DNA from: Sphingomonas suaedae
Lineage (GTDB): Bacteria > Pseudomonadota > Alphaproteobacteria > Sphingomonadales > Sphingomonadaceae
Direction of reading: 5' to 3'
NCBI RefSeq assembly: GCF_007833215.1
Contig: NZ_CP042239.1
Coordinates: 1,426,001-1,490,000, forward strand
DNA: 64,000 nt
Positions 1 through 64,000 of this stretch are shown piece after piece; the first letter of the stretch is position 1, and each line of letters starts with the position of its first letter. Position numbers and translations under genes: made by a program. Under the pieces are notes generated by a model. The model did not search any database and had not been told where the DNA came from. It was given only the letters and a program-made list of their open reading frames with translations.

Positions 1-1
1 A

Positions 2-274
2 CAGGCCGCGCCGGCGGCGGAAGAACGGTACAGCGACCTCGCCCGGATCTTCCAGTCGATGAAACCCGCCAAGGCCGCGCCGGTGTTCGAGAAGCTGACC
101 CCCGAGGTGCAGTTTCAGGTCGCGCAGCGGATGCGTGATCGCAATGCGGCGCTGATGATGCAGGCAATGTCGCCCGAAGCCGCCGCGACGCTCGGCATGG
201 CGCTGGCCCGGGGCGAGACGTCACAAGGGGCTGCGGCCAAGCAGACGGGGGGTCGCAAGACCGTCTCCAAGTGA
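2..274 (+). CDS. motE: MotE-like flagellar protein, 3' part (5' end outside window)
   Basis: The open frame enters from the left edge and ends at TGA 272-274, leaving 90 residues. The visible part (RYSDLARIFQSMKPAKAAPVFEKL, then QFQVAQRMRDRNAALMMQAMSPEAAATL) has the paired short helices of the MgtE N-terminal-like domain found in alphaproteobacterial MotE proteins. These are periplasmic or membrane-linked factors encoded with flagellar motor genes; in Sinorhizobium MotE is a chaperone for the stator-associated protein MotC. The tail after about residue 70 is polar and basic. An internal ATG at 59 is probably not the start, because the domain begins upstream of it. The family call is by motif only; the function here is inferred. 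Confidence 0.65.
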   Translation, partial: QAAPAAEERYSDLARIFQSMKPAKAAPVFEKLTPEVQFQVAQRMRDRNAALMMQAMSPEAAATLGMALARGETSQGAAAKQTGGRKTVSK

Positions 275-368
275 GAATGAGACGCAGATACGTATTTCTA
301 CGATACTGGCGAATGGCATAAGAAATCGACATTCTGCATCGCGCGGGGGTTCTTGATCGGAGAAGACA

Positions 369-1019
369 GTGACAGTCCCCGAATCGGGCGACATCCCGGT
401 TTCCAGTGCGGATGCATTCCGGCGAGCCGCCCTGTTCGCTTCGGGGTTGCTCGCGCTGCGCCAATCGCCGCGGCTGCACGAGCTGCTTCACGAGCTTGCC
501 CATCAGGCGAGCGCGCCGATCGCTGGCGTATCGGTCATCGATGGCCAATTTTGCTGGCTTCCCGTTGCGATCGGGCTTGATGTCGATCGCCTGCCGATTG
601 CCGAAGCCTTATGTGTGGACGAGCGCGGGCTGCCCCGCCGCGCCATCGAACCCGACCTGCTCGCCATTCCCCATTTCGCGGCGCATCCAGCGGTCGCCGG
701 ACCGATCGCCATACGCGCCTTTGCGGCCGCCCCGTTGCGGGGCGTGGAGGGGGTAGGGCTGGGTGCGGTATTCATTGCCGATCGGGTGGCGCGGACCGAT
801 TTCATCGATTGCGCCTTACCGATCCTGGATGATGCCGCAGACCGGATCATGATCGAGGCGAGCGCGCCGCACCATCTGCGCCGCATGGGCCGCTCGACGC
901 TGGACGAGCTGGAACGGCTGATCCGGGAGGCGACCCGCAATGGCGACGACGAACTGGTGACCGCAATCGACCGCGTGTTACGCGCGGTGCTCCCGCACAC
1001 GGGTCTTCGCCACCTTTGA
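369..1019 (+). CDS. GAF-domain protein
   Basis: 216 residues from a GTG start preceded by GGAG at 359-362. Residues about 20-170 look like a single GAF domain: an N-terminal helix, then strands ASAPIAGVSVIDGQFCWLPVAIG and a later AAPLRGVEGVGLGAVFIADR strand pair. The C-terminal 45 residues are helical. There is no kinase, cyclase or DNA-binding domain attached, so it is a stand-alone sensor or binding module. It lies between a motE-like gene and flagellar accessory genes but has its own 94-bp upstream gap. The ligand is unknown. The frame is secure; the domain is assigned by pattern. Confidence 0.7.
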   Translation: MTVPESGDIPVSSADAFRRAALFASGLLALRQSPRLHELLHELAHQASAPIAGVSVIDGQFCWLPVAIGLDVDRLPIAEALCVDERGLPRRAIEPDLLAIPHFAAHPAVAGPIAIRAFAAAPLRGVEGVGLGAVFIADRVARTDFIDCALPILDDAADRIMIEASAPHHLRRMGRSTLDELERLIREATRNGDDELVTAIDRVLRAVLPHTGLRHL

Positions 1020-1029
1020 CGCCAGCCGG

Positions 1030-1434
1030 TCAGGGCGTAGGCGAGGCCGATCGCGTGCGGACTTCGAGGATCAGCACATGCGCCGCCGCCGGATCGGCAG
1101 CCCGGGCGGCAGCATCGAGCGCCTGGGACAACGCATCGGCATCCACCGCGACACGCGGCGATGCCCGCAGCTGGGCGAAATCCAGCACTGCGCCCAGCAC
1201 CGCTGCACGCAGCGCAGGCTGCGCCGCGCCCAGTTTCTGCACGTCGGCACGATCGGCCGGCGTGACGGCCAGCTCGAGTTGAAGGCTGCCATCGACCCGT
1301 CCCCCGTCGATGATCGGCACGTTGAACGTGCCCAGCGAAACGACTTCGCTGCTTCCGCCACCAGCGGCCCCGGCAGGCGCAGCCAGGGCAAGCAGCGCCG
1401 CGGCGGCGGGCAATCGGGCGGTCGAAAGGCGCAT
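1030..1434 (-). CDS. FliL-like secreted protein
   Basis: 134 residues. The start at 1434 is chosen over an upstream ATG (1482) because GGAG lies just before it and because it begins a clean signal peptide (MRLSTARLPAAAALLALAAPAGA). The mature part has the layout of the FliL periplasmic domain: a strand with FNVPIIDGGRVDGSLQLELAV, a helix DVQKLGAAQPALRAAVLGAVLDFAQ and a final strand HVLILEVRTR. Unlike the second FliL-like gene (29724-30173), it has a cleavable leader rather than a membrane anchor. It is read from a promoter divergent from the 1523 gene, and both promoters carry the flagellar box described in the findings. FliL proteins sit around the stator; the role here is inferred. Confidence 0.6.
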   Translation of the reverse strand: MRLSTARLPAAAALLALAAPAGAAGGGSSEVVSLGTFNVPIIDGGRVDGSLQLELAVTPADRADVQKLGAAQPALRAAVLGAVLDFAQLRASPRVAVDADALSQALDAAARAADPAAAHVLILEVRTRSASPTP

Positions 1435-1465
1435 CGGAAACTCCGGGGAAAGGGGCGAGGTGCCG

Positions 1466-1494
1466 GACCGCGCATGGTCCAACCTCTCTATAAT
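1466..1494 (+). promoter_or_regulatory. Promoter of the flagellar-box class, for the 1523/1738 genes
   Basis: GACC at 1466-1469, 19 nt, then TATAAT at 1489-1494. This equals a -35 hexamer GACCGC with a 17-bp spacer. The -10 overlaps the -10 of the divergent promoter on the other strand. Confidence 0.6.
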
Positions 1495-1518
1495 AGAATG
1501 AATTCACCCCGTCGGGAC
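1490..1518 (-). promoter_or_regulatory. Divergent promoter of the flagellar-box class, for the FliL-like gene
   Basis: On the minus strand GTCC (1518-1515), 19 nt, then TATTAT (1495-1490). The -35-position hexamer is GTCCCG with a 17-bp spacer. It is interlocked with the plus-strand promoter at 1466-1494. Confidence 0.5.
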
Positions 1519-1522
1519 CCGA

Positions 1523-1741
1523 ATGAGCTACGATCAGAAGCCCAAACGCGCACGGATATTCGGAGCGAGCGATACGGCATCCAGCCGCGTCGTCCGCCCT
1601 GCACCGATGCCCGCCGCCAAAGGCGCTACGCATAGGCGCACAACGCCCGTGCGCCCCAGGCTGGGGACCGGGATGGTAATATTGTTTCTTGCAAGTGCGG
1701 CGATCGGTGGGGCGCTTCAGGCGTTTCTGATTCGACCATGA
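1523..1741 (+). CDS. Small membrane protein, unknown
   Basis: 72 residues: a basic, proline-rich N-terminal half, then one transmembrane helix (GTGMVILFLASAAIGGALQAFLI) ending almost at the C terminus. Its stop overlaps the start of the next gene (ATGA at 1738-1741), and it begins 29 nt after a -10 box, which supports a real, translationally coupled gene. The ribosome-binding site is weak. I do not recognise a family. Its promoter class suggests co-regulation with flagellar genes. Confidence 0.5.
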   Translation: MSYDQKPKRARIFGASDTASSRVVRPAPMPAAKGATHRRTTPVRPRLGTGMVILFLASAAIGGALQAFLIRP

Positions 1742-3498
1742 GCCGCGCGCTGCGCCACGCAAGTCTGCTCTTCGCAGGAGTGGCGACGAGCGCGCTCGCG
1801 GCGAGCGGAGGCGAACCGCAACCAACGGCTTCGACCGCCCCCGCCCGGTCTGCCCCTGCCCCGGCTGGCCCGCCCGCAGGCTCTCGGCTTCCCCCCTTTG
1901 CTGCGCAGCTCGCCGAAATGCCGCGCGCCGCAGCAGGTGAACGCCCGGCGATCGACATCCCGCTCGCTTGGTCGCTCATCGCAAAAAGCACCGCCGAAAC
2001 CCGTCAGGGCGCGCGGTGGAAGCTCGCCACCGCCTTGCTCGACAAGGCGCATGGGGCGGAGGCGTTGGGTGTGCTCGAAACGATGCGGCGCGACGATGCG
2101 GCGCTCGAACTGGTTCCGGCCTGGCGGCTGGCAACCGGGGCGGCAAGCGTGCTGATAGGACGTGACGAAGCAGCCCGCGACTGGCTCAACATTCCCGAGC
2201 TCGCCGCCGATGCGGAGGCGTGCGCCTGGCAGGTACGCGCCGGAGCGACGATAACGCCCGCGCTGCTCAAATGCGCGCTTCCCGCGATCCGCGTGCGCGC
2301 ACCGGGCGAGCGCGGCCCCTTTCTGACTGCCGCCGCCGATGGGCTGATCGAAACCGGCGATCCTGCGCGCGCGCTACGCTTTCTGTCGGCAATGCCGGAG
2401 CAGGATCCCGCCGCGAACCTGCGACGCGGCGTCGCGCTGGCCCGCTTGGGACAGCGCGACGCGGGACGCCTCAAGTTCGAGCGCGTGTTGCTCTCCGGGG
2501 CACCAAGCGAGCGCGCGGCGGCGGAACTCGAACTGATCCGCCTCGGCGTCGATGCGCGCAAGATCGGCTATCGACAGGCGAGCAAGCGGCTCGATGCGCT
2601 GATGCTGAGCTGGCGGGGAGACGCGACCGAACGCGCGGCGATCGCGCTGAAGCGCGATCTGGCGCAGCGCGTGGGCGATCGGGTCGCGGTGCTCACCGCA
2701 TCGGCGACGCTGTTCCGCTATTTCGATCTTGGCGCGGATACGCCCCGCGCGCTCGCCGCGATCCAGACGGAGCTGGCGACGCTGATCGATGACCGCAAGC
2801 GCCCGATTGCAGAGGCGGCGGGACTCTTCTGGGAATATCGCGACCTTGCCCCCACCGGCGCGGCAGGCGATCTGATGGTCACGCGCCTGTCCGACCGGCT
2901 CGCCGAGGCTGGGCTATATGCACGCGCCGCCGAACTATTGAACTATCAGATGGTCGCGCGGGCGGTCGATATCGCCAAAGGACCGCTATCGGTGCGTATC
3001 GCACGCCTGTTGTTGCGCGCGGGTAAGCCCGATCAGGCGCTTTCGGCGCTGCGGCTGAGCGATGGTCCGGCCTATCCCGACGCCATCGCCAGCGATCGGC
3101 GGCGGATGCAGGCGATCGCGACCTATCGCATGGGTCGGCGCGAGGACGCACTGGCGATGCTCGATCAGATCCCGGAATCCGGCGATCTGCGCGCCGAAAT
3201 GCTGTGGCAGGCACGCGCGTGGAAGCGCTTTGCGCAGGCCAATCGCACCCGGTTGCCGGTCAACCGCACTGCCGTGCTGCGTCAGGCGGTTGCGCTGGCG
3301 ATGCTGGGCGATGAGGCCGGACTGACCGCGCTGCATCGCGGCCAAAGCGGCGCGCTGCGCGGCACCCCCTCGGGCGCAGCGCTCGATGCACTCGCTTCTC
3401 CCGACGGTGCGAGCGACCCTGCCGCGCTCGACGCCGCGATGGCGGGCCTGGCAGATGCGGCGGTCGATGGCGACCTGCTGTTACTCAGCAACTCCTGA
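1738..3498 (+). CDS. Periplasmic helical-repeat (TPR-like) protein, possible MotC analogue
   Basis: 586 residues. A signal peptide (MSRALRHASLLFAGVATSALAASGG) is followed by a proline/alanine linker and then about 500 residues of alternating amphipathic helices, such as ALRFLSAMPEQDPAANLRRGVALARLGQRDAGRLKFERVLL and PDQALSALRLSDGPAYPDAIASDRRRMQAIATYRMGRREDALAML, which read as degenerate TPR or SEL1-like repeats. It probably acts in the periplasm as a binding scaffold. It is coupled to the small membrane protein upstream and driven by a flagellar-box promoter. Sinorhizobium pairs a periplasmic MotC with MotE; a MotE-like gene lies 1.5 kb away, so an analogous stator-associated role is possible. 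That is inference, since sequence similarity to MotC was not tested. Confidence 0.65.
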   Translation: MSRALRHASLLFAGVATSALAASGGEPQPTASTAPARSAPAPAGPPAGSRLPPFAAQLAEMPRAAAGERPAIDIPLAWSLIAKSTAETRQGARWKLATALLDKAHGAEALGVLETMRRDDAALELVPAWRLATGAASVLIGRDEAARDWLNIPELAADAEACAWQVRAGATITPALLKCALPAIRVRAPGERGPFLTAAADGLIETGDPARALRFLSAMPEQDPAANLRRGVALARLGQRDAGRLKFERVLLSGAPSERAAAELELIRLGVDARKIGYRQASKRLDALMLSWRGDATERAAIALKRDLAQRVGDRVAVLTASATLFRYFDLGADTPRALAAIQTELATLIDDRKRPIAEAAGLFWEYRDLAPTGAAGDLMVTRLSDRLAEAGLYARAAELLNYQMVARAVDIAKGPLSVRIARLLLRAGKPDQALSALRLSDGPAYPDAIASDRRRMQAIATYRMGRREDALAMLDQIPESGDLRAEMLWQARAWKRFAQANRTRLPVNRTAVLRQAVALAMLGDEAGLTALHRGQSGALRGTPSGAALDALASPDGASDPAALDAAMAGLADAAVDGDLLLLSNS

Positions 3499-3585
3499 AC
3501 CGCCAAACGCCTAGCCCAGCCTAGCGGGCACCCCTTTCCTGAACCACCCAGCGGCGCTGCCGCCGCGCGCATCTTTGCTGCGCAC

Positions 3586-3621
3586 AAAAAAGCGGTGGCA
3601 CTCCGCATGGAATGCCACCGC
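3586..3621 (-). terminator. Rho-independent terminator of the chemoreceptor gene
   Basis: A perfect 9-bp stem (3592-3600 with 3613-3621, 12-nt loop) is followed on the minus strand by six T residues (A run at 3586-3591). It lies 30 nt beyond the stop of the minus-strand receptor gene and between convergent genes. Confidence 0.8.
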
Positions 3622-3650
3622 GACAGGCGCCGGAGCGACCGGCTTGGGGA

Positions 3651-5606
3651 TCAGAATTCATCCCAGTCGTCATTGTCCCGAACCAGCGAGGGGATCGCCG
3701 CAGGTGGCAGCGGCTTGACCGGGGACTGATAGACGATCTCGCTGGGCTTGCTCGCCTTGCCCGGCTTGGTCAGCCTGGCCGGCGCAGCCTTGGCCGATCC
3801 GACGGCGCGCGCAGGCGCGGGCGCAGGCGTTGCGGGCTTGCGTACCGGCGCAGCCCGAACCACCTGGGTCGCCGCACCGGTGCGGAATGCGCCCGCACGC
3901 TGGCCAAGCACGCCGACTTCGGCATTCAGGCTGCGCGCTGCGGCCGAGGCTTCCTCGACCATCGCCGCATTTTGCTGCGTCGAATGATCCATCGTGCTGA
4001 TCGCCGACGCGATCTGCTGGATCGCCGCAGCCTGGGCCTGATTGTCCTGGGCCATTGTGCCGAGCAGTTCGTGGACGGTCGACACGTCCGCCGAAATCGC
4101 GACCAATGCACCATCGACCCGCTGGACCGCCGATACCGCGAGCTCGACATCATTCTGCGTGGTGGTGAGCTGTTCGCGCGCGCGCTTCGCCTCTTCCTCG
4201 GAACGCATGGCGAGCTGCCCGACCAGGTCGGCGACGACCGCGAAGCCGCGACCCGCTTCGCCCGCACGGCCCGCCTCGACCGCCGCGTTCATCGCGAGGA
4301 CGCGGGTCTGGAAGGCGATCTTGTCGAGCCCTTCGATCACGCTGTCGATGCCCTTGGCGCTATCGGCGACGCGGCCCATCGCGGAGACGGCCTCCTCGGC
4401 GGTGCCGCGGCCGGTGCCGACGGTGACGATCGCCTGATCGGCGCGACCGACGGTGCGGGTCGAGGCCTCTGCCCCGGCGCGCAGGCGATCGTTGATCTGC
4501 GACACGGCGGCGGAGGTTTCCTCAAGCGAGGCTGCCGCGCTTTCGGTGCGGCGGGCCAGATCTTCGGACGCCTGTTCGATCTCGCTCGATCCCGCGCCGA
4601 TCGTGCGCGCGCTGTCCATCACCGACTGGATGAGGGTGCGAAGCGATTCCACCGCGCCGTTGAAATTGGCCTTGAGACCGGCATAGCTGCCGCTGAACTC
4701 GGCATCGATTCCGCGCGACAAATCACCCTGAGCCAGCGTTTCAAGATGGTGCGAAAGCGTGTCGATCACCTGCTTCTGCTCGGCTTCGGCTGCGGCCTTG
4801 GCAGCTTCGGTACGCGCCAGTTCGCGCGCGGCGTCGCGGAAGACGAGTACGGCCTTGGCCATCTCGCCCACTTCATCACGACGATCGGTTCCCACGACAT
4901 CGATCGCGTTGTTGCCGCTCGCAAGCGTCCGCATCGTGCCCTCAAGGCCCAATAGCGGCGCGATGATCGTCCGGCGCGCGACGAAGATTCCGAACCCCAC
5001 TGCAAGGACGACACCGAGCAGGCCGATGACCAGCATCGAGGTGACAGCGCCGTTGGTCGACTCCGTCAGCGCATCGGCCTCGGCCTTCGCGACACCGGAG
5101 CGCTCCTCCGTGAAGCGGCGCAGTTCCTTGCGAATTTCCGCAGCCTTGAGGTCTGCCTGCGCCATCCCGGCGCGCGCCTCATCATTGCGGTCGGCCAGGC
5201 CGAACTTCATCGCTTCAGTTGTCAGGCGATGCAATTCGTCGAACTGCTTGATCAACACCTCGATGACCGGCGCGGTCTTGGGTTCCGCCTTCATCATATC
5301 GACCAGACGCTTGCGCGCGGTCGTATAGGCTTCGCGCTCGGCTTCCACCGCCGCGCGCCCTTCCGCGCTGCGGCCCGGATAGGCGGTGAGCTGATATCCC
5401 GAATAGGTCATTTGGAGCGCGCCCTGATAGGAGCGGGCCAGCTCGACATTGTTCGGGAGCAAGGTGTCGGACAGGTGCGAATAGCCGGCATCGACCTTGC
5501 GGATCGCGCTGGTGCCATTGAACGCGACGGCAAGCGTTACCGCGCCCAGCATCAGCATCAGCGCCGCGATCTTGTAGGCTATCTTGAGATTGGTGAAGGC
5601 TTGCAT
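3651..5606 (-). CDS. Methyl-accepting chemotaxis protein with C-terminal CheR-tether-like pentapeptide
   Basis: 651 residues. A transmembrane helix at about 12-30, a helical periplasmic sensor domain (about 35-190), a second transmembrane helix (GAVTSMLVIGLLGVVLAVGFGIFVARR), a HAMP region and the cytoplasmic signalling hairpin. The tip is FQTRVLAMNAAVEAGRAGEAGRGFAVVADLVGQLA, close to the usual IAFQTNxLALNAxVEAARAG but with R for N. The last residues are DDWDEF, which fits the x-W-x-x-F tether that CheR and CheB bind in other receptors. A proline/alanine-rich linker of about 60 residues joins the signalling domain to that tail, as in tethered receptors. It follows flgL by 77 bp and may share its transcript; a terminator ends the unit. 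The ligand is unknown. Confidence 0.92.
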   Translation of the reverse strand: MQAFTNLKIAYKIAALMLMLGAVTLAVAFNGTSAIRKVDAGYSHLSDTLLPNNVELARSYQGALQMTYSGYQLTAYPGRSAEGRAAVEAEREAYTTARKRLVDMMKAEPKTAPVIEVLIKQFDELHRLTTEAMKFGLADRNDEARAGMAQADLKAAEIRKELRRFTEERSGVAKAEADALTESTNGAVTSMLVIGLLGVVLAVGFGIFVARRTIIAPLLGLEGTMRTLASGNNAIDVVGTDRRDEVGEMAKAVLVFRDAARELARTEAAKAAAEAEQKQVIDTLSHHLETLAQGDLSRGIDAEFSGSYAGLKANFNGAVESLRTLIQSVMDSARTIGAGSSEIEQASEDLARRTESAAASLEETSAAVSQINDRLRAGAEASTRTVGRADQAIVTVGTGRGTAEEAVSAMGRVADSAKGIDSVIEGLDKIAFQTRVLAMNAAVEAGRAGEAGRGFAVVADLVGQLAMRSEEEAKRAREQLTTTQNDVELAVSAVQRVDGALVAISADVSTVHELLGTMAQDNQAQAAAIQQIASAISTMDHSTQQNAAMVEEASAAARSLNAEVGVLGQRAGAFRTGAATQVVRAAPVRKPATPAPAPARAVGSAKAAPARLTKPGKASKPSEIVYQSPVKPLPPAAIPSLVRDNDDWDEF

Positions 5607-5683
5607 GGGGGCTTTCGCTTTCTGTCTTCACGCGCCGTGCGCGTTGGTTTTCGGTGACAAATCAGGGATCGGCGTCGGAAAAG

Positions 5684-6586
5684 TTAACGCAGGTAGGAAA
5701 GCAGGCTCAGCTGGTTGAGCTGGCTGAAGACCGAGTAGCTCGCCTCCAGCGCGGTCTTGTGCTGTGCCAGGTCCATCGCAACCTGGGCGAGATCGGCGTC
5801 CTCATTGCGGCTGATGACATCTTTCAGCACCAGCGCGCGTTCGTTCGCGCGATCGACCAGCGTCTCGGTCTGGGCGAGGCGGCGGCCATTTTCGGCATTG
5901 GAGCGCCGGACATTGCCCAACGCATCGTCAAGCTGGTCCTTGATCCCGCGCAGCGTGTCCTTCTGCGCATCGCTGAGCTGCTCGTCGAACGGTCCAGCCT
6001 CGATCAGCTGGCGATAGATATCGGTGACCTCCGCGCCGATCTCGGTCGCGGTGATCCCATAGTTGAGATCGAGTCCGTCGCCGACCCGGGCGCGCGCCCT
6101 GGCATTGCCGTCGACGAAATGATCGCTCGCGCTCGTGCCGATCAGTTCCTCGATCTTCACCGCTGTGAACGGCTCGCCCGCGATACCGCCGCCGAACAAC
6201 GGCAAGCCGCCCTCGCTGGCGTTGAGCATTGAGCGGAACTGATCGAACGTCGCGGAGATCGCCTCGTCAAGGCCCGCGGCCTCGCCGGTGCCGATCGCCT
6301 GGAGCACGCGATTGCCAAGATCCATCGTCGTATTCTCGATCGCGGTGATCGCGGTCTCATACAGCGACAAGGTCGTGCCGAGCCGCGTCGCGGTGCTGGC
6401 ATGAGCCTCCTGCTTGGCGAGCAGGGTATGCGCAGACAGCGTGCGGACCGCCTCGCTGCCCAGCGCCGCGAGGTCGGGCGCCTTCTTGCCCGTGGACAGC
6501 TGCGCCTGGGTGACGGCCAGCTTTTGCTGCGCGCGCTGGATCGCGTTCGCCGTGGTCTGTTGCAGGGGGATGGTTGCGACACGCAT
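5684..6586 (-). CDS. flgL: FlgL, hook-filament junction protein
   Basis: 300 residues with the flagellin-like N terminus (MRVATIPLQQTTANAIQRAQQKLAVTQAQLSTGKKAPDLAALGSEAVRTLSAHTLLAKQ) and a matching C-terminal helix (DLAQVAMDLAQHKTALEASYSVFSQLNQLSLLSYLR). FlgL is exported through the flagellar channel and joins hook to filament above FlgK. The gene starts 11 nt after flgK, so flgE-flgK-flgL form one operon on the minus strand. No flagellin gene lies in the window. Confidence 0.93.
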   Translation of the reverse strand: MRVATIPLQQTTANAIQRAQQKLAVTQAQLSTGKKAPDLAALGSEAVRTLSAHTLLAKQEAHASTATRLGTTLSLYETAITAIENTTMDLGNRVLQAIGTGEAAGLDEAISATFDQFRSMLNASEGGLPLFGGGIAGEPFTAVKIEELIGTSASDHFVDGNARARARVGDGLDLNYGITATEIGAEVTDIYRQLIEAGPFDEQLSDAQKDTLRGIKDQLDDALGNVRRSNAENGRRLAQTETLVDRANERALVLKDVISRNEDADLAQVAMDLAQHKTALEASYSVFSQLNQLSLLSYLR

Positions 6587-6597
6587 CTGCGGATTCC

Positions 6598-8703
6598 TCA
6601 GTTCATCATGCCGATCAGGGTGTCGTACATTTCGCCCGCCACACTCACGACGCGCGCCGCAGCGGAATAGCTGTTTTGCAGGACGATCATCTGCGCCAGC
6701 TCCTCGTCGATATTGACGCCGGAAAAGCTGTCGCGACGATTGGTCGCGTCCTGCTTGCGCGCGGTCGCGTCTTCCAGACGGCTCTGGGCATTGGCTGCGG
6801 TGGTGCCAGCCTCGCCCAGGATCAGCGAGGCATAGCGTTCAAGCGAGACGTTGCCGTCCTTGCCCAGATCGGCGACCTTGCTGAAGCTGTCGGTATAGAA
6901 TTGCGCGGCGCGCGTATCGGTCGCCAGCAACCCGCGATTGCCGACGCCTGCCGACGGGTCGAAGATCGCGAGCGGCAGGCGCGAGGGCGTGTTGCGCAGT
7001 TCCGGCGCCACCTGTCCCGCCGCGAGCGCGTTGGTACTGCCGGTCAGCCCCGCCAGGGCGGAGAAGGAAATTCCGGTGGCGTGGCGGTTGGTGGAATCCG
7101 CCGGGATCGACAGCACCGTTCCGGTGACACCCGGCGCCTGATCGAACCGAAATCGCCCTGCGCCATCGATCGAGAAGCTGCCATAGGTGCCGAGCGGGCT
7201 GGTGTTGAGTTGGGTGACGAGGTCGCCCATCGTTCCGCCCCCCACCGGCGCCATCGTCGCGCGTGCGATCACGCGACCCGAAGCATCGCGCAGCATCAGA
7301 TCGGCGGTGCTGCCAGTGTCGAACCCATGCGCATCGCCCGGTGCGAACCCGGCGGGGACAGTCAGGGCCCCTTCGGCCCGGACCATGTCGTTGAGGCCGA
7401 AATACTGGCTGAACCCGACGCCGCCCCGGTTCGAGGGGGCGGTGGCATCATCGGCGACGACAACGCCGCGGCCGGCGCCGCTCGCCTCGATCACGAGGCG
7501 TCCGTTGGCAAACGTCGCGGTACCCGCACCGCCAAGTCCGGCGTTGATCGCGGTCAGCGCATCATTGACCGTTGCCCCCGCGCCCAGCGCGTCGAAATCG
7601 ACCCGGGTTTGCGCGACGACAGTGCCGTCCGCCGCAGTGACGGCGAAATAGGATGCACCGGTAAAGCCGAGCCGGTCGCTGGTCGCCAGCGCGGTCGTAC
7701 TGCCATAGAGGCGCGCCGGAGCCGGGACCGAGCTGGACGCATTGGACGCGCCGTTGAGCGCGCGCGCGAGACCGGTGAACAGCGTCCCCAACTGCTCGCG
7801 GAAGCCCGGCATGGTGCGGTCGCGCAGGTCGATGAGACCGCCCAGCTTTCCGCCGACCGCCGAGGATTCGATGCGGTCGCCGGTTGCGGCGCCCATTTCG
7901 CCCCTTTCATTGGCGAAGCGAATATCGATGCCGGGATAATCGGCCAGCGCCGCGCCGGTCCCCGATTTGGAGCTCGGATAGGACAATAGCCGCAGCCGCC
8001 CGTCGAGCAGCGGTGCGCCGCTCGACGTTTCGATCATGATCCGGCCATTGGGTTGTTCGCGCGCGACCACCCCGAGCATCCCGCTCAATTCCTCGACCGC
8101 CATATTGCGCTGATCGACCGTACCTGCCGAACTGCGCCCAAGCCCGTCGAGCCGCGACACCGTGTCGTTGAGCTTGTGGATCTGGGTCAGCAGCGCGTTG
8201 ATCCGCTCGACCGACATGCCGATTTCGGCGTCCGCATCCGCCGACAACATCGCGATATCGGTATCGAGCCGCTGGATCGTGCCGATCGCGTCCGCGGCGC
8301 GCGCGATAAAGTCGGCGGCATTCTGTTCGGCGCCCAGCGCGCCGGTCATTGCGATGGCCGCGCTGTTGATCGCATCAAGCCGCGAGGGCAGACCGGATTC
8401 GGAATCGGGTGCGCCGAGCAGCGCCTGCATCCGGTCGAGATAATTTGCCTGGACCTCGGACACCCCAAGGTCCGTGGCGCGGCGGTACACCGCCGCTTCC
8501 AGGAATTTGTCGGCGATCCGGATCGGTTCTCCGACGGTGACGCCGCTGATCCGGTCGGCGGTGACGGCGGTCGACTGATTGACGCGCTCGCGCGCATAGC
8601 CGGGGGTGCCGACATTGGCGATGTTGGTCGACACGGTCTTGAGCCCGGCCTGCGCCGCGTTCAGGCCCGATACGGCCGCCCCCAGGATTTCGCTCAGCGA
8701 CAC
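6598..8703 (-). CDS. flgK: FlgK, hook-associated protein 1
   Basis: 701 residues from a GTG start with GGGGGA upstream. The N terminus (SLSEILGAAVSGLNAAQAGLKTVSTNIANVGTPGYARERVNQS) has the flagellar axial-protein signature with NIANxxTPGYxR. The C terminus (NIDEELAQMIVLQNSYSAAARVVSVAGEMYDTLIGMMN) is the usual coiled region that packs in the axial tube. It forms the first hook-filament junction ring and is exported by the type III gate encoded in this window. It lies 25 nt downstream of flgE. Confidence 0.95.
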   Translation of the reverse strand: MSLSEILGAAVSGLNAAQAGLKTVSTNIANVGTPGYARERVNQSTAVTADRISGVTVGEPIRIADKFLEAAVYRRATDLGVSEVQANYLDRMQALLGAPDSESGLPSRLDAINSAAIAMTGALGAEQNAADFIARAADAIGTIQRLDTDIAMLSADADAEIGMSVERINALLTQIHKLNDTVSRLDGLGRSSAGTVDQRNMAVEELSGMLGVVAREQPNGRIMIETSSGAPLLDGRLRLLSYPSSKSGTGAALADYPGIDIRFANERGEMGAATGDRIESSAVGGKLGGLIDLRDRTMPGFREQLGTLFTGLARALNGASNASSSVPAPARLYGSTTALATSDRLGFTGASYFAVTAADGTVVAQTRVDFDALGAGATVNDALTAINAGLGGAGTATFANGRLVIEASGAGRGVVVADDATAPSNRGGVGFSQYFGLNDMVRAEGALTVPAGFAPGDAHGFDTGSTADLMLRDASGRVIARATMAPVGGGTMGDLVTQLNTSPLGTYGSFSIDGAGRFRFDQAPGVTGTVLSIPADSTNRHATGISFSALAGLTGSTNALAAGQVAPELRNTPSRLPLAIFDPSAGVGNRGLLATDTRAAQFYTDSFSKVADLGKDGNVSLERYASLILGEAGTTAANAQSRLEDATARKQDATNRRDSFSGVNIDEELAQMIVLQNSYSAAARVVSVAGEMYDTLIGMMN

Positions 8704-8728
8704 AAACCGTCCCCCGCCAGAAGTGCAA

Positions 8729-10039
8729 TCAGCGCTTCAGGTTGCTGACTTCCTGCAGCATGTCGTCCACCGTGGTGATGATCTTGGACGCGGCGCTATA
8801 GGCCCGCTGGAAGCGGATCATGTTGCTGAACTCCTGCGCCAGATCGACGGTGGACGCCTCCAGCGTGCTGGCGCGGATCGTGCCCGCACCCAGCGCACCG
8901 GCGATGTCGATCGATGCGTTGCCCGACTTGTCCGACATCAGATAGGCGTTGCCGCTGAGCCGCGTCAGGCCATCCGGATTGGGGAAGGTCGCGACCGGCA
9001 GCTGGAACACCGGGCGGGTGACGCCATTGTCGAACACCGCGCTGAGCTGACCCGTCTCCGACACCTGGATCGACGCGATATTGCCCAGCACGCCGCCATC
9101 GGTAGTGGCGGCAATCAGCGCCGATTCCGAACCGAACTGGCTGAGGCCGCTGATCGTGCCGTTGCTGCCCAAACCAAGCCGCATCGGGACCGAGCCCGCG
9201 CCGTTGGTCCAGCTGATATCGACCGGATTGAACAGCTCCGAGGTATAGACGCTATCGTCCATGATCAGACTGCCGTCCGGGTTGAACCGGATCTCGCCGC
9301 TGGCCAGCACGCCGCCAGGGGCGGTGACATCGGCGGCGGGGTCGGCATAGAGTTCGCCCTGCCAGGCGTTCGGCCCGGTGCGGACATAGGCCATGGTCAC
9401 GCGGTGCGACGTACCCTGCGCATCGAAGATGTCGAACGAACGGCTGAAGCTCGGCGTGACCGTGCCGTTGGCCATGTCGCCCGCGGCGTAGACGCCGGCA
9501 TAGGCTTCCGCGGTTGATTGAAGGTTCGCGCGGATGTCGATCAGCGTGGTCGGCGCGGCCGATCCGGTCAGATCGCTAACGCGCACCGGCTCCAGCGCGC
9601 CGACATTGCCGGTGTTCACGAACTCGCCATAGTTATCGAGGCGCCAGCCCTGCAGATACATGCCCGATGCATTGCGCAGATAGCCGAACTCGTCGGGGCG
9701 GAAAGAACCCGCACGGGTGAAGGCGACGCCTTCATTGGCCGAACCGATCGCCTCACGCACGACGAAGAAGCCAGCGCCTTCGATGCCGAGATCGGTGGTG
9801 CTGCTGGATGCCTGAAGCAGGCCCTGCTTCGAGATCAGCGCCTGGGGGGCAGCCATCACGCCGCCTGCGGTATAGGTGGACTTGGCACGCCCGTCGCTGA
9901 CCAGGGTGCGGAACTGAATGTCGCTCCCCTTATAGCCGATCGTGTTGATATTGCTGATATTGTCGGCAACCACCGCCATCGCGGTCGCTTCGGCGCCCAG
10001 GCCGGAAACGCCGGCATAAAGTGCGGAATAAAGGCTCAA
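8729..10039 (-). CDS. flgE: FlgE, flagellar hook protein
   Basis: 436 residues. I place the start at TTG 10039 (LSLYSALYAGVSGLGAEATAMAVVADNISNINTIGYKGSDIQFRTLVSDG) because GGAGA lies 5 nt upstream and the longer frame adds unrelated residues before the conserved axial-protein N terminus. The C terminus (ASTVDLAQEFSNMIRFQRAYSAASKIITTVDDMLQEVSNLKR) is the typical FlgE/FlgG end. It polymerises into the hook and is the first gene of flgE-flgK-flgL. The promoter at 10081-10109 carries the flagellar box. Confidence 0.93.
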   Translation of the reverse strand: MSLYSALYAGVSGLGAEATAMAVVADNISNINTIGYKGSDIQFRTLVSDGRAKSTYTAGGVMAAPQALISKQGLLQASSSTTDLGIEGAGFFVVREAIGSANEGVAFTRAGSFRPDEFGYLRNASGMYLQGWRLDNYGEFVNTGNVGALEPVRVSDLTGSAAPTTLIDIRANLQSTAEAYAGVYAAGDMANGTVTPSFSRSFDIFDAQGTSHRVTMAYVRTGPNAWQGELYADPAADVTAPGGVLASGEIRFNPDGSLIMDDSVYTSELFNPVDISWTNGAGSVPMRLGLGSNGTISGLSQFGSESALIAATTDGGVLGNIASIQVSETGQLSAVFDNGVTRPVFQLPVATFPNPDGLTRLSGNAYLMSDKSGNASIDIAGALGAGTIRASTLEASTVDLAQEFSNMIRFQRAYSAASKIITTVDDMLQEVSNLKR

Positions 10040-10080
10040 GGACTGTCTCCGGTTCGCGCCCAAACGGGCAGGACATGGCC

Positions 10081-10109
10081 ATGATAGAGCGCTGCGCAGC
10101 GCGCCGGTC
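10081..10109 (-). promoter_or_regulatory. flgE promoter of the flagellar-box class
   Basis: Minus strand: GACC (10109-10106), 19 nt, TATCAT (10086-10081). The -35-position hexamer is GACCGG with a 17-bp spacer. Confidence 0.6.
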
Positions 10110-10134
10110 TGCGTTGCGGTCCTAAATTTCCGGG

Positions 10135-10149
10135 GCGGCAATTTTTTCC
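10135..10149 (+). promoter_or_regulatory. GCGGCAATTTTTTCC element between flgE and flbT
   Basis: This 15-mer is identical to the one at 42893-42907 upstream of fliF and resembles three others in the window. It lies about 10 nt upstream of the flbT -35 position and also upstream of the divergent flgE promoter. It is a candidate binding site for the FlbD-type regulator (inference). Confidence 0.5.
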
Positions 10150-10158
10150 GGGTGGCCG

Positions 10159-10187
10159 GACCGCCCGCTCCCCCGGGCCTCTATGAT
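10159..10187 (+). promoter_or_regulatory. flbT-fliI-fliJ promoter of the flagellar-box class
   Basis: GACC at 10159-10162, 19 nt, TATGAT at 10182-10187. The -35-position hexamer is GACCGC with a 17-bp spacer. Confidence 0.6.
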
Positions 10188-10217
10188 TGCAGCAACGCAA
10201 GAGTTGAGGACCGAACG

Positions 10218-10613
10218 ATGCTGCGAATTTCCCTGCGCGACGGCGAGGCGCTGGTGGTCAACGGCGCGATGCTGCGTTCCAAGGGACGCACCGAGCTGGT
10301 GATCGAGAACAAGGTCGCGCTGCTGCGCGGCCGCGAGATCATGGCGCCCGAGGAAGCGACGAGCACCGCGCGCCGCCTCTATTTCGCGACGATGATGGCG
10401 TATCTGGGCGACGAACCCGAAGCGCACAAGAATCAGGTGATCGACGAACTCACGCTGTTGATCCCGGCAATGACGTGCGATGCTGGCCGCGCCGCCTGTG
10501 TCCGCTTTGCGCGACTTGTCGCCGAGGGCGATTACTATCGCGGCCTCGCCGCCTGCCGCACGCTGATCGAGTTCGAGGGCGCCGCGCTCGTCCCTGCAAA
10601 CGAGGCGGCCTGA
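10218..10613 (+). CDS. flbT: FlbT, flagellin translation regulator
   Basis: 131 residues from ATG 10218, preceded by TGAGG. The sequence MLRISLRDGEALVVNGAMLRSKGRTELVIENKVALLRGREIMAPEEATSTARRLYFATMMAYLGDEP is typical FlbT. In Caulobacter and Brucella FlbT acts with FlaF after transcription to control flagellin mRNA. It heads the flbT-fliI-fliJ operon, and flaF lies about 10 kb away at 20943. Both regulators are alphaproteobacterial hallmarks. Confidence 0.92.
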   Translation: MLRISLRDGEALVVNGAMLRSKGRTELVIENKVALLRGREIMAPEEATSTARRLYFATMMAYLGDEPEAHKNQVIDELTLLIPAMTCDAGRAACVRFARLVAEGDYYRGLAACRTLIEFEGAALVPANEAA

Positions 10614-10622
10614 GGATAGGCC

Positions 10623-11960
10623 ATGCACAGCCTGTCCACCGCCACGCGCAGCATTGCCGCGCTCCCGCTCGACAAGCGGCACGGCCGCGTCGTCGCGGTG
10701 CGTGGCGCGCTGATCGAGGTCGAGGGGCTGGCCGGCGCTGCGCAGATCGGCGCGCGGATCGATATCGACACGCCCGATGGAATCGTCCCGGCGGAAGTGA
10801 CGGGGATCGAGGCGGGTCTCGCCCAATGTATGCCATTCCGCGAACCGCAGGGGCTGAGCTCCGGAACGATCGCGTGGCTGCACCCCGGCGCGCTGTCGCT
10901 GCGTCCGTGCGATGCATGGCTTGGCCGGATGGTCGATGGGCTGGGGCGTCCCGTGGATGGCAAGGGCGAGCTGCCGCTCGGCGCGACCCGCCAGCCGATC
11001 AAGGCCCCCCCTCCCCTCGCCGCAACCCGCGCGCGCGTCGGCGCCCGCATCGAAACGGGAGTGCGCGCACTCGACCTGTTCGTTCCGCTCTGTACCGGCC
11101 AGCGGCTCGGCCTATTCGCCGGATCGGGGGTGGGCAAGTCGGTACTGCTGTCGATGCTCGCGCGCTGGACCGAATGCGATGTCGCGATCATCGGCCTGAT
11201 CGGCGAACGCGGCCGCGAGGTGCAGGAATTCGTCGAGGACGATCTGGGACCCGAGGGCATGGCGCGCAGCATCGTCGTCGTCGCCACATCGGACGAGCCC
11301 GCGCTGATGCGCCGCCAGGCCGCCTGGACCACGCTGGCGCTGGCCGAACATTTCCGCGACCGCGGGCTGCGCGTGCTGTGCCTGATGGACTCGGTCACCC
11401 GTTTCGCCATGGCGCAACGCGAGATCGGCCTCGCCAATGGCGAGCCGCCCGCGACACGCGGCTATACCCCCACCGTCTTTGCCGAGCTGCCCCGGCTGCT
11501 CGAACGCGCAGGTCCCGGCCTGCCGGGCCAGGGATCGATCACCGGCCTGTTCACCGTACTGGTCGACGGCGACGATCATAACGAGCCGGTTGCCGATGCG
11601 GTGCGCGGCATCCTCGACGGCCATGTCGTCATCACCCGCAAGATCGCCGAGCGCGGTCGCTATCCGGCGATCGACCTGCTCAAATCGGTGTCACGCACCC
11701 TGCCCCATTGCCTCGAACCCGAGCAGAATCAGGTCCGGCTCGCCGCGCGCCGTATCCTCGGCACCTATGCCGATATGGAAGAAATCGTCCGGCTGGGCGC
11801 CTACAAGGCGGGATCCAGTCCTGAAGTAGACGACGCGGTGCGGATCGCCCCGCAAATCGAGGCGATGCTGACCCAGACCAAAAGCGATCGCGGCCATGCC
11901 GAAGACGGCTTTGCCCGCCTCGCCGCGCTGATGGAGACTGACCATGCGCACGCCCTATGA
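10623..11960 (+). CDS. fliI: FliI, flagellar export ATPase
   Basis: 445 residues, the usual length. The Walker A loop GSGVGKS is at residues 167-173; the catalytic core continues with ECDVAIIGLIGERGREVQEFVEDDLGPEG and LCLMDSVTRFAMAQREIGLANGEPPATRGYTPTVFAELPRLLERAGPG, all characteristic of the F1-like export ATPase. It energises substrate delivery to the FlhA/FlhB gate together with FliH and FliJ. It starts 9 nt after flbT, and its end overlaps fliJ by 17 nt. Confidence 0.96.
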   Translation: MHSLSTATRSIAALPLDKRHGRVVAVRGALIEVEGLAGAAQIGARIDIDTPDGIVPAEVTGIEAGLAQCMPFREPQGLSSGTIAWLHPGALSLRPCDAWLGRMVDGLGRPVDGKGELPLGATRQPIKAPPPLAATRARVGARIETGVRALDLFVPLCTGQRLGLFAGSGVGKSVLLSMLARWTECDVAIIGLIGERGREVQEFVEDDLGPEGMARSIVVVATSDEPALMRRQAAWTTLALAEHFRDRGLRVLCLMDSVTRFAMAQREIGLANGEPPATRGYTPTVFAELPRLLERAGPGLPGQGSITGLFTVLVDGDDHNEPVADAVRGILDGHVVITRKIAERGRYPAIDLLKSVSRTLPHCLEPEQNQVRLAARRILGTYADMEEIVRLGAYKAGSSPEVDDAVRIAPQIEAMLTQTKSDRGHAEDGFARLAALMETDHAHAL

Positions 11961-12378
11961 CGCCGCGCTGCGCGCGCTCGACCGCGACATGGACGCGCTC
12001 AAGGCGCTGGTCGCCGATGCGACCGCGCGGCTCGACGGAATGCAAACGCTGCACGAGGCACTGACCAGCCAGATCGCACGCGAAACCGAGCTGAGCGCCG
12101 TCGAGTGGCAGCTTCAGGCCGATGCCTATCTCGCGCGGGCGCGGGATGAGCGTCGCCGGCTGGAAACGCTGCGCCATGACGCGGAGGTCGAATTGACGAT
12201 GCTGCGCCGCAAGGCCGCGCAGCAATATGCGTCGATGCGCGCCGTCGGCAATGCCGCGGACGCGTTCCGCGCCGAGGCCGAACGCGCGCTGCAAAATGCC
12301 GAGCAGGCGATGCTCGACGATCTGACCGCCGCGCGGTTCGTCCGCCGCGCGCGCGATTTGCGGAGGGCGCGCGCATGA
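11944..12378 (+). CDS. fliJ: FliJ, export chaperone and ATPase stalk
   Basis: 144 residues, almost entirely helical with heptad-like spacing (ALDRDMDALKALVADATARLDGMQTLHEALTSQIARETELSAVEWQLQADAYLARARDERRRLETLRHDAEVELTMLRRKAAQQYA). Position after fliI with a 17-nt overlap and its length support FliJ, a coiled coil that inserts into the FliI ring and contacts FlhA. FliJ sequences are poorly conserved, so the name rests on context plus coiled-coil character. Confidence 0.85.
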   Translation: MRTPYDAALRALDRDMDALKALVADATARLDGMQTLHEALTSQIARETELSAVEWQLQADAYLARARDERRRLETLRHDAEVELTMLRRKAAQQYASMRAVGNAADAFRAEAERALQNAEQAMLDDLTAARFVRRARDLRRARA

Positions 12379-13313
12379 TCACCGTTCAGGGCCGATCGCT
12401 ATCGGTCACCGACACCGCCGCAACCGCCGCCGCGATCCATCGCAACGCGCTGGGCTCGGCGCAGAAACGGCTGTGGCAGGCCGCAATCGGCACCATGGCG
12501 CCCGATGCGGAAATCAATATACCCCAGCGCGGCGATGACCGGATGGACATCGACAGCCTGTTGGCACTCGCCGATCTCGCCACCACGCCGCGCGCGATCC
12601 AGACCGTCCAGCATATCCCGACCGAACCGGTAACCAGGGTGACCGGCGGCTCGACGGCACTGCAACTCGACCCTGATCGTCTCGGCGCCAATGCACGTCA
12701 CGCTCCGGCGCTGGAACGCGCGGCCGATCGAACCGGTATCCCGGCCACCGCGCTGGCAGCGATCGTCAATGCCGAAGCGGCGAAGGATTCCTCGGGTCAG
12801 TGGAACGTCTATTCGCGCAACAGCCGTTCGTCCGCAGCGGGCCTTGGCCAGTTTCTGAGCCGCACTTGGGAAGGGATGGCCGAGACGCGCGGCACATGGC
12901 TCAACGAAACCGCGCAGGCACGCGGCTGGCTCGACCGGTCGGGCCAGGTGCGTCCGGCGGCGCGCGCGGCGATGCTGCAGCTACGCTATGACGCCACCGC
13001 GTCGATCGAGACGACCGCCGATTATGCGCGTGCCAATCTCAAGCTGCTCGAACGGTCGGGGGTGCGCGCCGGGGACGATCCCTCTGCCGTGGCGCGAACC
13101 GCCTATCTCGCCCACCATCTCGGGCCGGGTGACGCGGTCAAATATCTCAAGACCGGGCTGACCGATGACCGCGCGGGATTGTTGCTGCGCGCTCAGATCG
13201 GCGGCGGGCGGGCGCAACAGGCGATCGCCGCAACCGGCGACGCGAGCGCGGCGCATCGCGCCTGGCTCGACACCTATGTCGATCGCCGCGTGCGCCCTGA
13301 AAATTTCGCTTAG
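12375..13313 (+). CDS. Flagellar-cluster lytic transglycosylase (SLT-type)
   Basis: 312 residues, overlapping fliJ by 4 nt. After about 110 variable residues there is a lysozyme-like fold: APALERAADRTGIPATALAAIVNAEAAKDSSGQWNVYSRNSRSSAAGLGQFLSRTWEGM. E134 in the IVNAEAAK segment is at the catalytic acid position, and AAGLGQF matches the GLMQ/GLGQ signature of soluble lytic transglycosylases. It has no obvious N-terminal signal peptide, so it may leave through the flagellar export gate. FlgJ here (37036-37335) lacks a muramidase domain, so this gene probably supplies the peptidoglycan-opening activity for the rod, as SltF does in Rhodobacter. Confidence 0.82.
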   Translation: MITVQGRSLSVTDTAATAAAIHRNALGSAQKRLWQAAIGTMAPDAEINIPQRGDDRMDIDSLLALADLATTPRAIQTVQHIPTEPVTRVTGGSTALQLDPDRLGANARHAPALERAADRTGIPATALAAIVNAEAAKDSSGQWNVYSRNSRSSAAGLGQFLSRTWEGMAETRGTWLNETAQARGWLDRSGQVRPAARAAMLQLRYDATASIETTADYARANLKLLERSGVRAGDDPSAVARTAYLAHHLGPGDAVKYLKTGLTDDRAGLLLRAQIGGGRAQQAIAATGDASAAHRAWLDTYVDRRVRPENFA

Positions 13314-13329
13314 GTAGAACCACGACTAC

Positions 13330-13358
13330 GGCCGCCAGTCCGCAAATCATCCTATATT
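13330..13358 (+). promoter_or_regulatory. Possible promoter of the globin receptor (variant flagellar box)
   Basis: GGCC at 13330-13333, 19 nt, TATATT at 13353-13358; the hexamer is GGCCGC rather than GACCGG. ATCCTAT at 13349-13355 overlaps the -10. Confidence 0.35.
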
Positions 13359-13385
13359 GGTTACGTTGGATGAAAGGACCCCCCG

Positions 13386-14732
13386 ATGGCCGTGAGTGCC
13401 GAACTGGTTGACCGTCTCGCTTTTGCCGGTTTCTCCGATGCGCACCGCGAAGTGCTGGCGCGTTTTGCGCCGGTTCTCGACAAGGAGCTGCCCGGAATCC
13501 TCGACATATTCTACGTCAACCTGCGCCGCTGGCCCGAACTGGCGAACATGTTCAAGGACGGCGAAGCGATGCCGCGCGCCGCACGCGCCCAGGCGGCGCA
13601 TTGGCAGATGCTCTTTTCCGGCCGGTTCGACGATGCCTATGTCGAATCGGTGCAGCGTATCGGCCTGATGCACAGCAAGATCGGCCTCGATCCGCGCTGG
13701 TATATCGGGGGCTACAGCTTCATCCTGCGCCATCTGTTCGATCTTGCCGCACGTTCGGCGGGACGATCGTTGAGCCCGGCATCGGCCGCACGCACGGCGC
13801 AGCTGTGCACCGCGATCAACATGGCGGCGATGATCGACATGGACCTCGCCATCTCCTGCTATATCGACGAGAACAAGGCGACCTATGACGCGAAGCTCGC
13901 GACGCTGGCCGAAGATTTTCAGCGCCAGGTCGGCGTTCTGGTCGATCAGCTCGGTGTCGCCTCGAACGAGCTGGAGGCGAGCGCCCAGTCGCTGACCGAC
14001 CATAGCGGCGAGGCGAATACGCGGGCGATGGCGGTCGCCGCTGCCGCCGAACAGGCGAGCGCAGGCGTGCAGACCGTGGCGTCTGCCGCCGAGGAGCTGT
14101 CCGCGTCAATCCAGATGATCGCCACCCAGGTCGCCGATTCGACCCGAACCACTCAGCGTGCCGTCGCCGATGCCGAACGCACCGACCAGGTGGTCCGCGC
14201 CCTTGATGAGGCAGCGGAGCGGATCGGCACCGTTGTCGGCCTGATCGGTCAGATTGCGGGCAAGACCAACATGCTGGCGCTCAACGCATCGATCGAGGCA
14301 GCGCGGGCGGGCGAAGCCGGCAAGGCGTTCGAGGTGGTCGCGGCAGAGGTCAAGGCGCTGGCCTCCCAGACCGAGCGCATGACCGAGGATGTCGAAGGCC
14401 AGATCCGCGAGATCCAGGATGTGACGCGCCAGGCGGTGTCGGGCCTCACCACCATCGCGGCGACGATCGGACAGGTGGCGGAGATCAGCGATTCGATCGC
14501 CGGAGCGGTAAATCAGCAGAACAGCGCGACCGCCGAGATCAGCCGCAACATCCAGCAGACCGCCCAGGCCGCGCATGAGGTTTCGGCCAATATCGTCGGG
14601 GTCAGCCACGCCTCTGAAGCGACCGGCTCGGCCGCGAGCCAGGTCTTTTCCTCCGCAAGCACCCTGTCGGGTCAGGCGAGCAGCCTCTCCACCCAGGTGC
14701 ATCGCTTTGTCACCCAGGTCCGTGCGGCCTGA
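13386..14732 (+). CDS. Globin-coupled methyl-accepting chemotaxis protein (aerotaxis type)
   Basis: 448 residues with no transmembrane segment. Residues 1-165 match the globin-coupled-sensor domain ([33 protein letters not shown], then [32 protein letters not shown]); H96 in [10 protein letters not shown] is the expected proximal haem ligand. The rest is an MCP signalling domain with tip [52 protein letters not shown]. It should sense oxygen or another gas in the cytoplasm and drive CheA, like HemAT proteins. It has no tether pentapeptide. It opens a small island between flagellar operons. Confidence 0.92.
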
Positions 14733-14772
14733 GCGGATGGTTACTGTGATATTACCTATTGTGGATATACGT

Positions 14773-14793
14773 ATAGGATTAGTTTCATCCTAT
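14773..14793. promoter_or_regulatory. Inverted repeat upstream of the sigma-like gene
   Basis: ATAGGAT and ATCCTAT form a perfect 7-bp inverted repeat with a 7-nt centre in an unusually AT-rich 135-bp gap (14733-14867). The same heptamer ATCCTAT recurs at 13349 and 16453. It may be an operator; the protein is unknown. Confidence 0.4.
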
Positions 14794-14867
14794 TTACGCC
14801 GACAGGCGATCATGTCCCCGTAGCCAAGGCCATCGCGGCTCTGGCGATACGATCGAGGGGAACGATC

Positions 14868-15893
14868 ATGTCGAATACCACCGCTGCACTCGAGGCCGCC
14901 GTTGCAACCGTCATTGCGAACCTGCCGAAGGATGGCGAGGCGCAGACCAACCGCCAGCGCGTCCATGGCGACCGCGCCTTCGCCCATGTGCTGAAGATCC
15001 TGGCGCCGCGCATCCGCCACTTCATCCGCCAATATGGCCTTGCCGGCCATTGGGACGACGCCGAGCAGTGCTGCGCGATCGGTGTTCACCGCGCGATCCA
15101 GGCCTATGATTCAGAACGCGCCCAATTCACGACCTTCGTCAACTGGCAGCTGCGCGGCGAGCTTCAGAGCCTGCGCTTCCGGCTGATGACCGATCAGCGC
15201 CCATCGGCGAAGAAAGTCGAGGCGAGCACCGTCTCGCTCCACGCCGTCACGAGCGGCGCGGACGGCGAGAGCAACACGCTGGAAAGCATGATCGAGGACG
15301 AGTTCGCGCTCGACCGTACCGAAGCCTGTGCCGGCGACCATCTCGCGGTGAAGACGCGCGAGGCGTTGCTCGATGCCTATGTCGATCATCTGCGTGGCGT
15401 CGCGATGGAACAGATGAAGCGGCGCGCCCGCTCCAACCGTTCGGTCCAGGTCCTCGACCCGCGCCTCCCGCGGTTCCGGGCCGGGGCGGCAATCATCGAT
15501 CCCGCCGAAATCGCCGAACTGGAGGAAAGGCTGGAGGCCCAGCGTCAGATCGTCGCCCGCCGCCTGTCGGACGACATGCCGGACGAATCCGAACTCGATC
15601 CGCAGGAGCGCGAACGGCAGCGCCAGGTCGCCAAGCGTGCCGCGAAGACGATCGCCGAGATCGCCGCCAACGATCCGCGCTTCGGCGGCATGTTCGAGCG
15701 CCCGCGTCCCAAGGCGCGCCGTCGCGTGACCGACAAGCCGACCCCGATCGTCACCGTTCTGCCCGACCACAGCGCCCCGCACAACCAGCTGAGCCGCGTG
15801 ATCGCGGTTGCTGCGGCACCGCTGGCGACAGTCGAGGCCGAGGATCAGGGCGAGCAGCTGATGGCGATGCCCCGCGGCGTGCGTTCGCACTGA
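14868..15893 (+). CDS. Sigma-70 region-2-like protein lacking region 4
   Basis: 341 residues, GAGGGGA upstream of the ATG. Residues about 35-110 read as sigma regions 2.1-2.4: FAHVLKILAPRIRHFIRQYGLAGHWDDAEQCCAIGVHRAIQAYDSERAQFTTFVNWQLRGELQSLRFRLMTDQR. I cannot find a region 4 helix-turn-helix downstream; instead there is a long charged segment (EELEERLEAQRQIVARRLSDDMPDESELDPQERERQRQVAKRAAKTIAEIAANDPRF) and a basic stretch RPRPKARRRVTDKP. It could recognise a -10 element without a normal -35 contact, or act as a sigma-like regulator. No anti-sigma gene of a known type is adjacent. The downstream 164-residue gene begins 10 nt later, implying an operon. Confidence 0.7.
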   Translation: MSNTTAALEAAVATVIANLPKDGEAQTNRQRVHGDRAFAHVLKILAPRIRHFIRQYGLAGHWDDAEQCCAIGVHRAIQAYDSERAQFTTFVNWQLRGELQSLRFRLMTDQRPSAKKVEASTVSLHAVTSGADGESNTLESMIEDEFALDRTEACAGDHLAVKTREALLDAYVDHLRGVAMEQMKRRARSNRSVQVLDPRLPRFRAGAAIIDPAEIAELEERLEAQRQIVARRLSDDMPDESELDPQERERQRQVAKRAAKTIAEIAANDPRFGGMFERPRPKARRRVTDKPTPIVTVLPDHSAPHNQLSRVIAVAAAPLATVEAEDQGEQLMAMPRGVRSH

Positions 15894-15903
15894 GCCGGGT
15901 CCG

Positions 15904-16398
15904 ATGATCCGCGAGAGCATCATGATCGCTCCGGCGAACAGCGACGGCCTGTTGCCGTTCATCGACCCCGGCCTGGACGAGCTGGCACGGGATTTCTGCA
16001 ACAGCGCGCATCGCTGGCTGGGCCAGTCCGGCCATCTGGTCGCGGTTTGGGGGATCGGCACCAATGGCGATTTCGGTGCGAGCTGGGACCGCTGGCTGAA
16101 ACGCCATGAGATCGATGGCCGCAGCGCCCGCACCGCCGAACGCCTCGCCCGCAAATTGCTGGAGCGCGTCCAACAGCGCTGGCCCGCCGGGATGGCGCCG
16201 CACAGCATCGGCCTGGTCAGCGACGGCACGGGCGTCGGCGTCGCTCCCGAAGACCCATGGCCCCTCGCCCCCGGCTGGCTCGACCGCCGCATCGCCCGAC
16301 CGGGAAGCCTCGTCGCGCTGCGCCGCTTCGATCCGGCAGGCAATTGGGCGCTGATCTCGCACCCGCCACGCTCGGCGACGTCGCGACACAATGGATAG
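15904..16398 (+). CDS. Hypothetical protein next to the sigma-like gene
   Basis: 164 residues; an alternative start at ATG 15925 has a better-placed purine-rich GAGAG. I do not recognise the family. It has a compact, probably cytoplasmic sequence with many Trp residues (HRWLGQSGHLVAVWGIGTNGDFGASWDRWLKRHE), a basic helix (ARTAERLARKLLERVQQRW) and a Pro/Trp-rich middle (PEDPWPLAPGWLDRRI). There is no signal peptide, membrane segment or metal motif. The tight spacing to the sigma-like gene suggests they work together, possibly as partner or antagonist, but nothing in the sequence proves it. Confidence 0.6.
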   Translation: MIRESIMIAPANSDGLLPFIDPGLDELARDFCNSAHRWLGQSGHLVAVWGIGTNGDFGASWDRWLKRHEIDGRSARTAERLARKLLERVQQRWPAGMAPHSIGLVSDGTGVGVAPEDPWPLAPGWLDRRIARPGSLVALRRFDPAGNWALISHPPRSATSRHNG

Positions 16399-16430
16399 CG
16401 TCATTTAGCGCGTTTCAGCGAGACGCCACC

Positions 16431-16456
16431 GGATAGCTATTGGAAGCCTGTTATCC
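16431..16456. promoter_or_regulatory. GGATA...TATCC inverted repeat before the XRE-type gene
   Basis: GGATA (16431-16435) and TATCC (16452-16456) form an interrupted inverted repeat 30 nt upstream of the regulator gene, overlapping a possible -10. It is a candidate autoregulatory operator (inference). Confidence 0.35.
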
Positions 16457-16485
16457 TATACCCGAGGGAAAGGAGGCAGGTGGAA

Positions 16486-17586
16486 ATGGACGCACCCGTG
16501 AAGCTGCATACGGGCACCGCTCCCGACGGGGCGGTGCCCGTCGATCCATGGCGCAACTTCGTTTTTCCGAACCGCATCCGCGAGCTGCGGCGCAAGGCGG
16601 GGCTGCACCGGCTGATCGCATTGTCGCACCGCCTTCCCGACCTCACCTATATCCGCCTCTCCAAGATCGAGCGCGGCGAAGTCTTCGCCCGCGCCCGCGA
16701 ACTGGCCGATATCGCCGCTGCGCTGGATGTCGTGCCGGACGCATTGCTGATCGATGTCGATGCGCCCGCGTTTTCCATCGAAGATTGGGCCGCGCCTTTT
16801 GTCGGCGTTCCCCTGCCCGACCGCGCGCGCGATCGCTTCGCCGTGCTGCTGGCTGCTGCGGTGCGCAATCTTCGCGCATCCGATCGCGCGCTGACGATCC
16901 AGGCGATCACCGATCAGCATGGCATCGCGCCGGTCAATCTGTCACGGCTGGAAAATGCGCAGCGCAGCTTCGAGGACTGGAACGCGCCTACGCGCGCCGC
17001 GATCTGCGCGTTGCTGGGCACCGCGAATGAGGCAGCGCTGCGCGCCCGCATCGATCAATTGCACCGTAACGGCGATCTCGATCCGTGGTTCAACGCGATC
17101 AGCGATCCTGAGGAGCGATTGCGCCGGACGCGAGAGAAGATCGCCGCGCTGCGCTCGGAACTCGCCGATCCAGGCCCCGCGCACGGCGCCGGGGTGGCTA
17201 CGCTCCCCGTTGCGGCGCCCAACATCGGAACCATCGCGGTACTCGGCATCGCGGGACCCGATGGACTCATCCTGGATCAGGATACCGGCGAACGGATCGC
17301 ACCACCGCCGGGATGCGGCCGCCGCGTCGTCGCCTTGCGTCTGTGTCGTGCGACGCTGGGGGCGGCATTGCCCGGCCAGTCGATCCTGTTCGTCGATCTG
17401 GACCGCTACCCGGTCGCGGGCGGGCTGGCCGTGCTTCGCGAACCGGACGGCTACCGCGCCCTCTCGATCGCAATCGGAAATGACGGGTTGCTGGTCGGCC
17501 ACAGCCAGCATCCACCGCGCAGCTTCGCGCTTTCCGACGTTCCGGAAGATCACATCCATGCGGTGATTGCAGCCCGTTTCATGTAA
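16486..17586 (+). CDS. XRE-type regulator with two helix-turn-helix regions and an S24-like C terminus
   Basis: 366 residues from ATG 16486, 9 nt after AGGAGG; a GTG at 16480 is in frame but too close to that site. The first HTH is at about 28-88 (NRIRELRRKAGLHRLIALSHRLPDLTYIRLSKIERGEVFARARELADIAAALDV). A second similar segment follows at about 130-180 (LTIQAITDQHGIAPVNLSRLENAQRSFEDWNAPTRAAICALLGT). The C-terminal 130 residues (GRRVVALRLCRATLGAALPGQSILFVDLDRYPVAGGLAVLREPDGYRALSIAI) resemble the beta-rich fold of LexA/CI-type domains, but I see no clear Ser-Lys dyad, so self-cleavage is unlikely. Targets may include its own inverted repeat. Confidence 0.72.
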   Translation: MDAPVKLHTGTAPDGAVPVDPWRNFVFPNRIRELRRKAGLHRLIALSHRLPDLTYIRLSKIERGEVFARARELADIAAALDVVPDALLIDVDAPAFSIEDWAAPFVGVPLPDRARDRFAVLLAAAVRNLRASDRALTIQAITDQHGIAPVNLSRLENAQRSFEDWNAPTRAAICALLGTANEAALRARIDQLHRNGDLDPWFNAISDPEERLRRTREKIAALRSELADPGPAHGAGVATLPVAAPNIGTIAVLGIAGPDGLILDQDTGERIAPPPGCGRRVVALRLCRATLGAALPGQSILFVDLDRYPVAGGLAVLREPDGYRALSIAIGNDGLLVGHSQHPPRSFALSDVPEDHIHAVIAARFM

Positions 17587-17644
17587 CCAGTTGTAACCAT
17601 ATCCGTAATGGGTAAGATTGGGCCGCGCCGCGTGGCGTAGCCTG

Positions 17645-17650
17645 TATATG
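17645..17650 (+). promoter_or_regulatory. Possible -10 box of the FixL-like gene
   Basis: TATATG ends 7 nt before the GTG start, so a transcript from it would begin at or near the first codon (leaderless). GGCCGC lies 18 nt upstream. Speculative. Confidence 0.25.
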
Positions 17651-17657
17651 GTGTGGA

Positions 17658-20321
17658 GTGACAGGGGCGCGAAACTGGACGCCGGAGGGATCGACACGCG
17701 GTAGGGTCGCCACCCTCTGCTTCGCCGTTGCGGCGGGTCTTTCGATCGCCGGGTTGCTCGGCTGGTCGTTCGCGATTTCGCCGCTACGGTCGCCGATCCC
17801 GGGCTTTGCTGCGGCGTGGCCGCCCAATCTCCTGTTGGTTCTGGTCCTGGCGACCACGCTCATCCTACTCCCCCGCGCCGATCCTGAAGGTCCGGGGCGA
17901 CGGATCGGCACCGCGTTCGTCATCACCATCCTCATCGCGGCACTGGTGTTGCTCAGCGTAACGTTGCTGGCCCGGACCGGCGGCAGTCCGGTCTCCTGCC
18001 TGTTGATCTTCCTTCTTGCGGTCAGCGCGCTGATGCGCATCCGTTCGGGTCGCGAAGGCGCACCGGTCGCCGCGATGGTCGCAGCGCTGGTCATCAGCTT
18101 CGCGCTGCTGCTGCTGGCGGGCCAGTTGCTTGCTGCGGAAGTTCGGGGCGCCTCGGTCCAGCCCTGGCACATACCGGTCATCACCAATGTCGCGGAACTG
18201 GTGCTGGGCGTCGGACTGTTGCTCCAGGCGACACAACATGCGCTTCAGGGCTATCGCCCCAAGAGGGACGAGAACTGGCCGATCGCCCTCCGCGCGGTCC
18301 CCGCCCTGATGGTCGCGCCTGCACTGGTACTCGCGATCGAACTGCTCGTGTTCGACCAGCGTGGTTTCCCGGCGACCGCTGAAATCTGGGGGATGCTGGC
18401 CAACACGCTGATCGTCGGGTCGGTGCTGCTATGGTCGATCGCGCGCCTGTCGCGCCAGCGCTCGACGCTTCAGCTCTATGCTCAGTCGCTCGATGCCGAG
18501 CCGATCGCCTTTATCGATGCCGACGGACGGATCGTCCACTGGTCACGCGGATGCGCGGCGCTGTACGGCTATGGTGCGGAGGAGGCGATCGGTCAGGTCA
18601 AGCATCTGCTGCTCTCAAGCCGCGCTGCCGCCGATGACTCTGCAGGGTGGAGTCCCACGGCGCACGAAGGCAGTTTCCAGATCGTCGAAACCGCGAAGGA
18701 CGGCCGTGAGATTCACGTCCTGGAACGTCGCCAGCGGATCGACGACGATGGCGACACGCCCGTCACCGTGCTTGCAATGACCGATCTTGAACCACTTATG
18801 CGCGCGCAGGTCGCCCGCGCGGAGAGTGACGAACGACTGCTGCTGGCGGCGCAAGCGCACCGGATCGGTATTTTCGAATGGGATGTGGAGAGCGGAAAGC
18901 TCTCCTGGTTCGCCGATACGGAACCGCTTCTGGGGCTGCCTGTCGGCACTCTCGCTGACTATGAAAGTTGGGCGGCGCTCATTTTTCCGGAGGATCTCGC
19001 ACTGATTCTCAAGCGGATGGAAGCAACTGTACTCCGCCGAGCGGATCAGTTCTCATTCTTTTACCGCCTGTCTCTCGAAGATGGTGAAATCCGGGCCATT
19101 GAGGGCTCCGCGCGGTGCTTTTATGATGCGACGGGTGCGCTGGTGCGTACGCTGGGCGTCAATATCGACGTGACCGATCGTGTCGAGCAGACAGCACAAC
19201 TCGCGGCCCGGGAGGCCCAGCTTCTCTCCATTCTCCAAACCGTGCCCAGCGCGATGCTGGTGATCGATGTGCGCGGCCACGTTATGAGCTTCAGCCCAGC
19301 TGCGGAAAGACTTTTCGGCTATGCGGCCAGCGATATCATCGGCAAGAATGTATCCATGCTAATGGCCGACGAACATCGTTTGCGGCACGATGGCTATCTG
19401 GAACGCTATCTGCGTACTGGAGAGCGGCGCATCATCGGCATCCCGCGCATTCTGACGGCCCGTCATGCGGACGGCCGCGAAATACCCATCGAGTTGCATG
19501 TGGGCGAGGCCGTCTATGGCGACACCCGCGCTTTTACGGGTTTCATCACGGATTTGACGGAGCGGCTTCAGGGCGAAGAGCGGCTTCAGCAGTTGAGCAA
19601 CGAGCTAACCCAGATTGGCCGGATCAACGCGATGGGTGAGCTGGCCGCAGCGCTGGCGCACGAACTCAACCAACCATTGGCCGCAATTACAAATCACGTC
19701 GCCACCGCCGAGGTTATCCTGAACGATGGCGGCGATCGTGAACGGATTTCGCGTCAGCTCCAATCGACCCGTGAACAATCGTTGCGCGCGGGGGAGATCA
19801 TCCGCCGCCTGCGCGCATTTGTTTCGCGGCGCGAGGTCGATTCGCGGATGGAGTCGGTCGAGACGACCATTCGGGAGGCAAGCGCGCTCGTCCTGGTCGG
19901 GCATCAACGGCTCGATCTCACCGTGGATTATGAACTCGCGCACGACGCTGTCCGCATGTTTGCCGACAAGATCCAAATTCAACAGGTGCTGCTGAATCTG
20001 ATGCGCAATGCGCTGGAAGCGCTTGCTGGGGTTCCCGCAGAAGGCCGCCGGATCGCCATCGGTACGCGAAGGATCGACGACGACTGGATCGAATTTTCGG
20101 TGAGCGACAACGGGCCGGGACTCGCCGAACCGCTTCTTGAGCAGATGTTTCTCCCATTCAATTCTTCCAAAGGAGAGGGCAGTATGGGGATCGGACTGTT
20201 GATTTGCCGGCGCATCATCGAAGCGCACGGAGGGACAATGACCGCGCAGAACAATGAAGGGGGCGGCGCGACATTCCGGTTCACCGTCCCTGCAATAGAG
20301 CCGGGACTGGGAGAGGAATGA
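17658..20321 (+). CDS. FixL-like membrane sensor histidine kinase, haem-ligand His replaced
   Basis: 887 residues. About eight transmembrane helices fill residues 17-265, followed by three PAS-type domains (about 275-380, 395-505 and 515-640). The last aligns closely with the haem PAS of FixL (MADEHRLRHDGYLERYLRTGERRIIGIPRILTARHADGREIPIELHVGEAVYGDTRAFTGFITDLTE), but the position of the proximal histidine (His200 in Bradyrhizobium FixL) is R591. The conserved arginine of IIGIGR is kept (R597). The kinase core has H668 in AALAHELNQPLAAI, the N box QQVLLNLMRNALEAL, and DNGPGLAE and GSMGIGLLICRRIIEAHGG. It probably phosphorylates the adjacent FixJ-like regulator (4-nt overlap), but not by haem-based oxygen sensing. 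Confidence 0.88.
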   Translation: MTGARNWTPEGSTRGRVATLCFAVAAGLSIAGLLGWSFAISPLRSPIPGFAAAWPPNLLLVLVLATTLILLPRADPEGPGRRIGTAFVITILIAALVLLSVTLLARTGGSPVSCLLIFLLAVSALMRIRSGREGAPVAAMVAALVISFALLLLAGQLLAAEVRGASVQPWHIPVITNVAELVLGVGLLLQATQHALQGYRPKRDENWPIALRAVPALMVAPALVLAIELLVFDQRGFPATAEIWGMLANTLIVGSVLLWSIARLSRQRSTLQLYAQSLDAEPIAFIDADGRIVHWSRGCAALYGYGAEEAIGQVKHLLLSSRAAADDSAGWSPTAHEGSFQIVETAKDGREIHVLERRQRIDDDGDTPVTVLAMTDLEPLMRAQVARAESDERLLLAAQAHRIGIFEWDVESGKLSWFADTEPLLGLPVGTLADYESWAALIFPEDLALILKRMEATVLRRADQFSFFYRLSLEDGEIRAIEGSARCFYDATGALVRTLGVNIDVTDRVEQTAQLAAREAQLLSILQTVPSAMLVIDVRGHVMSFSPAAERLFGYAASDIIGKNVSMLMADEHRLRHDGYLERYLRTGERRIIGIPRILTARHADGREIPIELHVGEAVYGDTRAFTGFITDLTERLQGEERLQQLSNELTQIGRINAMGELAAALAHELNQPLAAITNHVATAEVILNDGGDRERISRQLQSTREQSLRAGEIIRRLRAFVSRREVDSRMESVETTIREASALVLVGHQRLDLTVDYELAHDAVRMFADKIQIQQVLLNLMRNALEALAGVPAEGRRIAIGTRRIDDDWIEFSVSDNGPGLAEPLLEQMFLPFNSSKGEGSMGIGLLICRRIIEAHGGTMTAQNNEGGGATFRFTVPAIEPGLGEE

Positions 20322-20935
20322 TGCAGAGCGTCTATATTGTCGATGACGATCAGGCTGTCCGGCAATCGCTGCACGGGCTGTTGTCGGAACGCCCCAATCT
20401 CGTGATCCGGGTCTTCGCGTCGGGCGAGTCCTTCCTGGAGAATATCGAGGCCAGCGACAGTGGCGTCCTGTTGCTCGACTATCAGATGCCGGGTCGCAAC
20501 GGGATCGAGGTGATGCGCGAGTTGCAGTCGCGAAAGGCTACGTTCCTGACGATCATGCTGACGGGCCAGGGCGATATCTCGCTGGCGGTGCAGGCGATGA
20601 AGGCGGGGGCCACGGATTTCCTCGAGAAACCCTATGATCCTCACCACCTTCTCAATCTACTCGACGAAGCCTTTGCCCGGTTCAGCGAGACCAGCGGCAT
20701 CGCCGAGCGGCGGGAACAGGCGCGGGCGCGGATCGCCCGCCTGTCGCCGCGCGAGCATGAGGTGCTGATGGGTCTGATCGAAGGGCGCCCCAACAAGGTG
20801 ATCGCCCACCAGCTCGATCTGTCGCCCCGCACGGTGGAAATCTATCGCGCGAACATGATGGAGAAGCTCGACGTCGGCAGCCTGTCCGAAGCGCTCCGCC
20901 TCGCTTATGCCGCGGAGGTTGCCGCCCCGGTCTGA
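20318..20935 (+). CDS. FixJ-like response regulator
   Basis: 205 residues. Receiver domain with D9-D10, phosphoacceptor D54 (LLLDYQMPG), Thr in MLTGQGD and Lys in FLEKPYDP; linker at about 125-140; LuxR-type HTH (LSPREHEVLMGLIEGRPNKVIAHQLDLSPRTVEIYRANMMEKLDVGSLSEALRLA). This is the FixJ/TtrR/StyR arrangement. Its start overlaps the kinase stop by 4 nt. Target genes are not evident; the location between two motility operons hints at control of motility, which is inference only. Confidence 0.92.
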   Translation: MMQSVYIVDDDQAVRQSLHGLLSERPNLVIRVFASGESFLENIEASDSGVLLLDYQMPGRNGIEVMRELQSRKATFLTIMLTGQGDISLAVQAMKAGATDFLEKPYDPHHLLNLLDEAFARFSETSGIAERREQARARIARLSPREHEVLMGLIEGRPNKVIAHQLDLSPRTVEIYRANMMEKLDVGSLSEALRLAYAAEVAAPV

Positions 20936-20942
20936 CTGTCCT

Positions 20943-21302
20943 TCAGGCGGCCATTCGGCCTTCAGCCAGCCCTTCAAGCAACGAGCGGTTGACCTCAATC
21001 AGCGGATCGATCGACTCGCGCCCTTTCATCACGTCGCTGGCGTGACGATTGACCCATAATCCGATTGAAATGATCGACGCGCGCAGCTCGTCCGGAAGGC
21101 TGTTGCCGGGGGCGCCACAGGCGTTGGCGAACGCGTCCCACATCTCCCGGTTCCAGTGCAGCGCGTTCATCAACCTACCCCCCGAATAGCCCATGTCCCG
21201 GGCCTCGATCAGCGCGGCGGTGACGTCCCGGATCAGGCGTTGCTCGGTTGCGCGGGGCGTTTCGACGAGCGTGCGGGCACGTTGATAGGCGCTAAGCGAC
21301 AT
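20943..21302 (-). CDS. flaF: FlaF, flagellin production regulator
   Basis: 119 residues from ATG 21302 (GAGGAA just upstream); the longer upstream frame is not conserved-looking. MSLSAYQRARTLVETPRATEQRLIRDVTAALIEARDMGYSGGRLMNALHWNREMWDAFANACGAPGNSLPDELRASIISIGLWVNRH fits FlaF. In Caulobacter and Brucella FlaF is needed for flagellin secretion and translation and acts in opposition to FlbT. It is convergent with the FixJ-like gene (7-nt gap) and divergent from motA. Confidence 0.9.
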   Translation of the reverse strand: MSLSAYQRARTLVETPRATEQRLIRDVTAALIEARDMGYSGGRLMNALHWNREMWDAFANACGAPGNSLPDELRASIISIGLWVNRHASDVMKGRESIDPLIEVNRSLLEGLAEGRMAA

Positions 21303-21328
21303 GCGGGTTCCTCGTTCGCGTTTACCGC

Positions 21329-21357
21329 ATTCTAGATGGAAGCCGCGCCGTCCGGTC
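21329..21357 (-). promoter_or_regulatory. flaF promoter of the flagellar-box class
   Basis: Minus strand: GACC (21357-21354), 19 nt, TAGAAT (21334-21329); hexamer GACCGG, 17-bp spacer. Confidence 0.6.
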
Positions 21358-21404
21358 GCGTCCTGCCTCAAGCCGTTGCGGATCGTCGAAAAGATGCCCG
21401 ATGC

Positions 21405-21433
21405 GTCCGGCACCCCCGCCCCCGCCCTATAAT
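21405..21433 (+). promoter_or_regulatory. motA-che operon promoter of the flagellar-box class
   Basis: GTCC at 21405-21408, 19 nt, TATAAT at 21428-21433; hexamer GTCCGG, 17-bp spacer. It is the only promoter I can see for the 9.3-kb operon that follows. Confidence 0.6.
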
Positions 21434-21475
21434 CCACGGAACTGCCGGTCACGGCACAGGGGAACGACTCTCATC

Positions 21476-22360
21476 ATGCTTAACGGCGTCGGTTTCATCA
21501 TCATTCTGATCTGCGTCTTCGGCAGCTTCCTGCTCGCCGGGGGCAAGATGGACGTGATCCTGCACGCGCTGCCGCACGAGATGATGGCAATCGGCGGCGC
21601 GGCGATCGGCGCCTTCCTGGTTTCAAATCCGATGCCGGTCGTGAAGCAGGCCGGCAAGGGCATCATGCGGTCCTTCAAGGGCAGCAAGTGGAAGGACTCG
21701 GACTATCGCGACCTGCTGACGCTGATGTTCGGGCTCCTCATGACGTTCAAGAAGGGTGGCGCCACGGCGATCGAACCGCATCTCGACACGCCCGCCGAAA
21801 GCAGCATCTTCAAACGCTATCCGCGTCTGATCGCCGATCACCACCTGATCGAGTTCATCTGCGACTATCTGCGCATGATGACGGTGAATTTCGAGGATCC
21901 GCATCAGCTGGCCGAGGCGATGGAAAACGATATCGAGGCGCATCACCATCACGAGATGCACCCGCAGCACGCGCTGCAGCAAATGGCCGACGGCCTGCCC
22001 GCGATCGGCATCGTCGCGGCGGTGCTGGGCGTCATCAAGACGATGGGATCGATCGACCAGCCGGTCGAAATCCTGGGCGCGATGATCGGCGGCGCGCTGG
22101 TCGGAACCTTTCTGGGCGTGCTCCTCTCTTACTGTTTTGTAGGCCCGCTGGCCGCCAAGCTGCAACAGGTGATCGAAGGGGACGGCAAGCCGTTCGTCAT
22201 CGCCAAGACCGCGATCGTTGCCCATGCCCAGGGTATGCCCACGCAGGTGGCGGTCGAGATCGCGCGCCGTGCGACGCCGTCCGACAAGGCGCCATCCTTC
22301 CAGCAACTCGAAACCGCACTTGAGGAGGCGAAGAGTGACCTCGCAGCTCAACCAGCCTGA
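21476..22360 (+). CDS. motA: MotA, stator proton-channel subunit
   Basis: 294 residues. Four membrane helices: two near the N terminus (GVGFIIILICVFGSFLLAGG and MMAIGGAAIGAFLVSN) and two after the cytoplasmic loop (GLPAIGIVAAVLGVIKTMG and ILGAMIGGALVGTFLGVLLSYCFVGPLA). The conserved GIVAAVLGVIKTM segment contacts MotB. ATG 21476 is chosen because the upstream extension is not hydrophobic or conserved. It is the first gene of the motility operon; motB is ten genes downstream (28862). Confidence 0.95.
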   Translation: MLNGVGFIIILICVFGSFLLAGGKMDVILHALPHEMMAIGGAAIGAFLVSNPMPVVKQAGKGIMRSFKGSKWKDSDYRDLLTLMFGLLMTFKKGGATAIEPHLDTPAESSIFKRYPRLIADHHLIEFICDYLRMMTVNFEDPHQLAEAMENDIEAHHHHEMHPQHALQQMADGLPAIGIVAAVLGVIKTMGSIDQPVEILGAMIGGALVGTFLGVLLSYCFVGPLAAKLQQVIEGDGKPFVIAKTAIVAHAQGMPTQVAVEIARRATPSDKAPSFQQLETALEEAKSDLAAQPA

Positions 22361-22667
22361 CCCCGAAAATTTCGCGGGGGGCGTGATCGATCTTCCGGCC
22401 CATGGCGTCACCGTGACTGCCGAGGACCTGAAGGTGCGCCTCGTGCTCGCCGCCGATTTCGGAGGCGATCTGACCGTGGACGCCAGCACCGTCGAAAGCG
22501 TCGGCCAGGCCGTGCTCCAGCTGTTGCTGGCCGCGCGCGCGGAAACCGAAGCGTCGGGCCACCATTTCGTAATCCAAAACCCCAGCCCCGCCTTCCTGGC
22601 GCGGATCGAGGCACTTGGTCTGAGCGACCGATTGGGCCTGAGCCAGACAGAGGAACTGCAATCGTGA
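22335..22667 (+). CDS. STAS-domain protein of the che operon
   Basis: 110 residues from GTG 22335, preceded by AGGAGG, overlapping the end of motA by 26 nt. The sequence VIDLPAHGVTVTAEDLKVRLVLAADFGGDLTVDASTVESVGQAVLQLLLAARAETEASGHHFVIQNPSPAFLARIEALGLSDRLG has the strand-helix pattern of STAS domains, with VDASTVESVG in place of the anti-sigma-antagonist phosphoserine loop. Small STAS proteins occur at the head of several alphaproteobacterial che operons; the role is unclear. Confidence 0.82.
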   Translation: MTSQLNQPDPENFAGGVIDLPAHGVTVTAEDLKVRLVLAADFGGDLTVDASTVESVGQAVLQLLLAARAETEASGHHFVIQNPSPAFLARIEALGLSDRLGLSQTEELQS

Positions 22668-23029
22668 GCAAGCTCATTCTTACCGTCGACGATTCCGCCA
22701 GTATGCGTATGCTGCTCAAGGCATCGCTGAGTGCGCAGGGATTCCGGATTGAGGCCGCGAATGACGGTCGTCACGGGCTGGAGCGGATGCAGGAGGTCAA
22801 GCCCGACCTGCTCATCACCGATATCAACATGCCGGAAATGGACGGGTTCGAGCTGATCGAGGCGGTCCGCGCACTGCCGGAATTCCGCGGCACGCCGATC
22901 CTGGTGCTCTCGACCGAGTTTTCGGACGAGAAGAAGTCGCGTGCCCGCTCTGCAGGCGCCACCGGCTGGATCACCAAGCCGTTCGAGGCGGCGAAGCTGG
23001 GGGCGGCGATCCGCCGCGTCTGCCCATGA
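22664..23029 (+). CDS. cheY: CheY-type response regulator (first copy)
   Basis: 121 residues, a single receiver domain: D9-D10, phosphoacceptor D53 (LLITDINMPEMDGFEL), Ser in VLSTEF and Lys in WITKPFE. Overlaps the STAS gene and cheA by 4 nt on each side. In organisms with two CheY proteins, one usually binds the switch and the other drains phosphate; the sequence alone does not tell which this is. The second copy is at 27607. Confidence 0.93.
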   Translation: MSKLILTVDDSASMRMLLKASLSAQGFRIEAANDGRHGLERMQEVKPDLLITDINMPEMDGFELIEAVRALPEFRGTPILVLSTEFSDEKKSRARSAGATGWITKPFEAAKLGAAIRRVCP

Positions 23030-25197
23030 GCGACGATATGGACGATATCCAGGCGATCTTCTTCGAAGAATGCGCCGAGGGCCTGGCCGCTGCCGAACAG
23101 GGATTGTCGGCGATGCAGGCGGGTGATGTCTCGCCGGCGACCATTGCCGCCGTGTTCCGTGCAGTCCATTCGATCAAGGGCGGCGCGGGCGCGTTCGGCC
23201 ATGTCGCACTGACCGCATTCGCGCACAAGTTCGAGAATCTGCTCGACGAAGTTCGCGCGGAGCGGATCGCGCCGACTCCGCCCACCGTGGGCGTGATGTT
23301 GTCGGCGCTCGACATTCTGTCGGATCACGTCGCCGCATCGCAGGGCTCTGCGACGACCCCGGACGACGCCGCTTCGCTCGCGGCGATCCAGGCGGTGCTG
23401 AACGGCGAAGCGGGCACTGTGCCCGCGTCGCCCCCCTCCCTTTCCCCCTCCCCGGCCCCGGTCGCGCCGGTCGAAGCCGCGCAACCGGCCGATGCGGACC
23501 CGTTCGGCTTTGAGCCGGTGAGCGTCGCGGTGGACGATTTCGATCTCGGCGCGATCATGGCGCCCGCCGAACAGGATGCGGAAGCCGAGCCCGTCGGCGA
23601 ACCCGACTGGCGGGTCGAGTTCGGTCCCTCGCGCGAAGCGATGGCCGGCGGATCGGAACCCATGCTGGTGATCCGCGAACTTGAGGATCTGGGCGGTCGC
23701 GTGGTCGCGGTCGATTGCTCGTCGCTGCCCGCACTGCGCGATGTCGAGCCCGAAGACGCCTATCTGCGCTGGACGATCCAGCTGCCCGGCTGGACGCGGG
23801 AAGACAGCATTCAGGAGGCATTCGATTTCGTCGCGCCGGATTCGCATATCGCGATCGCCCGCTTTGAGACCGAGCGCACTCCCGCCACGACCGCGTCCGA
23901 AGAACCACGCGGCGGCGATGCCCGCGCGCTGATCGGCCAGATCGAAGCCGCAGCGCCCGGAATCGCCGCCGCCGCCCAGGCGGCCGAGACCCGGGTAACC
24001 GACAGCGCATCGCAGACGATCCGCGTCGATCTGCACAAGCTGGACAATCTGCTCAACCTGGTCGGCGAACTCGTGATCCGCAACTCGATCCTGTCCGATC
24101 GCCTGAGCGCCAAGGATCAGGAGCGCGTCGAACTTCCCGAACTCGCCCGGCTGACGCGCGAGATTCAGGACAATGTCATGTCGCTGCGCGCGCAGCCGAT
24201 CAAACAGGCGTTCAGCCGGGTGCCACGCATGTTGCGCGACCTGATGGCCGAGACGGGCAAGCAGGTGACGCTCCAGACGTTCGGCGAGACCACCGAAGTC
24301 GACAAGGGCGTGATCGAGAAAATCGGCGACCCGCTGACCCATCTCATCCGCAACGCCGTCGATCATGGGCTGGAAAGCCCCGAGGAACGGCTGCGCGCCG
24401 GCAAGTCCGCCGAAGGGACGATCCGCTTGTCTGCCGAGCAGAAAGGCGCCCGGATCATCGTCACGGTCGCCGATGACGGACGCGGCATCGACCGTGCCCG
24501 CGTGCGCGCCAAGGCCATCGAAAAGGGTATTATCCCCGCAGACGCGGCGCTGAGCGACGAAGAGATCGATCAGTTGATCTGCGCGCCCGGCTTCTCGACC
24601 GCTGCGACGATTTCGAACATTTCCGGCCGAGGCGTCGGCATGGACGTGGTCCGCTCCAACGTCGAGGCCCTGGGCGGTCGTGTCGAGATCAGTTCGACCC
24701 CGGGCAAGGGCACCAGCTTCACCTTGGTGTTGCCGCTGACGCTGGCGATCCTCGACGGCATGGTCGTGCGCCTCGCGGGGCAGCGCTTCGTGCTGCCGCT
24801 CGCCACGGTTGTCGAGGCGATCCGCCCCGAGCCGGGCCAAGTCAGCGCGACGACCCCCGACAATGAGGTGATCGAGATTCGCGGCGAGTATTTGCCCGTG
24901 CGCCGACTGACCGAAGTGTTCGGCCTGCACGCGAACGAAGACCGCCCCGTCCACGAAAGCCTCGTCATCATCGTCGAGAGCGAGAGCGCCGGCCGCGTCG
25001 GCCTCCTCGTCGATACGATCGACGACCGGCGCGAGGTGGTCATCAAGAGCCTGGAGCAGAACCTCCACCCGATCCGCGGCCTGGGCGGCGCCACCATCCT
25101 CGGCGACGGCTCGATCGCGCTCATCCTCGATGTCGAGGCGCTGGTCGCCTCCGCCGCCAGCCACAACCGCAACCTCATGAGAGGACTAGCAGCATGA
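23026..25197 (+). CDS. cheA: CheA, chemotaxis histidine kinase
   Basis: 723 residues. Hpt domain at 1-110 with phosphorylated H48 (RAVHSIKGGAGAFGHVA), a Pro-rich linker and a divergent P2-like region, a dimerisation helix pair (IRVDLHKLDNLLNLVGELVIRNSILSDRL), the ATP-binding domain (HLIRNAVDHGLESPEERL, VADDGRGID, GRGVGMDVVRSNVEALGG) and a C-terminal CheW-like domain. It phosphorylates CheY and CheB in response to the receptors. Starts within the end of cheY and ends within the start of cheW. Confidence 0.97.
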   Translation: MSDDMDDIQAIFFEECAEGLAAAEQGLSAMQAGDVSPATIAAVFRAVHSIKGGAGAFGHVALTAFAHKFENLLDEVRAERIAPTPPTVGVMLSALDILSDHVAASQGSATTPDDAASLAAIQAVLNGEAGTVPASPPSLSPSPAPVAPVEAAQPADADPFGFEPVSVAVDDFDLGAIMAPAEQDAEAEPVGEPDWRVEFGPSREAMAGGSEPMLVIRELEDLGGRVVAVDCSSLPALRDVEPEDAYLRWTIQLPGWTREDSIQEAFDFVAPDSHIAIARFETERTPATTASEEPRGGDARALIGQIEAAAPGIAAAAQAAETRVTDSASQTIRVDLHKLDNLLNLVGELVIRNSILSDRLSAKDQERVELPELARLTREIQDNVMSLRAQPIKQAFSRVPRMLRDLMAETGKQVTLQTFGETTEVDKGVIEKIGDPLTHLIRNAVDHGLESPEERLRAGKSAEGTIRLSAEQKGARIIVTVADDGRGIDRARVRAKAIEKGIIPADAALSDEEIDQLICAPGFSTAATISNISGRGVGMDVVRSNVEALGGRVEISSTPGKGTSFTLVLPLTLAILDGMVVRLAGQRFVLPLATVVEAIRPEPGQVSATTPDNEVIEIRGEYLPVRRLTEVFGLHANEDRPVHESLVIIVESESAGRVGLLVDTIDDRREVVIKSLEQNLHPIRGLGGATILGDGSIALILDVEALVASAASHNRNLMRGLAA

Positions 25198-25685
25198 CTG
25201 AACAAGAAACCCCCGCCGACGAAATCAAGATCGTCACCTTCACCCTGGGCGCCCGCCATTTCGGCATCGACATGCGCTCGCTGATCGAAATCCGCGAATG
25301 GTCGGAGCCGACCCCGTTGCCCAGCGTCCCCGGATATATCCTGGGCGTGACCAATTTGCGCGGCACCGTCGTGCCGGTCGTTGGCCTTGCCGAGCGGCTG
25401 GGCTGGACGCCGAGCACGATCCATGCACGCTCCTGCGTGCTGGTCGTCAACATTGCGGGCAAGCAGGCCGGTTTCCTGGTGGACGAGGTCGACGACATCG
25501 TCGCCATCCAGGAGAGCGCGATCCAGCCCGCGCCGGATGTCGAGCTTCAGGAAGTCAATGTGATCTCCGGTCTGGTCCAGATCACTGCCCGCGCGCGCGA
25601 CGGCAGCGAGCCGAAGCCGCAAATGGTGCTGTTGCTCGATCTCGACGCGCTCGCCATCACCCGCCACCTGGACATGGCCGCATGA
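25194..25685 (+). CDS. cheW: CheW, receptor-kinase coupling protein
   Basis: 163 residues: a single CheW/SH3-like domain (IVTFTLGARHFGIDMRSLIEIREWSEPTPLPSVPGYILGVTNLRGTVVPVVGLAERLGW). It links MCP tips to the CheA P5 domain. The 4-nt overlaps with cheA and cheR indicate translational coupling. Confidence 0.96.
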   Translation: MTEQETPADEIKIVTFTLGARHFGIDMRSLIEIREWSEPTPLPSVPGYILGVTNLRGTVVPVVGLAERLGWTPSTIHARSCVLVVNIAGKQAGFLVDEVDDIVAIQESAIQPAPDVELQEVNVISGLVQITARARDGSEPKPQMVLLLDLDALAITRHLDMAA

Positions 25686-26563
25686 CGACAGCCTCGCTGG
25701 CGCCTGCGCCGCTGAACCCGCTGCTGAGCGACGGTGGACCGGCGCTTGGCGACAACGAGTTCGCGGCGATCGCGCGGATCATGATGACCGAGGCGCGGAT
25801 ACACCTCCCGCCGACGAAAAAGGTGCTGGTGCATTCGCGCCTGTCCCGCCGCCTGCGCGAGCACCGCCTGGCCTCGTTCAAGGACTATATCGCCTTTGCC
25901 GAACGCGATGCGGAGGAACTGCGGCTGCTGGTTACGGCGCTGACCACCAACCACACGCATTTCTTCCGCGAGAGCCATCATTTCGATCATCTGCGCGACG
26001 TGCTGCTTCCTCAGCTCAAGCGCGACCCGGCCCGTTCGCCCGTGCGGATGTGGTCGGCGGGATGTTCGAGCGGCGAGGAAGTGTACACGCTGGCGATGAC
26101 GCTTCTGGGCACCGAACGTAGCGAGGCCGAATGGCTGCGTGGACGCGACCTGCGTCTGCTCGCCACCGACATCTCGGAACCGGTGGTGCGCGCCGCCGCC
26201 GAGGGTTTCTATGCAGAGGCGACCGCCGATGGCGTTCCGGAACCCTATCGTCGCGCCTGGATGGTCCGCGAGGGCGCGGGCTATCGCATGGCCGATACCG
26301 CGCGCGCATTGGTGACCGCCAAGGTGCTGAACCTGTTCGGCGAATGGCCGATGAAGCAGCGTTACGACGTCATTTTTTGTCGCAATGTCATGATCTATTT
26401 CGACGATACCGCGAAATCCGAGCTGGAAGCCCGGCTCGTCGAGATGCTCAAGCCCGGCGGCTTCCTGTATATCGGCCATAGCGAGCGTCTGATCGGCACC
26501 GCCGCCGAGCGGATGCGCAGCCGCGGCAACACCATCTATCAGCGCACGGACGGTGCCGCATGA
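25682..26563 (+). CDS. cheR: CheR, receptor methyltransferase
   Basis: 293 residues from ATG 25682, overlapping cheW by 4 nt. An N-terminal helical domain (FAAIARIMMTEARIHLPPTKKVLVHSRLSRRLREHRL) and the SAM-binding domain with MWSAGCSSGEEVYTLAM and the VIFCRNVMIYFD segment typical of CheR. It methylates receptor glutamates. The DWDEF tail of the 3651-5606 receptor is a possible docking site. Confidence 0.96.
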   Translation: MTTASLAPAPLNPLLSDGGPALGDNEFAAIARIMMTEARIHLPPTKKVLVHSRLSRRLREHRLASFKDYIAFAERDAEELRLLVTALTTNHTHFFRESHHFDHLRDVLLPQLKRDPARSPVRMWSAGCSSGEEVYTLAMTLLGTERSEAEWLRGRDLRLLATDISEPVVRAAAEGFYAEATADGVPEPYRRAWMVREGAGYRMADTARALVTAKVLNLFGEWPMKQRYDVIFCRNVMIYFDDTAKSELEARLVEMLKPGGFLYIGHSERLIGTAAERMRSRGNTIYQRTDGAA

Positions 26564-27606
26564 GTCCGATCCGCGCCCTGATCGTCGACGACAGCGCATC
26601 GATGCGCGCCGCGCTGACGCGCATCCTGTCCGGCGACCCCGAGATCGAAGTTGTCGGCGCCGCGCCCGAACCGCACGCCGCGCGCGAGATGATCAAGGAG
26701 CTCAATCCCGATGTCCTGACGCTCGATGTCGAGATGCCGGGAATGGACGGCCTTTCTTTCCTCGAAAGGATCATGCGGCTTCGGCCGATGCCGGTCGTAA
26801 TGTGCTCGTCGCTGACCGCAGCGGGCGCGGAAGTGACGATCGAGGCGCTGCGCCTGGGCGCGGTCGATTGCATCGCCAAGCCCGCGGGCGGCCCCGCCGA
26901 ACTGGTCGCGGGCGCCAGCCAACTGCGTGAGATCGTCAAGGGCGCGGCCCGCTCACAGACCCGGCGCATGGCCCCCCCCGTGCGTGCGGTGCAGCCCACC
27001 GCGTCCGCCCAGACACCGTTTCGCGACGTCGTGATCGCGATCGGCGCGTCGACGGGCGGGGTGGAGGCGCTGTTCCATCTGCTCGACGCCTTCCCTGAAA
27101 ACGCCCCGCCGGTCTTGGTCGTCCAGCATATGCCCGCCGCCTTTACCGCGAGCTTCGCCGCGCGGCTCGACCGCAGCTGCGCGGTCAGGGTGGTCGAGGC
27201 GACCGACGGCGCACCGTTGAAGCCGGGAACCGTCTATATCGCCCCCGGCGGATCGCATCACATGACCCTGGACGGGGGCACGCGCGGTCGAATCAAGCTG
27301 GTCGCGACCGACCCGGTCAACGGCCATCGCCCCTCGGTCGACATGCTGTTCAACTCGATCGCTCCGCTCGGCAAGGCCGCAGTTGGCGCGATCCTGACCG
27401 GCATGGGCAATGACGGGGCGGAAGGGATGCTGGCAATGCGCCGCGCAGGCGCCCGCACCTTCGGCCAGTCGCGCGAAGACTGCATCGTATGGGGAATGCC
27501 GCGCGCCGCGCTGCTCGCCGGTGGCGTCGAAACCGAATCCAGCCTGTCCGCGATGGCAGGCGTCATCCTCGCCGCCGCGCGCGGCGCCAAGCATCAGGAG
27601 CGTTGA
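26560..27606 (+). CDS. cheB: CheB, receptor methylesterase/deamidase
   Basis: 348 residues. Receiver domain with D10-D11 and phosphoacceptor D56 (LTLDVEMPGMDG), a linker, then the esterase domain with the catalytic triad S164 (GASTGGVEAL), H190 (VVQHMPAAF) and D285 (GMGNDGAEGM). CheA-dependent phosphorylation activates removal of receptor methyl groups. Sits between cheR and the second cheY. Confidence 0.97.
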   Translation: MSPIRALIVDDSASMRAALTRILSGDPEIEVVGAAPEPHAAREMIKELNPDVLTLDVEMPGMDGLSFLERIMRLRPMPVVMCSSLTAAGAEVTIEALRLGAVDCIAKPAGGPAELVAGASQLREIVKGAARSQTRRMAPPVRAVQPTASAQTPFRDVVIAIGASTGGVEALFHLLDAFPENAPPVLVVQHMPAAFTASFAARLDRSCAVRVVEATDGAPLKPGTVYIAPGGSHHMTLDGGTRGRIKLVATDPVNGHRPSVDMLFNSIAPLGKAAVGAILTGMGNDGAEGMLAMRRAGARTFGQSREDCIVWGMPRAALLAGGVETESSLSAMAGVILAAARGAKHQER

Positions 27607-27996
27607 ATGCCCGCCGCGTCTGCAATCCGGGTCATGGTGGTCGACGACCAGACGAGTATGCGTGCGATGATCCGTCGTGCGCTTCAGGATTTCGGCTTCA
27701 AGGACATTCGCGACAAGGCGAGCGCGCCCGAGGCGCTGTCCGCGATCCGCAACGACCGCGTTCACCTCATCATCTCGGACTATAACATGCCTGAGATGGA
27801 CGGACTCGAATTCCTGGCGACCGTCCGCAAGGACGAGGTGCTGGCGAAGACCGTCTTCATCATGCTGACCGGTTCGTCAGACCGGGAGGTGGTGCAGAAG
27901 GCCGCCGCGCTGGGCGTGAACAACTATCTCGTGAAGCCCTTTGCGCCCGCCGCGCTGAAGGAGAAGATCGAGCGGGTCTTCGGCGCGCTGTCATGA
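27607..27996 (+). CDS. cheY: CheY-type response regulator (second copy)
   Basis: 129 residues, starting right after the cheB stop. D13-D14, phosphoacceptor D58 (LIISDYNMPEMDGLEFL), Thr in MLTGSSD and Lys in YLVKPFAP. The sequence RVMVVDDQTSMRAMIRRALQDFGFKDIRDKASAPEAL is closer to classical motor-binding CheY than the first copy. It overlaps cheD by 4 nt. Confidence 0.94.
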   Translation: MPAASAIRVMVVDDQTSMRAMIRRALQDFGFKDIRDKASAPEALSAIRNDRVHLIISDYNMPEMDGLEFLATVRKDEVLAKTVFIMLTGSSDREVVQKAAALGVNNYLVKPFAPAALKEKIERVFGALS

Positions 27997-28526
27997 CGCT
28001 CGCCACGCGCAACCGCGTCACCATCATCCAGGGCGAGTTCAAGGTCCTGTCGCAGCCCGACACGGTCATCTCGACCCTGTTGGGCTCGTGCATCGCCGTG
28101 TGCCTGCACGATGCGGTGGCGCGCGTGGGGGGTATGAACCATTTCCTGCTCGGCGAGCCAAGTCCCGATCATCGCGTCAGCGAGGCGGACCTGCAACGCT
28201 ATGGCGTCCACGCCATGGAATTGCTGATCAACGGCATGATGAAGGCGGGGGCGGAGCGGCCACGACTGCGCGCGCATCTCTATGGCGGCGCCAACATCAT
28301 CGCCGGACTGGGTGGCATCGGCACCGCCAACGCCGCGTTTGCCGTGCGCTTCCTGCAAACCGAAGCCATCGCAATCGGCCATAACGACACCGGCGGCACG
28401 CGGCCGCGCAAGATCGAGTTCCGTCCTTATGACGGCAAGATCCGCTGTCACTATGTCGCCGAGCCGCCGCCCGTCACCCTCCCCGCCCGCGCCCCCGTGC
28501 ACGGCGGCGAGATCGATCTTTTCTAA
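27993..28526 (+). CDS. cheD: CheD, receptor glutamine deamidase
   Basis: 177 residues with the CheD signature: C33 in LLGSCIAVCLHDAVARVGGMNHFLL with H50 in the GGMNHF segment, and later ARPRLRAHLYGGANIIAGLGGIGTANAAFAVRFLQTE. It deamidates receptor glutamines and can interact with CheY-type phosphatases. Coupled to cheY. Confidence 0.94.
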   Translation: MTLATRNRVTIIQGEFKVLSQPDTVISTLLGSCIAVCLHDAVARVGGMNHFLLGEPSPDHRVSEADLQRYGVHAMELLINGMMKAGAERPRLRAHLYGGANIIAGLGGIGTANAAFAVRFLQTEAIAIGHNDTGGTRPRKIEFRPYDGKIRCHYVAEPPPVTLPARAPVHGGEIDLF

Positions 28527-28537
28527 AGGGCCTGACC

Positions 28538-28858
28538 ATGGAAAATCCCATTCCCCCGATGCAGGAGCCCCGCAACGAACAGCTGGTCAACGCGCTGCAC
28601 GGCGCCGTCGCGGGCGAATTGCGCCATGTGCGTGCGCTGATCGAGGAACTGGCATCGGTGCTGGTGGCGGACGAACATTTCGTCGAACGCTATCTCGATC
28701 AGCTTCAGGCCTTCGACCTGCTGGTCCAATGTACCGAGGAGAGCGCCGCAGTGCTCGACCGGCTCGCAGCCGGCGCTTGCACCCGCACGGCGATCGCGCC
28801 GGTTCGACTGGGCCAGGTGCAGGCACGGCTCCAGGCGGCGCTGGCGCCGGGACTCTGA
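28538..28858 (+). CDS. Small helical protein of the che operon, unknown
   Basis: 106 residues, no signal or membrane segment, almost wholly helical and acidic (NEQLVNALHGAVAGELRHVRALIEELASVLVADEHFVERYLDQLQAFDLLVQCTEESAAVLDRLA). I do not recognise it. Several alphaproteobacterial che operons end in short helical proteins (CheT, CheU, CheE) of poorly known function; this may be an equivalent, perhaps acting on a CheY, but there is no diagnostic motif. It lies 11 nt after cheD and 3 nt before motB. Confidence 0.75.
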   Translation: MENPIPPMQEPRNEQLVNALHGAVAGELRHVRALIEELASVLVADEHFVERYLDQLQAFDLLVQCTEESAAVLDRLAAGACTRTAIAPVRLGQVQARLQAALAPGL

Positions 28859-28861
28859 CCG

Positions 28862-29713
28862 ATGGCCAGCCACGCTCCCAATGCCCGGCCCATCGTCATC
28901 CGCAAGGTAAAGAAGGTCGTCGGTGGCCATCATGGCGGCGCGTGGAAGGTCGCCTATGCCGATTTCGTCACCGCGATGATGGCGTTTTTCATGCTGCTCT
29001 GGCTCATCAGCAACCCTGAGAAGGAAACGCTGAAGGGTCTGGCGGAATATTTCTCCCCCGGCCCGCCGATGGTGGGTAGCGCGGGCGCCGCAGCGGGCGG
29101 GGCCCAGGCGGGTTCGGGCGGTCATGGCCGCGCCAAGAGCGCCGAGGCGGCCAAGGCGAGCGGCGTGCCGGCGATGGAGGCGCAAAGCACCGGCGTCGCG
29201 CGGGGCGGCTCAGCAACGATCCCCGACGCCTCGTTGCGCGTGCTGGCCCAGGAAATGCGGCTGTCGCTCGAATCGGCCCCAACCGACTCCGAAACCCATG
29301 CAAAAGTGGAATCGGACGAGGACGGGCTGCGCATCACGCTGATGGACAGCGTCCGCCAGCCAATGTTCCACCCCGGTACCGCGAAACTAAACGATTTCGC
29401 GCGCCGTCAGCTGGGCGCGGTCGCGGAAAAACTGACCCGATCCGGCGCGCGGTTGACGATCGAGGGGCATACCGACGGCAAGGGCGGGGAGAGCGAGGCC
29501 AATTGGCGCCTGTCGGGCGAGCGCGCCCTCGCCTCCCGCGCGGTGCTGCTCGCGGGCGGCATCACCAGCGACCGGATTGCGGGCGTCGTCGCGCGCGGCG
29601 CCAGCCAGCCGCTTTACCCGGGCGAACCCGATCGTGCCGAAAACCGGCGCATCACCATCATCGTCAAGGGCGAGGCACCACCGACCCCGGCCGATGCGAG
29701 CTTCAAGATGTGA
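28862..29713 (+). CDS. motB: MotB, stator peptidoglycan-binding subunit
   Basis: 283 residues. A short basic N terminus, one transmembrane helix (AYADFVTAMMAFFMLLWLISN) with D34 at the proton-binding position, a plug/linker of about 90 residues rich in Gly/Ala, and an OmpA-like peptidoglycan-binding domain at about 140-275 (SVRQPMFHPGTAKLNDFARRQLGAVAEKLTRSGARLTIEGHTDG...NWRLSGERALASRAVLLAGGI). The aspartate indicates a proton-driven stator. Its partner motA starts the operon. Confidence 0.96.
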   Translation: MASHAPNARPIVIRKVKKVVGGHHGGAWKVAYADFVTAMMAFFMLLWLISNPEKETLKGLAEYFSPGPPMVGSAGAAAGGAQAGSGGHGRAKSAEAAKASGVPAMEAQSTGVARGGSATIPDASLRVLAQEMRLSLESAPTDSETHAKVESDEDGLRITLMDSVRQPMFHPGTAKLNDFARRQLGAVAEKLTRSGARLTIEGHTDGKGGESEANWRLSGERALASRAVLLAGGITSDRIAGVVARGASQPLYPGEPDRAENRRITIIVKGEAPPTPADASFKM

Positions 29714-29723
29714 GGGTCGAACC

Positions 29724-30173
29724 GTGAAGAAGATCCTGTTCCCCCTCCTCCTGCTGATTATCGGCGCGGCAATCGGCGCCGGAAGCGGCTATGCGACGAC
29801 TCTGATCGTCGGCACCCCGGCCCAGGCGTCCGCAGCGGCGAAACCCGCCGAGCCGGAAATGCCCGGCAAGTTCGTCGCGCTTCCGCGCATGACCGCGCCG
29901 CTGGTGCTGAAGGACGGCAAGCTGTCCGGCTATGCGGCGTTCGAAGTCCAGCTGGAAGTCGGCGAGGACGATGTCGACATGGTCACCGCGCGGCTCCCTT
30001 TTCTTCAGCACGCCATCAATCTGCGCACCTTCCGCATCCCGCTCGCCGCGGGCGCGGATGGGATGCTGCCCGATCTCGACAGTTTCCGCCGCATCGTCAT
30101 CGAAGCGGCACGCGAGGCGATCGGGCCGGACAAGGTGCGCAAGGTCGCAGTCACCAAGGCGGAGCCAGCATGA
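29724..30173 (+). CDS. fliL: FliL, basal-body-associated stator protein
   Basis: 149 residues from GTG 29724. A single membrane anchor (KKILFPLLLLIIGAAIGAGSGYATTLIV) and a periplasmic domain with GKFVALPRMTAPLVLKDGKLSGYAAFEVQLEVGEDDVDMVTARLPFLQHAINLRTFRIPL and AREAIGPDKVRKVAVTKAEPA, the pattern of FliL. It surrounds stator units next to the MS ring. Located 10 nt after motB, overlapping pilZ by 4 nt. Confidence 0.85.
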   Translation: MKKILFPLLLLIIGAAIGAGSGYATTLIVGTPAQASAAAKPAEPEMPGKFVALPRMTAPLVLKDGKLSGYAAFEVQLEVGEDDVDMVTARLPFLQHAINLRTFRIPLAAGADGMLPDLDSFRRIVIEAAREAIGPDKVRKVAVTKAEPA

Positions 30174-30817
30174 TGTTTACCCAGGAACCCGATACATTGC
30201 CGCCGTTCGAGCCGGAAAACAGCGTCCAGGACCGGCGCGCGGATGCCGACACGCGCCTTGTCACGACCTTGCTGGTCGGTCGCCTGGTTACCGCGCGCGG
30301 CGATGTTGTGTGCCGGGTGCGCAACATTTCCGCCAATGGCGCGCGGATCGAGTGTGCGATGCCCATGAGTCGGGGCGACCGGGTCCAGCTGGAGCTGCGC
30401 GGCGCCGAATTGCTGGAGGCGGAGGTCGCCTGGGCCCAGGGCGGTGCGACCGGACTGCATTTCCATTCGCCGGTGCCGAGCGAACTGATCCTGAAGCCCA
30501 CCCCCAAACAGCGCGGCTGGCACAACCGGCTGCCGCGGCTCGAAACCGAATGCGCGGTGCTGGTCACCTGCAACGGCCGCCGCCTCGCCGCGACACTACG
30601 CGACATCAACCAGCGCGGGATGCGGATCGACGGCCTGTCGATGACGCTGATCGACGGCACCCTGTCGGTCCATGTCCCCGAACTGGGCACGGTCAATGCC
30701 GGGCTGCGTTGGCAACGTGACGGCGCGGCCGGGCTTCAGTTCGTGACGCCGATCCGGTTCGAGACTTTGTCCGCCTGGCTGGTCGATCCGGCGCGGCGCT
30801 TTGGGCGGCGGTCGTAG
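30170..30817 (+). CDS. Tandem PilZ-domain protein (c-di-GMP effector candidate)
   Basis: 215 residues with two PilZ-like halves. The first has DRRADADTRLVTTLLVGRLVTARGDVVCRVRNISANGARIECAMPM, giving an RR pair and an N-x-S-x-x-G loop close to the RxxxR...D/NxSxxG c-di-GMP site. The second (RLETECAVLVTCNGRRLAATLRDINQRGMRIDGLSM) keeps DxNxxG but lacks a clear arginine pair. As the last gene of the motA-che-motB-fliL operon it could couple c-di-GMP to stator or switch behaviour, as YcgR does; that is inference. The GGDEF-EAL gene at 51258 is a possible source of the signal. Confidence 0.85.
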   Translation: MMFTQEPDTLPPFEPENSVQDRRADADTRLVTTLLVGRLVTARGDVVCRVRNISANGARIECAMPMSRGDRVQLELRGAELLEAEVAWAQGGATGLHFHSPVPSELILKPTPKQRGWHNRLPRLETECAVLVTCNGRRLAATLRDINQRGMRIDGLSMTLIDGTLSVHVPELGTVNAGLRWQRDGAAGLQFVTPIRFETLSAWLVDPARRFGRRS

Positions 30818-30839
30818 AGTCGTTTTCAGCTTCGTTGAA

Positions 30840-30921
30840 TCGGCACCGGCCCGCTCCCCCACCCGGCCACCCAAAGGATACTGTCGCTGGGTGGCCGGGT
30901 GGGGGAGCGGGCCGGTGCCGA
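30840..30921. repeat. Perfect 34-bp inverted repeat between convergent pilZ and fliP
   Basis: Arms at 30840-30873 and 30888-30921 are exact reverse complements, with a 14-nt loop. Smaller TTCAGC-type hairpins flank it on both sides. It would end transcripts from both sides or could be a mobile miniature repeat. It has no T-run, so it is not a classical terminator. Confidence 0.85.
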
Positions 30922-30957
30922 AACCGGTTCAGCTTTGCTGAAGCAGGCTTTAAAACC

Positions 30958-31692
30958 CTAACCCGACCCGAAACTTCGGATCAGGCTGCCCGCGACCAAT
31001 GCCCAGCCATCGACCAGCACGAAGAAGATGATCTTGCACGGGAGCGCGATCGTCGTCGGCGGCAGCATCATCATACCCATTGCCATCAGCACCGCCGATA
31101 CGGCGAGATCGATGACGAGAAAGGGCAGCAGCAGCAGGAAGCCGATCTCGAACGCGCGGCGCAGTTCGGAGATCATGAAGGCCGGGACGAGCGTGCCGAG
31201 CGGCACGTCCGCCCGGGTCTTGGCAGGTTCCGCAGCGAGGCCGTTGAATAACGCGATATCGTCGTCGCGCACCTGGCTCAGCATGAACTTGCGGAACGGT
31301 TCGGCGGTCTTCTCGAACGCGACATCCTCGCTGATCTTGCCCTCGGTATAAGGCTTGATGCCCACGTCCCATGCCTGGGTGAAGGTCGGCGTCATCACGA
31401 ACATCGACAGGAACAGCGCCAGGCTGATGATGACCGGGTTGGGCGGCACACCCTGTGCGCCAAGGCCCGTGCGCAGCAGCGACAGCGCCACGACGATGCG
31501 GGTGAACGACGTCACAGTCATCAGGATGCCCGGCGCAAGGCTGAGGACGGTCAGAAGCGCGACCAGGCCGATCGCCTTGCCGCTCATCGACCCCTCCCCG
31601 CCCAGTCCGAGCCCCACAGACGGGGCAGCGGCGGCGGCGGTCGGGATCAGGATCAGGGTCGCCGCGAACGCGATGCGCAACAGCTTATGCAT
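30958..31692 (-). CDS. fliP: FliP, flagellar export gate protein
   Basis: 244 residues from ATG 31692, beginning with a cleavable signal peptide (MHKLLRIAFAATLILIPTAAAAAP), which is a known property of FliP. Core segments LVALLTVLSLAPGILMTVTSFTRIVVALSLLRTGLGAQGVPPNPVIISLALFLSMFVMTP and FMISELRRAFEIGFLLLLPFLVIDLAVSAVLMAMGMMMLPPTTIALPCKIIFFVLVDGWALV are diagnostic. It forms the FliP5-FliQ4-FliR1 channel. The start overlaps the end of fliO by 8 nt. Confidence 0.96.
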   Translation of the reverse strand: MHKLLRIAFAATLILIPTAAAAAPSVGLGLGGEGSMSGKAIGLVALLTVLSLAPGILMTVTSFTRIVVALSLLRTGLGAQGVPPNPVIISLALFLSMFVMTPTFTQAWDVGIKPYTEGKISEDVAFEKTAEPFRKFMLSQVRDDDIALFNGLAAEPAKTRADVPLGTLVPAFMISELRRAFEIGFLLLLPFLVIDLAVSAVLMAMGMMMLPPTTIALPCKIIFFVLVDGWALVAGSLIRSFGSG

Positions 31693-32134
31693 GACGGGCC
31701 AGCCGGGCGCTCGCGAAATTCTGGATGCGGTGGAGGTTGCCGAGAAACGCGGTCGATCCGATGTCGCCAGTGCCATGCGCTTCCGCGTCGAACGACGGCA
31801 GCGCCGCCACCGGCTGCGGCGCGGCGGTACGGGCGATCCGCAGCTCTGGCCGCAGTTCGGGCGCCTCAGGGCGCGGTGCGGTGAGAACCACATTCCCCTC
31901 CGGCGCCATCAGCACCAGATGCTCGACATTGTCGCGCCGCACCAGCAGCAGCGAACGCTTGGGATCAACGCTCAGCCGTTCGACCACCGCAAGACGACGC
32001 TCGTCCACCCCACCCCCGCCGATCCGACCGGGCAGACGCAGGTTGAAGCGGCGCACCGCCCAGAGCGATCCGGCCAGCAGGCCGAGCACGATCGCAAGCG
32101 CACCGAACATGCGCAGCAACGCCAGGATTGTCAT
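31685..32134 (-). CDS. fliO: FliO, export gate assembly protein
   Basis: 149 residues: an N-terminal membrane helix (MTILALLRMFGALAIVLGLLAGSLWAVRRF) and a FliO-like cytoplasmic domain (RRLAVVERLSVDPKRSLLLVRRDNVEHLVLMAPEGNVVL), followed by a variable tail. FliO stabilises FliP during assembly. It sits between fliN and fliP with overlaps on both sides. Confidence 0.9.
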   Translation of the reverse strand: MTILALLRMFGALAIVLGLLAGSLWAVRRFNLRLPGRIGGGGVDERRLAVVERLSVDPKRSLLLVRRDNVEHLVLMAPEGNVVLTAPRPEAPELRPELRIARTAAPQPVAALPSFDAEAHGTGDIGSTAFLGNLHRIQNFASARLARHA

Positions 32135-32388
32135 GCCACGATCCGTCCGGGCAGGACTTCGCTGATCTCCAGCGACATATGCTCGCCATTGACGATCACC
32201 CGCCCCTTCGCGACCAACGTTTCATTGACATAGACCAATGTCGGGTCGGCATCGCTGCTGTCGAACGCGACGATCGCGCCGCGGCTCATCTTCAGCACCT
32301 GGCGGATCGGGAGCCGGGTCGATCCCAGCACGATCGACAATTCGACCATGATATCGTTGAGCACAGCTGTCCCCTGCGTGTTCGTCAT
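32131..32388 (-). CDS. fliN: FliN-type switch protein, short copy
   Basis: 85 residues forming a bare SpoA domain (NDIMVELSIVLGSTRLPIRQVLKMSRGAIVAFDSSDADPTLVYVNETLVAKGRVIVNGEHMSLEISEVLPGRI). FliN forms the bottom of the C ring and binds FliH. It is the first gene of fliN-fliO-fliP. A second, longer FliN-type gene lies at 44608-44982, so the strain has two paralogues; fliM is not in the window. Confidence 0.9.
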   Translation of the reverse strand: MTNTQGTAVLNDIMVELSIVLGSTRLPIRQVLKMSRGAIVAFDSSDADPTLVYVNETLVAKGRVIVNGEHMSLEISEVLPGRIVA

Positions 32389-32394
32389 GCAGCA

Positions 32395-32423
32395 TTTATA
32401 GGGGGCAGAATTTGCCGCCGGTC
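32395..32423 (-). promoter_or_regulatory. fliN-fliO-fliP promoter of the flagellar-box class
   Basis: Minus strand: GACC (32423-32420), 19 nt, TATAAA (32400-32395); hexamer GACCGG, 17-bp spacer. The spacer contains a GCGGCAAATTCTGCC element. Confidence 0.6.
32404..32418 (-). promoter_or_regulatory. GCGGCAAATTCTGCC element inside the fliN promoter
   Basis: The core is GGCA-N5-TGCC. It sits between the -35 position and the -10, a place where a bound protein would normally repress. Candidate site for the FlbD-type regulator (inference). Confidence 0.45.
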
Positions 32424-32424
32424 C

Positions 32425-32452
32425 GACCGGCCCGGAAAATCTTGCCTATAAG
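32425..32452 (+). promoter_or_regulatory. flgC operon promoter (flagellar box, one base shorter)
   Basis: GACC at 32425-32428, 18 nt, TATAAG at 32447-32452; hexamer GACCGG with a 16-bp spacer. It is back-to-back with the fliN promoter, sharing GGTCCGACC. Confidence 0.45.
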
Positions 32453-32462
32453 ATTTGTGTCG

Positions 32463-32477
32463 GCGGCAATTCCTGCC
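32463..32477 (+). promoter_or_regulatory. GCGGCAATTCCTGCC element near the flgC transcription start
   Basis: GGCA-N5-TGCC core, 11 nt downstream of the -10, 22 nt before the flgC ATG. Candidate regulator site. Confidence 0.45.
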
Positions 32478-32498
32478 CGCCGCGCCGGAAATGCGACC

Positions 32499-32906
32499 AT
32501 GGATCTCAAAAGCTCCGTTTCGGTCTCCGCATCGGGCCTGCGCGCGCAATCGCTGCGTATGCGGGTGATCGCGGAGAATTTGGCCAATCAGGGCTCGGTA
32601 TCGCAGACGCCGGGGGGCGATCCCTATCGCCGCCGCGTCGCGACCTTTTCCGCCCAGGTCGATCGCGCAAGCGGCGCGACCAAGGTCGAGGTTAAGGGCG
32701 TCGCGTCCGACAAATCCGCCTTTCAGCGCGTCTATCAGCCCGGCAACCCGGCCGCAGACGCCAAGGGCTATGTGCTGATGCCCAACGTCAACAGCCTGGT
32801 CGAAAGCGCCGATATGAAGGCGGCACAACGCTCCTACGAAGCCAATCTCAGCGCGATCGAAGCCGCCAAGGGCATGACGATGCGCACCATCGACCTGCTG
32901 AAATAA
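32499..32906 (+). CDS. flgC: FlgC, proximal rod protein
   Basis: 135 residues from ATG 32499. The N terminus (DLKSSVSVSASGLRAQSLRMRVIAENLANQGSVSQTPGGDPYRRRVATF) has the axial-protein motif, and the C terminus (NSLVESADMKAAQRSYEANLSAIEAAKGMTMRTIDLLK) is typical FlgC. It forms part of the rod between the MS ring and the distal rod. Unusually, flgB is not next to it but at 37953. It heads flgC-fliE-fliQ-fliR-flhB. Confidence 0.94.
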   Translation: MDLKSSVSVSASGLRAQSLRMRVIAENLANQGSVSQTPGGDPYRRRVATFSAQVDRASGATKVEVKGVASDKSAFQRVYQPGNPAADAKGYVLMPNVNSLVESADMKAAQRSYEANLSAIEAAKGMTMRTIDLLK

Positions 32907-32917
32907 GGAACGCCGCA

Positions 32918-33247
32918 ATGTCCATCGGATCGCTCGACGCGCTCTCTGCCTATGGCCGCGCCGCCGGTGTCTCGCCGCTTTCGCGCGGTCCCGGGATCGG
33001 TGGTCCCGGCAGCGCCGACGCCCCCGTATCGGGCGGGTTCGGCCAGCTCGTCCAGGATATGGTCGGCGAGGCATCGGGAAGCCTCAAGGCTGCCGAGACC
33101 GCATCGGCGCGCCAGATCGCGGGCAAGGGCGACCTGATCGACGTGGTCACCGCGATGGGGGCCGCCGAAGTCGCGCTGGACACCGTGGTCGCGGTGCGCG
33201 ACCGGGTGGTCAATGCCTATTCTGAAATCATGCGGATGCAGATCTAG
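32918..33247 (+). CDS. fliE: FliE, MS-ring/rod junction protein
   Basis: 109 residues; C-terminal half GFGQLVQDMVGEASGSLKAAETASARQIAGKGDLIDVVTAMGAAEVALDTVVAVRDRVVNAYSEIMRMQI is characteristic of FliE. It joins the MS ring and export gate to FlgB/FlgC. Starts 11 nt after flgC. Confidence 0.92.
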   Translation: MSIGSLDALSAYGRAAGVSPLSRGPGIGGPGSADAPVSGGFGQLVQDMVGEASGSLKAAETASARQIAGKGDLIDVVTAMGAAEVALDTVVAVRDRVVNAYSEIMRMQI

Positions 33248-33256
33248 GCGCCGCAC

Positions 33257-33523
33257 ATGGATGCCGCTTCCGCCATCGAGATCGGCCGCGCCGCGCTGAT
33301 CCTGACCCTCACCGTCTCCGGTCCGCTGCTGTTCGCGGCGCTGGCGACAGGTGTCGTCATCGGCCTGCTTCAGGCGCTGACCCAGATCCAGGAACAGACG
33401 CTCACCTTCGTGCCAAAGCTGATCGTGATGGGCATCACGCTGCTGCTCAGCTTTCCGCTGATCGGCTCGGCGCTCGGCGATTTCATGCGGGTGCTCAGCG
33501 ACAAGATCGTTCAGGGCGGCTGA
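33257..33523 (+). CDS. fliQ: FliQ, export gate protein
   Basis: 88 residues with two membrane helices (IGRAALILTLTVSGPLLFAALATGVVIGLLQALTQIQEQTLTFVPKLIVMGITLLLSFPLIGSALGDFM). Length and the ALTQIQEQTLTFVPK loop are diagnostic for FliQ. Confidence 0.95.
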   Translation: MDAASAIEIGRAALILTLTVSGPLLFAALATGVVIGLLQALTQIQEQTLTFVPKLIVMGITLLLSFPLIGSALGDFMRVLSDKIVQGG

Positions 33524-33531
33524 ACCCGGCG

Positions 33532-34290
33532 ATGATCGCGGACCTGCCCCTTCACGCCACCGCGTTCCTGATCCTGTTCGCGCGGGCGGGCGCGGTGGTG
33601 ATGCTGTTGCCGGTCTTTTCCGAAGACGCGATCCCGGCGCAGATCCGGCTGTTCGCGGCGATGGGGATGACGCTGGGGCTATGGGGATTCCTGTCGCCAA
33701 CGGTCGCGCCGTTCGCCCAGGCGAAGGATCTGGCGCTGGCCGCAATCCTGGTGCCGGAGATCGTCGTCGGACTGGCGCTCGGCCTTATTATGCGGATGAT
33801 GTATCAGGCGATCTCGATCGCAGGATCGCTCATCAGCCTTCAGATCGGCCTCACCTCCGCCGTCATCTTCGACCCGGGCCAGTCGGGCCATGCGCCGATC
33901 CTGTCGCGCTTCGTCGGCGTCGCCGCCGCGGTCGTCTGCTTTGCGATGGCCGTCCATCATCTGTGGATCGGCGCGATCATCAAATCCTATCGGCTCTTCC
34001 CGGTCGGCGTCTTTCCCAACACCGCCGATTTCGCCGACCTGGCGGTGCGCGTCGCCGGCAATTCGCTCGCGCTCGGCGTATCGCTGGCCGCACCGCTGCT
34101 CGTTTATGGGATCGTCTTCAACGTCGTGCTGGGTCTGGTCGCACGCGTCGCGCCCGCGTTGCAGGTGTTCTTCATCGCCCAGCCCCTCAACCTGCTGCTC
34201 GGCGTCACGATAACCGCAGCGACGCTCGGCGCCGTGCTGATCGCCTTTGCCAATAGCCTGGCCGGCTGGATGAACGCGGGCTGGAGCTGA
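33532..34290 (+). CDS. fliR: FliR, export gate protein
   Basis: 252 residues, about six membrane helices (for example HATAFLILFARAGAVVMLLPVFSEDAIPAQIRLFAAMGMTLGLW and VVGLALGLIMRMMYQAISIAGSLISLQIGLTSAVIFDPGQSG). It caps the FliP5Q4R1 channel and contacts FlhB, whose gene follows 4 nt later. Confidence 0.94.
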   Translation: MIADLPLHATAFLILFARAGAVVMLLPVFSEDAIPAQIRLFAAMGMTLGLWGFLSPTVAPFAQAKDLALAAILVPEIVVGLALGLIMRMMYQAISIAGSLISLQIGLTSAVIFDPGQSGHAPILSRFVGVAAAVVCFAMAVHHLWIGAIIKSYRLFPVGVFPNTADFADLAVRVAGNSLALGVSLAAPLLVYGIVFNVVLGLVARVAPALQVFFIAQPLNLLLGVTITAATLGAVLIAFANSLAGWMNAGWS

Positions 34291-34294
34291 CGCA

Positions 34295-35377
34295 ATGGCA
34301 TCGGAAGATCAGGACAAGGACCAGAAGACTTATGCCCCGACCGATAAGAGGATCGAGGATGCGCGCAAGAAGGGCGACGTCCCGATGGCGCCGGAGATGC
34401 GCCAGGCCGCGATGTTCCTGGGCCTGATCGTCGCGACCGGCAGCCTGGGCGCCTATGCCGCCTCCAAGCTCGCCGGATCGCTGGCGCGCATCTGGGGCCG
34501 CGCCGACAGCTTCCTGTTCGAGCCACAGGGCGCGCAGGCGTTTGGCGGCTTCATGCTGGGCGAAGTGGCGACGGGTCTGCTCCCGCTGCTCGGCACCCTG
34601 TTCGGATTCGCGCTGCTCGGGGGGTTGCTTCAGGGGCGGCCGATGATGAACTGGACTCGCATCCAGCCGAAATGGTCGAAGATCAATCCTGTCTCGGGCT
34701 TTGGCCGATTGTTCGGCGCGCGCGCCTTCGTCGAGTTCGGCAAGACGCTGGCGAAACTCGCTGCCGTGGCCGGGATTGGCGGGTTGATCCTGTGGCCCTT
34801 TCTGCCCGGGTTCGAGACGATGGTCGGGATCGGTCCCGGCACGATCGCCGATCTTGCCCATGGCATGGTCGCCGATGTGTTGATGATCGTGGTTGGACTG
34901 ATCGCCGCAATTGCAGTGTTCGATTTCTTCTATCAGCGGCACAGCTGGACCAAGAAGAAGATGATGTCGCTCCAGGACATCAAGGACGAGCACAAGCAGC
35001 AGGAAGGCGACCCCAAGATCAAGGCGCGCATCCGCCAGATCGGGATGCAGCGCTCACGCAAACGGATGATGGCCGCCGTCCCCACCGCGACCGTCGTCAT
35101 CACCAACCCGACCCACTATGCAGTCGCACTGAAATACGACCATGGCGACATGTCCGCGCCGGTCGTCGTCGCCAAGGGCACCGACGCCATCGCGCTCAAG
35201 ATCCGCGAGGTCGCGACGGCGGCCGGCGTGCCGCTCGTCGAAAACCGCCCCCTCGCCCGCGCGCTGCACGCCAGCGCCGAGGTCGACCGGCCGATCCCGG
35301 TCGAACATTATCAGGCGGTAGCCGAAGTGATCAGCTATGTGATGAGGCTGGCGCGGGGTATTGGGCAGCCGGACTGA
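34295..35377 (+). CDS. flhB: FlhB, substrate-specificity switch of the export gate
   Basis: 360 residues. A charged N terminus (DKDQKTYAPTDKRIEDARKKGDVPMAPEM), four membrane helices, the cytoplasmic helix HSWTKKKMMSLQDIKDEHKQQEGDPKIKARIRQIGMQRSRKRMMA, and the self-cleavage site N271-P272-T273-H274 (VITNPTHYAVAL). Cleavage there lets export switch from rod/hook to filament substrates when FliK signals. Last gene of the flgC-flhB operon. Confidence 0.97.
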   Translation: MASEDQDKDQKTYAPTDKRIEDARKKGDVPMAPEMRQAAMFLGLIVATGSLGAYAASKLAGSLARIWGRADSFLFEPQGAQAFGGFMLGEVATGLLPLLGTLFGFALLGGLLQGRPMMNWTRIQPKWSKINPVSGFGRLFGARAFVEFGKTLAKLAAVAGIGGLILWPFLPGFETMVGIGPGTIADLAHGMVADVLMIVVGLIAAIAVFDFFYQRHSWTKKKMMSLQDIKDEHKQQEGDPKIKARIRQIGMQRSRKRMMAAVPTATVVITNPTHYAVALKYDHGDMSAPVVVAKGTDAIALKIREVATAAGVPLVENRPLARALHASAEVDRPIPVEHYQAVAEVISYVMRLARGIGQPD

Positions 35378-35419
35378 TCCCGCCGCGCGGCGTTAACCAT
35401 GCCGTTTGAAAAATGCGCG

Positions 35420-35845
35420 TCAGACGATGCGGTCGTGCTTGGCCAGTTCAACGCGGACGCGCAACTCGATCTCGCGCGCGATTTCGGCGAGCTGCGGGTC
35501 CTCGGGAAGCTCGAACGCGGCGGCCCATTGGGTGAGCGCGTCGAGCACGTCCTTCTTGGGCAACCCCTTGATCCCGGCGGTGTGAAGCCGGTCGAGCATT
35601 TCGAGCCCCTTGGCCGGAGGGCGCACTTCGCGACGACGCTTGTCCTGAGGGGATTCGAGCGCCGCGGCCGCCGCAAGCAGCACATTGACATTGGCCGCGG
35701 TCTGAAGCGTCGGGGGAAGCTGCTGCGCCTGTTTCGGCGCCTCCGGCATCGTCATCTTCGGCAGCGTCGCGAGCGCAGCGGTGTCGGCCTTCGACAGTGC
35801 ATTGAGCACCATCCGGACCTGCAACGACACCCCATCGACACGCAC
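35420..35845 (-). CDS. fliX: FliX, assembly checkpoint regulator
   Basis: 141 residues from GTG 35845, with GGAGGA 8 nt upstream. The C-terminal half GLEMLDRLHTAGIKGLPKKDVLDALTQWAAAFELPEDPQLAEIAREIELRVRVELAKHD matches FliX, including the closing EIELR-VELAK motif. In Caulobacter FliX couples early basal-body assembly to the sigma-54 activator FlbD. A FlbD-type gene lies at 44984. It is divergent from flgI, as in Caulobacter. Confidence 0.88.
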   Translation of the reverse strand: MRVDGVSLQVRMVLNALSKADTAALATLPKMTMPEAPKQAQQLPPTLQTAANVNVLLAAAAALESPQDKRRREVRPPAKGLEMLDRLHTAGIKGLPKKDVLDALTQWAAAFELPEDPQLAEIAREIELRVRVELAKHDRIV

Positions 35846-35864
35846 GGGAACATTCCTCCGCCAA

Positions 35865-35893
35865 GACCGGAACGGCCTTTCTCTTTCTATAAG
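35865..35893 (+). promoter_or_regulatory. flgI operon promoter of the flagellar-box class
   Basis: GACC at 35865-35868, 19 nt, TATAAG at 35888-35893; hexamer GACCGG, 17-bp spacer. A weaker divergent box (CTCC, 19 nt, TATAGA) for fliX overlaps on the other strand. Confidence 0.6.
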
Positions 35894-35917
35894 AAGATTA
35901 ACGGAGTTTCGGAGCCG

Positions 35918-37036
35918 ATGGACGGGTTTATGCGCATTTTGAGTTTCCTGCTGCTACTCGTCGCCCTCGCGATGCCCGGCACCGCCGCTGCGCGCAACGC
36001 GCACCGGATCAAGGACATCGTCGATGTCGAGAATGTGCGCGAGAACCAGCTCGTCGGCTATGGCCTGGTCGTGGGCCTGGCCGGCACTGGCGACCGCACC
36101 CGCAACACGCCCTTTACCGAGGAATCGATTCAGGCGATGCTCGAGCGGATGGGCGTCAATGTCCGCGGATCGCAGCTCAAGACAGCCAATGTCGCCGCCG
36201 TGTCGATCACCGCGACGATGCCCGCCTTCGCCCGCTCCGGTTCGCGGATCGATGTCACCGTCTCCGCGATCGGCGATGCCACCAGCCTTCAGGGCGGGAC
36301 GCTGATCGCATCATCGCTACGCGCGCTCGACGGCGAAATCTATGCCGTTGCCCAGGGCCAGGTCTCGGTCTCCGGCTTCAAGGCGCAGGGCGCGGCGGCA
36401 AGCATCAGCCGCGGCGTCTCGACCTCCGCGCGCATCGCCGACGGGGCGATCATCGAGCGCGAGGTCCCCTATGCGCTGCGCAGCGCAACCAGCCTCAAGC
36501 TCGCGCTCAAGAACCCCGATTTCACCACCGCCAACCAGATTGCAGGCGTGATCAACGCCGCCTTTGCGGGGACAGCCGTGGTGCTCGATCCCGCGACGGT
36601 CGAACTTCAGCCCGGCCCCGGCTTCCCCGGATCGGTGGTCGATCTGGTCGCGCGGATCGAAAACCTGCCCGTCACCGTGGATCAACCCGCCAAGGTGATC
36701 GTCAACGAGGCGTCGGGAACGGTGGTGATGGGATCGAATGTCCGAATCAGCCCAGTTGCGATCGCCCAGGGGGGCCTCACCATCAGCATCGCCGAGGCGC
36801 CGCAAGTATCGCAGCCCGCACCGCTGTCGCAGGGGCAGACCCAGGTCGTCCCCCGCACTCAGGTCGCGGTCGATGACGGTTCGGGCCGCTCGCTCGGCAC
36901 GGTCGGAGGCGAGACGTCGCTTTCCTCGCTGGTGGCCGGCCTTAACGCGCTCGGCGTCAGCCCGCGCGACCTGATTACCATTCTTCAGGCGGTGAAGAGT
37001 GCTGGCGCACTCCAGGCCGATATCGAGGTGCAGTGA
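35918..37036 (+). CDS. flgI: FlgI, P-ring protein
   Basis: 372 residues from ATG 35918 (ACGGAG 11 nt upstream; ATG 35930 is an alternative). A signal peptide (MRILSFLLLLVALAMPGTAAA) is followed by HRIKDIVDVENVRENQLVGYGLVVGLAGTGDRTRNTPFTEESIQAMLERMGVNV, the FlgI signature, and the C terminus LVAGLNALGVSPRDLITILQAVKSAGALQADIEVQ. It builds the periplasmic P ring around the rod. The stop overlaps the flgJ start. Neither flgA nor flgH is in the window. Confidence 0.96.
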   Translation: MDGFMRILSFLLLLVALAMPGTAAARNAHRIKDIVDVENVRENQLVGYGLVVGLAGTGDRTRNTPFTEESIQAMLERMGVNVRGSQLKTANVAAVSITATMPAFARSGSRIDVTVSAIGDATSLQGGTLIASSLRALDGEIYAVAQGQVSVSGFKAQGAAASISRGVSTSARIADGAIIEREVPYALRSATSLKLALKNPDFTTANQIAGVINAAFAGTAVVLDPATVELQPGPGFPGSVVDLVARIENLPVTVDQPAKVIVNEASGTVVMGSNVRISPVAIAQGGLTISIAEAPQVSQPAPLSQGQTQVVPRTQVAVDDGSGRSLGTVGGETSLSSLVAGLNALGVSPRDLITILQAVKSAGALQADIEVQ

Positions 37037-37335
37037 TGAACCCCCTCTCCGCCCCCACCGCCGCCACGACCGGCGCGACGCCAACCGTCCCCTCGCCGAA
37101 GAATGCGGAAACGGCGCGCGCGTTCGAGGCCGTGTTCATCGGCCAGATGACCCAGCTGATGCTGGAAAGCGTCGAAAGCGGGGAATTTTCCGGCGGGCAT
37201 GGCGAACAGATGTTTCGCGGCGTGCTGTCCGAACATCTCGGCACCGCCATCGCCGCCAAGGGCGGGCTGGGCCTTGCCCCGCATGTGCTCGACCAGATCA
37301 TCAAGCTCCAGGAAGGGGCGTCGAATGGAAACTGA
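37036..37335 (+). CDS. flgJ: FlgJ-type rod-binding protein without muramidase domain
   Basis: 99 residues from ATG 37036, one base into the flgI stop. KNAETARAFEAVFIGQMTQLMLESVESGEFSGGHGEQMFRGVLSEHLGTAIAAKGGLGLAPHVLDQIIKLQ is the rod-binding (FlgJ N-terminal) domain. In enterobacteria FlgJ carries a second, peptidoglycan-cutting domain of about 170 residues; it is absent here. The transglycosylase at 12375-13313 probably supplies it. Confidence 0.9.
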   Translation: MNPLSAPTAATTGATPTVPSPKNAETARAFEAVFIGQMTQLMLESVESGEFSGGHGEQMFRGVLSEHLGTAIAAKGGLGLAPHVLDQIIKLQEGASNGN

Positions 37336-37744
37336 ACTCACCGATCTGTTCCGCTCGCTCGCCTCGATTTGTGAGGAGGAGACGGCGTTGCTGCAACAAG
37401 GCCGTCGCGGCGAGGTCGCGGGGCTGGTCCAGGCCAAGACGCGCCTCGTCGGCGCGGTGGATGCGGAGGTCGCGCGGCTCGACCGGGTCAGCCCGGACTG
37501 GCGCGATGCGCTGAACGGCGAGACGCGCGCCGAGCTGGGCGACCTGGCCCTGCGATTGCGCGACGCCGCGCGCGACAATGCCGCGACCCTGCGCCGCCAG
37601 ATCGACCTGTCCGACGATCTGATGGCCGAAATCTCCGCCGACGCCCGCCGTCGCCGCGGCGGGCGCAGCGAGGCTTATGGCGCCAGCGGCGCGATGACCG
37701 CGAACAACCTTGCCGTGCCGATTTCGGTGAATACGAGCTTTTAG
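37325..37744 (+). CDS. flgN: FlgN-like export chaperone
   Basis: 139 residues, overlapping flgJ by 11 nt. Helical with an N-terminal coiled coil (ELTDLFRSLASICEEETALLQQGRRGEVAGLVQAKTRLVGAVDAEVARLDRV) typical of FlgN-family chaperones of FlgK and FlgL. The C terminus (NNLAVPISVNTSF) looks like the usual exposed tail. The name rests on length, helicity and place after flgI-flgJ. Confidence 0.72.
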   Translation: METELTDLFRSLASICEEETALLQQGRRGEVAGLVQAKTRLVGAVDAEVARLDRVSPDWRDALNGETRAELGDLALRLRDAARDNAATLRRQIDLSDDLMAEISADARRRRGGRSEAYGASGAMTANNLAVPISVNTSF

Positions 37745-37768
37745 GAGCGCGAACGGGCTGAATTGAAC

Positions 37769-37866
37769 GTTCCCCGGCGCAGGCCGGGGCCCAGTTGCGA
37801 GACGGTTCGGAGACGGGATGCCGCCTCATGTTCGGCGATACTGGACCCCGGCCTTCGCCGGGGAAC
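37769..37866. repeat. Interrupted inverted repeat between convergent flgN and flgB
   Basis: Arms at 37769-37795 and 37840-37866 (27 nt each) are reverse complements apart from two mismatches; each arm also has its own CCCCGGC...GCCGGGG hairpin. I believe this type of repeat (CCCCGGC-GCCGGGG ending in CCAGT) is common between genes in sphingomonads. The remaining bases to 37952 show nothing else. Confidence 0.75.
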
Positions 37867-37952
37867 AGAGCGATGAAACTCAGGTCGAAAACGACCTCGC
37901 TCCTCTCCGCTAAAGCGAGGGGATGCGAACGACGCCCCTTCACCCCACCGCG

Positions 37953-38369
37953 TCAGCCGCCGCCCTTGCGGCCCAGCGCCGATTGGATGAGGCCCTGGCT
38001 CTTGCGGTAGAGGTTGGTCATCGCCGCGAAATCGGCCTGGATCTGGCCCATTTTGAGCAGTTGTTCCTCCAGCGTGACATTGTTGCCGTCGGGCTTGGTC
38101 TCGGTCGTGTTCGCGTCGAGCATCACGCTGCCCGCCGAAATCGGGGCGCGCGCACCGAGGGCCGCCATACCACCCGTCAGCTTCACCTGAGGGCGCGCGA
38201 CCTGTCCACCGCCGCTGCCGGTCTGGAGCAGGTCGGCGAAGCTCGGCGCGCGCACCTCGCGCGCCTTGAAGCCCGGCGTTTCGCTGTTGGCGATATTTTC
38301 GGCCACGACGCGCTGCCGCTCCGAAAGATGCTTCATGTTGCGGGTGATGCCGCCGATCAGGTCGGTCAT
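37953..38369 (-). CDS. flgB: FlgB, proximal rod protein
   Basis: 138 residues from ATG 38369. DLIGGITRNMKHLSERQRVVAENIANSETPGFKAREVRAPSFADLL has the NIANxxTPGF motif, and the C terminus NNVTLEEQLLKMGQIQADFAAMTNLYRKSQGLIQSALGRK is FlgB-like. It is the first rod protein on the MS ring/FliE. It is separated from flgC (32499) and instead follows the FlaEY-like gene by 4 nt. Confidence 0.93.
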   Translation of the reverse strand: MTDLIGGITRNMKHLSERQRVVAENIANSETPGFKAREVRAPSFADLLQTGSGGGQVARPQVKLTGGMAALGARAPISAGSVMLDANTTETKPDGNNVTLEEQLLKMGQIQADFAAMTNLYRKSQGLIQSALGRKGGG

Positions 38370-38373
38370 GATG

Positions 38374-41037
38374 TCAGAACCCCATTGAGGTTGGTATGCC
38401 GCCCGCGAGCCGGTCGAGCGCCGCCTGATAATTGGCCAGTTGCGCCTGTTCGCGGGCGGTGCTTCCGCCCTTCTTGCTGCCTTCAACCAATGCCAGCTTG
38501 GTATCGTCCCAATAGAGCGAGCGGTATCCGGTCTGCGAAATCGACAGCGCAGATTTGAGCTTCGCGAGCGCCGCCTTCGCCGATTTGGTGTCGGCAATCG
38601 ACAGCGACAGGTCGAGGCCCAGGCCATAGGTGCCACCGGGCTTCACGATCGGTGCATCCTTGTCGATCGCATCCATGCCGGACACGCGCGCGGCGGGGAG
38701 GCCGAGCTTTTCGAGCGCGTCGCGCCCGGCGGGCCCGGCGATAAATTCGATATCGATACTCGCCTTGGGCGCAATGCGCAGCATTGCCCCCTCCCCGCTC
38801 TTGGGCGTCGTCACGAGCGCCTTCGATCCGCTGATCCGGCGCACCTTGTCGGCGAGGCTCGTCAGCGTCTCATCCTTGTCGATCGTCACGGTACGGACGA
38901 CGCCGCCCGCGACGCGCATCTGGAAACTGTCGCCCGCGCGCAGACTGGTCGCGGTGGTCAGCTTCAGCGATCCGTCGGGAGTCAGTGTGCCGCGCCCGAA
39001 ACCGAGCGCGTCGACCATGCTGGTCCCGCCGCTCGAAGCGGCAAGGCGCACGGGTTCGGTGCGCAGTGTCGGCTGGCCGAACTGGTTCACTTGCTCGACC
39101 GCACCGCTTGCGGGATCGAGCCGGGCGACGAAGCCGTCCACAGGACCGCTGCGGGTGCCGCCCAGATCGCCGCTGGTGCGACCGCCGACATAGAGTTTGC
39201 CATTGGTGAAGACGAGGCTGTCGACCTGTTCGTTGCCCGCCGTGCCGAGATAGGTGACCGACAGGCCCGATCCGTCGGCCGCCATGCGCGCGACGAACCC
39301 GTCGCGGCCGCCGGCAATGCCGTTGGTCTGCGTGCCGGCCAGTGCGGCAAGCGTGGTGCCGCCAATTGCGATCGACCCATCCGGGCCGATCGCGATCGCG
39401 CGCGCGTCCACAGTGCCCAGATCGACCGAGCCGAGTTCGACCGCCGGGTTGGCGGGGTCGAGGAAGCGCAGCCGCGAACTGCTCCCCTCGCGCGTGACGG
39501 CGGCAAGACGACCATCGGCGGTCATTGCCATCGCGGTGATCCCCTCGTCCCCGCCAGCATCGATCCGCTGGCGAAGCTGGAGCGATCCGGTACCGCTCAG
39601 CCGTGCGACGAACGCGTCACCGCCGCCCAATGCAGCCCGGCCTCCGACCAGGATTGCGCCGTCATCGGCAATCGTCACGCTGGTCGCGCGGTCCTCGCCC
39701 GCCGAACGGATCCGGGTCGCGAATTGCTCATCGCCATTATTGGCGAAGCGCGCGACCAGCATGTCCGCGTCGGCATCGGTGCCGCCGAAATGGCCAGAGA
39801 CAGTGCCGGCAACGACGATATCGCCATTGTCCGCGACGGTGATCGCGGCGCCCGATGCGCTGTCCGATGCGCCCAGGCTTCGCTGCCAAACGGTATTGCC
39901 CAGGCTGTCCATCTTGGTGAGATAGAGATCCTGGCTTCCCGCCACGCGCAGTTCGTCCAGATCGCCCGATGCGGTGCCGACGACATAGGCAAAGCCATCG
40001 GTGTCGGTGACGATCGCATCCGTGGTCGTTGCCACCGCCTTCGTCGCCAGCCGATCCTTCGCCTCGATCGTCGCCAGCGTCTTGTTGGTCATCGCCGCTT
40101 GCGGATCGTCGATGCGCAGCACCCGCGCGGCGGTGGGCGTTTCGAGGCCGGTGCGACCGGTCGCGACCATTAGCGCATCGGGAGCATCGACCTGATCTAT
40201 CGACACCGATTCCAACCCCTGGCGAGTCATCCCCATCGCCCAGCCATCGACGGTCTTTTCGGGTTCGAACGCGACCTTCCACTTGGGAACGGCCGTCCCG
40301 CCGGAATCATATACGACATCGCCATTGAGATCGCGCATCGGAATGTCGGCGATCGCCTGGTTGATGAGGTTGGCGACGCTATCGAGCGTGGGCGGCTCGG
40401 GAAGCGAGCCGAGATCGATCACGACGGTGTCCACCGAACTGCCACGCTCCAGCGTGACGCGGAAGCGTTCGGTTCCAGACAGCTGGGAGAGGATCTCGTC
40501 ACGCTTGGCGACGACGCCGTTGCCCGTGACGCTGACCGCAAGGCTGCCGGTGCCGGGCGACACCGCGACGCTTTCGGCGCGTCGGACCGGCTGTCCGAAG
40601 GACAGGTCGAGTTTGTCCGACGGGGCGCTGCCCATGAAGGTCTGCAGGTCGCTCAGCCCCTTGGTGAACGTCGTCGCAAGCTGGGCACGCTCGGTCGCGG
40701 TAAGGCCGGGCTTGGCGGCGTTTTCGGCGAGGAGGTTGAGTCGGTCGAGCGCTTTCCAGGTGGTGAAGGCGGTCTGAACGTCGGTGGGCAGCGCGCGCGG
40801 GCCGGTCAGCGGCTTGTCGATCAGTGTCGAAAGACGGCGGATCTCGGTGACCTGAGTATAGATGGACGAAGTCGGCGCCGCCTGACGCCAGGGCGGCGTG
40901 GTTTCGGGCAACGTGAACTGGGCCTTGGCCTCGCGCACGGCACGACTTTCGATCGCCAGACCACCGCCTGACGCCGTAAACAGGCTCGTGTCGCCGCCCA
41001 GCAGGCTGAGCCCGGCCAGGCCGGAAGCGATGTCCAT
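38374..41037 (-). CDS. Large FlaEY-like flagellar protein with repeated beta-propeller-like segments
   Basis: 887 residues from ATG 41037 (GGAG 8 nt upstream). The N-terminal 330 residues are mixed helix/strand with DVQTAFTTWKALDRLNLLAENAAKPGL. Residues about 345-640 contain repeats of the form 'DGFAYVVGTASGDLD...DLYLTKMDSLGNTVWQRSLGASDSASGAAITVADNGDIVVAGTVSGHF', 'DMLVARFANNGDEQFATRI' and 'DAFVARLSGTGSLQLRQRI', like SBBP/beta-propeller blades. The C-terminal part returns to helices. It is transcribed ahead of flgB and divergent from fliG. Caulobacter has a large protein called FlaEY in its flagellar regulon; I infer this is its counterpart from layout and size. No signal peptide is evident, so it may be exported through the flagellum or remain cytoplasmic. 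Confidence 0.7.
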   Translation of the reverse strand: MDIASGLAGLSLLGGDTSLFTASGGGLAIESRAVREAKAQFTLPETTPPWRQAAPTSSIYTQVTEIRRLSTLIDKPLTGPRALPTDVQTAFTTWKALDRLNLLAENAAKPGLTATERAQLATTFTKGLSDLQTFMGSAPSDKLDLSFGQPVRRAESVAVSPGTGSLAVSVTGNGVVAKRDEILSQLSGTERFRVTLERGSSVDTVVIDLGSLPEPPTLDSVANLINQAIADIPMRDLNGDVVYDSGGTAVPKWKVAFEPEKTVDGWAMGMTRQGLESVSIDQVDAPDALMVATGRTGLETPTAARVLRIDDPQAAMTNKTLATIEAKDRLATKAVATTTDAIVTDTDGFAYVVGTASGDLDELRVAGSQDLYLTKMDSLGNTVWQRSLGASDSASGAAITVADNGDIVVAGTVSGHFGGTDADADMLVARFANNGDEQFATRIRSAGEDRATSVTIADDGAILVGGRAALGGGDAFVARLSGTGSLQLRQRIDAGGDEGITAMAMTADGRLAAVTREGSSSRLRFLDPANPAVELGSVDLGTVDARAIAIGPDGSIAIGGTTLAALAGTQTNGIAGGRDGFVARMAADGSGLSVTYLGTAGNEQVDSLVFTNGKLYVGGRTSGDLGGTRSGPVDGFVARLDPASGAVEQVNQFGQPTLRTEPVRLAASSGGTSMVDALGFGRGTLTPDGSLKLTTATSLRAGDSFQMRVAGGVVRTVTIDKDETLTSLADKVRRISGSKALVTTPKSGEGAMLRIAPKASIDIEFIAGPAGRDALEKLGLPAARVSGMDAIDKDAPIVKPGGTYGLGLDLSLSIADTKSAKAALAKLKSALSISQTGYRSLYWDDTKLALVEGSKKGGSTAREQAQLANYQAALDRLAGGIPTSMGF

Positions 41038-41053
41038 CAGTTTTTCTCCACGC

Positions 41054-41082
41054 GACCGACAACCCCCTTCTGCGTCCATAAT
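41054..41082 (+). promoter_or_regulatory. fliG-fliH promoter of the flagellar-box class
   Basis: GACC at 41054-41057, 19 nt, CATAAT at 41077-41082; hexamer GACCGA, 17-bp spacer. Interlocked with a divergent promoter. Confidence 0.5.
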
Positions 41083-41106
41083 AGAGGGTGCGCGCACCTT
41101 ACCGAC
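41078..41106 (-). promoter_or_regulatory. Possible divergent promoter for the FlaEY-like gene
   Basis: Minus strand: GTCG (41106-41103), 19 nt, TATTAT (41083-41078). One mismatch to the box. The back-to-back -10 overlap is the same as at 1489-1495. Confidence 0.4.
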
Positions 41107-41140
41107 GCGGTGACCACGAATAATGCAGGGGACCTAGACG

Positions 41141-42172
41141 ATGATGATGACTCCGGTCGTCGAACCGCCAGAATTTAAGCGGCTCAACCAGCGCCAGCGC
41201 GCCGCCGCACTGATGCTTGCGCTCGGTCAGGAACATGGCGGGCCGATCTGGGAACAGCTGTCGATCGACGAGGTGAAGGAGCTGTCCGCCAGCATGGCCC
41301 AGCTCGGCCGCATCCCGTCGAACATCGTCGAGCATCTGCTCAATCAGTTCCAGGCGGAAATGTCGTCGATGTCGTCGTGCCACGGCTCGTTCGAGACGAC
41401 CGAGCGGCTGCTCAACGGCGTGCTCGATGCCGACCGGGTCAAGGAGATCATGGAGGATATCCGCGGCCCCTCCGGCCGGACGATGTGGGACAAATTGTCC
41501 AATGTCAGCGAAGCCGTGCTCGCCGGCTATCTGCGCAACGAATATCCCCAGACGATCGCGGTGATCCTCTCGAAGCTGAAGTCCGATCACGCCGCGCGCG
41601 TGCTCGGCGCGCTTCCCCGCGAAATCGCGGTCGATGTCGTTCAGCGGATGCTGCGGATGGAGACGGTGCAGAAGGAAGTTCTGGCGCAGGTCGAAGCCAC
41701 ATTGAAGACCGAATTCATGGCGAATTTTGCCCGCGCGCAACGCCGCGACCCGCATGAGGCGATGGCCGAGATCTTCAACGCCATGGACCGCGCGACGGAG
41801 GAGAATATGCTCCAGGCGCTCGACGCGCGCTCGCCCGACGCCGCCGACCGCATCCGCTCGCTCATGTTCACCTTCGAAGATCTGGGCGGTCTGCTCCCTG
41901 CATCGATCGCGGTCATCGTGCGTCAGGCGGACAAGCGCCAGATGGCGCTGGCACTCAAGGGCGCGAACGACGAGATCAAGCAGCTGTTCTTCTCGACCAT
42001 GACCGAACGCTCGGCAAAGCTGCTGCGCGAGGACATGGCGTCCATGGGTCCCGTCCGCGCCCGCGATTGCGAAGAGGCCCAGTCCGCCCTCGTCCGCCTT
42101 GCCAAGAACCTCGCCGATATGGGGGAGATCGTGCTGGTCGATCCCAAGAGCGACGACACGATGATCATTTGA
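41141..42172 (+). CDS. fliG: FliG, rotor switch protein
   Basis: 343 residues beginning ATGATGATG. N-terminal domain FKRLNQRQRAAALMLALGQEHGGPIWEQLSIDEVKELSASMAQLG, middle domain with LRNEYPQTIAVILSKLKSDHAARVLGALP, and the torque helix region MFTFEDLGGLLPASIAVIVRQADKRQMALALKGANDEIKQLFFSTMTERSAKLLREDM that faces the stators. The EHPQ-type segment is present as EYPQ. It binds FliF and FliM. Followed by fliH after 11 nt. Confidence 0.96.
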   Translation: MMMTPVVEPPEFKRLNQRQRAAALMLALGQEHGGPIWEQLSIDEVKELSASMAQLGRIPSNIVEHLLNQFQAEMSSMSSCHGSFETTERLLNGVLDADRVKEIMEDIRGPSGRTMWDKLSNVSEAVLAGYLRNEYPQTIAVILSKLKSDHAARVLGALPREIAVDVVQRMLRMETVQKEVLAQVEATLKTEFMANFARAQRRDPHEAMAEIFNAMDRATEENMLQALDARSPDAADRIRSLMFTFEDLGGLLPASIAVIVRQADKRQMALALKGANDEIKQLFFSTMTERSAKLLREDMASMGPVRARDCEEAQSALVRLAKNLADMGEIVLVDPKSDDTMII

Positions 42173-42183
42173 CGGAGCGGCAC

Positions 42184-42864
42184 ATGGATCTTTCGTTCAG
42201 CACCAGGCCGTTCGGATTCGACCGCGTGTTCACCGCGCGCGAGGCGGCCCGTACTGTCGAGCATGACTCCCTTTCGCAGACGATCCGGATCGAGGCGCTG
42301 GAGGACGAGATCGCCCATCTGCGCCGGACGCAAAATGAGGAGCTCGCCCGCGCCCGTGCCGATGGGTTCCAGGCGGGAATGGACGCGGCCCGCAACGACC
42401 GCGAAACCGCGCTGCTCGCCGCGCTCGACGCGCTTCAGGCCGGGGTCGAGGGGATCACCGAGGAGCGCGCAGGCTTCCAGGCCGATACCGCGCGCGAGGC
42501 CGCGGAGCTGGTCATGGCGGTGGCTGAGCATCTCGCGGGGCATCCGCTGCTTTCCTCCCCCGCCCAGGCGATCGACGATGCGATCGGTCGGGCCCTGTCG
42601 CAGGTCGCGCGCGGGACGGAAATGACCGTTCGCGTGAACCCGGACATGGCCGCGCAGATCGAGGAGCGGATCGCACAACGCCAGGCGAATGATCGCCGCC
42701 GCCTGAACCTGCACATCGCTCATGACGCCACGCTCGCCCCCGGGGACGCGCGGATCGAATGGGACGAAGGCGGGTTGACCCTCGACCGCGCGGCGCGCGA
42801 GGCCGCGGTGCTGCGCGAACTGGGCAATTTGTTCCCGGCCCCGCAGGTTGCGGAAGCTGCCTGA
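42184..42864 (+). CDS. fliH: FliH (FlbE-type), export ATPase regulator
   Basis: 226 residues. An N-terminal coiled coil (TIRIEALEDEIAHLRRTQNEELARARADGFQAGMDAARNDRETALLAALDALQAGVE) and a C-terminal domain with LVMAVAEHLAGHPLL, RALSQVARGTEMTVRVNPDMAAQIEERI and DARIEWDEGGLTLDRAAREAAVLRELGNLF, as in FliH/HrpE proteins. It controls FliI and docks it on FliN. Lies directly after fliG and 124 bp before fliF, matching the Caulobacter order apart from fliF. Confidence 0.88.
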   Translation: MDLSFSTRPFGFDRVFTAREAARTVEHDSLSQTIRIEALEDEIAHLRRTQNEELARARADGFQAGMDAARNDRETALLAALDALQAGVEGITEERAGFQADTAREAAELVMAVAEHLAGHPLLSSPAQAIDDAIGRALSQVARGTEMTVRVNPDMAAQIEERIAQRQANDRRRLNLHIAHDATLAPGDARIEWDEGGLTLDRAAREAAVLRELGNLFPAPQVAEAA

Positions 42865-42892
42865 TCCCCGCCGCACCGCCAACAGGGAGGGT

Positions 42893-42944
42893 GCGGCAAT
42901 TTTTTCCTACCGGCAAAACCTGCCGCCCGCACGGCATCTATAAT
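42893..42944 (+). promoter_or_regulatory. fliF promoter region with two GCGGCAA-type elements
   Basis: GCGGCAATTTTTTCC at 42893-42907 (identical to 10135-10149) and CCGGCAAAACCTGCC at 42910-42924, then TATAAT at 42939-42944. The GACC box is not at the usual distance here; the second element overlaps the -35 position instead, so this promoter may depend on the regulator bound there. Confidence 0.5.
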
Positions 42945-42988
42945 TCAGTCATGGGGCAGTTCGCCCCGGATCGCTGATAGGGTGCGTC

Positions 42989-44611
42989 TTGGAGCAGGTT
43001 AAAGGGCTGATCGCGCAGCTGGGGACGAAGCGGCTCGCCATCATGGGCGGCGTCGCGGCGCTCATCATGGCGGCGCTGGCGATGGTCGCGCTGCGCGGCG
43101 AAACCTCGACCATGGGGTTTCTCTACACCGATCTCGACCCTGCCGGCGCCGCAGCGATCACCGAGAAATTGAAGGCGCAGAACGTGCCGTTCGAGCTCTC
43201 CGCCGACGGCACTGCGGTGATGGCCCCGGTCGACAAGCTCGCCGAGCTGCGCATGGCGATGGCGGGCGAGAAACTGGGCGGCAAGATCGGCTATGACGTG
43301 CTCGATCAGGAACAGCCCTTCGGCGTCTCGGCGAGCCGCGCCAAGCTGAACGAAACACGCGCGATCGAGGGCGAGCTCGTTCGCTCGATCCAGAGCCTCG
43401 ACTCGGTCAGCAGTGCGCGCGTCCATATCGTGATGCCCGAACGCGCGATGTTCGCCGCCGAAGCACGCCCGGCCACCGCGTCGATCACAGTCAAGACCAA
43501 GGGCCGCCTGCCCGGCGAGACGATCCAGGCAATCCGCTATCTCGTCTCCTCCGCCGTTCCCGAACTTTCGCCCGAATCCGTGTCGATCGTCGACCAGTCG
43601 GGTGCGTTGCTCGCCCGCGCCGGCGAACAGGGTGCGGCGGGCGGTGGGAGCATCGACGAGCGGCAGACCCAGATCGAGAGCAAGATGCGCGAGGAGATTA
43701 TCGCGCTGCTCGAACCCATCGTCGGCCAGGGCAAGGTCCGCGCCGAGGTGGCCGCGCAGATCGATCGCGATGCGACGCGCGAGGAATCCAACGTCTTCGA
43801 TCCCGACAAGCAGGTGATCGCGCGCCAGGTTACCGTCGAGAGCGACGACCAGTCGCGCGAGGAGAGCGAGGACCAGGCGGTCACCGTCGGCAATCAGCTG
43901 CCCGATGCCCAGGAAGCGCCGGTCGGCGCCGCCGGAGGCGACACCCGCCAGCAATCGCGCAAGGAAACGTCGGAAGATACGACCTACGCCAACAGCTCGA
44001 CCCGCAGCATCGTCTCGCGCGAACCGGGCAAAGTCACCCGCCTGACCGTCGCGGTCACCGTCGATGGCGGCGCGAAGGGGCTGGCCGAGGCGCGCAAGCA
44101 GCAGCTGACCCGACTGGTCGAGAATGCCGTGGGCATCGATGCCGAGCGTGGCGACAGCGTGGTGGTCGAAAGCATGGCCTTCGCCGCACCCGCCGATCTG
44201 GCCGATACCCAGCCTGCCTGGTGGTCGATCTTTACCTCCGACCAGGTGGTCGGACTGCTCAAGCTGGTGCTGGTCGCGATCGTCGGGCTGGTGGTGCTGC
44301 GGATGCTGCGGACGCGCGCGAACAAGGAGGCTCTCGCCGCCCCCGCCGATACCGCGCCGATGCTGCCGACCGACCGCAACGCGCAGATGCTCGCCATCGC
44401 GCAGCAAGCCGCCGATGGCGACCCCGAGGCGCTTGCACAGCTGGAGGCGATTCAGGGGACGCAGCCCGATGTCCCGCTGCTCGACCATGAAGTCACGCTC
44501 AACAATGTCGATGGCCAGGTGAAGGCGTCGCATCTGCGCAAGGTCGGCGACCTCGTCGCCAGCAACGCGCCCGAAGCGACCGCCGTGATCCGCCAGTGGA
44601 TGAACGCATGA
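42989..44611 (+). CDS. fliF: FliF, MS-ring protein
   Basis: 540 residues from a TTG start, with AGGG upstream. Two membrane helices at about 20-38 (RLAIMGGVAALIMAALAMVAL) and 412-435 (WSIFTSDQVVGLLKLVLVAIVGLVVLRML). Ring-building motifs (GFLYTDLDPAGAAAITEKLKAQNVPFELSADGTAVMAPVDKLAELRMAMAGEKL, then LVRSIQSLDSVSSARVHIVMPERAMF) are in the periplasmic part, and the C-terminal FliG-binding tail ends SNAPEATAVIRQWMNA. It forms the base on which rod, gate and switch assemble. Overlaps fliN by 4 nt. Confidence 0.96.
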   Translation: MEQVKGLIAQLGTKRLAIMGGVAALIMAALAMVALRGETSTMGFLYTDLDPAGAAAITEKLKAQNVPFELSADGTAVMAPVDKLAELRMAMAGEKLGGKIGYDVLDQEQPFGVSASRAKLNETRAIEGELVRSIQSLDSVSSARVHIVMPERAMFAAEARPATASITVKTKGRLPGETIQAIRYLVSSAVPELSPESVSIVDQSGALLARAGEQGAAGGGSIDERQTQIESKMREEIIALLEPIVGQGKVRAEVAAQIDRDATREESNVFDPDKQVIARQVTVESDDQSREESEDQAVTVGNQLPDAQEAPVGAAGGDTRQQSRKETSEDTTYANSSTRSIVSREPGKVTRLTVAVTVDGGAKGLAEARKQQLTRLVENAVGIDAERGDSVVVESMAFAAPADLADTQPAWWSIFTSDQVVGLLKLVLVAIVGLVVLRMLRTRANKEALAAPADTAPMLPTDRNAQMLAIAQQAADGDPEALAQLEAIQGTQPDVPLLDHEVTLNNVDGQVKASHLRKVGDLVASNAPEATAVIRQWMNA

Positions 44612-44982
44612 TGGAGACCCCGATGTCCGAAAGCCCCGACCCCGTTCCCTCTCAGGAAGTGTCGGCGATGGTCGAAAGCGATACGTCGCCCGCGTTCGAG
44701 GAGTTCGGCCTTGACGCGCCCAGCGCCGATCCGGTGCGTGCCGCGCCGCTGACCGCAGTGAACGAGGTGCCGGTGCGGGTTCAGGCAGTGCTGGGCCGCG
44801 CCCGTGTTCCCGTGGGCGAGCTGATCCGGATGAAGTCGGGCATGGTGCTCGAACTCGATCGCCGTGTCGGCGAACCGGTAGACGTCTATGTCAACAACCG
44901 GCTGGTGGCGCGTGGAGAGGTGATGCTGGTCGATCACGCGCTCGGCGTGACGCTGACCGAGATCGTCCGGCAGGACAGCTGA
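44608..44982 (+). CDS. fliN: FliN, switch protein (long copy)
   Basis: 124 residues from ATG 44608 in an ATGA overlap with fliF. About 45 acidic N-terminal residues, then the SpoA domain EVPVRVQAVLGRARVPVGELIRMKSGMVLELDRRVGEPVDVYVNNRLVARGEVMLVDHALGVTLTEIVRQ. It sits in the fliF-fliN-flbD-flhA order known from Caulobacter, so it is probably the main C-ring FliN; the shorter paralogue is at 32131. Confidence 0.94.
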   Translation: MMETPMSESPDPVPSQEVSAMVESDTSPAFEEFGLDAPSADPVRAAPLTAVNEVPVRVQAVLGRARVPVGELIRMKSGMVLELDRRVGEPVDVYVNNRLVARGEVMLVDHALGVTLTEIVRQDS

Positions 44983-44983
44983 C

Positions 44984-46270
44984 ATGCAGATCCGCCTGAT
45001 GATCGTCGGCAGCAGCGGCGGCGCCTTTGGCGAAGCCGCGCAGATGGCCCGCGACCTGGGCGCCGAAGTGATGCTCGCCCACACCCCCGTGGCGGCACTC
45101 GAACAGTTGCGCGAAACCGGAGCGGGCCTTGTCATGATCGACGTCGAAAGCGACGTAGCTGCCTTTATGAAGGACCTTCAGGCCGAGCGCTTCGCCGTGC
45201 CGGTGCTGGCGTGCGGTATCGACGCACCCGCCGACCGCGCAGTCGCAGCGGTGCGCGCAGGGGCGAAGGACTATATCCCCCTGCCCCCCGATCGCGACCT
45301 GATCGCAGCCGCGATTGCGCAACTCGCACAGATCGACACGGGCTCGCTGATCGGCGATGATCCGGCATTCCTGCGCGCGCTCGACTTTGCCCGTGCGATG
45401 GCCCCGGCCCATGCCCCGATCCTGATCACCGGCGAGCGCGGCAGCGGCAAGGAGCGGGTGGCCCATGCGACCCATGCAGCGTCAGGCCGCCACGGTTTCA
45501 TCACCGTGGAGTGCGCCGGCGTTGCGCCCAATGTGCTGGAGTCCGAATTGTTCGGGCATGAGGTTGGCGCGTTCGACGGCGCGCGCGCCACGCGGCGGGG
45601 CGCCTTCGTCACCGCGCGCGGCGGCACCTTGTTCCTGCGCGACATCGATCGCCTGCCCGCCCCGCTCCAGTTGCGTGTGCTCGAAGCGATGGCCGAAGCC
45701 GACGCGCCGAATGTCATCGCCAGCACCACCCGCGATCTCACCCTGTTCGTCGAGGCCGGCGCGTTTCGCAGCGACCTGCTCGCCCGTTTTGCACTGGCGA
45801 CGGTCGCGCTGCCGCCGCTGCGCAACCGCGGCGGCGACATCCGCCTGCTCGCCGCGTCCTTTGCCATCCGCTTCGCCGCGATGCAGGGACAACCCTCGCC
45901 GTTGATCGACCCGGCCGCCGAACGACTGCTCGCGCATTATGACTGGCCCGGCAACATCGCCGAGCTTCAGGATGCGATGCACCGTGCCGTGCTGTTGGCG
46001 CCTGACGGCTATATCGGCCCGGAAGCGATCGTGCTGGCCGACGGGTCGCGCATCACCGCTACCGCCCCTGCTACGGGCCGCCCGGTCATCGCCTCGCTGG
46101 TCGGCCAGACAGTCGAGGAGGTCGAGCGCGCGCTGATTCTGGAGACGCTCGAGCGGTGCCAGGGCAACCGCACCTCCGCCTCGCAGATCCTGGGTATTTC
46201 AGTGCGCACCATGCGCAACAAGCTGAAGGCATTTGTCGAGGCGGGCATCGCCGTCGCCCCGGCGGCCTGA
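44984..46270 (+). CDS. flbD: FlbD-type AAA+ flagellar regulator with altered catalytic motifs
   Basis: 428 residues. An N-terminal receiver-like domain (about 1-115) lacks the acidic cluster and phospho-aspartate pattern of a normal receiver, as is known for FlbD. The AAA+ domain keeps Walker A (GERGSGKE, 150-157), FRSDLLARF and LPPLRNRGGDIRLL. However, GAFTGA is GAFDGA (D198), the Walker B pair that should be D-E reads R219-D220 (GGTLFLRDID), and the sensor II arginine is A326 (WPGNIAEL). The Fis-type HTH at the end (VERALILETLERCQGNRTSASQILGISVRTMRNKLK) is intact. It should bind DNA, but ATP-driven opening of sigma-54 promoters looks doubtful. Confidence 0.9.
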   Translation: MQIRLMIVGSSGGAFGEAAQMARDLGAEVMLAHTPVAALEQLRETGAGLVMIDVESDVAAFMKDLQAERFAVPVLACGIDAPADRAVAAVRAGAKDYIPLPPDRDLIAAAIAQLAQIDTGSLIGDDPAFLRALDFARAMAPAHAPILITGERGSGKERVAHATHAASGRHGFITVECAGVAPNVLESELFGHEVGAFDGARATRRGAFVTARGGTLFLRDIDRLPAPLQLRVLEAMAEADAPNVIASTTRDLTLFVEAGAFRSDLLARFALATVALPPLRNRGGDIRLLAASFAIRFAAMQGQPSPLIDPAAERLLAHYDWPGNIAELQDAMHRAVLLAPDGYIGPEAIVLADGSRITATAPATGRPVIASLVGQTVEEVERALILETLERCQGNRTSASQILGISVRTMRNKLKAFVEAGIAVAPAA

Positions 46271-46286
46271 GGGAGACTGAACGATC

Positions 46287-48368
46287 ATGGACGCGCTCAA
46301 CGCCTTCCTCACCCGCATCGGCGCCAGCCGCGACATCGCGCTCGCGGTCGGCGTCATCGCGATCATCGGGATGCTCATCCTGCCGATGCCCGGCTGGCTG
46401 CTCGACCTCGGGCTGGCGCTGTCGATCACGCTGTCGGCGATGATCCTGATGACGGCATTGTTCATCGAAAAGCCGCTCCAGCTTTCCGCCTTTCCGACGA
46501 TCCTGCTGATCGCGACGATGCTGCGGCTCGGCCTCAACCTCGCCTCGACGCGCCTGATCCTGGGCCATGGGCATGAGGGGCCGGACGCAGCGGGCGGGGT
46601 GATCGCGGCGTTCGGCGATTTCCTGATCGGTGGCCAGATGGTGATCGGTCTCACCATCTTCGCGATCCTGGTGGTCATCAATTTCGTCGTCATCACCAAG
46701 GGCGCCGGTCGCATCGCCGAGGTCGCCGCGCGCTTCAGCCTCGACGCCATGCCCGGCAAGCAGATGGCGATCGACGCGGACCTGTCGGCGGGCATGATCT
46801 CCGAGGAACAGGCACGCGCGCGCCGCACCGAAGTCGAAGCGGAAAGCGGCTTTTTTGGATCGATGGACGGTGCGTCCAAATTCGTGAAGGGCGACGCGAT
46901 CGCCGGACTGCTGATCACCGCGATCAACGTCGTCGTCGGCCTGATCATCGGCGTCGCCATCTATGGTGTGCCGTTCGGCACCGCGTTCGAAACCTATACG
47001 CTGCTCACCGTCGGCGACGGGCTGGTCAGCCAGATCCCGGCGCTGATCGTCTCGACCGCAGCGGGCCTGCTGGTGTCAAAGGGCAGCCAGGCGGGCAAGA
47101 CCGGCGAGGCGCTGGGTCAGCAGCTGGGCCGCTATCCGCAGGCGTTCGGCATGGTCGCGGTGCTGATGGGCCTGTTGGCGCTGATGCCCGGCCTGCCCTT
47201 CATCCCGTTCTTCGCCTTTGCCGCCGGCTCGGGGTACGCGGCCTGGTATCTATCGAAAAAGGCGAAGGAAACCGCCCGCATTGCCGCGCGCGACGCCGAG
47301 GTCGAGGAAGCCCATGCTGCCGCGGTCGCCGAGGAGCCGATCTCGCGCACGCTGGCCATCGACGCGGTTCGGATCGAGATCGGCTATGGCCTGCTCCCCA
47401 TCATCAACGACGCCGCGCGAGAGCCGCGCCTCGACGATCAGGTCCGCGCACTGCGCCGCCAGATGGCAACCGAATACGGTTTCGTCCTCCCCTCCGTCCG
47501 CATCATCGACAATATGGGACTGCAGGCGAACCAATATGTCATCTACATCAAGGAGACCGAGGCGGCGCGTGGCGACATCCGGCTCGATCGCCTGCTGGTG
47601 ATCAACCCCGGCGATGGCCCGGCCGGTATTCCGGGCGAGCCGACACGCGAGCCGGTGTTCAACCTGCCCGCCCTGTGGATCGACCGCGAGCTGCGCGAGG
47701 AAGCGGGCTTCCGCGGGCTCACCGTGGTCGATGCCGGCACGATCATCACCACGCACCTGACCGAACTGGTCAAGGACAATATCGCCGACATGCTGAGCTA
47801 TACCGAGGTGCAGAAGCTGCTCAACGAGGTGCATACGGACTCGGCGAAGCTGGTGGCGGAGATCATCCCGGCGCGCATCTCCATCTCGGGCGTCCAGCGC
47901 ATCCTTCAGAACCTGCTCGGCGAAGGCGTGTCGATCCGCGACATCCCGACGATCCTCGAGGGGATCGCCGAGGCCGCGCCGATCACCGGCAACCTCACCC
48001 AGATCACCGAACATGTCCGCGCCAGGCTCGCGCGGCAGATCTCGGCGGTGCAGGGCCGCGACGGGGCGATCCCGATCGTCACCCTCTCGCCGCATTGGGA
48101 CACGGCATTTGCGGAGAATATTCTGGGCCAGGGCGAAGACCGCCACCTCGCCATGCCGCCCTCAATGCTTCAGGGCTTCATCGCTGCCGTCCGCGAAACC
48201 TATGACCAGCTGGCGAACAACGGCGAAATCCCGTGCCTGCTCACCAACCCGACGATCCGCCCGTTCGTGCGCAGCGTGATCGAGCGGGTACGCCCGGCAA
48301 CGGTGGTGCTGTCGCAGAACGAGATCCATGCGCGATCGCGGGTGCGGGCGCTGGGAACGATTGGCTAG
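46287..48368 (+). CDS. flhA: FlhA, export gate and docking platform
   Basis: 693 residues, the usual length. About eight N-terminal membrane helices (such as MILPMPGWLLDLGLALSITLSAMILMTALFI), the conserved loop VVITKGAGRIAEVAARFSLDAMPGKQMAIDADLSAGMISEEQARARRTEVEAESGFFGSMDGASKFVKGDAIAGL, and a large cytoplasmic domain (for example IEIGYGLLPIINDAAREPRLDDQVRALRRQMATEYGFVLPSVRIIDN). Forms a nonameric ring that receives export cargo. Follows flbD by 16 nt. Confidence 0.97.
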   Translation: MDALNAFLTRIGASRDIALAVGVIAIIGMLILPMPGWLLDLGLALSITLSAMILMTALFIEKPLQLSAFPTILLIATMLRLGLNLASTRLILGHGHEGPDAAGGVIAAFGDFLIGGQMVIGLTIFAILVVINFVVITKGAGRIAEVAARFSLDAMPGKQMAIDADLSAGMISEEQARARRTEVEAESGFFGSMDGASKFVKGDAIAGLLITAINVVVGLIIGVAIYGVPFGTAFETYTLLTVGDGLVSQIPALIVSTAAGLLVSKGSQAGKTGEALGQQLGRYPQAFGMVAVLMGLLALMPGLPFIPFFAFAAGSGYAAWYLSKKAKETARIAARDAEVEEAHAAAVAEEPISRTLAIDAVRIEIGYGLLPIINDAAREPRLDDQVRALRRQMATEYGFVLPSVRIIDNMGLQANQYVIYIKETEAARGDIRLDRLLVINPGDGPAGIPGEPTREPVFNLPALWIDRELREEAGFRGLTVVDAGTIITTHLTELVKDNIADMLSYTEVQKLLNEVHTDSAKLVAEIIPARISISGVQRILQNLLGEGVSIRDIPTILEGIAEAAPITGNLTQITEHVRARLARQISAVQGRDGAIPIVTLSPHWDTAFAENILGQGEDRHLAMPPSMLQGFIAAVRETYDQLANNGEIPCLLTNPTIRPFVRSVIERVRPATVVLSQNEIHARSRVRALGTIG

Positions 48369-48371
48369 TCG

Positions 48372-50453
48372 ATGCGACCGGAGTCTCCATCGGGCACCTA
48401 TGAAGCGATCATGGTGCCGTTCCTCCCGCCAACTCCCGCGCCGGGTTTCGCCGGTACGGGCCAGTTCCCTTCGGGACGCCAGCAGCCGATATCGGGGCTG
48501 CCCGGATTTGCGACATTGCTGGGCAGCGCCGCGCCGATCCTGCCGGTCGGAACGCCCGAAGCGCTGCCCGATGCCCAGCCGGTGTCGCCGGGCCTTGCCC
48601 CCGCGCTGCTGGTCGCAGCCAATGAGGACGCGGCGCCGCCGATCGACCCAGCACCCTTGACCGTCGCAGTCGAGCCGGAGGCTCCCGCTCCGACAGTGTC
48701 CGCGCCAGTGCCCGCCCCCCCTCCGGGAGAGGCAGCCGTCGCAGCGGCGACGCCCGATGTCGCGCCGCCCTCGGCTGCACCCGTTCAGCGCGGTGCACCC
48801 AAGCCCCCGGTCGTCGATGCTGCGCCCGCCAGCCCGGCTCCAGTCACCCAGGATACAGGCGTCCTATCGCCTGAACCGGTCACGCCGGACCGTGCGACGG
48901 CCACCGTAGAGACTGCCGAAGAGACTGCCGAAGAGACTGCCGAAGAGACTGCCGACGAACCGACCGCCGAACCCCGCGCGTCCGATGCTGAGTCCGAGCT
49001 GGATACGGCGGTCGCGCTGCGCGATCCGCTGGTCCCCGCTCCCGTCTCGTCGCCCGAAAGTGCGCGCCCTGCCCCTTGGGACGCCGGGCCGACCGATGCG
49101 CCAATCTCGGACGTCCCCGCACGACCGGTACACCCTGCCCCGGCCGACAAGCCTTCGCCGCAGCAGCCGCCCGTCGACACGGATTTGGACATGCCTGCAC
49201 GACCGGCACGGCCCGCTCCGAACGGCAAGACTCCGCCGCAACAGCCACCCATCGACACGGATTTGGACATGCCTGCACGACCGGCACGGTCCGCTCCGAA
49301 CGGCAAGACTCCGCCGCAACAGCCACCCATCGACACGGAGATGGACGCGCCGGGACGCCCATATACCGTCGCCCCGAAGGCAGTGCCCATCGCCACCGCA
49401 CCGGCACGACCGGACGCACAGCCATCTGAAATCGCGCCCGGTGCCGGCCACGCATTGCGTTTCACCGACGCGCAATCGATCGAACCCGCTCCTGCTGCGG
49501 CACCCTCGGTCGAACCTGTCTTCACGGTCGATGAAAAGGCGGTCGCGGTCGAACGCGAGGCCGCCCCCCCGGGCGACCCGGTGGCTACGCCGGCGAGGAC
49601 CGCTCTGCCGGATCAGGCCGTTATCGACGCGCCGCCTGTGCCGGACGATGCGATGACAGCCAGCATTCCCCGTGATCTACCCTCCGCCCCGGCGCCCCGC
49701 GAGGGCGATCCGCCGGTCGCCACCGCAGCCGCCGCCGCCACCGCCACCGCCGCGCCACAGGATGTCGCGGCATTGGGCGACACGCCAGGCCATCCCGAAT
49801 CCGCCGCGCTCCGCGTCGCCGACCCGCAGCCCGTACAGCGCGCACCCGTTGAGAGCGCAGGCAGCACCACTGCCGATAGCGGCGAAAGCGGGCGCCAGGC
49901 GGCTGTGGCGACCGCCGTCGCCCCTGCGCCGGTCGCCGCCGCCCAAAGCGCGCCCGTCGCATTCGGCCGGCTTGTCGCGGAGATCGATGCCACCGCCCCC
50001 GACCAGTTCGACGCGCCGCGCGCGCGTGCCGCCGCGATCGGCGAGGATGTCGCCGTCGCGATCGTCCGCCATGCCGAGAGCGGCGCCGACGACACGCTCA
50101 TCATCCGGCTCGATCCAGGCGATCTGGGACGAATCGAGGTGCGGCTGAAGGTCGAGGAGGGTCAGCGCCTGTCCGCCGAACTGACCGCGGACCAGCCCGC
50201 CACGCTCGACCTGCTTCGCCGCGATTCGGACAGCCTCAGCCGCGCGCTCAATGATGCGGGCTTCCGTACCGAGGGGCAGAGCCTGCGCTTCGACGGGCGC
50301 GGCACCGGCCAGGGCGGCGAACAGGGCTTTGGCCAGCAGGAGCGCCGCACCGTCCACCGCGCCTATCTGGGCGAGGACGATCCCGCCCCGCAATCCGCAT
50401 CCGCCTATTCCCCGCAGGTCCGCAGCGCGGGCCGCATCGACCTGTTCGCCTGA
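48372..50453 (+). CDS. fliK: FliK, hook-length control protein
   Basis: 693 residues, starting 3 nt after flhA. The first 550 residues are a Pro/Ala-rich, low-complexity ruler with tandem repeats. The C-terminal domain (EDVAVAIVRHAESGADDTLIIRLDPGDLGRIEVRLKVEEGQRLSAELTADQPATLDLLRRDSDSLSRALNDAGFRTEGQSLRF) is the FliK switch domain that acts on FlhB. The repeats (see separate entries) could change ruler length by slippage. Confidence 0.92.
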   Translation: MRPESPSGTYEAIMVPFLPPTPAPGFAGTGQFPSGRQQPISGLPGFATLLGSAAPILPVGTPEALPDAQPVSPGLAPALLVAANEDAAPPIDPAPLTVAVEPEAPAPTVSAPVPAPPPGEAAVAAATPDVAPPSAAPVQRGAPKPPVVDAAPASPAPVTQDTGVLSPEPVTPDRATATVETAEETAEETAEETADEPTAEPRASDAESELDTAVALRDPLVPAPVSSPESARPAPWDAGPTDAPISDVPARPVHPAPADKPSPQQPPVDTDLDMPARPARPAPNGKTPPQQPPIDTDLDMPARPARSAPNGKTPPQQPPIDTEMDAPGRPYTVAPKAVPIATAPARPDAQPSEIAPGAGHALRFTDAQSIEPAPAAAPSVEPVFTVDEKAVAVEREAAPPGDPVATPARTALPDQAVIDAPPVPDDAMTASIPRDLPSAPAPREGDPPVATAAAAATATAAPQDVAALGDTPGHPESAALRVADPQPVQRAPVESAGSTTADSGESGRQAAVATAVAPAPVAAAQSAPVAFGRLVAEIDATAPDQFDAPRARAAAIGEDVAVAIVRHAESGADDTLIIRLDPGDLGRIEVRLKVEEGQRLSAELTADQPATLDLLRRDSDSLSRALNDAGFRTEGQSLRFDGRGTGQGGEQGFGQQERRTVHRAYLGEDDPAPQSASAYSPQVRSAGRIDLFA
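48909..48956 (+). repeat. Four 12-bp tandem repeats in fliK
   Basis: GAGACTGCCGAA repeated four times, the last with C in place of the final A; encodes ETAE units. In frame, so gain or loss of copies keeps the protein intact. Confidence 0.9.
49173..49340 (+). repeat. 78-bp tandem repeats in fliK
   Basis: Units begin at 49173, 49251 and 49329 (the last partial). The first two are nearly identical and encode a 26-residue block of the type DTDLDMPARPARPAPNGKTPPQQPP. In frame. Confidence 0.85.
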
Positions 50454-50464
50454 AGGAGCCGCTC

Positions 50465-51121
50465 ATGGCCGTCGATACCGTCACCGGCACCAATAATGCC
50501 CCCACCACCCAGTCCAACGCGCTGTCGAAGCTCGCCACCGACTCGACCATGTTTCTCAAACTGCTGACCACGCAGATGCAGAACCAGGACCCGCTCGATC
50601 CGATGGACACGTCGGAATATACCGCGCAGCTGGTCCAATTCTCGCAGGTCGAACAGTCGATTCAACAGAACACGACGTTGAAATCGATCCTGTCGGCGCT
50701 GTCCTCGGACGGGCTGCTCAGCGCTGCCCCTTCGGTCGGCAAGGTCGCGACCTTCGCCAGCGCCGATGCCGGGCTGACCGCGGACTCGCCCGCCCAATGG
50801 TCTTATGTCGCCGAACGTTCGACGGGCAAGGTTACCGCGACCATCCTCGATTCCAGTGGCAAGGCCGTTCACACGATCGATCGGACCGATGCGACCGGTG
50901 ACATCAGCTGGGACGGCAAGGTGGCCGATGGCAGCACCGCGCCACCGGGCATCTACAAGCTGTCGATCACCGCGACCGATGCGGCAGGCGGCGGCGTTCC
51001 GGTCGGTATATTCGCGCGGGGCATGGTGCGCGAAGTTACCCAGGACGCCTCCGGCATGGCCTTCATGGTCAACGGCGTGACCTATGGGTCGAACATGCTC
51101 GTCGGCCTTGCCACGGAATAA
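50465..51121 (+). CDS. flgD: FlgD, hook-cap protein
   Basis: 218 residues. The N-terminal motif TDSTMFLKLLTTQMQNQDPLDPMDTSEYTAQLVQFSQVEQSIQQN is diagnostic, followed by the tudor/Fn3-like domains (ATILDSSGKAVHTIDRTDATGDISWDGKVADGSTAPPGIYKLSITA). It caps the growing hook. Last gene of the fliF-flgD operon, 11 nt after fliK. Confidence 0.96.
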   Translation: MAVDTVTGTNNAPTTQSNALSKLATDSTMFLKLLTTQMQNQDPLDPMDTSEYTAQLVQFSQVEQSIQQNTTLKSILSALSSDGLLSAAPSVGKVATFASADAGLTADSPAQWSYVAERSTGKVTATILDSSGKAVHTIDRTDATGDISWDGKVADGSTAPPGIYKLSITATDAAGGGVPVGIFARGMVREVTQDASGMAFMVNGVTYGSNMLVGLATE

Positions 51122-51134
51122 TCGGTCCCGGCGG

Positions 51135-51163
51135 GACCGGGCCCCCACCCTGCCTTCTATAGT
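51135..51163 (+). promoter_or_regulatory. Promoter of the flagellar-box class before the GGDEF-EAL gene
   Basis: GACC at 51135-51138, 19 nt, TATAGT at 51158-51163; hexamer GACCGG, 17-bp spacer. The box also forms the right half of a small GGTCCC/GGGACC hairpin (51124-51138) just after flgD. Confidence 0.5.
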
Positions 51164-51257
51164 GAATCCGGGTCGCGACTGCGGCGTGCCTTCCCCCTGC
51201 TGGCATGGTGCGTCGCGATCCAACAATGGGCGATCTTGAGAGTTCGTTAACACCGCC

Positions 51258-53246
51258 ATGGGTATCCGCAAATCACTGGAACCCCTGATGTCGAATTCAT
51301 TGCTGTCACTGTTCGATACAGACGCCCGGCCGTTGCCGCTCGCGCAATATGAACAGCTACGTCGGCAGATCCCCTGGCTTTACGGATTGCTGATCGCCAA
51401 CGGCATCTCGCTCGCGATCACCCATCATCACTCCACTTCGATCCTGCTGACGCGATGGCTGCCCGGCGTTCTGATCGCAGCCGCATTTCTGCGGCTGGTG
51501 ATGTGGCTGCGTGCGCCGCGCGCAGCGACACTGTCGGAGCGTCAGGCCGAACGGCGCATCGCCCAGACGCAGATCCTGGCCTTTCTGATGGCGAGCGCCT
51601 TTATCGGCTGGACCATTGCGCTCGACTGGTCGTCGAACGGCATCGGTCGCGACCATGTCGCCGTCGCGGTCGCTGCGACGATGTTGAGCTGCCTGCTCTG
51701 CCTCATGCATGTACCCAAAGTGGCGGGCATGGTCGCGGTGAGCGTGGTCGTCCCCTTCTTCATCTACTGCCTGACGCTCGGCAGCCTCTCCGCGATCGTC
51801 GTCGCGGCGAATATCGCGCTGGTCGCGGGAGTAATCGTCAGGGTTCTTGGCGGCTCGCATCGGATGTTCGTCGATCTCATTCAGTCGCAACAGGCGCTCA
51901 GCGAGGAGCGGCGCCAGGCCAGCCGTCTGAGCGACGAAAACCAGTTGCTCGCCCATACCGATTCGCTGACCGGCCTTCCCAATCGCCGCCATTTCTTCGC
52001 CCGGCTTGACGCCTGCCTCAAACGGCGCGAGGCGAATGGCCAGGCGCCGTTCTGCGTCGGGGTGCTCGATCTCGATCGGTTCAAACCCGTCAATGACACG
52101 TTCGGCCATGCGATGGGGGACCGGCTGCTGGGCGAGATCGGCCGCCGCCTCTCTGTCCATGCCGCCGACGACCTGCTGATCGCACGGCTGGGCGGCGACG
52201 AGTTCGGCGTGCTGATCGACGGCGATGGCGCAATCGCCCGCCGCCGGGTGCAGGCATTGTACGACGCGGTCTGCGCGCCGATGACGATCCAGGATGCAGT
52301 GTTGCGGGTCGGCTGCTCGGTCGGCCTTGCCTCCTATCCCGATGCCGGCCGCACCGCCCACGCCCTGTTCGACCGGTCGGACTATGCGCTCTATCATGCC
52401 AAGTCGCATGAACGCGGTCATTGCGTCATCTTCTCTCGGGAGCATGAAGCGTTGATCCGCGACGAGCATCAGCTCGAGGCCGCGCTGCGCCACGCCGATC
52501 TCGATGCCGAACTGAGCCTTGTCTTCCAGCCCATCTACGAAGCGCGCGGTATCGTCCTGACCGGCGTCGAGGCGCTGGCGCGCTGGCAATCGCCGATCCT
52601 GGGTCAGGTGACGCCCGACCGGCTGGTCGCCATGGCCGAGCGGCTGGGGATGATCAATCAGGTCACGCTGATCCTCTTTGCAAAGGCGCTGACCGAAATG
52701 GCGCGGCTGCCACGCGAAATCGGCATGAACTTCAACCTCTCGGTCCACGACATCGCGTCGCCCGAGACGGTGCAGGAACTGATCCGCATGATCGCGGCGA
52801 GCCGGATCGCGCCGCAACGATTGACCTTCGAGATTACCGAGACCGCCGTGATCTCCGATTGCGCGGCCGCGCGCGCCGTACTCGGGCGGCTGCGCTATCT
52901 TGGCGCCCGTATCGCGATGGATGATTTCGGGACCGGCTATTCCAGCCTCGGGATGCTCCACCAGATCCCGCTCGACCTGATCAAGGTGGACCGCAGCTTC
53001 GCCGCGGGCATGACCACGCCATCGGGACGCGCGATGATCGCGGCGATCCGCAGCCTCGCCCAGTCGCTCTCGCTCGATTGTGTGATCGAGGGGATCGAGA
53101 ATGAGGCGCAGCTGATGGAGGTATCCCTACTCGGCTGCCGCTACGCCCAAGGCTATCTGCTCGGACGTCCCGTACCGATGGAAACCCTGTTGCGGACGAT
53201 CCGCGAGGACCGGAAAAACGGGCAGACGGCCTTGGCCGCCGCCTGA
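51258..53246 (+). CDS. Membrane GGDEF-EAL protein (c-di-GMP turnover)
   Basis: 662 residues from ATG 51258; ATG 51288 is an alternative, since neither has a strong ribosome-binding site. About six membrane helices in residues 35-210, then a GGDEF domain with intact ARLGGDEFGVL but no RxxD inhibitory site at the usual place, and an EAL domain with VEALARW, FNLSVHD, FEITETA, MDDFGTGYSSLG, LIKVDRSF and VIEGIEN all present. Both activities are therefore possible on sequence grounds; such tandems often act mainly as phosphodiesterases. The promoter class ties it to motility. Confidence 0.9.
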   Translation: MGIRKSLEPLMSNSLLSLFDTDARPLPLAQYEQLRRQIPWLYGLLIANGISLAITHHHSTSILLTRWLPGVLIAAAFLRLVMWLRAPRAATLSERQAERRIAQTQILAFLMASAFIGWTIALDWSSNGIGRDHVAVAVAATMLSCLLCLMHVPKVAGMVAVSVVVPFFIYCLTLGSLSAIVVAANIALVAGVIVRVLGGSHRMFVDLIQSQQALSEERRQASRLSDENQLLAHTDSLTGLPNRRHFFARLDACLKRREANGQAPFCVGVLDLDRFKPVNDTFGHAMGDRLLGEIGRRLSVHAADDLLIARLGGDEFGVLIDGDGAIARRRVQALYDAVCAPMTIQDAVLRVGCSVGLASYPDAGRTAHALFDRSDYALYHAKSHERGHCVIFSREHEALIRDEHQLEAALRHADLDAELSLVFQPIYEARGIVLTGVEALARWQSPILGQVTPDRLVAMAERLGMINQVTLILFAKALTEMARLPREIGMNFNLSVHDIASPETVQELIRMIAASRIAPQRLTFEITETAVISDCAAARAVLGRLRYLGARIAMDDFGTGYSSLGMLHQIPLDLIKVDRSFAAGMTTPSGRAMIAAIRSLAQSLSLDCVIEGIENEAQLMEVSLLGCRYAQGYLLGRPVPMETLLRTIREDRKNGQTALAAA

Positions 53247-53265
53247 GGCAGGTCTGCCGTCAGCA

Positions 53266-53281
53266 GAGAAATGGTGCCCCT
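53266..53281. repeat. Partial copy of the tRNA-Leu 3' end
   Basis: GGTGCCCCT with flanking GAGAAAT (53266-53281) matches the tRNA 3' end and its flank (53332-53348, GAGAGAAT then GGTGCCCCT) with a small offset. The copy lies 67 bp downstream of the tRNA in its own orientation. It may be an old attachment site or part of a hairpin after the tRNA. Confidence 0.5.
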
Positions 53282-53338
53282 CAATCGAACGAAGTCCGAA
53301 CCCTCAAAGACAGGGGCACGGTTCGAACGAAGAGAGAA

Positions 53339-53422
53339 TGGTGCCCCTGGCCGGACTCGAACCAGCATGCCTTTCGGCGGTCGATTTTGAGTCGACTGCG
53401 TCTACCATTTCGCCACAGGGGC
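53339..53422 (-). tRNA. tRNA-Leu (anticodon CAA)
   Basis: 84 nt including an encoded CCA. Acceptor stem GCCCCTG/CAGGGGC, anticodon loop CTCAAAA giving anticodon CAA (reads UUG), a long variable arm as expected for leucine, and a T-loop with GGTTCGAGTCC. It lies between the GGDEF-EAL gene and rpoB on the opposite strand. Confidence 0.95.
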
Positions 53423-53493
53423 AGCGAGCGAGCGTGGCTAGACGAAGGGCCGCGCGACCGCAAGCGGGAACCGCCTGCACCAGCTGCCGGTGT

Positions 53494-53522
53494 TTGACAC
53501 TGCGGGGTCGCTCTCCTATATC
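53494..53522 (+). promoter_or_regulatory. rpoB-rpoC promoter, consensus-like
   Basis: TTGACA (53494-53499), 17-bp spacer, TATATC (53517-53522). This predicts an untranslated leader of about 200 nt before rpoB; the 305-bp gap 53423-53727 holds no gene. It is the ordinary housekeeping type, unlike the flagellar promoters. Confidence 0.75.
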
Positions 53523-53727
53523 GCGGCTCTGCCCGACCGGTCGGGAAATGGCATGCCGTCGCGCAGCGTGCCGAACGAATGGACCGGACGGGAACCATAG
53601 ACGCTTGAGAGGCTGAGTTTTTCCCCGTTTCGACGAAGGGAATCGCTCGGCCCTTTCGGCGTCTCTGTGCGTGCCTGCCCCGGCGGATACCGGGACGGAT
53701 TTCAGGCTGACGAGGCAAAAAAGCATC

Positions 53728-57882
<4,155 letters not shown>

Positions 57883-57894
57883 GCGATCAAGTCT

Positions 57895-57961
57895 CCCTCT
57901 CCCCGCTTGCGGGGAGAGGGTCGGACTTCCCCTCTCCCCTGCCCTCTCCCCGAATGGAGAG
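57895..57961. repeat. Hairpin repeats between rpoB and rpoC
   Basis: A perfect 10-bp stem (57895-57904 with 57911-57920, loop GCTTGC) and a smaller 6-bp hairpin (57944-57949 with 57956-57961) fill most of the 101-bp gap. The CCCTCTCCCC/GGGGAGAGGG type is a widespread intergenic repeat in many alphaproteobacterial genomes. No T-run follows, so it may reduce or process the transcript rather than stop it. Confidence 0.75.
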
Positions 57962-57983
57962 AGGGAGTTTGAGGAAACAGAAA

Positions 57984-62261
<4,278 letters not shown>

Positions 62262-62292
62262 TCCCCGCCAGCACCGCGCTGGCGCAAAAAAC

Positions 62293-62328
62293 AAGCCGCC
62301 GTCCGGGACACCGGGCGGCGGCTTTTTT
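62293..62328 (+). terminator. rpoC terminator, probably bidirectional
   Basis: A 14-bp stem with one wobble pair (AAGCCGCCGTCCGG with CCGGGCGGCGGCTT, loop GACA) followed by six T residues. Six A residues before it give a T-run on the minus strand as well, which would serve the convergent 62374-62844 gene. Confidence 0.9.
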
Positions 62329-62373
62329 GGTGCGAATGATTATGGGATTGGTGTGGCCGTCAGCCGTAAAGCG

Positions 62374-62844
62374 CTACTTCGCTTCGGCCGTTTCGTTCTT
62401 TGGCTCCCACATCTTCAGCTTCTTGCCGCGCTGCGCAAATGTCGCCCGGTCCGATGGAGAAAGATTGGCCCGGCCCGACATCACGCCCATGCCGATGTTA
62501 CAGCGAACGAAGTAGGTTTCACCTTCCTCCACCTCGAGCGTGATCTCGTCCTTCGCTTCACCGCGGGTGTTGTACAGGTGGACGCCCGGCTCGGCTTCTA
62601 CGACATAATATTTGCCGGAACCCAGCCGTGCGACCTGTTTGTCCCCCTCATGCACGGTGCAGCCCAGTGCCGCGCCCATGATCGATCCCGGACGAAAGAA
62701 CACGACCTGTCCCTTGCCGGATGCCGGTGCGCCAATCGTGCCGGACTTGGTCACCAGCGGAGCCTCTTCGCCCTGCCCCGCCCATGCGACGACTGGCGCC
62801 GACAAACCAAGCGCCAGGCCCAGCGCAATATGCTTCAACTTCAT
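62374..62844 (-). CDS. DUF2846-like periplasmic or surface protein
   Basis: 156 residues from ATG 62844 (GGGGGAA upstream). Signal peptide MKLKHIALGLALGLSAPVVAWA, then a beta-rich domain: KGQVVFFRPGSIMGAALGCTVHEGDKQVARLGSGKYYVVEAEPGVHLYNTRGEAKDEITLEVEEGETYFVRCNIGMG, which resembles the DUF2846 family of small exported proteins. The function of that family is unknown. One base separates its start from the stop of the upstream gene, so the two form an operon. Confidence 0.8.
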   Translation of the reverse strand: MKLKHIALGLALGLSAPVVAWAGQGEEAPLVTKSGTIGAPASGKGQVVFFRPGSIMGAALGCTVHEGDKQVARLGSGKYYVVEAEPGVHLYNTRGEAKDEITLEVEEGETYFVRCNIGMGVMSGRANLSPSDRATFAQRGKKLKMWEPKNETAEAK

Positions 62845-62845
62845 T

Positions 62846-63451
62846 TCATTCCCCCACAGAACCGACCGCTGCGCCACATGCGGCGACAGCTTCGTCGGTG
62901 GTATTCAAATCCTCTTTCAGCTTGGCGACACCGCGCACGCCCGACCCGATTTCGATCTGCCCGCCCTTGATCATGAAGGCGATCACGCTTCCCACCGCAG
63001 CGACGGGCGCAACGACGGAAGCCCCCGCAGCGACGGAATTGACCGCACCAGCCGAACCGCTGCGACTTTCGCCTGCCCCGCCAAATTTGAACCTGCCAAG
63101 CGGCACTTCGATTGGGCCGCATCGGATGAACCGGGCGGCGACGATCATCTCGCCCGCCTTTCCGGCAAAGCCGGCCTTGCGCGCATGAATGACCTCGCCC
63201 TCACCAGATGCGCCCGGCGGGATAATGACCCGTCCATTGGTATCTAGGAGCGGTGCAGCAAGTCTGATTGAAAAGCGCTGCCCCTGCCTCGCCGTCTTGG
63301 AACTCAGCGGTTCAGCCAGTTCAACCTCGACCGAGGTTCCAGCTGCGATGTTCACGTCCTGTTGTGAAGCGATTGAGGAGCTATCATCGGGAATCGTCGG
63401 CATTTCAGCCTGACCCAGCACCATTAGGCCTACAGCCAATGACACGCCCAT
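62846..63451 (-). CDS. Exported protein of unknown function
   Basis: 201 residues; the N terminus (MGVSLAVGLMVLGQA) is a short signal-like segment. Residues about 30-110 form a beta-rich domain (AGTSVEVELAEPLSSKTARQGQRFSIRLAAPLLDTNGRVIIPPGASGEGEVIHARKAGFAGKAGEMIVAARFIRC), similar in style to the beta-barrel of VirB10/TrbI-like or organic-solvent-tolerance proteins, but I cannot assign it. A Gly/Ala/Val hydrophobic stretch (AGASVVAPVAAVGSVIAFMIKGG) follows. It is co-transcribed with the DUF2846-like gene. Its start is uncertain. Confidence 0.65.
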   Translation of the reverse strand: MGVSLAVGLMVLGQAEMPTIPDDSSSIASQQDVNIAAGTSVEVELAEPLSSKTARQGQRFSIRLAAPLLDTNGRVIIPPGASGEGEVIHARKAGFAGKAGEMIVAARFIRCGPIEVPLGRFKFGGAGESRSGSAGAVNSVAAGASVVAPVAAVGSVIAFMIKGGQIEIGSGVRGVAKLKEDLNTTDEAVAACGAAVGSVGE

Positions 63452-63550
63452 AAGCCCCTCTCCCCATAGCAGAATTATGAGCTCCTCGGTGACCCGTCAA
63501 TCGACTTGATCGGAGGTCCAAGCTGAAAATATGCAACGGCCCAATAAAAG

Positions 63551-63571
63551 TAATGCGAGTCGTTTGCATTA
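63551..63571. promoter_or_regulatory. Palindrome upstream of the TonB receptor gene
   Basis: TAATGC and GCATTA (63551-63556 and 63566-63571) flank a 9-nt centre; the inner part TGC-N9-GCA resembles alphaproteobacterial Fur/Mur-type operators. It lies 42 nt before the start codon, in a 162-bp gap (63452-63613) with no other visible feature. Metal control is inference. Confidence 0.35.
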
Positions 63572-63613
63572 TCGAAACCGCCCTGATAGCTGGCGCGCAA
63601 AGGGAGGGTTTTC

Positions 63614-64000
63614 ATGTCCGTTCGTTCCGAGTTTGCACTGCCCCTGATCGCGCTCGCGCTGATGGCGCCCACTGCCGCACTGGCGGACTCCGTGCCTGCC
63701 GTTCCGGCGGAAGCGGACGAGACCGAACAGGTGGTTATCACCGCCGCACGAACCGAACTGCCCGCCAGCGCCCTGCCCCTCACCGTCGATGTGATCGAGA
63801 AGGAGGAACTCGACCAGCAGGTGTCGATTGCCGGATCGGTGGTCGATGCGGTCGCCAATCTGTCGCCCTCTTTCTCTCCCACCCGCCAGAAACTGTCGGG
63901 CGCGGGCGAGACGCTGCGTGGCCGCTCGCCGCTCTATGCAATCAACGGCATCCCGCAATCGACGCCGGTGCGCGACGGATCGCGCGACGGCTATACGATC
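63614..64000 (+). CDS. TonB-dependent receptor, 5' part (continues past window)
   Basis: 129 codons, open at the right edge; GGGAGG lies 7 nt before ATG 63614. Signal peptide MSVRSEFALPLIALALMAPTAALA, a TonB box around residues 39-45 (EQVVITA), and the plug domain start (LPLTVDVIEKEELDQQ, DAVANLSPSFSPTRQK, GETLRGRSPLYAINGIPQSTPVR). It is an outer-membrane importer of a siderophore, cobalamin or sugar; the substrate cannot be told from this part. Confidence 0.92.
   Translation, partial: MSVRSEFALPLIALALMAPTAALADSVPAVPAEADETEQVVITAARTELPASALPLTVDVIEKEELDQQVSIAGSVVDAVANLSPSFSPTRQKLSGAGETLRGRSPLYAINGIPQSTPVRDGSRDGYTI

Follow-up and report, generated by a model that had tools for sequence, protein, structure and literature searches.

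A recurrent GWCCG-N17-TATAAT promoter before motility genes of Sphingomonas suaedae and a divergent sigma-70-family protein as its candidate reader

Accounts of flagellar control, a model for ordered gene expression, usually rest on sigma-28 or sigma-54. For sphingomonads, passages of a 2022 paper call the flagellar cascade unclear (PMC8921679). Here, we analyzed a window of 64,000 nt from Sphingomonas suaedae (contig NZ_CP042239.1, positions 1,426,001 to 1,490,000), for which an original prediction had described ten promoter-like sites, with G(A/T)CC 19 nt before a TATAAT-like hexamer, in front of flagellar and motility units. The question raised by this locus is what reads these sites.

All ten were found at the predicted coordinates and strands. 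GACCGC-N17-TATAAT (1466..1494, +) precedes a 72-aa ORF and gene 1738, and GTCCCG-N17-TATTAT (1490..1518, −) precedes gene 1030–1482; the ORF had been called "1523" and in fact starts at 1522. Divergent pairs also serve flgE (GACCGG-N17-TATCAT, 10081..10109, −) and flbT (GACCGC-N17-TATGAT, 10159..10187, +), and flaF (GACCGG-N17-TAGAAT, 21329..21357, −) and motA (GTCCGG-N17-TATAAT, 21405..21433, +). The remaining sites precede fliN (GACCGG-N17-TATAAA, 32395..32423, −), flgI (GACCGG-N17-TATAAG, 35865..35893, +), fliG (GACCGA-N17-CATAAT, 41054..41082, +), and a GGDEF-EAL gene (GACCGG-N17-TATAGT, 51135..51163, +). These eight named neighbors were confirmed by family searches, and the −35 tally was correct (GACCGG five times, GACCGC twice, and GACCGA, GTCCGG, and GTCCCG once each). 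Among the predicted near matches, that before flgC was genuine (GACCGG-N16-TATAAG, 32425..32452, +, 19.7 bits), and that before the protoglobin receptor gene was present and weak (GGCCGC-N17-TATATT, 13330..13358, +, 10.3 bits); no FliX, for which another had been proposed, was recognized among the window genes in family searches. Additional promoter-like sites were seen before fliK, as assigned by family (GACCGG-N17-TATGAA, 48376..48404, +, 17.1 bits), and opposite the fliG promoter, as its divergent partner (GTCGGT-N17-TATTAT, 41078..41106, −, 12.1 bits). The fliF promoter (42916..42944, +) has TATAAT without GWCC at 17-bp spacing. Upstream of rpoB, TTGACA-N17-TATATC was found at 53494, as predicted.

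Palindromes of the FlbD type accompany some of these promoters. One, GGCAATTTTTTCC (10137..10149, no strand), lies between the flgE and flbT promoters; three (32404, 32434, and 32465; 32404..32477, no strand) lie between fliN and flgC, and two (42895 and 42912; 42895..42924, no strand) lie at the fliF promoter, upstream of and over its −35; paired sites at fliF were also seen in two relatives (G001 and G008). Most such palindromes precede the −10 hexamer by ~39 or ~19 nt, 35 of 43 centers falling between −40 and −36 or between −22 and −18.

The sites stand out statistically within the window and beyond it. With up to two mismatches, the window held 37 motif matches against 17.2 expected, a number reached by 0 of 100 shuffles; with up to one mismatch, the ten sites were the sole matches. 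Genome-wide, GWCCG-N17-YTATAAT with up to one mismatch gave 31 matches, compared with 14 for a reversed-pattern control, and 10 of the 31 fell within the 62 kb of the flagellar region (1.4156–1.4772 Mb), namely nine of the original ten sites and one before a receptor gene. The 21 others comprised 12 within predicted ORFs, eight outside ORFs, and one without a locus, as placed by an ORF finder that also put genuine flagellar sites inside ORFs. Scored with a matrix derived from the ten sites, 680 kb sampled elsewhere held no match of at least 16 bits on either strand. These searches show flagellar enrichment with no strong matches in the sampled background. A motility regulon had also been predicted, and genes unused in motif building support it: three of ten chemoreceptor genes, all three outside the window, were preceded by matrix matches of at least 16 bits, and flagellin by GACCGA-N17-CAAAAT (14.9 bits).

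We then compared 13 related genomes. The common part was the −10, TYC-TATAAT, which recurred at orthologous promoters. As a motif across relatives, the −10 with its leading C is shared, whereas the −35 GWCCG is frequent in some genomes only; one promoter list required YYC before the hexamer and had been passed through a crude gene finder, and another required YC, so that the C was imposed there. C-TATAAT as a general local feature was rejected, with C directly preceding only 11 of 61 exact TATAAT hexamers in the 680-kb background. At flbT, a YC-TATAAT-like −10 was present in 14 of 14 genomes bearing the sigma-like gene described below versus 3 of 30 FlbT loci in genomes lacking it. These control genomes all belong to other families within the order, where flbT may not be the first gene of an operon, and two of the three control matches come from shorter loci of unsure offset (L269 and L277). 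The −35 signal in 12 further genomes was modest, at 15 of 135 sites (other offsets: mean 1.3, maximum 8).

The sigma-like gene (14868..15893, +; 341 aa) has family members within the flagellar clusters of all 14 genomes, the window and its 13 relatives, including the two in which FliA was not found (Stakelama and G007). Sigma70_r2 matched all 14 members at E ≤0.1 (best 2.4e-6), the window member with E 0.0015 and 18.7 bits, under the Pfam cut-off of 24. Sigma70_r4 matched eight of 14 at E ≤0.1, with no region 4 detected in the window member at that threshold. A PDB profile search of the family at E ≤0.01 returned five RpoS sequences only, chiefly via region 4. The FliA/WhiG equivalog model TIGR02479 (cut-off 189.6 bits) matched 10 of 14 members, best E 2.8e-7; the window member gave no match at E ≤0.01 and falls short of the family cut-off. 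By these profile matches, the product is a divergent sigma-70-family protein. The original prediction had called for either an alternative sigma factor or an activator, and its direction is supported in that the window holds a sigma-70-family gene, whose product is a candidate reader of the sites.

Some genes of the family are preceded by the same promoter sequence. Matches of 22.5 (G150), 20.5 (G119), and 16.2 bits (Stakelama) were found upstream of sigma-like genes, so that three of 29 sigma loci reached 16 bits, against 0 of 555 upstream regions in this genome and 0 of 200 in other genomes, the control genes being drawn from a crude finder that missed the G119 sigma gene itself. This suggests autoregulation in those genomes; the window's own sigma locus is without a strong match (4.3 bits). 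The protein is not strictly flagellar, because homologues occurred without an FlbT match in 12 of 16 genomes, and in six such genomes flanks of up to 19 kb on each side held nothing matching the flagellar structural proteins of the window. No frame was obtained for five of 15 sigma loci (L243, L248, L252, L254, and L256).

We also compared the −35 with the state of region 4. GWCC was present at 15 of 34 sites of a fixed promoter set in genomes with region 4 lost versus one of 28 where it is intact, and at 16 of 57 versus nine of 99 of all promoter-like sites, under a grouping made post hoc by reading the alignment; with four genomes grouped earlier, the figures were 14 of 21 versus 2 of 41. 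Fisher values overstate the significance because orthologous promoters are not independent. A simple rule linking region 4 loss to GWCC was set aside, as the correlation is present, its direction odd, and the grouping post hoc. Genomes with intact region 4 carry the weaker −35, the opposite of the simple expectation. In a FliI tree, the GWCC-rich genomes fall in two pairs and not in one supported clade.

Taken together, the reading we favor, and hold to be somewhat probable, is that the sites are core promoters of one motility regulon read by the 14868 sigma-70-family protein, with FlbD helping at part of them. The core promoter would consist of GWCCG(G), a 17-nt spacer ending in YC, and TATAAT, most likely read by RNA polymerase carrying the 14868–15893 protein. 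The TYC-TATAAT −10 would then be recognized by region 2, the conserved part of the protein, and the −35, which varies, by its likewise variable C-terminal part.

The strongest alternative, in our view unlikely, is that RpoD reads these promoters, a strong TATAAT offsetting the missing TTGACA and some activator sitting on GWCCG, with the 14868 protein otherwise employed. TATAAT at normal spacing suits RpoD, and RpoD-like matches exist in all 14 genomes (~106–110 bits to the FliA model, frames of at least 678 aa). The two promoter classes look complementary, since five of nine tRNA genes in the sampled DNA have TTGAC upstream, as judged by eye, with poor −10s; a search for the housekeeping pattern, TTGAC close to a TANNNT, gave no match. 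The FlbD-type sites near −39 and −19 resemble direct contacts with a sigma-70-type polymerase, and the rpoB promoter likewise has TCC before its −10. However, a C does not generally precede TATAAT in the background, the same promoter before sigma-like genes elsewhere would be left unexplained, and there is no fitting activator candidate. The LuxR-type response regulator at 20318 was set aside, with no match at E ≤1e-30 in a genome that has GACC at both flgE and flbT (G004), and CtrA was rejected, no full TTAA-N7-TTAA site being found in the window and L121–L123 (124 kb; half sites not counted). TTAACC was seen near fliG in four relatives. As for RpoH, its −10 is CCTATAT, and 47 of 48 sites with up to one mismatch to TATAAT carry an A where this has none.

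A second alternative is control of the Caulobacter type, in which FlbD drives sigma-54 promoters and the sites described here are incidental or of secondary importance; passages of PMC8921679 assume such FlbD/sigma-54 flagellar control for Sphingomonas sp. WG. We consider this very improbable. All 14 genomes encode RpoN and, G012 excepted, FlbD orthologues keep their Fis-type HTH and their position between fliF and flhA, along with conserved FlbD-type sites (the G012 stretches L228–L230 gave no flagellar matches, and FlbD was not located there). The window's FlbD (44984..46270, +), however, has GAFDGA for GAFTGA, and its Walker B DE is replaced by LFLRD. GAFTGA was kept in 0 of 10 sphingomonad copies versus all 12 outgroup copies. 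All 10 sphingomonad copies also have R for the Walker B aspartate, DE being kept in the 12 from outgroups; the G013 copy is partial, with the receiver end of the protein matching in a different frame. Four more genomes lack the AAA+ domain altogether, the short lengths given for FlbD (107–154 aa) being those of the excised stretches. Scans for sigma-54 sites were a poor test: TGGCNC-N5-TTGC was at chance level in the window (25 versus 26.3 expected), and a related pattern gave 14 versus 5.7 expected in sphingomonad non-coding flagellar DNA (238 kb, overlaps counted twice) and 3 versus 1.4 in outgroups with intact FlbD, so that the scan does not separate the groups. The original statement that the sites are not of the sigma-54 pattern is supported by the damaged or truncated FlbD, the scans being non-discriminating. 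The loss of the sigma-54-contact loop and Walker B aspartate, or of AAA+, points to FlbD probably acting as an ordinary regulator on a subset of promoters, no longer through sigma-54. Under the favored reading by the 14868 protein, it would be an ordinary activator or repressor at flgE/flbT, fliN, fliF, and fliL. The sigma-like gene, the FlbD changes, and the FlbD-type sites were absent from the original prediction.

That FliA (sigma-28) encoded elsewhere reads the sites with altered −35 specificity is highly improbable. A separate FliA-type protein occurs in 12 of 14 genomes; that of this genome, just over the family cut-off, is distant from the window, next to an FlhA-like gene and with two flagellin genes close by. 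The FliA −10 also has a C before its ATAA core, and its consensus is TAAA-N15-GCCGATAA, from which the window promoter differs. FliA was set aside as the reader since no FliA was found in Stakelama (G001), which bears the same GACCGG sites, or in G007, the completeness of these two genomes not being given; in addition, the 60 kb around FliA and its flagellins held no 17-bp-spaced match of at least 14 bits. The prediction that the sites are not sigma-28 promoters agrees with this. Finally, that the sites are chance matches chosen by eye is scarcely credible: selection had been on GWCC, and TATAAT-like hexamers are common, but the genome-wide and sampled-background tests and the independent genes oppose it for the set as a whole, of which single sites may still be wrong.

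The closest known systems to the 14868 family are group 3 sigma-70 factors. NCBIfam models for FliA/WhiG, SigB/SigF/SigG, and RpoH match 10, 11, and 8 of the 14 members, regions 2 and 4 are in the correct order in members with both, the neighborhood is flagellar, and the gene bears a like promoter in some genomes. The family differs from them in its weak matches, long linker and tail, undetected region 4 in six of 14 members, and the separate FliA-type protein of most of these genomes. Caulobacter FlbD, in the cited passages an ftr-binding sigma-54 activator, shares the fliF–flhA position, Fis-type HTH, and palindromic sites at the fliF promoter with sphingomonad FlbD (PMC3930126, PMC3096577), which differs in its missing GAFTGA and Walker B aspartate, or AAA+. 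Enhancer-binding proteins acting with sigma-70, given in portions of PMC10274813 as NtrC of R. capsulatus and Caulobacter and VpsR, are likewise without the GAFTGA loop, and sphingomonad FlbD would similarly act on a sigma-70-type polymerase; in that source Caulobacter FlbD retains GAFTGA, whereas in sphingomonads the loop is missing from FlbD itself, in four genomes together with the entire AAA+ domain. The promoters also recall the bidirectional promoters with symmetric −10 described in parts of PMC12825309. The −10 at 1466 is common to the divergent 1518 promoter, CTATAATAG being shared there and at fliL/flgF and found in relatives too, with a similar overlap at fliG; here, unlike in that work, they lie within one gene cluster, with the same gene pairs kept in several relatives.

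More broadly, and tentatively, at slightly less than even confidence, a sigma factor other than FliA may run sphingomonad flagellar genes, having supplanted sigma-54, with FlbD reduced and the sigma factor controlling something else elsewhere. FlbD would in some genomes be little more than a DNA-binding domain, a conventional regulator at the new sigma factor's promoters, and the several lineages that keep the sigma factor without an adjacent flagellar cluster would give it another role. The outcome is one named candidate sigma gene and more than a dozen promoters. Across the 14 genomes, the sigma-54 step has seemingly been replaced with the activator's DNA sites kept, which would show the rewiring of a regulatory layer.

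All ten sites that the original prediction had assigned to a motility promoter, GWCCG(G)-N17-TATAAT, lie in the window sequence where it had placed them, and they were the sole window matches at ≤1 mismatch; with two mismatches allowed, the window held 37 matches against 17.2 expected. The genome-wide motif search it had called for, run with the slightly longer pattern GWCCG-N17-YTATAAT (≤1 mismatch), returned 31 matches, compared with 14 in total for the reversed pattern as control. Ten of the 31 fell in flagellar DNA (1.4156–1.4772 Mb), namely nine of the predicted sites and one at a flagellin-adjacent receptor gene. Among the 21 elsewhere, 12 were within predicted ORFs, and the match at 312272 was upstream of a receptor gene.

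We used the ten sites to build a matrix and scored genes absent from its construction, including 10 with an MCP signaling domain. Three of these 10 had upstream scores of 16.4, 19.5, and 21.6 bits, and two of the three map away from the flagellar region (near 0.31 and 1.82 Mb); the protoglobin receptor gene scored 10.3 bits and the remaining six <6 bits. The flagellin gene at 1.4154 Mb is preceded by GACCGA-N17-CAAAAT (14.9 bits). At 17-bp spacing, no site in 680 kb sampled elsewhere reached 16 bits (top score, 15.8). Relaxed spacing is not specific, because the background holds 9 sites of ≥16 bits at 16 or 18 bp (maximum, 18.5); the flgC site (19.7 bits) and that of a rod-protein gene divergent from fliL (20.7 bits) exceed this maximum. 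Family search placed the rod protein in the FlgE/F/G family, and we read its gene as flgF.

For comparison with relatives, a FliI scan gave 80 loci, 13 of them from sphingomonads with the gene order of the window. Across the loci containing the gene concerned, the -10 element at the orthologous flgE, flbT, flaF, motA, 1738/1030, fliG, and fliF promoters was TYC-TATAAT or near it, at an almost constant distance from most downstream genes. GWCC stood at exactly 17 bp in 10 of 21 sites in the window genome and Stakelama, and in 15 of 135 in the other 12 genomes (other offsets: mean 1.3, maximum 8). What the relatives have in common is the -10 element; the GWCC -35 element is less frequent in those 12 genomes, though it still exceeds the other offsets. 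Both promoters of divergent pairs have one palindromic -10 in common, CTATAATAG or close (window 1466–1518 and 41054–41106; 17779–17785 of locus L122), and the same gene pairs have it in relatives. In this the window pairs resemble E. coli bidirectional promoters, which also share a palindromic -10 (PMC12825309). Separately, a 72-aa ORF at 1522–1740 starts MSYDQKPKRARI, has a hydrophobic C-terminus, and runs at its 3′ end into the first bases of the TPR gene (1738); short ORFs resembling it occur in most relatives examined.

A divergent sigma-70-family protein is encoded at 14868–15893 (+ strand), and its gene was kept in all 13 relatives (50–68% identity). Sigma-70 region 2 was detected in all 14 family members and region 4 in eight; a single sigma-70 model matched 13 of 14, and a PDB profile search matched RpoS alone. 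The window protein is a weak member in which region 4 was not detectable. Where region 4 is intact, the best-kept part of the -35 element is CC at -21/-20. A protoglobin-type chemoreceptor gene (13386–14732) lies immediately 5′ of the sigma-like gene, and the stretch between the latter and flaF (17658–20935) encodes a PAS histidine kinase and a LuxR-type response regulator, the regulator having matches in 12 of 13 relatives.

We searched 197 Sphingomonadales genomes for the 14868-type gene and FlbT. The former was present in 16, every one in the window's family, and an FlbT match in 61; both occurred only in the window genome, G109, G175 (FlbT under cut-off), and G181. The sigma locus of G181 has the full window-type neighborhood, and that of G109 directly adjoins an FlbT-like gene. 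Flagellar clusters are thus not the only setting of the 14868-type protein: in six genomes without an FlbT match (G044, G117, G119, G129, G153, and G206) no window flagellar structural gene was found ≤19 kb from the sigma-like gene; neighbor g12375 is present at the G129 locus and generic response regulators at those of G044 and G206. Sigma homologs also lie close to a DUF445 membrane protein gene at loci L245, L248, L252, and L256, and in G109 and G175 the homolog near the DUF445 gene also adjoins the FlbT-like gene.

If the 14868 protein reads the motif, the motif might precede its own gene. The best upstream score reached ≥16 bits in 3 of 29 sigma loci: G150 (GACCGG-N17-TATAAG, 22.5 bits), G119 (GCCCGG-N17-TATAAT, 20.5 bits), and Stakelama (GACCGG-N17-TATGGT, 16.2 bits). 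None of 555 upstream regions of the window genome (maximum, 13.3) or 200 of other genomes (maximum, 11.3) did so. The window's own 14868 gene scored 4.3 bits, most sigma loci were likewise low, and no FlbT match was found in G150 or G119. A YC-TATAAT-like -10 precedes flbT in all 14 genomes with the sigma-like gene (distance 35–40 nt in 13); among 30 FlbT loci of genomes lacking that gene, all of them from other families, 3 have such a -10. Both results are correlations, drawn from loci outside the motif definition.

FlbD (44984–46270, + strand) can be aligned with sigma-54 activators of known structure, with GAFDGA where GAFTGA is expected and LFLRD where LFLDE is expected. All ten sphingomonad copies compared have lost the GAFTGA threonine and carry arginine in place of the Walker B aspartate (nine genomes contributed, one of them two copies, and G013 only part of its FlbD), and both features are intact in all twelve FlbD proteins of other alphaproteobacteria; sphingomonad and other copies alike have a highly conserved HTH. 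In G002, G005, G006, and G011, the FlbD match between fliF and flhA is limited to the HTH region, with an apparent N-terminal remnant in three of the four and no AAA+ domain found by Pfam; G012 is counted neither with these four genomes nor with the nine above. Very short FlbD, recognized by HTH domains alone, occur between fliF and flhA at L219, L222, L225, and L226 (~107–154 aa, the length of the stretches as cut). The window has 9 FlbD-type palindromes (GGCAA-N3-TTGCC, ≤1 mismatch; after the Caulobacter ftr consensus) where 2.06 would be expected, and six of the 9 are located at flgE/flbT, fliN, and fliF. Across the 14 genomes such palindromes were found at 38 of 156 promoter-like sites; measured from the -10 hexamer, 35 of 43 palindrome centers fell between -40 and -36 or between -22 and -18. 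G008 (Sphingomonas echinoides; L213 and L215) has two flagellar clusters of window type with one FlbD each. NtrC of Rhodobacter capsulatus and Caulobacter has lost GAFTGA and acts on sigma-70 promoters, according to PMC10274813; the same paper states that Caulobacter FlbD retains GAFTGA. Among the matches listed, in which subscription literature is thinly covered, we found no description of a GAFTGA-less sphingomonad FlbD or of a sphingomonad flagellar sigma factor.

As for sigma-54, RpoN is present in all 14 genomes, and sigma-54-like sites in the window were no more numerous than chance. In the non-coding flagellar DNA of sphingomonads, where stretches that overlap entered the count twice, a related pattern gave 14 sites (5.7 expected); in outgroups it gave 3 (1.4 expected). 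The scan carries little weight for or against. A sigma-28 reading, already rejected in the original prediction, is unlikely in view of Stakelama and G007, which both use motif promoters and in which FliA was not found. Full-length or almost full-length FliA-type matches occurred in the other 11 of the 13 relatives, eight exceeding the cut-off. FliA of the window genome (190.4 bits; cut-off, 189.6) lies at 3.17 Mb, adjoining an FlhA-like gene with two flagellin genes close by. This group (3.14–3.20 Mb; loci L007, L013, L015, and L124–L126) is probably a second flagellar set, and strong 17-bp-spaced motif matches were not found there.

The motility promoter class is well supported, and its reader is a reasoned candidate. 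The motif promoters might be read by RpoD plus an unknown activator, which we consider rather unlikely; we lean toward the sigma-like protein encoded at 14868 as the one that reads them.
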